Assembly (NCBI GenBank): GCA_963169325.1
Contig: CAUJEY010000296.1
Coordinates: forward strand, 1-35,563
Source of the DNA: Bacteroidota bacterium
GTDB lineage: Bacteria > Bacteroidota > Bacteroidia > Chitinophagales > Saprospiraceae
DNA length: 35,563 nucleotides
Direction: 5' to 3'
The translations under genes were made by a program, and so were the position numbers. This document shows, piece after piece, positions 1 through 35,563 of the stretch. The notes beneath the pieces were generated by a model that did not search any database, was not told the origin of the DNA, and saw only the letters and a list, made by a program, of their open reading frames with translations. Every line of letters starts with the position of its first letter. The first letter of the stretch is position 1.

Positions 1-95
1 GGGGTGTTGGGGGTCGGTTTGCGGGGGTCCCCCCCCCCGCCCCCCTTCTCCCGTCCCCCGCCCACCGTCCCCCGTCTACCGTCCACCGTCTTACT
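1..95. repeat. GC-rich word repeat, cut by the window edge
   Basis: A pyrimidine-rich tract follows a G-rich start. It contains a long C run near 31-50 and then repeats of a roughly 7-bp word close to CCGTCTA / CCGTCCA up to the stop of the next gene. G-rich bases at 1-28 could pair with the C-rich stretch. It resembles one arm of the word-built hairpins seen elsewhere in this window, but the other arm may lie outside, so the full form cannot be judged. Confidence 0.5.
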
Positions 96-798
96 AATAA
101 TCCGGTCCTGTCAGTACAAAAGAAGCGGTGGCGCCGAAAAAATAGTACCAGTCGTTGCGTTTGGGGTTCCCGTTTATCGACACGCCGTCGATGTCGTCAG
201 AAAAAACCGGACGGAAACCGCCTTCCAGGCCAAATATGAATCGTTCATAAAAATCGATCCGGATACCTCCGCCGACCGGCGCCAGCAAAAAGGTCGTTTT
301 CAGTCCCTCCTCGGGAAGCGGTGTTTTCAAAAAATCGTCCCGGCGCTCCGGCGGGCCGTAGTATTCGGCGTTCGCGTCGGCAAATGTGACGCCGACGCCG
401 CCAAAGAGATAAGGCGTGATAAAAAAGTTGTGCAATCCTGTTTCGCTGAACCGGTCGCGGCCGAATAAGTGCCATTCCATACAGGTGGCTACCTCGAAAA
501 TTGAAGTACCGAACTTGAAGCTGCGCGGCGCCTTGACGTCAGAGTATTTGTCGTCGCCAGAAATGGAACCGCCGTACACATGCCCTTTAAAAGCAAAATG
601 TTGGCTGACATGGTAGCGGACAAAGGCGCCGTAGCCCGGCCGAAGTTCCTGGAGATCAATTCGTTTGGCGGTGACATCGCCGGAATAACTCGTTACGCCC
701 AGCATTACGCCGGCTTCCCAATATTTGGGTTGGTGGCGCCATTGGGCAGTGGCATGGAGGGAAGAGAGCAGCAAAAAGAATGGGAGGATTTGTTTCAT
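94..798 (-). CDS. Outer-membrane beta-barrel protein, DUF6089-like
   Basis: A 234-residue protein with a clear signal peptide (hydrophobic residues 4-14, cleavage likely after the Ala-Thr-Ala before Gln19). The mature part alternates polar and aromatic or hydrophobic residues, with glycine-rich turns such as GVTSYSGD, YGGSISGDD and YLFGGVGVTF, and it ends in a strand-like segment with terminal Tyr. This is the pattern of small Bacteroidota outer-membrane barrels of the DUF6089 type. The function is unknown; a structural or porin-like role in the outer membrane is inferred. It is transcribed alone, away from the neighbouring reductase gene. The start at 798 is the only ATG that keeps the whole signal peptide. 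Confidence 0.75.
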   Translation of the reverse strand: MKQILPFFLLLSSLHATAQWRHQPKYWEAGVMLGVTSYSGDVTAKRIDLQELRPGYGAFVRYHVSQHFAFKGHVYGGSISGDDKYSDVKAPRSFKFGTSIFEVATCMEWHLFGRDRFSETGLHNFFITPYLFGGVGVTFADANAEYYGPPERRDDFLKTPLPEEGLKTTFLLAPVGGGIRIDFYERFIFGLEGGFRPVFSDDIDGVSINGNPKRNDWYYFFGATASFVLTGPDY

Positions 799-1043
799 GT
801 AACCGGTTTTGATTTATGTTCATGGTATAAAATGAGAAATCTGAACGCAAAATTGTAACACAGACTTTTGTTCAAAGCCTATTTTTTCCAGAAACCGCAG
901 ACCATGAAGCGAAAATGGCCGATCATTTCAATATCCGCCATGGAATCCTGTCTTGCATCGGACAACCGGACATCAACGTGTCGAATCGAAAACGGTGTAG
1001 GGTGAATATCAGTAATTTTTGGAGTGCGGGGGGCAAATGATGG
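799..1043. other. Intergenic gap with no recognised feature
   Basis: The stretch of about 245 bases between the barrel gene and the reductase holds no convincing ORF, hairpin repeat or RNA gene. It must carry the promoter of the barrel gene, but I see no clean TAnnTTTG match there. Confidence 0.4.
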
Positions 1044-2126
1044 CTATGCATCAAAACTCACCACCACTTTTTTGCTCTTCGGGTGCGCCTGGCACGTGAG
1101 CACATAGCCGGCGGCCACTTCTTCCGGCTCCAGCCCGTAGCACAGTTCCATTGCTACTTCGCCATCCAGCACCCTGGCTTTGCAGGTGCTGCACACGCCG
1201 CCCTTGCAGGAAAAAGGCAAATCGGCGCCAGCGCGCATGGCCGCGTCCAGGAGCGTACTGCCATCGGAAGGTAGTGTGAAATCGAATTGCATACCATCCT
1301 GGATGACCGTGATGGAGGCGTCGAAAGTGTCCTTCTGAAGGGTTGTTATTTCCGGATTGACGCGTTGCGGCATTCCGGCCGCGGTAAACAATTCATAATG
1401 CACTTTTTTGGGATCAACGCCCAGTTCTGCCAGGGCGGATTTTACCTCCAAGGTCATGATTTCCGGCCCGCAGAGGAAAAAGGCGTCTACCTCCTGCGGC
1501 TGAAACAACAGGCGGCCGTAGGCGCGGCATTTATCCCCGTCGATGCGGCCGTTGAACAGATCGGCGCCCAGCGATTCGCGGCTCAGTATGTGGTGTACGG
1601 AAAGCCGGTCGGGAAAGCGGTTTTTTAGTTCCTCCAGTTGTTCGCGGAAGATGATCTGATCGAACGCCCGGTTGCCGTAAAATAGGATAAAACGGCTGCC
1701 CGGTTCCTGGTGCAACACACTTTTCAAAATAGCAATCACCGGTGTGATGCCGCTGCCGGCGGTAAAAGCCACGTACAGGTTTTTATTGGCCGGATTCAAT
1801 TCGGTAAAAAAACGGCCCTGCGGCGGCATTACCCGCAGTTCGTCGCCCACGCGCAGGCGTTCGTTGGCAAAGGTGCTGAACACGCCGCCCTGCACTTTTT
1901 TGATGGCTACGCGCAGGTCGTTTTCGTGGGGCGCCGTACACAGGGAGTAGGAGCGGCGTTGGTCCGAGCCGTCTATATTGGTGCGCAGCGTCAAATACTG
2001 GCCCGAGGTAAAATGGAAAAGTTCCTGAAGTTCCTCCGGCACATCGAAGGCCACCGAGATCGTATCGGCCGTTTCGCGACGCAGGTCGCGTACGCGCAGG
2101 GTGTAGAATTTGGTAGTAGCGGACAT
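1044..2126 (-). CDS. PaaE-like ferredoxin-NAD(P)H reductase with 2Fe-2S domain
   Basis: A 360-residue flavoprotein that passes electrons from NAD(P)H through FAD to a plant-type 2Fe-2S cluster. Domains in order: FAD-binding barrel (about 5-110) with the RxYS motif at 58-61; NAD-binding domain with GSGITP at 124-129 and CGPE at 219-222; C-terminal ferredoxin domain with cluster cysteines 307, 312, 315 and 345. The family includes PaaE of phenylacetyl-CoA epoxidase and related hydroxylase reductases. No paaABCD genes are nearby, so the partner is unknown. I chose the ATG at 2126, not the upstream one at 2300: the longer version has no homologous look, runs through a strong terminator (2217-2259) and would start upstream of a good promoter element at 2165-2172. 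The length fits the family. Confidence 0.85.
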   Translation of the reverse strand: MSATTKFYTLRVRDLRRETADTISVAFDVPEELQELFHFTSGQYLTLRTNIDGSDQRRSYSLCTAPHENDLRVAIKKVQGGVFSTFANERLRVGDELRVMPPQGRFFTELNPANKNLYVAFTAGSGITPVIAILKSVLHQEPGSRFILFYGNRAFDQIIFREQLEELKNRFPDRLSVHHILSRESLGADLFNGRIDGDKCRAYGRLLFQPQEVDAFFLCGPEIMTLEVKSALAELGVDPKKVHYELFTAAGMPQRVNPEITTLQKDTFDASITVIQDGMQFDFTLPSDGSTLLDAAMRAGADLPFSCKGGVCSTCKARVLDGEVAMELCYGLEPEEVAAGYVLTCQAHPKSKKVVVSFDA

Positions 2127-2164
2127 AATATTCTGTTGAGCAGCGCCAGGTAAAAAAGGGCCGG

Positions 2165-2172
2165 CAAAGGTA
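2165..2172 (-). promoter_or_regulatory. Bacteroidota -7 element for the PaaE-like gene
   Basis: The minus strand reads TACCTTTG, a perfect TAnnTTTG match, about 40 bases before the ATG at 2126. No clear -33 TTG is seen at the usual distance. Confidence 0.5.
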
Positions 2173-2216
2173 AGAGCATGTTGCTCTAATGCCGGAAATC
2201 CGTCCAAAAAACCAAC

Positions 2217-2259
2217 AAAAAAAGTGAAGACACGAGCCTCGCTCATGCCTTCACTTTTT
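2217..2259 (-). terminator. Intrinsic terminator downstream of rpsT
   Basis: On the minus strand a long stem (AAAAAGTGAAG plus CATGAGC pairing with GCTCGTG plus CTTCACTTTTT, with a 3-base loop GAG) is followed by a T run at 2223-2217. It lies about 70 bases past the rpsT stop and separates rpsT from the reductase gene. Confidence 0.8.
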
Positions 2260-2260
2260 G

Positions 2261-2326
2261 CAAGTTTGAAGTTCAAAGTTTGAACTTCGAGGCTACGCAA
2301 CTTTAAACTTCGAACTTCGAACTTAA
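2261..2326. repeat. Word-built inverted repeat (AAGTTTGAAGTTCGAAG word)
   Basis: The left arm at 2262-2287 and right arm at 2300-2325 are inverted copies with a few mismatches. Each arm is built from a degenerate 7-8 bp word of the AAGTTTG / AAGTTCG type. The loop is about 12 bases. It directly follows the rpsT stop. The same word builds the element at 30932-31001. Confidence 0.75.
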
Positions 2327-2327
2327 A

Positions 2328-2582
2328 TTACGCCAGCCCGTTGACGAAACGCATCAAGCCACTTTTCAGGTTGGCGGCTTTGTTGCGATGAATGTTGCCG
2401 CGTTTTGCCAGCTTATCGATCATGCTGACAACTTTGGGCAAAAACTCGTCCGCTTCCGTTTTGCTTTTCAACGCGCGCAGGTTTTTGACGGCCGTACGTG
2501 CAGTTTTTTTGAAATAACGGTTCTGCAGGCGACGTTTCGCGTTCTGACGGATGCGCTTAAGCGCGGAACGATGGTGTGCCAT
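2328..2582 (-). CDS. rpsT: 30S ribosomal protein S20
   Basis: An 84-residue, very basic protein that matches bS20 over its whole length: N-terminal MAHHRSALKRIRQ, then Lys/Arg/Ala-rich helices, including the conserved stretch RGNIHRNKAANLKSGL near the C-terminus. bS20 binds 16S rRNA early in 30S assembly. The gene stands alone on the minus strand, with its own promoter-like element upstream and a strong terminator 70 bases downstream. The length is normal for the family. Confidence 0.97.
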   Translation of the reverse strand: MAHHRSALKRIRQNAKRRLQNRYFKKTARTAVKNLRALKSKTEADEFLPKVVSMIDKLAKRGNIHRNKAANLKSGLMRFVNGLA

Positions 2583-2654
2583 ATTGGTAAATAATCGTTG
2601 ATTCGTTTATGTAGATAAATAGCCCGGTGAAATCCGGTTTATTTTTTGGGCGGG

Positions 2655-2662
2655 CAAAGGTA
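2655..2662 (-). promoter_or_regulatory. -7 element for rpsT
   Basis: The minus strand reads TACCTTTG about 75 bases before the rpsT ATG, leaving a leader of some 65 bases. That leader could hold autoregulatory structure, as is known for S20 in other bacteria, but I see no defined motif. The rest of the 310-base gap between rpsT and sucA holds no gene. Confidence 0.5.
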
Positions 2663-2880
2663 GATGTTTTCGTTGGAAAAAGAAAAGCCGGTTAAAAAAA
2701 TCTTTCATCCTTTTTTGCCAACGGTTGTTTATCGCAGGTAAAGTGTTTAGCCCGCTTATGTGAACTTTATGGACTTTGTGGTTAAAAATGTGCACCAGTG
2801 TGGTAAAATGCCCTAATTTTGCCCCTCTTTTCCCCTAAATGCCTGATTTTGAATTTATTTTAAGAAACATTATTTGTCTT

Positions 2881-2888
2881 TATACTTG
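2881..2888 (+). promoter_or_regulatory. Possible -7 element for sucA
   Basis: TATACTTG differs by one base from TAnnTTTG and ends only 4 bases before the sucA ATG. Initiation here would give an almost leaderless mRNA. The position makes this a weak call. Confidence 0.25.
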
Positions 2889-2892
2889 AACG

Positions 2893-5643
2893 ATGAAGGA
2901 TTTTTCAGCGGTTTTTAACGCGCATCCGCAATATATTGAAACACTCTACCGCTCCTGGCTCGCCGATCCGAACTCCGTGGAGTCCGACTGGAGCCTCTTT
3001 TTTAAAGGATTTGACTTTGCCGTATCCTCAGCAAACGGCGACGGCGCATCTGCTGCCGGCTCGTCCGCAACCGGTGCCTCCGATCTGCTGCGGGAGTTCG
3101 GCGTGCTCGGCCTGATCCATGGCTATCGCGACCGTGGCCATTTCCTTTCCACTACCAACCCGATCAAACCGCGCCGGGACCGCAAACCGAAACTCGACCT
3201 GGCAGACTATGGCCTGAACGATGCCGACCTCGACCGCCCTTTTTCCGCCGGTTATGAAATCGGCCTGCCCAATGCCACGCTACGCGAAATATTGGACCGC
3301 CTGAAAAAACTGTATTGCGGCAATATCGGCTTTGAAAACGCCCATATTCACGACAAGGAACGCCGTTTGTGGCTGCGCGACAAGGTGGAAAACCGCAACC
3401 TGGCGCCCGATTTCGGTTTTTCGCTGGAAAAGAAAAAACGGATTTTACAAAAACTGAACGGCTCCGTTTTGTTCGAACAGTTTTTGCACACCAAATTCGT
3501 CGGACAAAAACGATTCTCGCTCGAAGGCGGTGAAGCTACTATTCCGGCCCTCGACGCCATTATTACTGCGGCCACGGAAAGCGAAATTCCGGTACAGGAA
3601 ATCGTGATCGGTATGGCCCACCGCGGGCGGCTGAACGTGCTGGCCAATTTGTTGGGCAAAACATACGAACAGATATTTACCGAGTTTGAAAGCAAGTCCA
3701 TTCCCGACCTCAGTTTTGGCGACGGCGATGTAAAATATCACCTGGGCTATTCGTCGCAGGTAACCACGCTGCATGGGAAAGAGGTGTACCTGAAACTCCT
3801 GCCCAACCCTTCTCACCTCGAAGCCGTGGACCCCGTGGTGCTGGGATTTGCCCGGGCCAAAGCCGACGCCCTCTACCATTCGGAATACGACCACATTCTG
3901 CCCATTCTGATTCACGGCGATGCCGCACTGGCCGGGCAGGGCATTGTGTACGAAATCATTCAAATGAGCCAGCTGCCAGGCTATTATACCGGCGGCACCC
4001 TGCATTTTGTGATCAACAACCAGATCGGTTTCACCACCGGTTGGGACGAAGGGCGCTCCAGCACCTATTGCACCCAGGTAGCCGAGGTGGTGCAGGCGCC
4101 CGTTTTTCACGTCAATGGTGACGATCCCGAAGCGGTTGTTTTTGCCGTGGAACTGGCTACCGAATATCGCCAAAAGTTCAATTCGGATGTGTTTATCGAC
4201 ATGGTGTGCTACCGCAAATACGGCCACAACGAAAGCGATGAGCCGCGTTTTACCCAGCCGGACCTGTATGCCCTCATCGGCAATCACCGCAACCCGAGAG
4301 AAATTTACAACGATATCCTGATCCAGCGCGGAGAGGTAGACCGCCAGCTGGCCCAGGAAATGGAAACGGCTTTCCGAGCCGATTTGCAGGCCCGCCTCGA
4401 TAACGCCCGGCAAAAACCACTGCCTTATGCTTATCAGGAAACAGAATTAGCCTGGAAAAAACTGAGCTTCTCCACCGATGATGCCGATTTTCAGCAATCG
4501 CCGGAAACCGGTCTGCCGCGCCAGGTCATCGACCGCCTGCTCGATCATTTGCTCAGCCTGCCGAAAGACTTCAGCCCGCTGCCCCAGATCACCAAACTGC
4601 TGGAAGGGCAGCGCAGCCTGGTTCAGGCCGGGCAAATCGACTGGGCGCTCGGCGAACTGATGGCCTACGGCTCGATGCTGCTTGAAGGCAAAGACGTGCG
4701 AATGAGCGGCCAGGACGTAAAACGCGGCACGTTCAGCCACCGGCACTCTTGTCCTGTGGACGCTAAAATATACGAACGGATCAACCGCCTCGACAACCTG
4801 GACCCCAAGCAAGGCCGCTTCCTGATTTATAACTCGCTGCTGTCCGAATACGCCGTACTGGGCTTCGAATACGGCTACGCTTATGCCAACCCCGACGCAT
4901 TGGTGGTGTGGGAAGCGCAATTCGGCGACTTTGTCAACGGCGCCAGCACTATCATCGACCAGTTTATTTTTGCCGGCGAAACCAAGTGGCGGCGTATGAA
5001 CGGCTTGGTGATGCTGCTGCCGCACGGCTACGAAGGCCAAGGGCCCGAGCACTCCTCGGCCCGCCTCGAACGGCACCTGCAGGGCTGTGCCTGGAACAAC
5101 GTGACGGTGGCCAACATTACCTCGGCCAGCAACTTTTTCCACTTGATCCGCCGACAATTGGCGCGCCCGTTCCGCAAACCTTTGATTGTGATGTCGCCCA
5201 AATCCACGCTGCGCCCGCCATACAACCTCGGCCTGATCAGCGAACTGGAAGCCGGCACCCGTTTCCGCGAACTGATCGACGACCCGCAGGCAGAACCGGC
5301 AAAAGTGAAAAAACTGCTGGTTTGCAGTGGCAAAGTGTATTATGACCTGCTCAAGCGCCAGGAAGAAACAAAACGGAAGGATGTCGCAATCGTGCGGCTG
5401 GAGCAAATTTATCCTTTCCCGAAAGTACAATTCGAAGCGCTGCTCAAAAAATATGACAAAGCCAAACTCTTCTGGGTACAGGAGGAGCCGGCCAATATGG
5501 GCGCTTGGGGCCACCTGCTGCTCAACCATATCGAGTATGGCTGGACGCGCGTAAGCCGCCCCGCAACCGCCAGCCCGGCAACGGGATTTCCGAAAAAACA
5601 CGAAAAGGAACAGGCAGAGGTTGTGGAGCAGGCGTTTAGTTAA
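2893..5643 (+). CDS. sucA: 2-oxoglutarate dehydrogenase E1 component
   Basis: A 916-residue thiamine-diphosphate enzyme that decarboxylates 2-oxoglutarate and passes the succinyl group to lipoyl-E2 in the TCA cycle. The N-terminal segment (YIETLYRSWLADP near 14-26) is the short helix typical of SucA/OdhA. The conserved GMAHRGRLNVLAN block lies at about 240-252. The ThDP site is seen as GDAALAGQG (about 342-350) with NNQIGFTT (about 375-382). GHNESDEPRFTQP is near 443-455. The transketolase-like second half includes WEAQFGDFVNGA and LPHGYEGQGPEHSS (about 672-725). The length is close to the usual 920-935. No sucB follows: the next feature is a repeat and a terminator, so E2 must be encoded elsewhere. 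The ATG at 2893 opens directly on the family N-terminus. Confidence 0.97.
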   Translation: MKDFSAVFNAHPQYIETLYRSWLADPNSVESDWSLFFKGFDFAVSSANGDGASAAGSSATGASDLLREFGVLGLIHGYRDRGHFLSTTNPIKPRRDRKPKLDLADYGLNDADLDRPFSAGYEIGLPNATLREILDRLKKLYCGNIGFENAHIHDKERRLWLRDKVENRNLAPDFGFSLEKKKRILQKLNGSVLFEQFLHTKFVGQKRFSLEGGEATIPALDAIITAATESEIPVQEIVIGMAHRGRLNVLANLLGKTYEQIFTEFESKSIPDLSFGDGDVKYHLGYSSQVTTLHGKEVYLKLLPNPSHLEAVDPVVLGFARAKADALYHSEYDHILPILIHGDAALAGQGIVYEIIQMSQLPGYYTGGTLHFVINNQIGFTTGWDEGRSSTYCTQVAEVVQAPVFHVNGDDPEAVVFAVELATEYRQKFNSDVFIDMVCYRKYGHNESDEPRFTQPDLYALIGNHRNPREIYNDILIQRGEVDRQLAQEMETAFRADLQARLDNARQKPLPYAYQETELAWKKLSFSTDDADFQQSPETGLPRQVIDRLLDHLLSLPKDFSPLPQITKLLEGQRSLVQAGQIDWALGELMAYGSMLLEGKDVRMSGQDVKRGTFSHRHSCPVDAKIYERINRLDNLDPKQGRFLIYNSLLSEYAVLGFEYGYAYANPDALVVWEAQFGDFVNGASTIIDQFIFAGETKWRRMNGLVMLLPHGYEGQGPEHSSARLERHLQGCAWNNVTVANITSASNFFHLIRRQLARPFRKPLIVMSPKSTLRPPYNLGLISELEAGTRFRELIDDPQAEPAKVKKLLVCSGKVYYDLLKRQEETKRKDVAIVRLEQIYPFPKVQFEALLKKYDKAKLFWVQEEPANMGAWGHLLLNHIEYGWTRVSRPATASPATGFPKKHEKEQAEVVEQAFS

Positions 5644-5780
5644 ATGTGGTCAATGTTTTAAATGTGGTCAATGAGATCAATGTGTTAAATGTGGTCAATG
5701 AGATCAATGTGTTTCAAATGAGATCAATGTACGCACATTGACCACATTGATCTCATTGACCACATTTAACTCATTTAAAT
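5641..5780. repeat. Word-built inverted repeat (AATGTGGTCAATGAGATC word)
   Basis: The repeat begins at the sucA stop codon. The left arm (about 5641-5731) is a tandem of AATGTGGTC, AATGAGATC and AATGTGTTA variants. The right arm (5735-5780) is the inverse, with a run of about 27 bases exactly complementary to part of the left arm. The arms are unequal, so several registers can pair. The same word forms the element at 19583-19733. Confidence 0.85.
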
Positions 5781-5789
5781 TTTTGTGGC

Positions 5790-5888
5790 TAAAAAACGAA
5801 AGCCCGACCGGTTTCCCGGTCGGGCTTTTTGATTTTTTGGCGCTTAGGCCGCCAGGGAGAGGAATGGGGCGTTCATCTGTCATTTTGG
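5790..5888 (-). ncRNA. Possible small RNA or tiny ORF antisense to the sucA trailer
   Basis: A strong minus-strand promoter (5895-5926) fires into this gap, where no recognisable minus-strand gene exists. The transcript would run about 95-100 bases, carry a small hairpin (TGGCG...CGCCA near 5840-5857, inferred), then the strong GC stem at 5799-5828, and end in a T run. This is the shape of a stand-alone small RNA. It also contains an ATG at 5883 opening a short reading frame (MTDERPIPLPGG...) that runs into the terminator stem, so a leader peptide cannot be excluded. Nothing in it resembles a known RNA family that I recognise. Confidence 0.35.
5799..5830. terminator. Bidirectional intrinsic terminator after sucA
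   Basis: A perfect 13-bp stem (AAAGCCCGACCGG / CCGGTCGGGCTTT) with a 4-base loop is followed by Ts on the plus strand. On the minus strand the same stem is followed by TCGTTTTTT. It can stop both sucA read-through and the proposed minus-strand transcript. Confidence 0.9.
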
Positions 5889-5894
5889 GTGACG

Positions 5895-5926
5895 CAAAGG
5901 TAAATAAAAGTCATTTTAAATACCAA
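5895..5926 (-). promoter_or_regulatory. Divergent minus-strand promoter
   Basis: The minus strand carries TTTG, then 21 bases, then TACCTTTG (5902-5895). Both elements match the Bacteroidota consensus at the expected spacing. The left arm of the large dyad (5906-5918) lies between them, so a protein bound there would block this promoter. Confidence 0.6.
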
Positions 5927-5968
5927 ATATTTTTTGAAAAAATATTTTTGTCATCTAAAATGACTTTT
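5906..5968. promoter_or_regulatory. Large nested AT-rich dyad, possible operator
   Basis: Outer arms AAAAGTCATTTTA (5906-5918) and TAAAATGACTTTT (5956-5968) are exact inverses. Inner arms AAATATTTTTT (5925-5935) and AAAAAATATTT (5937-5947) are also exact inverses around a single G, and both pairs share nearly the same centre. The element lies between divergent promoters and just upstream of an XRE-type regulator gene. An operator for that regulator is the natural inference. Confidence 0.55.
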
Positions 5969-6001
5969 TTGCAAATATTTTTGATATTTGTGACAAAATA
6001 A

Positions 6002-6033
6002 TTGACAATTTAAAAAACACCTGTTTACCTTTG
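6002..6033 (+). promoter_or_regulatory. Promoter of the XRE regulator operon
   Basis: TTG at 6002-6004, a 21-base spacer, then TACCTTTG at 6026-6033, fitting the Bacteroidota -33/-7 consensus. It is followed 26 bases later by the ATG at 6059. Confidence 0.7.
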
Positions 6034-6058
6034 TCCCTCGTCAACCCGAAACTATACA

Positions 6059-6709
6059 ATGAGTAGAGAAGCGATTTTAAAAGAAAATTTCGCGAGACAA
6101 CTGACAAGTCTGAGAAAGGCGCGCAACATGAGCCAGGAAGAATTGGTAAACGCGCTGAAGGAAGCAAGCAACCAGGAGATTGATATCACCCGATCGGCCC
6201 TGGCCTCGTATGAAAATCAAAAATCCCTGCCCCGGTTGGACGTATTTAACGCCATCGCCCGGTTTTTTGACACGAGTATGGATGCGATGCTGGAAACGGA
6301 AGCGGGCGCCCCGAAACGCCCTGAGCAGCCTTCCGGCGCCGATATGGATGAATTATTTACGACCCTGAATTTAAGACTATCCGAATTACAGCGACAAAGC
6401 GACTATTATCAACGCGAATGCGAGTACTACAAATCGGAATACGAAAAAGCCATCAGACGGAGTGATAAACCGGCGGACCCCACAAAAGAAGAAAGCCGGG
6501 CGGATTTTCTGCGACGTATGTACAATTACCCCTATTGGCAGGAGCAGTTCCGAACCTTTTTAAACGACGCAGAGTTTGAGGTTTTTTATGGCGTACAAAA
6601 TAATCAAACCAAAGCGCAATTGGCCGAACGCCTGGCGCTTGATCCCGCGGAGGTGGAAAATATATTCAACAGGGCTAAGGAAAAGGTCCTGGACTACTTT
6701 AATAAGTAA
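6059..6709 (+). CDS. XRE-type HTH regulator with a sigma-4-like C-terminal segment
   Basis: A 216-residue protein. Residues 12-78 form a Cro/CI-type helix-turn-helix (LRKARNMSQEELVNAL ... ITRSALASYENQKSLPRLDVFNAIARFFD). Residues about 98-135 are charged and Tyr-rich, a probable coiled coil for dimerisation. Residues about 165-212 (FLNDAEFEVFYGVQNNQTKAQLAERLALD...VENIFNRAKEKVLDYF, given in parts) have the layout of sigma-70 region 4: a helix, then a second helix-turn-helix. The XRE assignment is clear; the sigma-4 likeness is my inference from the pattern. It has its own strong promoter and lies 19 bases before a membrane-protein gene, so the two form an operon. The nested dyad upstream suggests autoregulation. 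Confidence 0.8.
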   Translation: MSREAILKENFARQLTSLRKARNMSQEELVNALKEASNQEIDITRSALASYENQKSLPRLDVFNAIARFFDTSMDAMLETEAGAPKRPEQPSGADMDELFTTLNLRLSELQRQSDYYQRECEYYKSEYEKAIRRSDKPADPTKEESRADFLRRMYNYPYWQEQFRTFLNDAEFEVFYGVQNNQTKAQLAERLALDPAEVENIFNRAKEKVLDYFNK

Positions 6710-6728
6710 TTAACTACCAATCCAATTT

Positions 6729-7568
6729 ATGAGCAAGTCCTCTTTTACACCCAACCAACTTCAACAAGCGCTGCAACGCGATTTAGCGCAAGCAGAACAA
6801 GTCAAATTTGACCAGGAATACCATAAAAATGCAACCCTCCAACAGGCGGCAAATGGTGCGTTGCAATATGAGCAACTCGGCGGCAATTTGATCAAAGACA
6901 CGTTGAAAGGAGATTGGATCAACCCACTCTTATCGCTATTCTTTGTGATTGCGGTAACGGGGGTCTTGCTCTTTCAGAACCTTAGCCCCGACCGCTGGAC
7001 CAGCCACGCTGTAACGCGACCGGAATATACCTGGGCCCCCGCATCGCCTCAGGATGACAACCCTTCAAATACTACTTTAATTGTCCCTTCAGAAACAGAT
7101 GATCTATCCCGATCGCCATTTTTAGGAGATAGTAAAAAAACAGATCATTTGGGTATTAAAAAAGATAATAAAAATATAGATAAAATAGAAAAAGAGATGA
7201 AAGAAAATAATATAAATGATCCGAAATTATCCTTTAGTTGTCCGAAATTTTATATAGATTCAGATATTGATAACACACCGGATATTGATTTTATATACGA
7301 ACCTGTTTACGTTTCTACAGATAAAAGATTATCAGGAGATATTATTTTAAGGCCTGAACAAGAAAGTAAACATTGTGATTTATATATAAAAAATATAGAA
7401 AAAACAATGCAAGATATATCAATTATCAATTTTCCGCCTGTAGAAAAAATATTAAACAATAAACCGCCAATTAGTATTTCAGCCGACACTTCTATATTAA
7501 ATCCATTAAATGATAACAGAGCGCCCGATCCGTATTTGATTCGTCTGATGCTCTCCTCTTTCCGATAA
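6729..7568 (+). CDS. Unknown single-span membrane protein
   Basis: A 279-residue protein that I do not recognise. Residues 1-60 are polar and Gln-rich, probably cytoplasmic and helical. Residues 66-85 (PLLSLFFVIAVTGVLLFQNL) form one transmembrane segment. The remaining 190 residues are polar and Asn/Asp/Lys/Ile-rich with no domain I can name. From about 7110 to 7530 the DNA turns markedly AT-rich compared with the first third and with the genes around, so the tail looks fast-evolving or acquired. It follows the XRE regulator by 19 bases on the same strand and is followed by a terminator. The topology (short N-terminal tail with the regulator, large outer domain) would suit a membrane partner of the regulator, but this is inference only. 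Confidence 0.6.
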   Translation: MSKSSFTPNQLQQALQRDLAQAEQVKFDQEYHKNATLQQAANGALQYEQLGGNLIKDTLKGDWINPLLSLFFVIAVTGVLLFQNLSPDRWTSHAVTRPEYTWAPASPQDDNPSNTTLIVPSETDDLSRSPFLGDSKKTDHLGIKKDNKNIDKIEKEMKENNINDPKLSFSCPKFYIDSDIDNTPDIDFIYEPVYVSTDKRLSGDIILRPEQESKHCDLYIKNIEKTMQDISIINFPPVEKILNNKPPISISADTSILNPLNDNRAPDPYLIRLMLSSFR

Positions 7569-7636
7569 ACAGACGGGCGGCTAATAAATCCCATATCCAG
7601 TAAGACCAATCTTCATTGATTTTTCATGCTGCCACT

Positions 7637-7666
7637 GGCCGGGAAACTATTTCCCGGTCTTTTTTT
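7637..7666 (+). terminator. Intrinsic terminator of the XRE operon
   Basis: The stem GGCCGGGAAA / TTTCCCGGTC with a 3-base loop is followed by seven Ts. It lies about 70 bases after the membrane-protein stop. Confidence 0.85.
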
Positions 7667-7719
7667 GAGTGCGAATGTCAGCTCAATAGGTTATTTTCGC
7701 GTTCGATCATAACCCGCAC

Positions 7720-9228
7720 ATGTCCAGCAGCATTCTGTTTACCCATTCTTACTTTTACCGCTTCGACCCGAAGCAATGGAAGGCCCAACAGCCCTACCCA
7801 CCCTACGGCACCATTTATGCCGCCGCGCTGATGCGGGAATGCGGATTCGACGTATCGCTATTCGATACCAACCTGCGGGAAAGTCCCGACGAGATATTAT
7901 CCGAACTGGAAGCGCAAAGGCCTGAATACTTAGTCCTGTACGACGACGGCTTCAACTACCTGACCAAGATGTGCCTCACCAACATGCGCGAAGCCGCATT
8001 CCGCATGGCCAAACTGGGCAAACAACAAGGCTGCACCGTTATCGTCAACAGCAGCGACAGCACCGACCACTATGAAGAATACCTGCGTCAGGGCGCCGAT
8101 TTCGTCGTTCTGGGCGAAGGCGAAATCACCCTTCGCGAACTGATTCTCGCACTCGAATCGGGCGTTACCGATTTCGCGGCCATCCCGGGTGTCGCTTATT
8201 CGATTGCGGATTGCGTATTGCAGATTACGGATTATCCTGAGCCCCGGGGAAAATCCGCAATCCGCAATCCGCAATCCGTAATTCGCACCTCTCCCAGGCC
8301 GGTTTTACACGATCTCGACAGCCTGCCCGACCCTGCCTGGGATCTTGTGGACATAGAAGCCTACCGCGATATCTGGATGCGGCATCACGGCTACTTTTCC
8401 CTGAATTTAGCCACCACCCGCGGCTGCCCCTACAAATGCAACTGGTGCGCCAAACCCATCTACGGCAATCGCTACAACACCCGGAGCCCGGAACGTGTGG
8501 CCGCCGAAATCGAAATGCTCATCGAACGCTACGGGGCCCGGCATTTCTGGATGTCCGATGATATCTTCGGTCTTAAGCCGCGCTGGGTGCAGACTTTCCG
8601 CGATCTGGTGCAGGCCAAAGGGTTAAAATTTAGCTATAAAATACAGAGCCGGGTGGATCTGTTGCTCAAAGAAGACAACATCGACGCGCTGGTGGCCAGC
8701 GGACTGCGGCAGGTATGGGTAGGCGCCGAGAGCGGTTCGCAGAAAATCCTGGATGCCATGGATAAGGGGACTACGGTACAGGAAATCCGGGATGCCACCC
8801 ATCTCCTCAAACAAAAAGGCGTGGAAGTCTGCTTTTTTCTCCAGTTTGGCTACCTGGACGAAACACGGGAAGACATTGAACAAACCATCGCACTGGTGGA
8901 GGAGTTGGTGCCTTATGATATCGGCGTTTCGGTGAGTTACCCCTTGCCCGGTACCGGTTTTTACGAAAAAGTAAAAAACCTGCTGGGCGATAAACAAAAC
9001 TGGAGCCACTCCGATGATTTGGCCGTGATGTACCCTGCTACCTATTCGCCCCAATTTTACCGGCGCCTGCACCGGCTGGTTCATAAACGGTTCCGGTTGC
9101 GGCAGGGCATGCAGGAATTGCGGCGGCTGGCCCACGGCGCCAAAGCGGATCTGCGCCGGGCCTTGCTGACCCTGTATTATGCCCCGGCAGCCATGTTGGA
9201 TACCTGGCGGCTGAAAAGATTGGAATAA
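7720..9228 (+). CDS. B12-binding domain radical SAM protein
   Basis: A 502-residue protein with an N-terminal cobalamin-binding-like Rossmann domain (about 1-155; conserved PPYGTIYAAALMRECGFDVSLFD, shown in part, and GADFVVLGEGE near 125-134). The radical SAM core contains CPYKCNWC (Cys236, 240, 243), the 4Fe-4S/AdoMet motif. A C-terminal tail follows. Members of this class do methyl transfers or ring rearrangements on lipids, cofactors or natural products; the substrate here cannot be told. Residues about 161-190 (VAYSIADCVLQITDYPEP to RNPQSVIRT) are encoded by a palindromic repeat inserted in frame and are unlike the family between GVAY and the next conserved part. The gene stands alone between a terminator and a convergent neighbour. 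The ATG at 7720 gives the usual N-terminus. Confidence 0.88.
   Translation: MSSSILFTHSYFYRFDPKQWKAQQPYPPYGTIYAAALMRECGFDVSLFDTNLRESPDEILSELEAQRPEYLVLYDDGFNYLTKMCLTNMREAAFRMAKLGKQQGCTVIVNSSDSTDHYEEYLRQGADFVVLGEGEITLRELILALESGVTDFAAIPGVAYSIADCVLQITDYPEPRGKSAIRNPQSVIRTSPRPVLHDLDSLPDPAWDLVDIEAYRDIWMRHHGYFSLNLATTRGCPYKCNWCAKPIYGNRYNTRSPERVAAEIEMLIERYGARHFWMSDDIFGLKPRWVQTFRDLVQAKGLKFSYKIQSRVDLLLKEDNIDALVASGLRQVWVGAESGSQKILDAMDKGTTVQEIRDATHLLKQKGVEVCFFLQFGYLDETREDIEQTIALVEELVPYDIGVSVSYPLPGTGFYEKVKNLLGDKQNWSHSDDLAVMYPATYSPQFYRRLHRLVHKRFRLRQGMQELRRLAHGAKADLRRALLTLYYAPAAMLDTWRLKRLE
8202..8287. repeat. Word-built palindrome inserted in frame in the radical SAM gene
   Basis: The left arm (8202-8233) is a tandem of an 8-bp word GATTGCGG with variants (GATTGCGT, ATTGCAG, ATTACGG). 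The right arm (about 8252-8286) is its inverse, AATCCGC repeated, ending AATCCGTAATTCGC. The loop contains CCCCGGGG. Construction and arm length match the intergenic elements of this window, yet this one lies wholly inside a coding region, with the reading frame kept open. Confidence 0.85.
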
Positions 9229-9260
9229 TAGACATGTTGCTGTGGGTTAGACGTAAAACA

Positions 9261-9290
9261 ACGGATAAAATCTAATCCGTCTTTCTCTTT
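9261..9290. terminator. Weak terminator-like hairpin between convergent genes
   Basis: ACGGAT (9261-9266) pairs with ATCCGT (9275-9280), followed by a T-rich stretch. It overlaps the end of the Ig-like lipoprotein gene. The short stem makes the call weak. Confidence 0.3.
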
Positions 9291-10960
9291 TGCGCTTTAT
9301 CTGCGGCTATATCCAGGCTAGCCTCTACTTCCCAATTGGCACGCAGCGGTTCCAGTTTTCGCGCGTAAATCGGCTCTGGTTGCCGGTGAGCGAAATAATT
9401 CCCGGGGTCCCAACGGCCGTTGCCGTTTTGGTCGCCGATAAGCGTGGCGGTGTACGTTACGGGTTGAAGTTTGCTGAATACAAACCGTTGTTCCGGCGTT
9501 GTGGCCGTAAAAACACGTTCCTCTTCGAGGGCATTTCCATTGAGCAATTGCAGCACGTACGGCTGGCCGGGAATTAAATTTTTAAGGGTAAGGTTCAGTG
9601 CGCCCAATTTTTTTTCCACCGGCGCAACAAGTATACGCGTCAGGGTATCGGCATTGGCGGTTCCGTACATATCCGTTACGGCTCCGGGGAGCAGCGTCAG
9701 CGTATAAGCTTTGCCCTCCGCCCAGGTGGCTTGAAGCCGGAGCGCACGCGGGCCCACCGAGTCGGGCGCCACTATGAAATCACGAATGGGCACGGAATCC
9801 GGGTTTAGCAACCATTTTGTGGTATCGAATTCGGCCACCGGGCTGCTGAACAGTAACACCAGTGGTTTATTCGGGTTGATATTGCTGGTTTTGGGAGGAA
9901 GTTTGATTTTGCCTTCGGCCGGCGCGGGATCGGCCGGGCGGTTGCGGCGCTGGTCGACGACGGCCGGCGCGCGTTCGTCGGCAAAGGCCAGTTGGTTGCC
10001 GGCCAAAAAAGTACTGCGCGAAAGGGCTTTTACCGAAATTGTGTCTTTCCCGGCGATCAGTTTCCAGGCCACGGAATCGGGCCGGTCGTACCAAATGAGG
10101 ATAGTGTCTTTATCGCGTTCCTGTAGCCATTTCAGGCCCGGCAAATCCGGTTGAAGGGAAATACTGTCAGGCGCCGTAGTATAGCCTAGTTTAATCAGGC
10201 CGTAGCGGTTGGCATTTGGCGAAATCAGTTGAAGCGCCGGCGTCGGTTTAAACAAGCGCAATTGCGGGATATTTCCGAAAGAATCGCTCACGGTTAACGG
10301 TTCTTGCAGGAAAGCGATGCGCTCGTTTTCGTTCCATTTCATGTTTTGGTCTACGTCGTCGATCGCGACAGTTTTGAACACACCGGCGCGCACGTTGGGT
10401 ATCGAAAACGCGCCGACCTTGTCGGTCCGGGCCAGGTAATACGGCCGCTCCTTTCGGATGATACTATCCTCGAGGCTGTCGTAGAGCATGACGGAAATGT
10501 TTTCCACCGGCTCGCCGGTGAAAGCATCTACGACGGTACCGGCCACGGACAGGCTGTCGATAAAATCGCCCGTAGAGAACACGAAACGCAGATCCTTGGC
10601 CGGATTGTTTTCATGCAAGTCCTTCACGGCCGTCCCGAAATTGATCGTATAGGTAGTATTGGGGCGGAGCACTTCGTCTTCCTTGAACCGCACGAGCACG
10701 GTTTTTCCTTTCAGCGTGATCTCCGGCCGTTTGGCTAACGGCGGCGATACAAGCACCTGGTTGGCGGCGTCCTGCAGTACCACCCATTCGTCGAAGGTCA
10801 GGCGAACTTCCTTGCCATCGAACCGGGTGGCCATATTGGGCGTACTTTTTTCCGGCACCACGGCGGGAGGGGCGGCATCCTTTGGGCCGCCTTCGGGTAC
10901 AACCGGGCGGGCACAGGCGGCGAGGGTCAGAACCCAGAGAGCAAACAGGTATCGTTTCAT
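9272..10960 (-). CDS. Ig-like domain (Big_5/SbsA type) lipoprotein
   Basis: A 562-residue predicted lipoprotein. The start at 10960 gives MKRYLFALWVLTLAAC, with a lipobox ending in Cys16; the upstream ATG at 10975 adds five residues before it and fits less well. After PEGGPKD, the segment up to about residue 130 (RFDGKEVRLTFDEWV..., PNTTYTINFG...) is a Big_5/SbsA Ig-like domain of the type found in many Bacteroidota surface lipoproteins. A carboxypeptidase-regulatory-like domain follows (SVAGTVVDAFTGEPVENISVMLYD, in part, around 140-210), then a second Ig-like region and a beta-rich tail. It likely faces the periplasm or cell surface. The role is unknown; partners are not visible nearby. Confidence 0.8.
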   Translation of the reverse strand: MKRYLFALWVLTLAACARPVVPEGGPKDAAPPAVVPEKSTPNMATRFDGKEVRLTFDEWVVLQDAANQVLVSPPLAKRPEITLKGKTVLVRFKEDEVLRPNTTYTINFGTAVKDLHENNPAKDLRFVFSTGDFIDSLSVAGTVVDAFTGEPVENISVMLYDSLEDSIIRKERPYYLARTDKVGAFSIPNVRAGVFKTVAIDDVDQNMKWNENERIAFLQEPLTVSDSFGNIPQLRLFKPTPALQLISPNANRYGLIKLGYTTAPDSISLQPDLPGLKWLQERDKDTILIWYDRPDSVAWKLIAGKDTISVKALSRSTFLAGNQLAFADERAPAVVDQRRNRPADPAPAEGKIKLPPKTSNINPNKPLVLLFSSPVAEFDTTKWLLNPDSVPIRDFIVAPDSVGPRALRLQATWAEGKAYTLTLLPGAVTDMYGTANADTLTRILVAPVEKKLGALNLTLKNLIPGQPYVLQLLNGNALEEERVFTATTPEQRFVFSKLQPVTYTATLIGDQNGNGRWDPGNYFAHRQPEPIYARKLEPLRANWEVEASLDIAADKAQKRKTD

Positions 10961-10972
10961 GCGTAGCAGGCG

Positions 10973-10980
10973 CAAAGGTA
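10973..10980 (-). promoter_or_regulatory. -7 element for the Ig-like lipoprotein gene
   Basis: The minus strand reads TACCTTTG 13 bases before the ATG at 10960. The spacing implies a very short leader and supports the shorter start. Confidence 0.5.
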
Positions 10981-11082
10981 GGTCGTGGGGAGGATAACGT
11001 TGCGCCCGAACTAACGCGGCGTTAGCGGTTTTTAATTTTGACTATACACCACAATCTGTAAGAGGGTTAGCGTTTTCCCCAA

Positions 11083-11160
11083 ACCAGAAACCCTCAAACC
11101 AGGAACCATCAAACTTTCCAACCAGGAACCCTCAAACCAGGAACCCTCAAACCAAGAACC
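11083..11160. repeat. One-armed word repeat (AAACCAGGAACCCTC)
   Basis: Five to six degenerate copies of a 15-bp word, AAACCAGGAACCCTC and variants, run up to the stop codon of the large peptidase/barrel gene. I find no matching inverse arm, only AGAGGGTTAG at about 11060. The word belongs to the same family as the elements at 18144, 22105 and 29877. It may be an element that lost one arm. Confidence 0.7.
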
Positions 11161-14100
11161 TTACCACCCCGGCACGATATTCAACCCCCAATACCAGCGG
11201 CGCGCTTCTTTTTTGGCGGAAATGGGATAGGCATAAAACGGCTCGAGTATCAGCGCGCCGAACAGGTTGATCCGTACGGACGCGCCCACGCTTAAGACCG
11301 GTTTATGGATGACGCCGGTGATGGGGGACGGATTTTCCAAATCGCCCGAATTGAAGAAGGCAACTCCGCCATCGGCAAACAGGTTGAAGTCGGTTGGCAG
11401 AAAAAATTTCACCAAACCCAGCGGTTTGGGGCCGAACAACGGCAGCCGCACTTCGGCATTCACCACACCGATTTTACTACCGGCCATTCGATTGAACAGT
11501 TCCGGGTCGTTAGTGTACAGATCATTGGAAGCATAACCGCGAATGAACCAGGAATTGCTAAGAAACAGCGGATATATCTGGTCCGAATTGCCGCCTAAAC
11601 GGCCGTAGCCTAAGGCCCGGAAAGCAAATGTAACAGGCCGTGTCCGGAAATACCGCCTGCCGTCGAGCAGCAGGGTGGTAAAATGATAATCGCCGAAATA
11701 TTGTTCCACGCCGATGCGGTAGCGCCAGCCCTGCAGCGGGGCAGTAAAACCGAAATAGGAGTTGTCGCCTACATAAGCCGCGTTCACGTTGCTCAGGCTA
11801 AGGCTTGAACCGCCAGGTACTCGTCGCCGGTCGGTGCCATACGGGATGTTGGTGCCCCTATAATAATAGGTAGAATATTCGGTAATCCGGGTACTGTAAT
11901 ATTCAAAAGCTGCTCCGATTTCGACCCGTTTGGTGACCGAAAACGGATAAAAGACAAACGCACTGACCCGTTCCTGAAACAGCCGCTCTACCCCGAGCAA
12001 TTCCTCTACAAAAGTATCGACAATGCCAGGACTGTATTCCAGGGGAGTCAGGCGGATGTCGTAGTAAGCCAGCGAACGGTAGGGAATATGGGAAAGCGAA
12101 GCCCCCCAACCGATTCGTTTTTTGTTGTTGATATAAGAAAACTGGCCGGCGGCATCGGATATTTCGCCGTTGAGCGCCAGGCCGGCGTACAGTTGGTTGT
12201 TGCCCAGTATATCGTCGAACAACATATCCACCCCGCCGGCCAGGCCTGTTGCGGCGCCAAAACTGCTGTTTCCCGTGGAAACGCCCACGCCGCCGCCACC
12301 GCCGATATACGAAAGGGAAAAATTCGGTTTGTATTTGGTAGGGGTAAGCGTGGTACTATCCGATACGTCGCGCAGGTTGTTGTCCATCAGTCGCAGGTTG
12401 GTGTTCACCACGTCGCGCCGGCGCGGGTCGAAGGGCGGCAGGGTGGCAGGCACTTTATCCACCTGATAAGCGTCCACCTCGGTCAGGTTAAAATCGGCGG
12501 CTTTGGCCTGGTGGATTTCATAATTGCCTTTGTTATAGTACGTGTACAGGATGCGATCGCGGTCGCCCGATACGGCGATGGCCGGCGCGTAGGGCGTGAT
12601 GCCGGTAATACCGGTTTGAAGATCGGTGGCCTGAAACACCTTTTTCGCCGTCCGGTCATAATAATACAGGTTGCGGAAGCCGTCGCGGTTGCTCAAAAAA
12701 TAAAGGTTTCCTGCCGCGTCGAACTGGGGGTTCATGTTATCGGCGCCGGGAAACAGGTCGAGTTGTTCCGTTTCGCCGGTGGTCATGTCCCGGATGGCGA
12801 GGTTCATCGTCCAGACGCCGTTGCTGCGACCGCGCTGGAGGCTGATTTCGTCGGTAGCGAAGGCTAAGTAACGTCCGTCGGCGCTCCAGGCCGGAAGGAT
12901 TTCGGCGGCCTTGTCGTTGGTGAGCCGGGTTACTTTTTTTGTTTTCAAGTTATACGAGTACAAGTCTGTCTGGCCGTTCACCAGGCCGCTCACTACGATG
13001 GTTTTGCCATCGGGGCTCCACACCGGGTTGTTGAATTCCGGCACTTCTTTCATTCGAATACGCTCGAGGGTTTTTCCTTTAAAGACGTCTTTGATAATCA
13101 GCGTACTGCGTCCCTGTTCATATACATCGAAGGCAAATCGTTTTTCATCGGGCGCCCAAGTGCCGGCGCTTTCGATAAAGTCGAACTGATCTATATGCCC
13201 GTCCTGGGCTGCGCTGGCTACTTTTTTAATAATCTTCCCGGTGCGGGCATCGGCCAGGTACAGGTCGAGGGAAAACAGATTTTTTTCAGACAGGAATATC
13301 AGGTATTTACCGTTTTGGCTGATGGCCGGACTGATGTTCATCGACCCGAAGTTGTCCTCGGAAAGCAGCCGTTTGCCAGGCAAATCTTCTTTTTTCCCTT
13401 TAATTACCCAGCGGCCGTAGTGATTTTTCAGCGCATCCGTCCAGGCAGTGGCTAAGGAATCGGGCGTAGTGCCGAGCGTGAGGCGTATAGCTGGGTCGAG
13501 GCCGTATTTGGCGGTGTTCATAAACAGCGGCCGGATAACCTCGTCGCCATACACGCCGGTTACAAAGGCCCAGAACGACTGCCCCCAGCGGTAGGGGAAA
13601 TATTTGCCGCTGTCCAGATCGCGGAGTTTTTTGGGCAGTTCCTGGTTTTTCACCGCATCGCGCATCCAAAGAGCTGTATGGGCATCTACCCGGCCGATGG
13701 AGAGGTATTCAGCCAGTCCCTCCACCATCCAGAGGGGCAGATTGGCGATGTTCTGGAGCCGGGTGGAGTCGCCGTTAATGACCATGTGATATTGAAAGGC
13801 ATGTACGAGTTCGTGGCCCAGCACATGGTCGGTTTGCTGGTTGGTCATCGCCACGGGGAAGATCACGCGGTTGCGCAGCCCCTCTGTCACGCCGCCAGTG
13901 CCCACGCTGATATCGCCCATGATGGCATTGGTTTGCTGAAAGCCGGCGTGGTCGCTGTAGATCAGCAAGGGATTTTTTTCGGTAAATGTATCCTGAAGCG
14001 CCGCTTGGTGCATTTGATACCAGAGTTCGGCGGTCGCAGCGAGTTCTTTTAGTTTTTCAGGATTGTTCAGGTATTCATAGATGGTGAAATGTTCCGTTTC

Positions 14101-14217
14101 ACTGACATTGAATTGATTATCCTGGTAGCGCGGTTTGTTTCGGCCGAAATATTGGGCATGAAGCGGTTCGGCGGAAAGCGCCAGAAAAACGACGAGCAAA
14201 AAAATAATATATTTCAT
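11161..14217 (-). CDS. Secreted gluzincin-type peptidase with beta-propeller and outer-membrane barrel
   Basis: A 1018-residue protein with a signal peptide (1-22, cleaved after LHA). Residues about 40-290 look like a peptidase MA-type zinc metallopeptidase: HELVH at 135-139 with EGLAEY at 166-171 giving the second Glu. Residues about 290-590 contain TolB/WD40-like PD40 repeats (ISQNGKYLIFLSE, WSPDGKTIVVSG, WSADGRYLAFATD). The last 350 residues are strand-rich, with FIRGY and GVVNAEVRLPLFG, resembling the end of an Omp85/surface-antigen barrel. It probably sits in the outer membrane with the peptidase and propeller on one side. Annotation pipelines may call it TolB-like from the propeller alone. 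It is transcribed singly, with word repeats on both sides. The substrate is unknown. Confidence 0.82.
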   Translation of the reverse strand: MKYIIFLLVVFLALSAEPLHAQYFGRNKPRYQDNQFNVSETEHFTIYEYLNNPEKLKELAATAELWYQMHQAALQDTFTEKNPLLIYSDHAGFQQTNAIMGDISVGTGGVTEGLRNRVIFPVAMTNQQTDHVLGHELVHAFQYHMVINGDSTRLQNIANLPLWMVEGLAEYLSIGRVDAHTALWMRDAVKNQELPKKLRDLDSGKYFPYRWGQSFWAFVTGVYGDEVIRPLFMNTAKYGLDPAIRLTLGTTPDSLATAWTDALKNHYGRWVIKGKKEDLPGKRLLSEDNFGSMNISPAISQNGKYLIFLSEKNLFSLDLYLADARTGKIIKKVASAAQDGHIDQFDFIESAGTWAPDEKRFAFDVYEQGRSTLIIKDVFKGKTLERIRMKEVPEFNNPVWSPDGKTIVVSGLVNGQTDLYSYNLKTKKVTRLTNDKAAEILPAWSADGRYLAFATDEISLQRGRSNGVWTMNLAIRDMTTGETEQLDLFPGADNMNPQFDAAGNLYFLSNRDGFRNLYYYDRTAKKVFQATDLQTGITGITPYAPAIAVSGDRDRILYTYYNKGNYEIHQAKAADFNLTEVDAYQVDKVPATLPPFDPRRRDVVNTNLRLMDNNLRDVSDSTTLTPTKYKPNFSLSYIGGGGGVGVSTGNSSFGAATGLAGGVDMLFDDILGNNQLYAGLALNGEISDAAGQFSYINNKKRIGWGASLSHIPYRSLAYYDIRLTPLEYSPGIVDTFVEELLGVERLFQERVSAFVFYPFSVTKRVEIGAAFEYYSTRITEYSTYYYRGTNIPYGTDRRRVPGGSSLSLSNVNAAYVGDNSYFGFTAPLQGWRYRIGVEQYFGDYHFTTLLLDGRRYFRTRPVTFAFRALGYGRLGGNSDQIYPLFLSNSWFIRGYASNDLYTNDPELFNRMAGSKIGVVNAEVRLPLFGPKPLGLVKFFLPTDFNLFADGGVAFFNSGDLENPSPITGVIHKPVLSVGASVRINLFGALILEPFYAYPISAKKEARRWYWGLNIVPGW

Positions 14218-14248
14218 AGTCGTTCTGATTGGGTGAACACGGTTGTGT

Positions 14249-14345
14249 ATGGTGTTTTAGTGTTTTTGTGCTTCAGTGTTTTAGTAGGGATCTCGTTTGG
14301 ACAAAAACACTAAAACACCGAGGCACAAAAACACCCAAACACCAT
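14249..14345. repeat. Word-built inverted repeat (GTGTTTTAGTGTTTTTGTG word)
   Basis: The left arm (14249-14286) and right arm (14308-14344) are inverse copies with few mismatches, each made of GTGTTTTA / GTGTTTTTGTG units. The central loop is about 20 bases. It lies upstream of both the minus-strand peptidase gene and the plus-strand UbiA-like gene, so here the element sits between divergent starts and not between gene ends. Confidence 0.8.
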
Positions 14346-14482
14346 CCTTTAACAAAAATAGACGCAAAAAATACTTGTATAAGCAGGGTGTGCCACGTTA
14401 AAGATTGTTTAAATAACCTGGCAATAGCTTGCCACTGTGTCATACCGCAAGTGCCGGGAATATTAAATGTGAGGTGCGATAA

Positions 14483-15250
14483 ATGAATGTTTACCCGTTT
14501 GTTCAATTGTTTTGGATCGGTGCTTGTGCCCTCGCTATGCTTTTGCAAACACATCTACTGCTGCATGGCGAACCGCCTTCCGGTTGGCTGGCTGGGTTTG
14601 TGTTTTGCGCCACGGTGTTCGGCTATAACTTTTCGGCGCCCCGTTGGCGTGGCCAGGTAGCTTGGGGTATCGGTCTGGTGGGCGCCTGGTGTTTTTGGAA
14701 ACTTTCTGCCGTCCAGCAAATCGGGGTATTCGTTCCGGTGATGATCTGGTTGTTGTATTATGACATACGACAACCAGAGGGCGCCGGTTTGCGCAGGTAT
14801 CCTGTACTCAAGCCGGTGGCTATTGCCGTTGCCTGGGCTTGGGTGACGGTGCTCCTACCAATGTCCTTGGAGCAGTGGACGGACGCCACAGTGCTTCTTG
14901 TTGGGCGGGCGGCTTTTATTTTTGCCCTGGCCCTGGCATACGATCTGTGTGATGAGGCTTGCGATCGCCGGCAGGGATTTGTCACCCTAGTCTTGCAACT
15001 GGGGCCGCGCAAAGCTTTCCGGTTGATTGACGCTGCCCTTTTATTGTCAGCCGCTTGTTGTTGCCTGAATTATATTTTAGGCCTGTATACCCTGGAGGCG
15101 ACCCTGGCGTTGATGCTCTCTTTAATACTCGGCAGGCAGATCATACGCAATGTAATGCCCGGGAGTGCCTGGGGCGACTGGCGGAAAGTGGCAATCGATG
15201 GGTTGATGGTGTTGCAATTGGGCTTGGTGTGGGTTTCTACACCAAATTAA
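14483..15250 (+). CDS. UbiA-superfamily-like polytopic membrane protein
   Basis: A 255-residue protein with about eight hydrophobic segments. The spacing and the conserved spots FGYNF (near 48-52), a KPVAIAVAWAWVTVLLP helix (near 110-126) and YDLCDEACDRRQG (near 153-165) resemble UbiA prenyltransferase relatives common in Bacteroidota. The second aspartate-rich motif is present in the YD...D..D pattern, but the first NDxxD motif is not, so catalytic activity is doubtful. The substrate is unknown. An unknown lipoprotein gene follows 50 bases later on the same strand. The ATG at 14483 opens directly into the first helix. Confidence 0.65.
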   Translation: MNVYPFVQLFWIGACALAMLLQTHLLLHGEPPSGWLAGFVFCATVFGYNFSAPRWRGQVAWGIGLVGAWCFWKLSAVQQIGVFVPVMIWLLYYDIRQPEGAGLRRYPVLKPVAIAVAWAWVTVLLPMSLEQWTDATVLLVGRAAFIFALALAYDLCDEACDRRQGFVTLVLQLGPRKAFRLIDAALLLSAACCCLNYILGLYTLEATLALMLSLILGRQIIRNVMPGSAWGDWRKVAIDGLMVLQLGLVWVSTPN

Positions 15251-15300
15251 GTAACTCTCTGGTCCGGTATTTCTTCATTTTTGCAACAAAAAAATCCACG

Positions 15301-16038
15301 ATGTTTCGATTTTTCATGGTTTTGGCCTCCTTACTTGTTTTACTTCATGCCTGTTCAGATGGTAAACGCAATATCCGCGACTACTACTTTCCGGGAGAAG
15401 CCTTACAGGAAGGGTTGGTATATGTGTACAGTTCAGAGGAGGGCGATACCAGCGAACAACGCTACTGGTATTACCGCAGTTTTAAACGCGACAGCGGTCT
15501 TTTTATGGCCGGCACGCAATACGACCGCCATTTTGAGATCGTCCAGATGTTGCGTGAAAAGCTGGTAGGCAACGGCTCCCTGGCGCGCAACAGTTCTCTG
15601 TACGAAACAGACACGGCTACAGGCGTGGCCAAACCTATTCCGGCCATTATAGAATCGCCCGACCTGTTTCCATTTGAGGTAACGGATTCGTTGGGGGTGT
15701 TTTTGTTCAGCTTGAAATACCACCCGCTGTTCGATACCGCGGCCACTATTTACATCATCCGCAACCGCCGGTACCTGGGCGACGGTCCCGATTTTGAATT
15801 TGCCGGAAAAAAATACCCGACGATCCGGTTTGGCCTGCGCGAAGCCATTGGGAACGAAAAACAAGGCGCCTCCGAGGTGGAAGGCGAGGGGGAAGAATGG
15901 TATGCCAAAGGGCTCGGCCTGGTGTATTACCAAAAATCGTTTGCCGAAGGCAAAATACGGTACGTTTTTCGGCTGAAAGAAACCTTTCCGATGACGGAAC
16001 TGGAGCGGCGGGCGAAGCAGCACTTTGACGAGCATTGA
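15301..16038 (+). CDS. Unknown lipoprotein
   Basis: A 245-residue protein starting MFRFFMVLASLLVLLHAC, a classic lipoprotein signal with the lipid-accepting Cys18. The body is mixed alpha/beta, rich in Tyr and charged residues, with no motif I can assign (segments such as RYWYYRSFKRDSGLFMAGTQ and DFEFAGKKYPTIRFG). I do not recognise the family; it is probably a periplasmic or outer-membrane lipoprotein. A longer frame starts at 15055 within the preceding gene, but the lipoprotein signal at 15301 decides the start. It ends 21 bases from the convergent WecA-like gene. It may be cotranscribed with the UbiA-like gene. Confidence 0.75.
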   Translation: MFRFFMVLASLLVLLHACSDGKRNIRDYYFPGEALQEGLVYVYSSEEGDTSEQRYWYYRSFKRDSGLFMAGTQYDRHFEIVQMLREKLVGNGSLARNSSLYETDTATGVAKPIPAIIESPDLFPFEVTDSLGVFLFSLKYHPLFDTAATIYIIRNRRYLGDGPDFEFAGKKYPTIRFGLREAIGNEKQGASEVEGEGEEWYAKGLGLVYYQKSFAEGKIRYVFRLKETFPMTELERRAKQHFDEH

Positions 16039-16059
16039 GCAGATTGCCGGACGCGGCAC

Positions 16060-17139
16060 TTATCCATTTTCAAATTCCCGGGAAAGCCGCCTGTTTCGCT
16101 GGTGCCTTCTGACGAGCCGGCGAAGCCATAAAGAGAACAGCAGCACAATAACCAGTTCCAGCAGCAACAGCCAGGCAATGCTCCAGGCATGCAGGGCGAT
16201 CACCCAGACCAGCACGAGCACGTTCAGGCCGACCAGCACTGCGGTGGCCTGCATGTGGCTCAGGCCGGCATCGAGCAATTGATGATGGATGTGGCTGCGA
16301 TCGGGGTGAAAGGGCGATTTGCCTTTCGCCAGCCGGTGCAGGAACACGCGGAGGGTATCAAATATCGGCAGGATCAGCACGGCTATTGCAATGGCGGGCG
16401 CCGAGTCGAATTTAAGGAATGTGCCGGCCGGAATTGCATGATTCAGTTCCATAAATTTAACGGCCAAAACGGCGCAGACCGTTCCGATCAGCATGGCGCC
16501 GGTGTCGCCCATAAATATGCGGGCCGGTGTAAAATTGTATTTTAAAAAAGCGGTAAGGGCGCCTGCCAGCGAAAACGACAGCGCCGCGAATTCGGCATGG
16601 CCGGCAGCAAAAAACCAGGCGCCCAGGGTAAGACAGGCCAACAAACCGATACTCCCGGCGAGCCCGTTGATGCCATCAATCAGGTTAAAGGCGTTGATAA
16701 TACCGATAATTACCACCACAGAAAGCACGAAACTGAACAGTTCAGGTAAATCGTGTACCCCGAAAATGCCGTAAAAATCTGTGATTTTAACATGCGACTT
16801 GTACACCAGGATGAGTGCCGCCAATATTTGTCCGAGCAGTTTTTTTACCGGAGAAAGCGGTACCAGGTCGTCTTTAACACCAATCAGAAAAATAATGACC
16901 AGGGCAGCCAGCACATACTGCAACATGCCGAAGGTTTGAACGGGCGTCCATAAAATAATCCCGCAAATCGCGCCGGCAAAAATCGCAATACCGCCCAACG
17001 ATGGCGTCGGCTCCTGGTGCGCGCTTCGCTCATTGGGTCGGTCGTATAACTTTTTCACCTTCGCTACCCCGATAATGGCGGGTATGGCGAGATAGGTAAG
17101 GGTGAAAGCCGTAATAAAACCCAGAAGGATGGCGAACAT
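16060..17139 (-). CDS. Undecaprenyl-phosphate N-acetylaminosugar-1-phosphate transferase (WecA/TagO-like)
   Basis: A 359-residue polytopic membrane enzyme of the MraY/WecA family, which transfers a sugar-1-phosphate from a UDP-sugar to undecaprenyl phosphate to begin a surface polysaccharide or O-antigen. Motifs: PSLGGIAIF (46-54); the Asp pair in KDDL (89-92); NAFNLIDGINGL (149-160); FMGDTGAMLIG (209-219); and HPDRSHIHHQL (278-288). The HIHH form and the length mark WecA/TagO and not MraY. About eleven hydrophobic segments are visible. It is not in a visible polysaccharide cluster, so it may serve a distant locus. A TACTTTTG element lies 26 bases upstream of the ATG. Confidence 0.92.
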   Translation of the reverse strand: MFAILLGFITAFTLTYLAIPAIIGVAKVKKLYDRPNERSAHQEPTPSLGGIAIFAGAICGIILWTPVQTFGMLQYVLAALVIIFLIGVKDDLVPLSPVKKLLGQILAALILVYKSHVKITDFYGIFGVHDLPELFSFVLSVVVIIGIINAFNLIDGINGLAGSIGLLACLTLGAWFFAAGHAEFAALSFSLAGALTAFLKYNFTPARIFMGDTGAMLIGTVCAVLAVKFMELNHAIPAGTFLKFDSAPAIAIAVLILPIFDTLRVFLHRLAKGKSPFHPDRSHIHHQLLDAGLSHMQATAVLVGLNVLVLVWVIALHAWSIAWLLLLELVIVLLFSLWLRRLVRRHQRNRRLSREFENG

Positions 17140-17165
17140 GGGAGGATAGTGCCGGTTAAGGACTG

Positions 17166-17173
17166 CAAAAGTA
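17166..17173 (-). promoter_or_regulatory. -7 element for the WecA-like gene
   Basis: The minus strand reads TACTTTTG, a full TAnnTTTG match, 26 bases before the ATG at 17139. Confidence 0.45.
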
Positions 17174-17180
17174 GGGTTTT

Positions 17181-17425
17181 ACCAGTCGTCATGGAGTGCC
17201 ATTGTTCGTCATTAAAATCGTCATTGTTCGTCATTGTTCGTCATTGTTCGTCATTGTTCGTCATTGTTCGTCATTGTTCGTCATTGTTCGTCATTGTTCG
17301 TCATTGTTCGTCATTAAAATCGTCATTCGTCATTACTCGTCATTAAAATCGTCATTGGGCCATTAATTCAACCGTAATCTCTAATGACCTAATGACGAGC
17401 AATGACGAATGACGATTTTAATGAC
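17181..17425. repeat. Word-built inverted repeat with nine exact 10-bp tandem copies
   Basis: The core is nine exact copies of TCATTGTTCG (17221-17310). It is flanked by TCATTAAAATCG and TCATTACTCG variants to about 17352. The right arm (about 17383-17424) is the inverse of the 17310-17352 part, so only the edge of the array can form the hairpin; the tandem copies extend outside it. No spacers separate the copies, so it is not a CRISPR array. It fills the gap between two divergent genes together with their promoters. Confidence 0.9.
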
Positions 17426-17531
17426 TAATAGTATTATCGTTACTTTTAGGGCCGCTTTCGTCGGAAACGGGCAACGAAAAATACGACGCGGGCGTTTTAT
17501 ACCAGCGTCTCATTCAAATCGTTTATTGACC

Positions 17532-18143
17532 GTGAAAATCCGGCTTTTTTTTCTACTCTTCTGGCTTGGCGCTACTTTACTGTCCGCCCAACAGCCTTAC
17601 GCGGATACCCTGGCAACTCCTTCCGGCGCCTGGGCGCGCCTGGAGGTGGTAAACGGCGATTCCACCTTTGTTATGGCGCTCCGGTTGTTTAAGGTAGCCG
17701 CCCGGCGCGAATTCAAGGATTTTGCCGAACAACGCCAATACTACCTCTATATGCGCGCCGCCCGCAAGGTGTATCCTTATGCGTTACAAGCCATCAACCT
17801 GTATGAAGAAATCCGGGCAGAAACGGAGGATATGAATAATCGCCAACGCCGGCGCTATATCCGCAAGGAGAATAAGGAACTCAAGGATGATTTTAAAGAC
17901 CAGATGAAAAACCTCTCCCGTACGGAAGGTAAGGTGCTTCTTAAAATGATCGAAAAAGAGGTAGAAAAACCATTCTACGATGTCATTCGCGAAACCCGCG
18001 GCGGCATGACGGCCGGCTACTGGCATAATCTCGGCAAAATGTGGGGTTACGACCTTAAAAAAGGATACCAACAGGGCGAAGATACATTGCTCGATGAAAT
18101 TTTCTTAGACTACGATTTCGGGCAACCGGAGTGGTGGAACTAA
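17532..18143 (+). CDS. DUF4294-type exported protein
   Basis: A 203-residue protein if it starts at the GTG at 17532, which opens straight into a signal peptide (KIRLFFLLFWLGATLLSA before Gln-Gln). The frame is open back to 17409, but that part lies in the repeat and is unlike protein. The body has the DUF4294 pattern: YYLYMRAARKVYPYALQAINLYEE, given in part, an Arg/Lys-rich middle RRRYIRKENKELKDDFKDQM, and a C-terminal GYDLKKGYQ...EDTLLDEIFLDYDFG. The function is unknown. The family is widespread in Bacteroidota. The protein is probably periplasmic. It is separated from convergent clpX by a repeat. Confidence 0.8.
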   Translation: MKIRLFFLLFWLGATLLSAQQPYADTLATPSGAWARLEVVNGDSTFVMALRLFKVAARREFKDFAEQRQYYLYMRAARKVYPYALQAINLYEEIRAETEDMNNRQRRRYIRKENKELKDDFKDQMKNLSRTEGKVLLKMIEKEVEKPFYDVIRETRGGMTAGYWHNLGKMWGYDLKKGYQQGEDTLLDEIFLDYDFGQPEWWN

Positions 18144-18290
18144 AGGGTTAGAAGGTTACTGGTTTGAGGGTTACTGGTTTGAAAGTTAGAGGGTTACTGG
18201 TTGCCATGTGCGAACCAGTAACCCTCTAACTTTCAAACCAGTAACCCTCTAACTTTCAAACCAGTAACCCTCAAACCTTCAAACCCCTTT
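18144..18290. repeat. Word-built inverted repeat with 37-bp perfect arms (GGGTTACTGGTTTGA word)
   Basis: The inner arms (18166-18202 and 18213-18249) are perfect inverses of 37 bases around the loop GCCATGTGCG. Outer copies of the same words extend on both sides. It sits between the DUF4294 and clpX stops, and the right side ends in a short T run, so it likely serves as terminator for both. Confidence 0.92.
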
Positions 18291-19568
18291 TTATGCGGCC
18301 TTCAACCTTCCCACCCGCGAGTGCTCCAGTTTTTCCTCGGCATAAGCGCGGTCGATCACCAGGGTTTTGGAATCTTTTTTGCTCATCGGCAAGTCGAACA
18401 TAGCATCGGTCAGGATGGCTTCGCACAGGGAGCGCAGGCCGCGGGCGCCGAGTTTGTATTCCAGCGCTTTTTCGGCGATAAAATCAATCGCCTCCGGCAA
18501 AAACTGAAGTTGGATATCTTCCAAGGAAAACAGTTTTTGATATTGACGCACCAGCGCATTGCGCGGCTCAGTCAGGATGCGGGTAAGCGCCGGTAAATCG
18601 AGCGGTTCGAGATGCACGACCACTGGAAGGCGGCCTACCAGTTCGGGAATAAGCCCGTAGTGTTTTACGTCTTGGGGCGTGACGTATTGCAGCAGATTTT
18701 CGCGGTCGTATTCTTTTTTATCCTGTTTGGTGTATCCGATGACCTGGGTATTCACCCGGCGGGCAATGACCTTTTCGATGCCGTCGAACGCGCCCCCGCA
18801 GATAAACAGGATATTTTGGGTATTTACCTTGACCAGTTTTTGTTCCGGGTGTTTGCGCCCACCCTGCGGCGGCACTAATACTTCTGCGCCTTCCAGCATT
18901 TTCAGCATGGCCTGTTGCACCCCTTCGCCCGACACATCCCGGGTGATCGAGGGATTGTCCTGTTTGCGGGCGATTTTGTCAATTTCATCGATGTACACGA
19001 TACCGCGTTCGGCCGCTTCTACATCGTAGTCGCATACCTGAAGCAGCCGCGCGAGAATACTTTCCACGTCTTCGCCCACATAGCCGGCCTCGGTAAACAC
19101 CGTAGCATCCACAATGGCGAAGGGTACGTTGAGCATTTTGGCGATGGTTTTGGCCAGCAAGGTTTTGCCGGTGCCGGTTTGGCCGATAAACAGTACATTG
19201 GATTTTTCGATTTCCACATCGCTGTCCGATACCTTGCCTAATTGTTGTAGCCGTTTGTAATGGTTATAAACGGCTACCGCCAGTACCTTTTTGGCATCTT
19301 CCTGTCCAATAATATAATCATCGAGGAACGCCTTGATGTCGCGTGGGGGGGTAAGCCGTATCGGGCCGCCGTATTTGGCGCTTTTCGGGGCGGGTTCGGG
19401 TTCGGGTTCTCCATTTTTACGCAATTCCTGATCGATGATTTCCTGGGCTTTTTCCACGCATAATTCACAAATCTGCGCTTCCATGCCTGAAATCAGAATC
19501 ATCACGTCTTCTTTGCTGCGTCCGCAAAAAGAACATTGGTGTGGGTTGACCCGGCCGCGTTTTATCAT
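18291..19568 (-). CDS. clpX: ClpX, AAA+ unfoldase of the ClpXP protease
   Basis: A 425-residue ATPase that unfolds tagged proteins and feeds them to ClpP. The N-terminal zinc domain has Cys12, Cys15, Cys34 and Cys37. Walker A GQTGTGKT is at 129-136, pore loop GYVG at 162-165, Walker B VYIDEID at 191-197, and the sensor-2 Arg lies in GARGLR (374-379). The ClpP-docking loop reads IGY (277-279) where most relatives have IGF, an aromatic swap likely to preserve docking. The length is normal. It follows clpP with a 165-base repeat between them, part of the conserved tig-clpP-clpX order. No own promoter is obvious. Confidence 0.97.
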
Positions 19569-19582
19569 AATTGCTTTTTAAA

Positions 19583-19733
19583 TAAATGTGGTCAATGAGA
19601 TTAATGTGGTTAATGAGATCAATGTGGTCAATGTGGTCAATGTGGTCAATGTGGTTAATGTGATTAACGATTGACCTCATTGATCTCATTTAAAACACAT
19701 TGACCACATTAATCACATTGACCACATTAAAAA
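19583..19733. repeat. Word-built inverted repeat (AATGTGGTCAATGAGATC word, second copy)
   Basis: The left arm (about 19583-19668) is a tandem of AATGTGGTC, AATGAGATC and AATGTGGTT. The right arm (about 19670-19730) is the inverse. It fills the clpP-clpX gap up to the clpP stop. The word is the same as at 5641-5780, 14 kb away, though the order of the variants differs. Confidence 0.88.
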
Positions 19734-20447
19734 TTATTTCTGCTGCTTGCGCGGGTTATTCCGGTCGAGCACTTCGTCTACCAGGCCGTAAGCTTTGGCT
19801 TCTTCGCCGTCCATCCAGTTGTCGCGGTCGCAATCTTCTTCGATCCTTTCGTATGACTGTCCGGTATGGGTAACGAGGATATCGTACAGCGATTTTTGCA
19901 TCTTTTTGATCAGTTTGTACGTGATCTCGATATCCGACACCTGGCCCTGGGCGCCGCCCATGGGTTGGTGGATCATAACGTGACTGTGGTACAGGCAACT
20001 ACGTTTGCCTTTGGTACCGGCAGCCAGCAGCACGGCGCCCATCGAAGCGGCGAGGCCGGTGCAAATGGTGGCTACGTCGGGCGCTACGTATTGCATGGTA
20101 TCATAAATACCCAAACCGTCAATCACCGAACCGCCTGGGCTGTTGATAAACAGCTGAACATCGCGTTTCGGGTCGCTCGATTCAAGAAACAGCAGCTGCG
20201 CCTGAATAACGTTGGCCACATACTCGGTAACCGGCACGCCCATAAAGATGATGCGGTCCATCATCAGGCGACTGAATACGTCCATGGCTACGACATTCAT
20301 CTGGCGCTCTTCGATCACGGCCGGCGTGAACGCGTGGATGTTGGGCGCGGCAATCCGGGACGTTGCGCTGGCGTACTTCTCGAGGTGCATGCCACTCATA
20401 CCGAGGTGTTTGGTGGCATACTTCATAAATTCATTTTTGTCGAACAT
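19734..20447 (-). CDS. clpP: ClpP, ATP-dependent Clp protease proteolytic subunit
   Basis: A 237-residue serine peptidase that forms the tetradecameric chamber of ClpXP. The catalytic triad is visible: Ser135 in GLAASMGA, His160 in HVMIHQPMGG and Asp209 in DRDNWMDGEEA. The oligomerisation strand VQLFINSPGGSV (98-108) is intact. About 40 residues precede the conserved core, longer than in E. coli; they include a likely propeptide. The start at 20447 (MFDKNEFMKY) leaves room for that; a second ATG at residue 8 is possible. It lies between tig and clpX. Confidence 0.96.
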   Translation of the reverse strand: MFDKNEFMKYATKHLGMSGMHLEKYASATSRIAAPNIHAFTPAVIEERQMNVVAMDVFSRLMMDRIIFMGVPVTEYVANVIQAQLLFLESSDPKRDVQLFINSPGGSVIDGLGIYDTMQYVAPDVATICTGLAASMGAVLLAAGTKGKRSCLYHSHVMIHQPMGGAQGQVSDIEITYKLIKKMQKSLYDILVTHTGQSYERIEEDCDRDNWMDGEEAKAYGLVDEVLDRNNPRKQQK

Positions 20448-20467
20448 AATTAAGCCTTTTTTTGAGG

Positions 20468-20475
20468 CAAGTATA
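20468..20475 (-). promoter_or_regulatory. Possible -7 element for clpP
   Basis: The minus strand reads TATACTTG, one base off TAnnTTTG and identical to the candidate before sucA, 21 bases before the clpP ATG. Confidence 0.3.
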
Positions 20476-20559
20476 ACAACGTTTTTAATCGAAGGTTAAA
20501 TACCAACAAAAGGGAACCGGAATGCTGGAAGTATGGCGGCTTTTTGAGGACGAACAGCG

Positions 20560-20634
20560 ACTTATGATTTACGAATGACGACTTGCGATTGTATAATGCT
20601 CCAACAAAGTTCGTCATTAGTCCTCCGTCATGGG
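20560..20634. repeat. Degenerate inverted repeat between tig and clpP
   Basis: AATGACGA on the left and TCGTCATT plus CCGTCAT on the right suggest a decayed word-built hairpin of the TCATTGTTCG type. The match is short, so the call is weak. Confidence 0.35.
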
Positions 20635-20635
20635 G

Positions 20636-22054
20636 TCATTCCTCTACTGTTTCCCGTATTGTCGCATCTTCTACCTGCTCCTGTTCGGCCTTTTTAGTGA
20701 TGGCGTCGAGGGTTTGATGGAAGGTTTCGGAGGTAACGGGGTTGTCTTTCAACGTAACCATGGAGCGGATGGCCTGGAACAACTTGTCCGTTTCCAGATC
20801 GCCGCGCGTTTTGTCCACTTCTTTTTCATCCTGCATCAGCCGGTCCACGCTGCTGCTGATGATATGTTCAGGCAGATCAGCCTGGAAATACTGGCGCACT
20901 TTATTGGCGTATTCTTCCCGCAACTCCTCGGGGGTTACCTCGATAGCAAACTGTTCTTTCATCCGGTCGCGCAGCAGCGACCAGCGCAGGTTGTCGGCAA
21001 AGGCCGGGTATTCTGTCTCAATTTGTTCCGGTTGCAGGCCCTCGTTATTCATGCTCAGCCAGCGTTTCAGGAAGGTGTCCGGCAGTTCGAAGCGGTTCAT
21101 CTCCATCAGCCGGGTTTGGAATTCGCGCATGAGCAGGGCGTTGGCGCGCACTTCGTAAAAACGCTCGATGCCTTTTTTTAACTCCTCAATGGCTTCTTCC
21201 CTGTTTTTTACCTGCCCGCCGAAATAGTCGTTAAAAAACGCTTCGTCCAACTCGGCGATTCCCACACGCGACACCTCTACGATCCGGCCTTCAAACCAGG
21301 GGCCCACCGCGCGGTCATCGTCTTCCGGCAGGTTGAGCAGGTATTTGCGGTATTTTTCGTCTGCTGCATGGTTTTCCAGCATCCGATAGTCGAACCGGAT
21401 GCTATCGCCTTGTTTTTTGGTTAAAAATTCATTTTTCAAGGCCTCATCGGTGATATTGGCCACATGAATAGTCACGGTGGTTTCCCAACCACCTGCCTTG
21501 GCTTGGTCGCCGTCGAGTTCGGCGGCCTCTATTTTCACGATGTCGTTTTCAAGGATGTTATCTTCAACGTTTCTGGGTTTGCCCATCCGTTTGCGGGCAT
21601 GTTCGAGGTCGTCCTCGGCCAATTGGTCGAGGTTGGAAATGGTCAAACGGTCGAAAGTCTGGCTGTTGTCCAAGCCCAGAATTTCAAATTCCGGGACGAA
21701 CCCTACCTCATACGCAATCGCGTATTCATTTTCCAGGTCGTCAATTTTGAAGGAATACCGGGGTTGATCCTCCACCGGCAGGGGCTGGCCCAATACGTTA
21801 AGTTTGCTGTCGCGGAGATAATCGTACAGTTCTTTCGACAACATATCATTCAAAATATCGCCGAACATACTGGCGCCGTACATCCGTTTGATGTACTCCA
21901 TCGGCGCTTGTCCTTGCCGGAAACCTTTAATGGCGGCACGGCTGCGAAATTTCTTCAGTTCGGCATTAATCTTCGGCTTGAGATCATCCTTGGTGAGGGT
22001 TACGGTGATGATCGCAGAAGTGTTATCGAGGTCTTTGCGTTGTACGTATGGCAT
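20636..22054 (-). CDS. tig: Trigger factor, ribosome-bound chaperone
   Basis: A 472-residue protein. The N-terminal ribosome-binding domain carries the signature GFRQGQAPMEYIKRMYG, with the GFRxG loop at 44-48 that docks near the exit tunnel. The middle region (about 155-260), which is the FKBP-like PPIase in E. coli, is recognisable in position but divergent, so isomerase activity is uncertain. The long helical C-terminal domain (about 270-450) forms the chaperone arms. I placed the start at 22054 (MPYVQRKDLD), because the reading frame further upstream runs through a hairpin repeat and the tRNA-Leu gene. It heads the conserved order tig-clpP-clpX. Confidence 0.93.
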   Translation of the reverse strand: MPYVQRKDLDNTSAIITVTLTKDDLKPKINAELKKFRSRAAIKGFRQGQAPMEYIKRMYGASMFGDILNDMLSKELYDYLRDSKLNVLGQPLPVEDQPRYSFKIDDLENEYAIAYEVGFVPEFEILGLDNSQTFDRLTISNLDQLAEDDLEHARKRMGKPRNVEDNILENDIVKIEAAELDGDQAKAGGWETTVTIHVANITDEALKNEFLTKKQGDSIRFDYRMLENHAADEKYRKYLLNLPEDDDRAVGPWFEGRIVEVSRVGIAELDEAFFNDYFGGQVKNREEAIEELKKGIERFYEVRANALLMREFQTRLMEMNRFELPDTFLKRWLSMNNEGLQPEQIETEYPAFADNLRWSLLRDRMKEQFAIEVTPEELREEYANKVRQYFQADLPEHIISSSVDRLMQDEKEVDKTRGDLETDKLFQAIRSMVTLKDNPVTSETFHQTLDAITKKAEQEQVEDATIRETVEE

Positions 22055-22104
22055 GATTTTCGAAAGTGAAACGGCAAGAATAGTAATTGGATAAATGGTT
22101 GAAT

Positions 22105-22182
22105 GGTTTCTGGTTAGAAGGTTAGAGGGTTTCTGGTTCCCATGTGCTAACCAGAAACCCTCTAACCTTCTAACCAGAAACC
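22105..22182. repeat. Word-built inverted repeat with 34-bp perfect arms (GGTTTCTGGTTAGAAGG word)
   Basis: The arms 22105-22138 and 22149-22182 are perfect inverses of 34 bases around the loop CCCATGTGCT. The words (GGTTTCTGGTTA, GAAGGTTAGAGGG) are close to those at 18144-18290 and 29877-29942. It lies between the tRNA-Leu gene and tig and could terminate the tRNA transcript. Confidence 0.95.
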
Positions 22183-22202
22183 AGTAAATTTTACCAAAGA
22201 AG

Positions 22203-22284
22203 TGCGGGCGGAGGGACTCGAACCCCCATGCCTCACGGCGCCAGATCCTAAGTCTGGTACGTCTACCAATTTCGCCACGCCCGC
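22203..22284 (-). tRNA. tRNA-Leu (anticodon TAG)
   Basis: The minus strand folds as a class II tRNA. The acceptor stem GCGGGCG pairs with CGCCCGC. The D-arm contains AAATTGGTAGAC. The anticodon stem CCAGA / TCTGG has the loop CTTAGGA, so the anticodon is TAG (reads CUA, CUG by wobble). A long variable arm (GCGCCGTGAGGCAT) is typical of Leu. The T-arm is GGGTTCGAGTCCC, and A follows as discriminator. CCA is not encoded; the next bases are CTT. It has its own promoter element upstream. Confidence 0.95.
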
Positions 22285-22327
22285 AGGTGAATCCATTAAA
22301 AAAATGGATGGCCCCAAAAAAGGAGTG

Positions 22328-22356
22328 CAAAAGTACAGTCTTTTCCCGGAAATCAA
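22328..22356 (-). promoter_or_regulatory. Promoter of tRNA-Leu
   Basis: The minus strand reads TTG (22356-22354), 18 bases of spacer, then TACTTTTG (22335-22328), 43 bases before the mature tRNA 5' end. Confidence 0.5.
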
Positions 22357-22430
22357 GCGTTAGATTTTAGAAAAACAGTTAACAAGCCCTAAATGCCCTT
22401 TGAGTTACAGAAGATTGCGGTAATTTTGTT

Positions 22431-22438
22431 AACATCAA
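22431..22438 (+). promoter_or_regulatory. -7 element setting the RelA/SpoT start
   Basis: TAATTTTG is a full TAnnTTTG match, lying after an upstream in-frame ATG (22393) and 23 bases before the ATG at 22462. An AGGAGAAAA purine run at 22451-22459 precedes that ATG. Both point to 22462 as the true start. Confidence 0.55.
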
Positions 22439-22461
22439 AACAGTATAAGCAGGAGAAAACC

Positions 22462-24711
22462 ATGTCGCAGGTAAAACAGACGGTCATTCAGGATGAAGAT
22501 ACGGTGCTCATTCAGCGCGCGTACCGCAATCTGCTCAAGTCTTTGCCTTCTCCCCTGGAGGCCGAGGATAAACAAAATATTCGCGCGGCCTTTGAGCTGG
22601 CGACCAAGGCGCACCAGCAACAGCGCCGCAAATCCGGCGAGCCCTATATTCTGCACCCGATTGAAGTAGCCCGCATCTGCGTGGAAGAAATCGGTCTGGG
22701 CCCCACGGCAGTCGTTTGTGCACTGTTGCACGATGTAGTGGAAGATACCGATGTTTCGCTGAAGGATCTCCGCGCCCAGTTTGGCGACCGGGTGGCGCTC
22801 ATTGTGGACGGCCTGACCAAACTCGACGGCCTGCACGACTCCGAAAGCCCGCAGGCAGAAAACCTGACCAAAGTGTTGCGCACCATGTTGTCGGATGTGC
22901 GTGTCGTGTTGATTAAGATGGCCGACCGGCTACACAACCTGCGCACCATCAAAAGCATGGCGGAGCATAAACAAATTAAAATTGCCGCCGAAACCAGTAC
23001 GATTTACGCTCCCCTGGCACACCGTCTCGGCCTGTACAAGATTAAAAGCGAATTTCAGGATATCTGCCTGAAAATTACCCACGCCCAAGAATACCATGAA
23101 ATTGCGGACAAATTAGCCCTAACCCGGCGCTCCCGGGAACAATATATTGAGGAGTTCAAACACCCCCTTGAAGTAGCGCTGAAGGAACAATTGGGCATTG
23201 ACGTCCGAATTGTCAGCCGGCCGAAAACCATTTATTCGATTTGGAGTAAAATTCGAACCAAACAAGTTGCCTTCGAGGATATTTACGATCTGTTTGCCAT
23301 CCGGATCATCGTGGATGTGCCGGTAGAACGTGAAAAAACGATATGCTGGCAGGTGTATGCCATTGTAACGGATTTTTATAAACCGATTCCCGAGCGGCTG
23401 AAAGACTGGATCACCAACCCCAAAGCCAACGGGTACGAATCGCTCCATACCTCCGTTGTGGGACCACAGGGCCGGTATGTGGAAGTACAAATCCGCTCCG
23501 AACGCATGGACGAAATCGCCGAACGCGGTTTTGCCGCACACTGGAAGTATAAAGGCGTACGCGGGGTGGGCAACAATGCCAATGTATTTGAAACCTGGCT
23601 GAACCAGGTGCGGGAAACCCTCGAAAACGTGGGTACCGGCAGCGCCGTGGAGTTTTTAGCGGATTTTCAAAGCAACCTCTTTTCCGAAGAAGTACACGTC
23701 TTTACACCGAAAGGCGAAATACGGATTTTGCCGGAAGGCGCCACCGCGCTCGACTTTGCGTTCAGTATTCACTCCGATATCGGCTGCTCCTGCCGGGCCG
23801 TAAAAGTGAACAACCGGGTGGAGCGTATCCATTACAAATTGAAAAATGGCGATCAGGTACAGGTCATTACCGATAAAAACCAACACCCGAGCGAAGATTG
23901 GTTGCAATATGTGATCACGGCCAAGGCCAAAAACCGGATTCGTGTAGCGCTGAAAGAAGAAAAACGCCAGTTGGCAGCCTTGGGCCGCGAAACCCTCGAG
24001 CGAAAGCTCAATAATTTGCATAAAGTGCCGGTGGAAGAAAATGCCGATATGCTCGCTAAATGGTTCGGCTACCCCGACAGGCTGGAATTCCTGAGCGCCA
24101 TCGCATTGCAACAGGTGGACTTGTCCGGCCTGAAATCGTTCCGCCCGGATGGCCAGCGTTTAGTGGAAATTGAAGGCGAAAAAGCGCCCGGTCCCAATGA
24201 GGGGGAACCTAAACCCGGCGACTCCACCCAACCGGCCAAACCGATTAAACAACCCGGTAAAGCCGACGTATTTATCAATGGCGAATCAGGCAGTTATTAT
24301 GCTTATTCTTTCGCTACCTGCTGCAACCCGGTGCAAGGCGACCCGATTTTTGCCTATATCGCTGCTAAAGAAGGCGTTAAAATACACCGCACCACCTGCC
24401 CGAACGCACCTTTCCTCCTGGCCAACTACGAATACCGCGTACTGAAGGCCGGGTGGGGCGCTACGGTAAAAGCCGATTTTGTCGCCACGGTACTCGTTAC
24501 CGGTATCGATGCCGGCCCCGGCGTCATACAACAACTAACCGACCGTATTTCCAGTCTTAGCATCAACATCCGCTCTTTTTCCATCACAGGCGAAGGCGGA
24601 TATTTTGAAGGGCGCATCACGCTCGTGGTGTCCAATACGGATCAACTCAACCAGGCGATCATGGCGCTGAAACAGTTCAAATTTGTGGCGAGCGTAAGCC
24701 GGATGGAGTAG
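22462..24711 (+). CDS. RelA/SpoT-type bifunctional (p)ppGpp synthetase/hydrolase
   Basis: A 749-residue stringent-response enzyme. The HD hydrolase domain is intact: His51, His90-Asp91 and Asp155 in MADRLHNLRTI, with the EDT box at 94-96. The synthetase domain follows (RPKTIYSIWSKI, then NPKANGYESLHTSVVGP and VEVQIRSERMDEIAERGFAAHWKYKG, given in parts, about 250-380). A TGS domain (EVHVFTPKGEIRILPEGATA, about 410-470), a Cys-rich RIS/zinc-finger-like region (TCCNPVQGD...TTCPNA, about 611-650) and a C-terminal ACT domain (about 673-749) complete the long Rel architecture. An upstream ATG at 22393 is rejected because a promoter element lies after it. It probably makes and degrades (p)ppGpp. Confidence 0.95.
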   Translation: MSQVKQTVIQDEDTVLIQRAYRNLLKSLPSPLEAEDKQNIRAAFELATKAHQQQRRKSGEPYILHPIEVARICVEEIGLGPTAVVCALLHDVVEDTDVSLKDLRAQFGDRVALIVDGLTKLDGLHDSESPQAENLTKVLRTMLSDVRVVLIKMADRLHNLRTIKSMAEHKQIKIAAETSTIYAPLAHRLGLYKIKSEFQDICLKITHAQEYHEIADKLALTRRSREQYIEEFKHPLEVALKEQLGIDVRIVSRPKTIYSIWSKIRTKQVAFEDIYDLFAIRIIVDVPVEREKTICWQVYAIVTDFYKPIPERLKDWITNPKANGYESLHTSVVGPQGRYVEVQIRSERMDEIAERGFAAHWKYKGVRGVGNNANVFETWLNQVRETLENVGTGSAVEFLADFQSNLFSEEVHVFTPKGEIRILPEGATALDFAFSIHSDIGCSCRAVKVNNRVERIHYKLKNGDQVQVITDKNQHPSEDWLQYVITAKAKNRIRVALKEEKRQLAALGRETLERKLNNLHKVPVEENADMLAKWFGYPDRLEFLSAIALQQVDLSGLKSFRPDGQRLVEIEGEKAPGPNEGEPKPGDSTQPAKPIKQPGKADVFINGESGSYYAYSFATCCNPVQGDPIFAYIAAKEGVKIHRTTCPNAPFLLANYEYRVLKAGWGATVKADFVATVLVTGIDAGPGVIQQLTDRISSLSINIRSFSITGEGGYFEGRITLVVSNTDQLNQAIMALKQFKFVASVSRME

Positions 24712-24772
24712 GAAGTAAGCGTCATTGTGCAATTCGACCTGAAACGGCATCCCCCGTCCCAAAAAACAATTT

Positions 24773-25765
24773 ATGATGTACCGACAACTTTCCTTTTTGC
24801 TGTTTGCTCTGCTGCTGTTTGCAGCCCTCATTTTTTCCTGTAAAAATGCATCCGCACCCGATTCCGCGGCACGGGCATCGGAGCCTTCAGCTGCTGTTGC
24901 GGTCGAAAATGCGCCAGTTCAGGATGGTGACCATGCGTCGCTGCAAAAAGACTCGTTTCGCGGCATACCCGCTCCACAGGAAGCCTTTCGTTCTGCTGTC
25001 GCAGTGCCAACCCGTTGGGATACCTTGAAAAAACTGGTGCGTACCGCCGAACTACGCTTCCGCACCCCCGACGTGCTAAAAACCACCCTCGCTATCGAAG
25101 ACATTGTGCGTCAAAACGGCGGCTTTATCCTGGATGATAATCTGACGCAAACCAGGAGCCAGGAATACCTGACACCGGTCAGCCGCGACTCCTCGCTGGA
25201 AACAATCGTGCTGAACCTGGAAAACCACCTCGTTTTCAGGGTGCCATTCACCCAACTGGACACAACCTTGCGCGCCATCGGCCACTGGGCGGAACTGCTG
25301 GACTATCGCCGCATTCATGCCGAAGACAAAACACTGGCATGGATGGAAGAACAATTAGCCGAGATTCGGAACCGGCAATATCAAACCCGCATTGAATCGG
25401 CTTCTACACAACCCGGCAACAAACTCGGGGCGGTTACCGATGCCATCGACAAATCGCTGGCCGGCCGTGCCGCAGCCGACGCCGCTCAATTGGAGCAAAT
25501 GCGCCTGGACGACGCCGTACAACTGAGCACCGTGCAGATCGACCTGTACCAACGCCCTGTCGTCAGTCGCGAGATGGTAGCCAACCTGAAACGGGTGGAT
25601 TCCTGGCGCCCCGGTTTTGGCAGCCAACTAGGCGAAGCGCTTACAGATGGCTGGCAGGTGCTGCAAGGATTGGTGTTGTTTTTCGTGCGAATATGGTCGG
25701 TGTTGCTGATCGGCGCACTAATCGGTTTTGCTATCTGGCGCTGGAAAAGGCTTCGCCGGAACTAA
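24773..25765 (+). CDS. DUF4349-type lipoprotein with C-terminal membrane helix
   Basis: A 330-residue protein. The N-terminus (FLLFALLLFAALIFSC) is a lipoprotein signal with Cys23. After a low-complexity Ala/Ser/Pro linker, residues about 80-290 match DUF4349: RTAELRFRTPDVLKTTLAIE, NGGFILDDN, FRVPFTQLDTTLRAIG, a long coiled-coil middle (AWMEEQLAEIRNRQ...) and RVDSWRPGFGSQL. Residues about 298-320 are a transmembrane helix followed by basic residues. The family is found in many bacteria, with function unknown. It lies 61 bases after the RelA/SpoT gene on the same strand. Its last 35 bases overlap the end of the convergent PNPOx-GNAT gene. The double ATG at 24773/24776 leaves a one-codon doubt. 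Confidence 0.85.
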   Translation: MMYRQLSFLLFALLLFAALIFSCKNASAPDSAARASEPSAAVAVENAPVQDGDHASLQKDSFRGIPAPQEAFRSAVAVPTRWDTLKKLVRTAELRFRTPDVLKTTLAIEDIVRQNGGFILDDNLTQTRSQEYLTPVSRDSSLETIVLNLENHLVFRVPFTQLDTTLRAIGHWAELLDYRRIHAEDKTLAWMEEQLAEIRNRQYQTRIESASTQPGNKLGAVTDAIDKSLAGRAAADAAQLEQMRLDDAVQLSTVQIDLYQRPVVSREMVANLKRVDSWRPGFGSQLGEALTDGWQVLQGLVLFFVRIWSVLLIGALIGFAIWRWKRLRRN

Positions 25766-26906
25766 GATTTTTCCCATAAAACAACCCGCAAGCGGTATGT
25801 CCGGTGTTGCCCATGGGCCCTGCAAGCGGTTGAAAATCGAGGCGTTTATACAGGCCGTTGGCTTCGCGCATGGCAGCGATGGTTTCGAGGTACATAAAGC
25901 GGAATCCGCGCCGGCGGGCTTCTTCTTCGAGCAATGCCACGATCTTCAGGCCCTGGCCTTTGCCCCGGGCTTCCGGCAGAAAGTACATTTTTTTTAGTTC
26001 GCAGGTATCCGGGTCGCCGCCGCGCAAAGGGGCGATGCCGCCACAACCCACTACACGTCCGTCCGGTGTTTGCAGCACCAGAAAAAGGGAGCGTTCGTTG
26101 TCGTATGCCTGGTACATGGCGTCCACTTCCGGGTCTTCGATGGAATACCCCGTTCCGACAGCGCCGTATTCGGTCATGACGGTGCGGATAACGGTGGCTA
26201 CTTGCGGATTGTCTTCCACCCGCATCGGGCGAAGTGTTAAGGAGTCGTTTTGTTTATGTGGCCGGTGGTAATCCCGAATATAATCCGGGAGATTTATGCC
26301 GGTTTTGCCGGTTTCATCGGGCTGTGGCGCCTGCGGCGTTAGTTTAAGGGGCAACACGCCCGCCCAGACATGGAGGTTCATATCCTCTTCGTCGTCCACA
26401 ACGCCATGCGCGCGGAATTTGACCGAGGCCTCCTCTATTTCAACGGCGATAAACATCGTCTTTTTCATCTCGCTTTTGTTTGGCTGCCGCGCATCCGCCC
26501 AACGCCCGGGCAGGATGTGTTCTGTGAAAGATTCCGCGGCCAGCAAACGTTCGGCCTCATCCTCCACGAGGCGTGTTTTGCCGAAAGCCACCACTGAACG
26601 GTAGTTCATGGAATGATGAAAAACGGAGCGCGCCAGTACCAGCCCGTCCACGTGTGTTACCGAAACACAAACCGGGATGCCCCGGGCCATTTGCATAAAA
26701 AAATGGCTGCCGACCGAACCGTGCAGGTAAAGGGTGTTTTTCACGCGGCAATAGCCGGTCGGGATGATAAAGGGCTGGTTGTCGAGGGTAAAAGCCACGT
26801 GACAGACCAGTCCTTCGTCCAGAATAGCGTCACGGGAGTCGGGGGCGGCATCGTAACGTTTCGGGTAGTAACGGCTGCCTTGTGTGCGGGATGTTTTTGT
26901 TTTCAT
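25731..26906 (-). CDS. PNPOx-like flavoprotein fused to GNAT acetyltransferase
   Basis: A 391-residue two-domain protein. Residues about 10-190 resemble the pyridoxamine 5'-phosphate oxidase-like split barrel of the NimA type (RYDAAPDSRDAILDEGLVCHVAF, in part; PTGYCRVKNTLYLHGSVGSHFF, in part; HHSMNYRSVVAFGK). Residues about 223-378 form a GNAT N-acetyltransferase, with the acetyl-CoA loop RGKGQG at 314-319 and MYLETIAAMREANGLYKRLDF, in part, near 338-358. The fusion is known in the databases by architecture; the substrates are unknown, and detoxification is a plausible guess. The frame is open to 27161, but that part overlaps the next gene out of frame, so I start at 26906. It follows the monooxygenase-like gene by 10 bases and forms an operon with it. 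Confidence 0.88.
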   Translation of the reverse strand: MKTKTSRTQGSRYYPKRYDAAPDSRDAILDEGLVCHVAFTLDNQPFIIPTGYCRVKNTLYLHGSVGSHFFMQMARGIPVCVSVTHVDGLVLARSVFHHSMNYRSVVAFGKTRLVEDEAERLLAAESFTEHILPGRWADARQPNKSEMKKTMFIAVEIEEASVKFRAHGVVDDEEDMNLHVWAGVLPLKLTPQAPQPDETGKTGINLPDYIRDYHRPHKQNDSLTLRPMRVEDNPQVATVIRTVMTEYGAVGTGYSIEDPEVDAMYQAYDNERSLFLVLQTPDGRVVGCGGIAPLRGGDPDTCELKKMYFLPEARGKGQGLKIVALLEEEARRRGFRFMYLETIAAMREANGLYKRLDFQPLAGPMGNTGHTACGLFYGKNLSSGEAFSSAR

Positions 26907-26916
26907 AGATGACGAG

Positions 26917-27273
26917 TTATCGTTTTTCAAAACCATAATCGCGTTCCACCCGGGCAACGCGCAAACGGTAGGTTTGGTACCACATTTCCCGGCCCAGGTC
27001 GCGGGCCAGCACGTGATCGGCCTGATATTTCCAATTTTTGATACTTTCCAGGTCTTGCCAGTAGGAGACGGTAATTCCGATGTCCTTGCGGGCGCTTTCC
27101 GCGCCAAGATAACCCGGCATCGTTGCGGCGAGGGCAGCCATTTTTTCGGCCATCTCTTCATAGCCCTGGTCTCCGGCCGTCCGGATGGTGCTGAAAATCA
27201 CGGCGTAATACGGCGGCGGGGGCGTATCGGCCAGCGCAGGTTGGTGGGCGCCGGTCTCTTGTTCCTGTTTCAT
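26917..27273 (-). CDS. Antibiotic biosynthesis monooxygenase-like protein
   Basis: A 118-residue protein of the ABM/dimeric ferredoxin-like fold: PYYAVIFSTIRTAGDQGYEEMAEKM, in part, then MPGYLGAESARKDIGITVSYWQDLESIKNWK, in part, with the conserved GYLG...SYW..LESI..WK signature. About 20 low-complexity residues precede it. Members are small heme- or quinol-related monooxygenases or simple ligand binders; the exact reaction cannot be told. It has its own -7 element (27306-27313) and lies 10 bases before the PNPOx-GNAT gene, so the two are probably cotranscribed for a shared detoxification role (inferred). Confidence 0.8.
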   Translation of the reverse strand: MKQEQETGAHQPALADTPPPPYYAVIFSTIRTAGDQGYEEMAEKMAALAATMPGYLGAESARKDIGITVSYWQDLESIKNWKYQADHVLARDLGREMWYQTYRLRVARVERDYGFEKR

Positions 27274-27305
27274 TTTAAAAATTTGGGTTGGTCAATAGCA
27301 TGGGG

Positions 27306-27313
27306 CAAAAGTA
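27306..27313 (-). promoter_or_regulatory. -7 element for the ABM/PNPOx-GNAT operon
   Basis: The minus strand reads TACTTTTG, 32 bases before the ATG at 27273. No -33 TTG is clear. Confidence 0.45.
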
Positions 27314-27465
27314 ATGGGAAGGTTGAATAATTTTGAGGATCGGTGCAGGGAATGGTTTTTTTGGAAAAATTGTTACCCGAGAAGCGCACCCGGCTTAATT
27401 TAGGGCAACATGCTACTTTGCAGCCGGAATAAACATCCATCGTGGTCTAAATAAAACATGGTAAA

Positions 27466-28080
27466 ATGCCTCACTTGGTACTTTCCTTAATCCTTTACTT
27501 TTCGTTTTGTAACCGGCAGGATTCCCGGCAACCACCACCGGAAGGTTCGGGTGGCTCAACCCCATCTCCTTACGAGCATATTTTCGCGCAACACCCCAAC
27601 TATATTTCCGACGGATTCGACTTCCCGGTTGGTAAACCCGACGCTAAAAACTACTATAATGCTCAAAAATTTGGGAAAAACACCCACCTCGGCGACGACT
27701 GGAACGGCCGGGGTGGCGGTAACACGGATTTGGGCGACCCGGTGTACACGGTTGCTAACGGTTATGTGAGCGAGGCGTCGGATTTAGGCGGCGGCTGGGG
27801 CAATGTCATCCGGATCGTCCACAAAACGCCCGGCGTTTCATGGCCGTATGTTGAGTCGCTTTACGCACATTGTGATAAAATGTTGGTTAAAAAAGGGGAT
27901 TGGGTATTGCGCGGCGCCAAAATCGGTACCATTGGCAATAACAACGGCATGTACTATGCGCACCTTCACCTGGAACTAAGGCATACGCCCGATCTTCCTC
28001 TGGGCCAAGGCTATTCCCGCGATACAAGCGGGTATCTGGATCCGACGGATTTTATCCGGAAACACCGGCCAAAAAAGTAG
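27466..28080 (+). CDS. M23-family (LytM-like) metallopeptidase
   Basis: A 204-residue exported protein, probably a lipoprotein (SLILYFSFC, Cys15). The peptidase fold keeps the zinc ligands His74 and Asp78 (HLGDD), and the HLH motif at 166-168 with His168 as third ligand; His135 in YAHCD is the likely catalytic residue. M23 peptidases cut peptidoglycan cross-bridges. All key residues are present, so it is likely active, acting on the cell wall in the periplasm. The gene stands alone; upstream lies the divergent ABM operon, downstream the duplication remnant. The ATG at 27466 is the first that includes the signal; a near ATG at 27458 is out of frame. Confidence 0.87.
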   Translation: MPHLVLSLILYFSFCNRQDSRQPPPEGSGGSTPSPYEHIFAQHPNYISDGFDFPVGKPDAKNYYNAQKFGKNTHLGDDWNGRGGGNTDLGDPVYTVANGYVSEASDLGGGWGNVIRIVHKTPGVSWPYVESLYAHCDKMLVKKGDWVLRGAKIGTIGNNNGMYYAHLHLELRHTPDLPLGQGYSRDTSGYLDPTDFIRKHRPKK

Positions 28081-28159
28081 ACTTGTTGATGTGAAATTTT
28101 AAAAATAAAAATGTGGCGTACGCGAACCAATAATCATTTAGGAAATCGACTTCACCATG

Positions 28160-28359
28160 ATTGCGGAAGGAATCGTATTTTTGGCGGCATAAAAAACTAA
28201 AAAATCATGGCTATAGCAAAACCGTTCAATCTCCAAAAATGGATTGATGAAAACCGTCACCTGCTTCAACCACCGGTGGGCAACAAAAAAATCTACGTCG
28301 GAAACGAAGACTTTATCGTGATGATCCTCGGCGGGCCGAGCGTGGAAGGCAACGGTTAA
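28160..28359 (+). pseudogene. Remnant of a duplicated EamA tail plus HAO head
   Basis: Bases 28163-28192 read A-E-G-I-V-F-L-A-A-stop, matching the G-G-I-V-F-L-A-Q-stop end of the intact EamA gene at 29349. After a short A-rich spacer, 28207-28359 encodes 50 residues (MAIAKPFNLQKWIDENRHLL...) almost identical to the first 44 of the intact dioxygenase at 29362, then diverges and stops. The spacer between tail and head is also alike in both copies. This is what remains of a second copy of the same gene junction, truncated on both sides. A 50-residue product may still be translated but lacks all metal ligands. Confidence 0.88.
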
Positions 28360-28488
28360 TGGTGCGGATTGGGCCAAACAGATCAATAATTGTCAAAAAA
28401 AACATTTAATCCCCCCTGTCGGGTTTATAGTTGCGCCCGACCTGTCCAAAAAGTAGTTTTCCCTTACCTTGCCCTGAAAATTGCCGCA

Positions 28489-29349
28489 GTGACCATTCCA
28501 ATCCTTCTGCTGGTTTTTGCTTCCTCCGTACTGCACGCCGGCTGGAATTATCTGGCCAAAACAGTGCCCAGTGGCCTGCCCTTCGTTTGGCTTTGCGCTA
28601 TCGTAATGATGTCGGTGCTTTTGCCGGCAGTAGTAGGATACGCGATTATTTTCGGGTTAGAATATACTCCGGCCATCATCGGCGCCTTGCTCGTCACCGG
28701 AATGCTGCACCTTGTTTATTTTCTTGTTTTGCAAAAAGGCTATCAGTCGGGCGACCTTTCTGTCGTATACCCATTAGCCAGGGGAAGCGGCCCGGTTTTT
28801 TCGACGCTGGGAGCCGTAGTGCTGCTTGGCGAACAGGTAACGATGGTCTCCCTGACAGGTCTGATCTTTGTTGCTGCCGGGGTATGGTTGATCTCCGGTG
28901 CCGGAAGTGCGGATTCGGGTAAAGAGAAAAGGAAAATTGGTTTTTTTTATGGCATTACCACGGGCGTGCTGATTGCCTGCTACACCGTTTGGGACGGTTA
29001 TGCCGTCAAGGAGCTGGCTATCGCTCCGATATTTCTGGAGTTTAGTTCTAACCCCATTCGCATCGTGGTGCTAGCGCCGGCAGCCTGGCGGAAATGGCCC
29101 GAAGTGAAGGCCATCTGGAGGGGACACTGGCAGAAAATCGTTGCCATTAGTTGTATGGCGCCTCTGGGTTTTATTTTTTTCCTATACGCCATGAAATCGG
29201 CGCCGATTCATCTCGTCGCGCCTATCCGCGAACTGAGCATCGTGATCGGTGTAATTTTGGGCGCTAAAATGTTGACGGAAGGAAGTTTCCGGCCCCGGCT
29301 GATTGGCGCCTTGCTGATTCTGGGAGGAATTGTATTTTTGGCACAATAA
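28489..29349 (+). CDS. EamA/DMT-family transporter
   Basis: A 286-residue polytopic membrane protein with about ten hydrophobic segments in two similar halves, as in the drug/metabolite transporter superfamily (first half FASSVLHAGWNYLAKTVPSG, VVYPLARGSGPVFSTLGAVVLLGE in part; second half AIAPIFLEFSSNP, HLVAPIRELSIVIGVILGAKML in part). It is likely an exporter or importer of small metabolites; the substrate is unknown. The frame opens at a TTG at 28390 with a Cys/Arg-rich lead unlike a transporter, so I prefer the GTG at 28489, placed 18 bases after a TACCTTGC promoter-like element and just before the first helix. The HAO gene follows 12 bases later, suggesting cotranscription. Confidence 0.82.
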   Translation: MTIPILLLVFASSVLHAGWNYLAKTVPSGLPFVWLCAIVMMSVLLPAVVGYAIIFGLEYTPAIIGALLVTGMLHLVYFLVLQKGYQSGDLSVVYPLARGSGPVFSTLGAVVLLGEQVTMVSLTGLIFVAAGVWLISGAGSADSGKEKRKIGFFYGITTGVLIACYTVWDGYAVKELAIAPIFLEFSSNPIRIVVLAPAAWRKWPEVKAIWRGHWQKIVAISCMAPLGFIFFLYAMKSAPIHLVAPIRELSIVIGVILGAKMLTEGSFRPRLIGALLILGGIVFLAQ

Positions 29350-29361
29350 AAAAGATAAGTC

Positions 29362-29877
29362 ATGGCTATATCAAAACCGTTCAATCTCCAAAAATGGATC
29401 GAAGAAAACCGCCACCTGCTTCAACCACCGGTGGGCAACAAACAAATTTATGTCGGAAATAACGATTTTATCGTGATGATCGTCGGCGGGCCAAACGGCC
29501 GCAAGGATTACCACTGGGAAGACGGCGAGGAACTGTTTTACCAACTGGAAGGTGATATCCAGGTCAAAATCATCAACGAAGACGGCAAACCTGAAACGAT
29601 TGATATCCGTGAGGGCGAAATGTTCCTGTTGCCGCCCCGGATACCGCACTCCCCGCAGCGCCCGGCCAACACCGTGGGCCTCGTACTGGAGCGTACGCGC
29701 CATGAAGGCGAGATCGACAAACTGATGTGGTTTTGTGAAAACTGCGGTGAAAAATTGTACGAAGCCGGGTTCCCGCTCAAGGATATTGGGACACAGATCA
29801 AAGCGGCTATTCAGGCGTACAAAGAGGATCAGGCCGCGCGCACCTGTAAACATTGTGGTACGGTGATGGAACTATAG
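29362..29877 (+). CDS. nbaC: 3-hydroxyanthranilate 3,4-dioxygenase
   Basis: A 171-residue cupin that opens the ring of 3-hydroxyanthranilate in tryptophan degradation or quinolinate synthesis. The catalytic iron ligands are visible as His51 (DYHWEDGEELFY), Glu57 and His96 (RIPHSPQRP). The C-terminal second metal site has Cys125, Cys128, Cys162 and Cys165 (CENC, CKHC), the rubredoxin-like site of bacterial forms. The length is normal. It follows the EamA gene by 12 bases. No other kynurenine-pathway gene is in this window. A truncated copy of its start lies at 28207. Confidence 0.94.
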   Translation: MAISKPFNLQKWIEENRHLLQPPVGNKQIYVGNNDFIVMIVGGPNGRKDYHWEDGEELFYQLEGDIQVKIINEDGKPETIDIREGEMFLLPPRIPHSPQRPANTVGLVLERTRHEGEIDKLMWFCENCGEKLYEAGFPLKDIGTQIKAAIQAYKEDQAARTCKHCGTVMEL

Positions 29878-29942
29878 GTTAGAGGGTTTCTGGTTAGAAG
29901 GTTTCTGGTTGCGTGTAACACTAACCAGAAACCTTCTAACCC
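29877..29942. repeat. Word-built inverted repeat (GGTTTCTGGTTAGAAGG word)
   Basis: The inner left arm 29892-29910 pairs exactly with 29923-29941; the outer left arm (GGTTAGAGGGTTTCT) has no partner. The loop is GCGTGTAACACT. It starts at the HAO stop codon and ends at the rsgA stop. The word is shared with 22105-22182. Confidence 0.88.
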
Positions 29943-29948
29943 CTTCAT

Positions 29949-30905
29949 TTAAAACTCCTTCCACCGCTCCCAATAATTCTGATCCTCCACGTCTTCCAAA
30001 ATACCTAAATAGTTGGAGTATCGCAGTTCGCTCACGTCGCCGGTTTCTACGGCTTTGCGCACGGCGCAACCCGGCTCGTTGCGGTGCCGGCAGGAAGCGC
30101 CGAAGCGGCACTGATCGGAAAGCGCAAAAAATTCACGGAAACTGTGCGCTACGTTTTGCGCGTCTTTATCGTTGAATGACAACATTTTAATGCCCGGCGT
30201 GTCGATGATGGAGCCGCCGAAATCCAGTTCGAACATTTCAGCAAATGTGGTAGTGTGTTGCCCTTTGCCGGAATAGTCGCTGATATCGCCGGTGCGCAGT
30301 TCGAGCTGTGGCTGTATGGCATTGAGCAGGCTGCTTTTGCCTACGCCCGATTGCCCGCTCATCAGGGTTATTTTCCCTTTTAAAATATCTTTGAGTGCTT
30401 CCAGTCCCTTTCGGTCGACCACCGAAGTGGCCAGCACGCCGTACCCGATTTTTTCATACACTGCTTTCATGGTAAAAAACAGGGCTACGTCGTCGTCGTC
30501 GTACAGGTCGCCTTTGTTGAATACAATGGTGACGGGAATTTCGTTCGGCTCCGTCATCAACAAAAAACGGTCGATGAAGCCCGGCTTGAGGTTGGGGTGC
30601 GACACGGTAACGATAAGCACCGCCTGATCGATATTGGCGGCCAACAGGTGCAGGTCGTGTTTGCGGCGGGGCGACTGGCGCACCACGTAATTCCGGCGCG
30701 GCAGTATTTTATTGATCTGCCCTTGTCCCGGCTGATCCGAATCCACTAACACCTCCACCCGGTCGCCCACGGCAACGGGGTTAGTGAGCGGAATGTCATT
30801 GAGGCGAAATTTGCCGACAATTCGGCATTGCAATACATCGCCGCCGCCGTCGGGGCGCACCAAGTACCAACTGCCTGTAGATTTTATTACGGTTCCGGTT
30901 TGCAT
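29949..30905 (-). CDS. rsgA: Ribosome small-subunit GTPase RsgA (YjeQ)
   Basis: A 318-residue circularly permuted GTPase that acts in late 30S maturation. After the N-terminal OB-fold (about 1-85), the motifs come in permuted order: G4 NKGD (130-133), G1 GQSGVGKS (184-191), the switch KGQHTTT (214-220), G3 DTPG (235-238). The C-terminal zinc finger has Cys266, Cys272, His274 and Cys280. The start at 30905 (MQTGTVIKS) gives the family N-terminus; the frame is open to 30983, but that part is repeat-derived (TLQTSNFKLQT-like). A TACCTTTG element just upstream supports the shorter start. It is convergent with the HAO gene. Confidence 0.96.
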   Translation of the reverse strand: MQTGTVIKSTGSWYLVRPDGGGDVLQCRIVGKFRLNDIPLTNPVAVGDRVEVLVDSDQPGQGQINKILPRRNYVVRQSPRRKHDLHLLAANIDQAVLIVTVSHPNLKPGFIDRFLLMTEPNEIPVTIVFNKGDLYDDDDVALFFTMKAVYEKIGYGVLATSVVDRKGLEALKDILKGKITLMSGQSGVGKSSLLNAIQPQLELRTGDISDYSGKGQHTTTFAEMFELDFGGSIIDTPGIKMLSFNDKDAQNVAHSFREFFALSDQCRFGASCRHRNEPGCAVRKAVETGDVSELRYSNYLGILEDVEDQNYWERWKEF

Positions 30906-30918
30906 TGCAGATTTCGGC

Positions 30919-30926
30919 CAAAGGTA
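30919..30926 (-). promoter_or_regulatory. -7 element for rsgA
   Basis: The minus strand reads TACCTTTG 13 bases before the ATG at 30905, giving a nearly leaderless transcript. The -33 region falls inside the word repeat at 30932-31001. Confidence 0.5.
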
Positions 30927-30931
30927 ATGTA

Positions 30932-31001
30932 GAGTTTGAAGTTTGAAGTTCGAAGTTTGAAGTCGCGTGACTTCGAACTTCAAACTTCGAACTTCAAACT
31001 C
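30932..31001. repeat. Word-built inverted repeat (GAGTTTGAAGTTCGAAG word)
   Basis: Arms of 33 bases (30932-30964 and 30969-31001) are inverse with few mismatches, around a 4-base loop GCGT. The word is the same 7-8 bp type as at 2261-2326. It lies between the yceI stop and the rsgA start, overlapping the rsgA promoter region. Confidence 0.92.
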
Positions 31002-31038
31002 CTAAACCCAAAATATGCGTCGCCGGTTCCCAATATTC

Positions 31039-31614
31039 TTAAGCAACCGCTTCCAGCACTTCCGCCGTAGCCGCTACGGGCTGCACTTTGGCGTACTGTA
31101 CGTTGGCCTGAATTTTCACTTCATCGGCTACCACGGCGCCGCCGGCTTCCGTCAGGGCGTTCCATTTCAGGTCAAATTCTTTGCGGCTGATCTTGCCGGT
31201 CACTTCAAATCCGGCCTTGGTGTTTCCGTAAGGGTCTACGGCAATACCGCCGAGTTCGACGTGCAGGGAAATGGGTTTCGTTATGTCGCGAATGGTCAGG
31301 TGACCATCCAATTGAAATTCATCCGCACTTAAGGCCTTAATACCGGTCGATTTAAACCGCAGTTCAGGATATTTTTCCGCATTGAAAAAATCATCGCTGT
31401 GCAAATGGTTATCGCGCATTTCCACGCCCGTATCGATAGAGGCAGCCTCCACCGTAAATTCGATTTCCGCCGTTTTAAAATCGCCGCTTTCATCGGTCGT
31501 TACGGTAGAAGAAAACTTTTTAAATTGTCCGGTTACGGTGGACACCATCAGGTGCCGGACACGAAATTGTACTTCGGAGTGTGCGGGGTCGAGTTGCCAG
31601 CTGAGCTTTGCCAT
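31039..31614 (-). CDS. YceI-family protein
   Basis: A 191-residue protein of the YceI/lipocalin-like family, which binds polyisoprenoid or amphiphilic ligands. Start MAKLSWQLDPAHSEVQFRVRHLMVSTV (given in part) is the family N-terminus. Further conserved parts are VEAASIDTGVEMRDNHLHSDDFFNAEKYPELRFKST, in part, and LDGHLTIRDITKPISLHVELGG, in part. No signal peptide is present, so it is probably cytoplasmic. I use the ATG at 31614; the open frame to 31644 adds ten residues without conservation. It ends in a Val/Ala-rich tail that looks variable. It lies upstream of rsgA on the same strand with a repeat between. Confidence 0.93.
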   Translation of the reverse strand: MAKLSWQLDPAHSEVQFRVRHLMVSTVTGQFKKFSSTVTTDESGDFKTAEIEFTVEAASIDTGVEMRDNHLHSDDFFNAEKYPELRFKSTGIKALSADEFQLDGHLTIRDITKPISLHVELGGIAVDPYGNTKAGFEVTGKISRKEFDLKWNALTEAGGAVVADEVKIQANVQYAKVQPVAATAEVLEAVA

Positions 31615-31817
31615 TGTTGTTTTTATTTTAGAACGGTTAAACAATGTAGTTAAAACAGCAGGGTTGAAAAATAGTTGTTATAATCTTTAATTTTATGACA
31701 TTTATTTTCCTAATAACCCTTGATAGTTCGCCATGCAAGCCAGGACTGCCGTAACAAAACGGAAATACGGACCAACCTTTTGGCTAAAAGCCGCATCACT
31801 TAACAAATTCCTTACCC

Positions 31818-33806
31818 ATGAAAAATCTGGTTTTTTTTCTGCTATTCTTTTTGCCTTTCATTAGTTCTGCACAGCATACACCGGAAAAACTACTGTACCC
31901 CATGGTAGTTGGCCAAAAGTGGGGCTACATCGATGCTTCAGGAAAAACAATCATCGAGCCGCAATTTTTTAGTGCGGGCGATTTTTTCGAAGGACTGGCG
32001 CCGGTGCGGCAAGACGGGTATTACGGATTTATCGACACCGATGGTAAATTCCGGATTCCGGCAGTATATGATTACGCACGAACCTTTCAGGGCGACTTGG
32101 CTGAGGTTTGGATAAAAGGGAAAAAGTCGTACATAAATCGGAAAGGGCAACAGCCTTTTGCCGCCTATTACGTGAAAACAGATGGTTTCCGGCAAGATGA
32201 TAATTTTGCGATTGTCACAACAGGCTCGGGCAAAGTGGGTCTGCTGCATCGGGATGGGAAACTCATTTTAGATACGATATACGACAACATTAAAGACCTG
32301 CGGGAAGGCATGTATTGGGTAAGTCGTAACCTGAAAACCCAACAAACCTTTTCATTTTATGACCCGCTTGCAGACTCTGTTATTACCTACAAAAGTTCCA
32401 ATTATACGGCCCTCGCAGATACTAATGGGATTGTCAGGGAAGGCATCCAAAGATTTAATTTATATAACAAAGCCTATAGTGGCGGTTATGCATTGGTTAA
32501 TCTCGATTGGAGCCATAACTCTCGTGCTATTATCGACCGGAAAGGAAACATGGTATATCGGTTCTTACAAGAGGCTATCCCTTGGCGTTTTCCGTCCTAT
32601 ATTGTTGATTTTACCGATGGACTTACCCCAATAGAATATTTTGGGATGACTTTCAAGCAAAGGACGGAAAAAGGAGCACTTGAGGGATCGATTAAAAAAG
32701 GGTGGCTTACTGTAAAAGGAGAACTGGTTTTGCCAGACACCATGGTAAACCAGGTCACGGCTTTCCGAAACGGTACGGCGCTGGGGCAAATTGGCGAGCA
32801 ATGGTTTTTGTTCGATAGGCAGGGTCAACGGTTATCGGATACGTCTTATAATGTAGCCAATAACAGTGCATCTCAAATGACGGAAAGGTGGATTTACGCT
32901 AACCAGGAAGGCGCCTGGGTTGTAGTGGATACATTAGGCCGTGCGGTTAAGAAATTCCCGGGGCGCTTGGGCCATTCGTTAAGGTTTCAACAAGCTGGAC
33001 GTTATCTTTTTGTACATCATTCTGGCAGTTGTCATATCTGGGACGCCTTGCGCCAGACTTGTATCACCCGTGAGGTATTTAACGAAACTGATACACAAAA
33101 CGGTTTCCGGCAGGGTATTTTAAAAGTGGTTACCAATAAAAACGAACTGGCCTATATTGATACGCTAGGCTTCATAATCTGGAAAGAAAATTTAGCGTAT
33201 TCTGCCACTAGCCATCAAAAATTAAATATTGATCACCTCTGGCCGAATGGATTCCTTCCCAAACCCAATCATTCGAACCAACTGTTACGGGTTGATTACG
33301 GCACCTTTGAAAGATTGCCCTATATGGTGGAATCTGATGATTCGTCGCACGGCGTGCTCCATCTACAAATTCATACCAATGTAAAGGATGCTAACAAGGA
33401 AAAATATGCAAATTTACCCATGGATTTAACCAACCAAACACCGGATACTCTGGTGTTTGGAAACTTTGGACCCAATGGGAGGATCACCTTGCATATTGAG
33501 GCATTGGACGCTGAACATAAATGGCGCTCAATTCAGGGATACAACCCAGGTCCTTATTGTATGTCCGGGAGCACTGAGCTGCTTCTTCTTCCAGGCGAAC
33601 AATGGACATTTACCGTTCCCGTATTCGACGGCGCCATCCCAACAAAACTACGTGTCACAGGTTATAGCCGATCGCTCTCCAACGGTAAGGTTTGGAAAAC
33701 TGTCAGCAACGAAATTCCCGTACGGATCAATCCGGGGCAGTTTTGGCGGTATGAGGATATGCAAAGGATTAACCCTAAAGAAAACCCTTTTATATCAAAC
33801 CAGTGA
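31818..33806 (+). CDS. WG-repeat exported protein
   Basis: A 662-residue protein with a signal peptide (KNLVFFLLFFLPFISSA, cleaved before Gln19). Repeats of the WG type follow: KWGYIDASGKTIIEPQF, YGFIDTDGKFRIPAVYD, KSYINRKGQQPF, KVGLLHRDGKLILDTIYDN and, later, more degenerate copies (RAIIDRKGNMVYRF, GWLTVKGELVLPD). Residues about 510-650 are a separate beta-rich region (LVFGNFGPNGRITLHIEALD, YCMSGSTELLLLPGEQWTF). WG repeats form small beta modules seen in surface or protein-binding proteins. The function is unknown. Its codon use looks more AT-rich than its neighbours, but this is an impression. It is monocistronic. Confidence 0.85.
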   Translation: MKNLVFFLLFFLPFISSAQHTPEKLLYPMVVGQKWGYIDASGKTIIEPQFFSAGDFFEGLAPVRQDGYYGFIDTDGKFRIPAVYDYARTFQGDLAEVWIKGKKSYINRKGQQPFAAYYVKTDGFRQDDNFAIVTTGSGKVGLLHRDGKLILDTIYDNIKDLREGMYWVSRNLKTQQTFSFYDPLADSVITYKSSNYTALADTNGIVREGIQRFNLYNKAYSGGYALVNLDWSHNSRAIIDRKGNMVYRFLQEAIPWRFPSYIVDFTDGLTPIEYFGMTFKQRTEKGALEGSIKKGWLTVKGELVLPDTMVNQVTAFRNGTALGQIGEQWFLFDRQGQRLSDTSYNVANNSASQMTERWIYANQEGAWVVVDTLGRAVKKFPGRLGHSLRFQQAGRYLFVHHSGSCHIWDALRQTCITREVFNETDTQNGFRQGILKVVTNKNELAYIDTLGFIIWKENLAYSATSHQKLNIDHLWPNGFLPKPNHSNQLLRVDYGTFERLPYMVESDDSSHGVLHLQIHTNVKDANKEKYANLPMDLTNQTPDTLVFGNFGPNGRITLHIEALDAEHKWRSIQGYNPGPYCMSGSTELLLLPGEQWTFTVPVFDGAIPTKLRVTGYSRSLSNGKVWKTVSNEIPVRINPGQFWRYEDMQRINPKENPFISNQ

Positions 33807-33888
33807 GAGAATTATAACTTAATGAAATGAGCGATCCATTCCGGAAATTCTGGATAATTTGCAGGCCATTTTCAAAAAAACATCTTCC

Positions 33889-34860
33889 ATGAAATACCGC
33901 AGATTTGGCCGCACCAACTTCCATTCCTCCGAAATCGGCTACGGCATGTGGGGCTTAGCCGGCTGGACCGACACCGACGCCGGGGAGGTAGCCCATGCAC
34001 TCGACCGCGCCGTAGAACTCGGCTGCAATTTTTTCGATACCGCCTGGGGCTACGGCCGCGGTAAAAGCGAACAAATTCTGGGCGATTTGGTAAAAAAACA
34101 CCCCGGCAAAGAATTTTATGTCGCTACCAAAATCCCGCCCAAAAACTTCAAATGGCCTTCCAAACCGGACTACCGCTTCGAGGATTGTTTCCCGGCCGAC
34201 CATATTATCGAATACACTGAAAAAAGCCTGCGCAACCTCGGGGTGGACTGCATCGACCTGCAACAATTCCATGTCTGGGAAGACGCCTGGGCCGACCGCG
34301 ACGAGTGGAAAGCAGCCCTTGAAAAACTGAAAAAAGAAGGCAAAGTGCGGCACTTCGGCGTCAGCATCAACCGCTGGGAGCCCGAAAACGCACTGAATAC
34401 CATCCGTACAGGTATGATCGACGCCGTGCAAGTGATCTACAACATCTTCGACCAGGCGCCGGAAGATGCCTTGTTTCCGCTTTGCCGCGAACTCGACATT
34501 GCCGTCATCGCCCGTGTGCCCTTCGACGAAGGCTCTCTAACGGGAAATCTTACCAAGGATACCGTTTTCCCGCCCGGCGACTGGCGCGGCACCTACTTCG
34601 TGCCCGAAAACCTGAACGCCAGTGTGGACCACGCTGACGCGCTGCGGCCACTCCTCCCCGCAGGAATGACCATGCCCGAAATGGCACTGCGCTTCATCCT
34701 TAGCAACGACGACGTACATACCATTATTCCCGGCATGCGACGGGTGCGGCACGTGGAGGCTAATATTGCTGCCAGCGATGGGCGGGGTTTGCCGGAGGCG
34801 CTGCGCTTGGCGTTGAAGGGACATCGGTGGGATCGGGAGCCTACTTCCTGGTCGCAGTAA
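33889..34860 (+). CDS. Aldo/keto reductase family protein
   Basis: A 323-residue NADP-dependent oxidoreductase-like protein with the (beta/alpha)8 barrel. The catalytic tetrad is intact: Asp50 and Tyr55 (NFFDTAWGYG), Lys81 (ATKIPP) and His128 (QQFHVW). C-terminal IPGMRRVRHVEANIAA is the usual cofactor-contacting part. The start at 33889 (MKYRRFGRTN) matches the family; the open frame from 33859 begins at a TTG with no conservation. The substrate is unknown. It is convergent with aspS, and the shared hairpin includes both stop codons. Confidence 0.93.
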   Translation: MKYRRFGRTNFHSSEIGYGMWGLAGWTDTDAGEVAHALDRAVELGCNFFDTAWGYGRGKSEQILGDLVKKHPGKEFYVATKIPPKNFKWPSKPDYRFEDCFPADHIIEYTEKSLRNLGVDCIDLQQFHVWEDAWADRDEWKAALEKLKKEGKVRHFGVSINRWEPENALNTIRTGMIDAVQVIYNIFDQAPEDALFPLCRELDIAVIARVPFDEGSLTGNLTKDTVFPPGDWRGTYFVPENLNASVDHADALRPLLPAGMTMPEMALRFILSNDDVHTIIPGMRRVRHVEANIAASDGRGLPEALRLALKGHRWDREPTSWSQ

Positions 34861-34923
34861 CGCGAACTGTTAGTTCGCGTGGAAAAGATTTTAATTTTCA
34901 CGCGAACTAACAGTTCGCGTTAC
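34857..34923. repeat. Perfect inverted repeat spanning two stop codons
   Basis: Arms of 25 bases (34857-34881 and 34899-34923) are exact inverses. Each arm contains its own inner palindrome CGCGAACT / AGTTCGCG. The TAA stops of the plus-strand reductase (34858-34860) and minus-strand aspS (34922-34920) are part of the arms. The loop is GAAAAGATTTTAATTTT, giving a T run in both directions, so it likely terminates both genes. Confidence 0.93.
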
Positions 34924-35563
34924 TCCACTACCCGTATCCCCAACTCCTCCAACTGCTTCAACTTGATCATATCCGGCGCGTCGATCATCATATCCCGGCC
35001 CTGGTTATTCTTCGGAAAAGCGATAAAGTCGCGGATCGAGTTTGCCCCGTTCATCACGGCGTTCAAGCGGTCGAAGCCGAACGCGATACCGCCGTGCGGC
35101 GGAGCGCCGTATTCAAAAGCGCCGAGCAGGAAGCCGAATTGCGCTTCGGCTTCCACATTAGAGAACCCGAGCAGCCGGAAGTTGCGGCTTTGCAGGTCGC
35201 GGTCGTGTATCCGGATGGAGCCGCCGCCGATTTCCACGCCATTAAGTACGAGGTCATAGGCGTCGGCGCGGATACCTTTCAGCACAGCGTGGTCGTCCGA
35301 GTCCAGTTTCGGAATATCGGCCGGTTTGGGCGAGGTGAAAGGGTGGTGCATAGCAAAGAAACGCTGTTCATCTTCGTCCCATTCGAGCAGGGGAAAATCG
35401 ACCACCCACAGCGGTTTGAATACTTTCGGGTCGCGCAGGCCGAGCCGGTTGCCCATTTCGAGGCGCAGTTCAGAGAGTTGTTTGCGCGTTTTTTCTTCTT
35501 CGCCGCAGAGCAGGAAGAGCATATCGCCCGGATTTGCGCCGCATTGTTGCAGCCAGCCTTTCA
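34920..35563 (-). CDS. aspS: Aspartyl-tRNA synthetase, C-terminal part (cut by window edge)
   Basis: About 214 residues of the class II synthetase that charges tRNA-Asp; the rest lies beyond the right edge. The visible part includes the end of the GAD insertion domain ([24 protein letters not shown] in part, MGNRLGL, and [25 protein letters not shown] in part), [19 protein letters not shown] in part, and motif 3, [15 protein letters not shown], with its Arg. It ends in [11 protein letters not shown]. The frame is open to the last base. Its stop lies in the shared terminator hairpin. No defect is seen. Confidence 0.96.

Follow-up and report, generated by a model that had tools for sequence, protein, structure and literature searches.

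Many intergenic gaps in an environmental bacterium of a Saprospiraceae genus hold long hairpins whose arms are built from short tandem words, and we consider it moderately probable that these fast-evolving "word hairpins" are of two linked kinds with one architecture, whose seeds would grow and shrink by slippage and hairpin-templated copying and would in part be spread by MITEs. The stretch of DNA analysed throughout, hereafter the window, is the 35,563 nt of one contig of this genome (G000:C296:1-35563).

Word hairpins of the window

With fixed settings for inverted repeats (arm of at least 20, score of at least 18, loop of at most 100) we recovered ten in the window and none in 20 dinucleotide-preserving shuffles, a result that largely upholds the description, in an initial annotation of this DNA, of long word-built hairpins in many gaps. 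These ten comprise nine of the ten two-armed sites listed in that annotation and a further hairpin at 8203-8282 whose coordinates it had not listed; the remaining site, at 2261, is a weaker, imperfect hairpin that falls under the threshold and is detectable as tandem words. The two one-armed arrays (~27-90 and ~11080-11160) are both real, and as the former sits at the contig start its opposite arm may simply be missing. Most arms consist of tandem words of 7-10 bp: arm periodicity is clear in seven of the ten inverted repeats (z at least 4.9), and 17200-17356 and 29877-29910 were recovered by a tandem-repeat search. The site listed at 34857 is the one that drops out of the word class, since the hairpin at 34856-34924 was negative in the test for arm periodicity (z 0.8) and, being without tandem words, is an ordinary hairpin. 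The features are as follows.

27..90: one-armed array of CCACCGTCC-type words at the contig start, adjoining the stop of the gene at 94-798 (-)
2262..2324: imperfect, sub-threshold hairpin of AAGTTTG/AACTTCG words, 3 bp past the stop of the ribosomal protein S20 gene (2328-2582, -)
5639..5779: AATGTGGTC/AATGAGATC word hairpin overlapping the stop codon of the 2-oxoglutarate dehydrogenase E1 gene (2893-5643, +)
8203..8282: hairpin of ATTGCGG-type words within the radical SAM/B12-binding gene (7720-9228, +)
11080..11160: one-armed array of AACCAGGAACCCTCA words, ending at the stop of the gene at 11161-14217 (-)
14249..14345: GTGTTTTA word hairpin in a divergent gap (11161-14217, - / 14483, +)
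17200..17428: CATTGTTCGT/CGTCATT word array with a 36-39 bp inverted arm, in a divergent gap (16060-17139, - / DUF4294 gene, 17526, +)
18144..18285: GGTTACTGGTTTGAGG word hairpin with perfect arms of 42 bp that takes up the convergent gap from the DUF4294 gene to clpX
19585..19730: AATGTGGTC word hairpin in the clpP-clpX gap, 3 bp past the clpP stop
22097..22188: GGTTTCTGGTTAGAAGG word hairpin in the gap that separates tRNA-Leu (22202-22284, -) from a trigger-factor-like gene (20636-22054, -)
29877..29941: GGTTAGAGGGTTTCTGG word hairpin, convergent gap with rsgA, beginning at the stop codon of the opposite gene (3-hydroxyanthranilate dioxygenase-like)
30932..31005: hairpin of AAGTTTG/AAGTTCG words between a YceI-like gene (31039-31614, -) and rsgA (-)
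34856..34924: hairpin, 97% complementary, without tandem words, spanning two convergent stop codons

The hairpin at 8203-8282 is translated in frame (approximately residues 162-187) and is missing in 16 of 22 aligned sequences of the genus, while an alternative start of the DUF4294 reading frame, at 17409 rather than the called 17526, would overlap the array at 17200-17428. The CCACCGTCC-type word of the array at 27-90 makes a two-armed hairpin at another contig start (L116:1-100); contig starts show no excess of word arrays (2 of 30 starts versus 35 of 900 random 60-mers). The only match to an Rfam family at gathering score in the window is the tRNA, and we therefore reject a known Rfam RNA family as the identity of these hairpins.

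In a non-random sample of 353,423 bases of the genome, made up of the window and the first 20 kb or less of every tenth contig from C1 to C190, there are 57 inverted repeats versus none in one shuffle per piece; with the window's ten versus none, this rules out a chance origin. The initial annotation had set the comparison with shuffled DNA as a test that could refute it, and the hairpins proved far commoner than in shuffles. Their density here is 154.7 per Mb as against 11.6-14.4 in other Bacteroidota and other phyla. An assembly artefact is unlikely because the pattern is present in many separate assemblies, including those of two relatives in 9 contigs (G007) and 7 contigs (G009).

Words shared within a genome and replaced between species

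An earlier claim that each locus has its own word is refuted by the finding that, in a sample of 79 hairpins, 50 have an exact 11-mer in common with another hairpin of the same genome; this and the 430 genome matches of GGTTNCTGGTTNGANGGTT (none for a reversed-pattern control) rule out words private to one locus. Pairs of hairpins with an exact 11-mer in common number 99 of 3505 within a genome versus 20 of 6106 between genomes. Within the window, GGTT followed by TCT, ACT, AGAA or AGAG serves the sites at 11080, 18144, 22097 and 29877, AATGTGGTC occurs at both 5641 and 19585, and AAGTTTG at both 2262 and 30932.

Word sets differ between species of the genus, and GGTTNCTGGTTNGANGGTT is present in seven of 42 genus genomes (430, 149, 125, 70, 5, 3 and 2 matches). 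The clpP-clpX gap and the tig-tRNA-Leu gap each hold other words in other species, as judged by eye, and the words in one protein loop, that of the radical SAM/B12-binding gene, likewise differ between species. In several relatives the clpP-clpX gap contains an ordinary stem with a T-run, and G050 has no hairpin in its gap between tRNA-Leu and the trigger-factor-like gene. A word frame of the form C.C..AG, iterated in each of the two arms, is also present with different letters in a few further genera and phyla and, among the matches listed, in contigs of environmental viral collections.

MITE-borne hairpins and arrays at gene ends

The first kind (kind A), found in this genome with CACATAG words and in G009 with GACAGG words, consists of hairpins of two to three short words per arm that form the core of MITEs with terminal repeats, target duplications of 8-9 bp and empty sites in a relative. 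The terminal inverted repeats are CACACTACTGGACATTTT ends in G000 and GTAAAAACTTAGG ends in G007/G009, and one pair of ends can hold different hairpins. In this genome, where CACATAG is thus a word class that does travel in a MITE, we parsed 18 two-ended CACACTACTGGACATTTT elements from 30 loci examined out of 48 matches, the rest being duplicates or lacking a second end; 15 carry CACATAG words and two another hairpin, and a border repeat of 8-10 bp flanks nine of the 18, a count that permits small offsets and has no shuffled control. G007 and G009 hold 11 elements with GTAAAAACTTAGG ends, two of which are the same insertion in both genomes; the target duplication is 8/8 in five and 7/8 in four of the 11, and GGTNGA words reach 19/30 per half. 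Filled and empty sites were clean at four of nine places examined, plus one further (G009 elements, empty in G007); the other five comprised two with unclear borders, two with other changes and one hairpin swap. One GTAAAA-type element of 647 bp in G009 has 19 and 30 words in its halves, a 7/8 duplication and a short site in G007; we take GTAAAA ends with an 8-bp duplication to resemble IS66.

The second kind (kind B), that of the window, consists of arrays without duplication that start at stop codons and fill gaps. Neither terminal inverted repeats nor target-site duplications were seen in it: flank repeats, direct as well as inverted, were at chance level among 15 GGTT and six AGTT loci (a flanking direct repeat at one of the 15 GGTT loci, 0.93 expected), the three AATG loci had no direct or inverted flank repeats, and the GGTT, AGTT and AATG arrays had no common ends. 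Membership in one known transposable element family, which the initial annotation had named as grounds for its refutation, did not appear for the window arrays, which lack flank repeats beyond chance. No mode of spreading was found for the arrays; we infer that their words would have some route to new loci.

Thirty of 56 hairpins lie within 30 bp of a stop; for a distance of 15 bp the count is 8 of 9 among the two-armed GGTT loci that have a 3' neighbour, versus 8 of 22 among CACATAG elements. The earlier remark that hairpins often begin at stop codons is borne out. Gaps of at least 80 bp that hold a hairpin number 19 of 28 among convergent, 27 of 112 among codirectional and 8 of 45 among divergent ones, an excess in convergent gaps (P 2e-6; periodic hairpins alone, P 7e-4). 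Since convergent gaps often hold CACATAG MITEs as well (11 of 26), this bias may be plain tolerance. Copies in divergent gaps and coding regions exist; genes were called with a simple caller of our own that ignores tRNAs, for which reason the hairpin at 22104 is counted as divergent, and some of the six "coding" hairpins of this survey may reflect wrong gene calls.

Apparent hairpin change in place and its possible engine

G007 and G009 are ~95% identical, and in one orthologous gap, with words called by eye, the former has one word per arm and the latter ~25 per arm, the G009 arms measuring 181 and 196 bp and the loop edge being the same as in G007. One loop is inverted between the two genomes; this, like the calls of untagged arrays, was also judged by eye. 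Growth, which we would favour over collapse, is indistinguishable from it in this single case, as the gap has no outgroup.

The initial annotation had stated that the arms stay complementary while the words drift, and had taken this to imply a process that writes or corrects both arms together. For the words complementarity stands. The 2-nt spacers, however, vary independently from one arm to the other in a set of 36 CACATAG hairpins selected for having perfect words (identical in 7 of the 36 as against 4.65 expected, P 0.17). GGTT arms have longer strings in common with their own partner than with the arms of other loci (P 0.002 over 15 entries, with one locus, L368, counted twice), though just 5 of the 15 find their best partner in their own arm. 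The AGTT class shows no excess of own-arm sharing (five loci, P 0.98), and AATG and GTCATT, with three loci each, are too few to speak either way. Of the three classes tested on five or more loci, two thus have independent arms, and on the strength of the CACATAG spacers and AGTT arms we reject joint correction as a general rule. The two arms often differ in length, and 14 of 25 GGTT elements have just one run of at least four words. The arm change and inverted loop of the close pair, together with the GGTT strings, would fit slippage plus copying between arms as far as sequence comparison can suggest, and to that extent a process acting on both arms retains support; the shared words, the independence in CACATAG and AGTT and the unequal arms speak against it.

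We posit that the seed of a word hairpin would be an ordinary hairpin, either a terminator or a MITE, in which replication slippage would multiply the stem word on both arms, while arm-to-arm copying through template switching on the hairpin would keep parts of the arms matched and could flip the loop. Gain and loss would be fast enough to result in different words in the same gap among species of one genus, and MITE transposition would spread some classes. The hairpins would persist where they are least harmful, or perhaps as two-way transcription barriers, that is, right after stops and above all in convergent gaps. Against this explanation, independent slippage leaves unexplained the spacer variants common to many loci of one genome. 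It is possible, if rather improbable, that kind B is instead a non-transpositional, genome-wide writing system, in which gap hairpins would trade words by ectopic template switching at stalled hairpins, or be maintained by a word-reading protein, such that the set of a species drifts to shared words and orthologous gaps are rewritten yet stay hairpins.

The presence of CACATAG and GACAGG hairpins in MITEs with target duplications, and the 19 and 30 words in the halves of the 647-bp element, could also mean that every hairpin is a copy or remnant of MITE families and that the window arrays have lost their ends. We hold this to be on the unlikely side: the GGTT, AGTT and AATG arrays have neither common ends nor flanking direct repeats beyond chance, two-armed GGTT arrays are more often close to stops than CACATAG elements, and the G007/G009 difference is in place. 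The starts at stop codons, the convergent excess and the stem plus T-run in the clpP-clpX gap of several relatives would suit plain intrinsic terminators that work in both directions, with selection on RNA structure maintaining them and the words incidental. However, there is no U-tract, T making up 24.5% of the 10 nt after 33 codirectional hairpins and 32% after convergent ones as against 28.8% in all gaps. Nor do G.U mismatches outnumber A.C ones when the 33 codirectional loci are read on the transcribed strand (13 versus 22, P 0.18), for which reason selection on RNA structure is rejected. As divergent and coding copies exist and the shared words are left without explanation, this reading, which keeps the position after stops in its favour, seems to us unlikely; the terminator role suggested earlier likewise lacks its customary marks.

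We think it quite improbable that the words serve as binding sites for a DNA- or RNA-binding protein with a specificity that shifts from lineage to lineage. The constancy of CACATAG words, with a 2-nt spacer that is free and differs between arms, and the recurrence of the C.C..AG frame with other letters in other genera and phyla point in that direction, but perfect words were demanded by the search pattern (although at least 100 of 129 CACATAG arm matches had no mismatch in a search that allowed two) and arrays vary in word number and spacing. We give hardly any credence to REP/REPIN-like palindromes mobilised by RAYT (Y1 transposase), which would share with the hairpins a short, palindromic, intergenic and high-copy nature in a genome with three Y1_Tnp matches. 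The probes CACATAG, GGTTTCTGG, AATGTGGTC and AAGTTTGAAG had no match around these three loci, leading us to reject the link; the only word hairpin near a Y1_Tnp, at L344, is of another class, and the arms here are tandem words.

Several known systems bear comparison with the word hairpins. Foldback transposons of eukaryotes (FB, TU, Galileo-type) carry long inverted arms composed of tandem short repeats on either side of a middle part, an architecture to which the 647-bp G009 element, a single case, may be comparable. Rickettsia palindromic elements are palindromes inserted in frame in coding genes and by description resemble the in-frame hairpin in the radical SAM/B12-binding gene. REP/REPIN sequences have short stems tied to RAYT. 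Like the hairpins, REP/REPIN and GTAG/CGTC palindromes are interspersed at high copy (PMC3733652, PMC3116915), whereas here there are word arrays. BrickBuilt of Porphyromonas gingivalis is one family of MITEs with one 23-nt tandem repeat, and is similar in being a multi-copy, intergenic Bacteroidota MITE with inner tandem repeats and predicted long stem-loops (PMC4596501); by contrast, the words here measure 7-10 bp and occupy the two arms, each genome has many of them in sets that differ by species, cores can be exchanged, and there are arrays that lack MITE ends. The "multicopy nucleotide sequences" of Geobacter bemidjiensis, G. metallireducens and Pelobacter carbinolicus are reported as gap families from palindromes or direct repeats of 6-42 nt, with one family also inside genes without frameshift and with elements of four heptanucleotide repeats (PMC2996986, PMC2700814, PMC3543383); they are compared by description rather than sequence, and the arm analysis, filled and empty sites and word turnover belong to the present work. 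Template switching on imperfect inverted repeats in yeast coding DNA is reported to homogenise arms and invert the spacer (loop) (PMC8604942), outcomes that resemble the arm matching and loop inversion here, where such switching is inferred from sequence pairs only. In the open-access literature, supplements aside, we found no paper printing any of six word strings, and no description of the arrangement in titles and the beginnings of abstracts.

Word hairpins join three fields that are usually apart, namely bacterial MITEs, minisatellites and hairpin-templated mutation. As a ~95% identical pair shows hairpins in different states at the same place, the growth, symmetry and spread of palindromes in bacteria become testable, and the C.C..AG grammar in other genera, phyla and viral-collection contigs suggests that the process may be widespread. 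Species differences in words at corresponding sites, mobile hairpins and an apparent change of length in place may thus show the rewriting of hairpin DNA in nature.

Abundance and genomic distribution of the word hairpins

With one fixed detector (arm of at least 20, score of at least 18, loop of at most 100), the window yields 10 inverted repeats as against 0 in 20 dinucleotide shuffles, and a 353,423-base sample of the source Saprospiraceae assembly (G000; 349 contigs, 8.07 Mb, the window being its contig C296) yields 57 as against 0 after one shuffle, which bears out an excess over shuffled DNA. Their density per Mb is 154.7 in the G000 sample, 40 and 37.5 in two genus genomes, G007 and G009 (400 kb each), and, in non-random, ClpX-centred stretches, 11.6 in other Bacteroidota (258 kb), 14.4 in other phyla (1.04 Mb) and 114.8 in other genus members (200 kb, most of it of this ClpX-centred kind). 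Counting clearly periodic arms, the values are 56.7 for G000, 5 for G007, 7.5 for G009, 54.9 for other genus members, 0 for other Bacteroidota and 2.9 for other phyla. A further recurrent long hairpin class in G000 (loci L115, L120, L125, L175) reads CCCCACCCCCATCCCCTCCCC...GGGGAGGGGATGGGG, and another one is GTCATCCCGCAGGAACCGTC.

The searches covered 42 genus genomes, G000 among them. The closest named relative returned, a Saprospiraceae MAG (L002/JAEUUV010000201.1; 83% identity in ClpX), appears to be the genus genome G020, because its clpP-clpX gap is identical. This gap is readable in 23 genus genomes, and in four of them it contains a word hairpin, the words being different in each (by eye).

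Words in the clpP-clpX gap (by eye)
G000: AATGTGGTC
G020: GGTTTCTGGTTAGAAGG
G046: AAGTCCTGAGTC
G012: GACATAAGACC

As read by eye, G022 has an ordinary hairpin with one-armed GGTTATT arrays alongside, and in the remaining 18 of 23 the gap is of other kinds, in several an ordinary stem plus T-run and in some just a few bases. The tig-tRNA-Leu gap, readable in seven genomes, holds three different word hairpins in G000, G020 and G022 (by eye); in G050 it is very short and lacks one, and G040, G047 and G008 have other sequence. The comparison of relatives proposed in the initial annotation thus finds different words at the same place in different genomes. Within the radical SAM gene (7720-9228), the loop preceding the conserved RPVLHDLDSLPDP motif holds in-frame word sequence in six of the 22 genus sequences aligned, making one variable protein loop a hot spot of in-frame word arrays whose words differ by species.

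Word arrays in the radical SAM loop (window 8203-8282; loci L391, L392, L409, L408, L411)
G000, G050, G022: related GGATT words, two-armed
G052: GGACGTT
G041: AATCATC
G053: STVHRPP residues, from which CCACCGTCC-like DNA is inferred

Among 142 hairpins of nine genomes, pairs whose arms have an exact 11-mer in common number 99/3505 within a genome, 20/6106 between genomes and 5/400 between G007 and G009; the shuffled-arm control gives 5 pairs within and 4 between genomes. For 50 of the 79 G000 hairpins, such an 11-mer recurs in a second hairpin of the same genome, and for 12 in one from a different genome. Words are a property of the genome and not of the single locus, and the earlier statement that each locus has its own word does not hold. 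The GGTT pattern matches 430 times in G000, 149 in G009, 125 in G020, 70 in G050, 5 in G024, 3 in G007 and 2 in G022, with 0 matches in the remaining 35 of the 42 genomes; G007 and G009 are 94-97% identical in most aligned blocks. Word sets are therefore patchy among genomes, and strict privacy to one species does not hold.

Two neighbouring copies of one word hairpin (L126:4249-4359 and 7594-7694) differ by C.G to A.T on both arms, by another position in one arm only, and by oppositely oriented loops (by eye). In two species, hairpins whose word classes are unrelated have at their inner end a motif close to GTAGAGTGYACC, giving the impression of a second element nested inside the loop.

Hairpins with the GTAGAGTGYACC-like motif
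G000: L120 11771; L126 4249 and 7594; L178 19316
G046: L168, several

Position relative to genes

Convergent gaps make up 12.6% of the intergenic bases and hold 23 of 65 intergenic hairpins (P 2e-6); divergent gaps make up 26.9% and hold 9 of 65 (P 0.009). With the count restricted to periodic hairpins, the figures are 11/30 (P 7e-4) and 4/30 (P 0.06). Among convergent gaps at least 80 bp long, 19 of 28 contain a hairpin. MITEs bearing CACATAG words are also frequent in convergent gaps (11/26). This orientation bias is compatible with barriers acting both ways or with simple tolerance. The frequent start at stop codons noted initially is confirmed for two-armed GGTT arrays, which begin a median of 4 bp after the stop codon (within 15 bp in 8/9); CACATAG elements follow it by a median of 30.5 bp (within 15 bp in 8/22). 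The suggestion that the hairpins serve as terminators accordingly retains the proximity of arrays to stop codons, but the marks of an RNA terminator are missing: codirectional gaps show no T enrichment 3' of the stem, and there is no G.U excess on the transcribed strand (mismatches A.C 22, G.U 13; P 0.18).

Word hairpins within mobile elements

The CACATAG hairpin gives 67+62 arm matches in G000 (control 0), 36 loci having six perfect words, and often lies within an element of 114-123 bp whose ends are CACACTACTGGACATTTT; flanks are quite different at some copies (17 loci read). Of 18 such elements parsed, nine have a border direct repeat of 8-10 bp and one of 6 bp, 15 contain at least three CACATAG words, and in two these ends enclose another hairpin. 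Elements ending in GTAAAAACTTAGG are filled in G009 and empty in G007, cleanly at 4/9 sites and one more, and G009 is longer in 8/8 size differences tagged with these ends. Their target duplication across both genomes (n=11, one insertion common to the two being counted twice) is 8/8 in five and 7/8 in four, and their cores contain ACAGG words in some cases and GGTNGA words (up to 19/30 per half) in others, with neither in the rest. At G009 259440, ends resembling the G000 CACACTACTGGACATTTT family enclose CACAAAG/CGCAAAG words (by eye). Given different cores between like ends, element ends and words can therefore be exchanged. As to whether the hairpins are copies of a transposable element, the CACATAG and GTAAAAACTTAGG classes do lie in elements with target duplications, whereas the window's own classes (GGTT, AGTT and AATG; 15, 6 and 3 loci) show neither flanking duplication above chance nor common ends.

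Beyond the genus, the grammar C.C..AG, when one arm must have three words and the opposite arm two, is present in 3 of 198 genomes from the phylum, G000 being one. Relaxed to three words followed by a single one, it is present in 5 of the 45 genomes that underlie other loci, including a Rhodocyclales and another betaproteobacterial MAG; here the reversed-pattern control gives 0 in all. IMG/VR contains at least 120 stretches of CACRGAG words, with 45 of 128 sites (80 loci) among the matches listed lying within an inverted repeat. In one IMG/VR contig (L222:3336-3483) a CACGAAAAG-type word hairpin is enclosed by the loop of one built from CACRGAG words.

Palindromic and direct-repeat multicopy families in gaps and genes are described from Geobacter and Pelobacter carbinolicus (PMC2996986, PMC2700814, PMC3543383), and BrickBuilt is a Bacteroidota MITE bearing a minisatellite (PMC4596501). 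The open-access literature, mostly as titles and abstract openings, yielded no account of bacterial word turnover or two-armed word arrays, in agreement with the earlier remark that no named family is known to fit.

Apparent change of arrays in place and the relation of their arms

The clearest evolutionary case among the arrays is a G007/G009 gap flanked by two genes whose products end in ...QADK and begin with MYKYILE, respectively, presumably ccoNO and ccoQ. G007 has the plain hairpin GGTTTGAGGGCTTGCCCGGCCAAGCCCTCAAAC directly 3' of the stop; G009 starts identically and shares the GGCTTGCCTGGCCAAGC loop edge, but its arms, made of GGTTTGAGG/GGTTTCTGG words (counted 25 and 26), are 181 and 196 bp long, and its loop contains an insertion. 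At another gap, the loop between GGGTTGATGA arrays reads inverted from one genome to the other (by eye), and a ~200-bp insert breaks it in G009. At G007 121271 and G009 79420 there is a word hairpin whose ends are GGCCGTCTCA-like, and the other genome has a plain hairpin in its place, the outermost stem bases being kept between both states. Of 50 collinear size differences of at least 30 bp (305 kb), 23 are tagged and 27 untagged; the tags are GTAAAA-type elements (8), GGCCGTCTCA-type (2), TATACCCAGATT-type (10) and word arrays (6), three of the differences being combinations. Word-hairpin loops are interrupted in several places by an element of ~160-200 bp that has TATACCCAGATTAAAG at one of its ends, and the extra sequences of G007 repeatedly include a ~100-bp element beginning with TACTTCGCGCCG.

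Places of the TATACCCAGATTAAAG and TACTTCGCGCCG elements
G009: C3 (L142-L151, L194-L203)
G007: C1

In yeast, template switching is described as making arms homogeneous and flipping loops (PMC8604942). The joint correction of arms initially proposed draws support from GGTT, where the string common to a locus's own arms averages 17.9 nt vs 13.2 nt with other loci's arms (15 entries, P 0.002), although the best partner is the own arm in only 5/15. Against it, CACATAG words are constant while the spacers of the two arms are independent, AGTT has no own-arm excess (13.6 vs 16.2 nt; 5 loci), unequal arm lengths are frequent, and in 14 of 25 GGTT elements just a single run reaches four words. Slippage on each arm with occasional inter-arm copying therefore fits better than strict joint correction.
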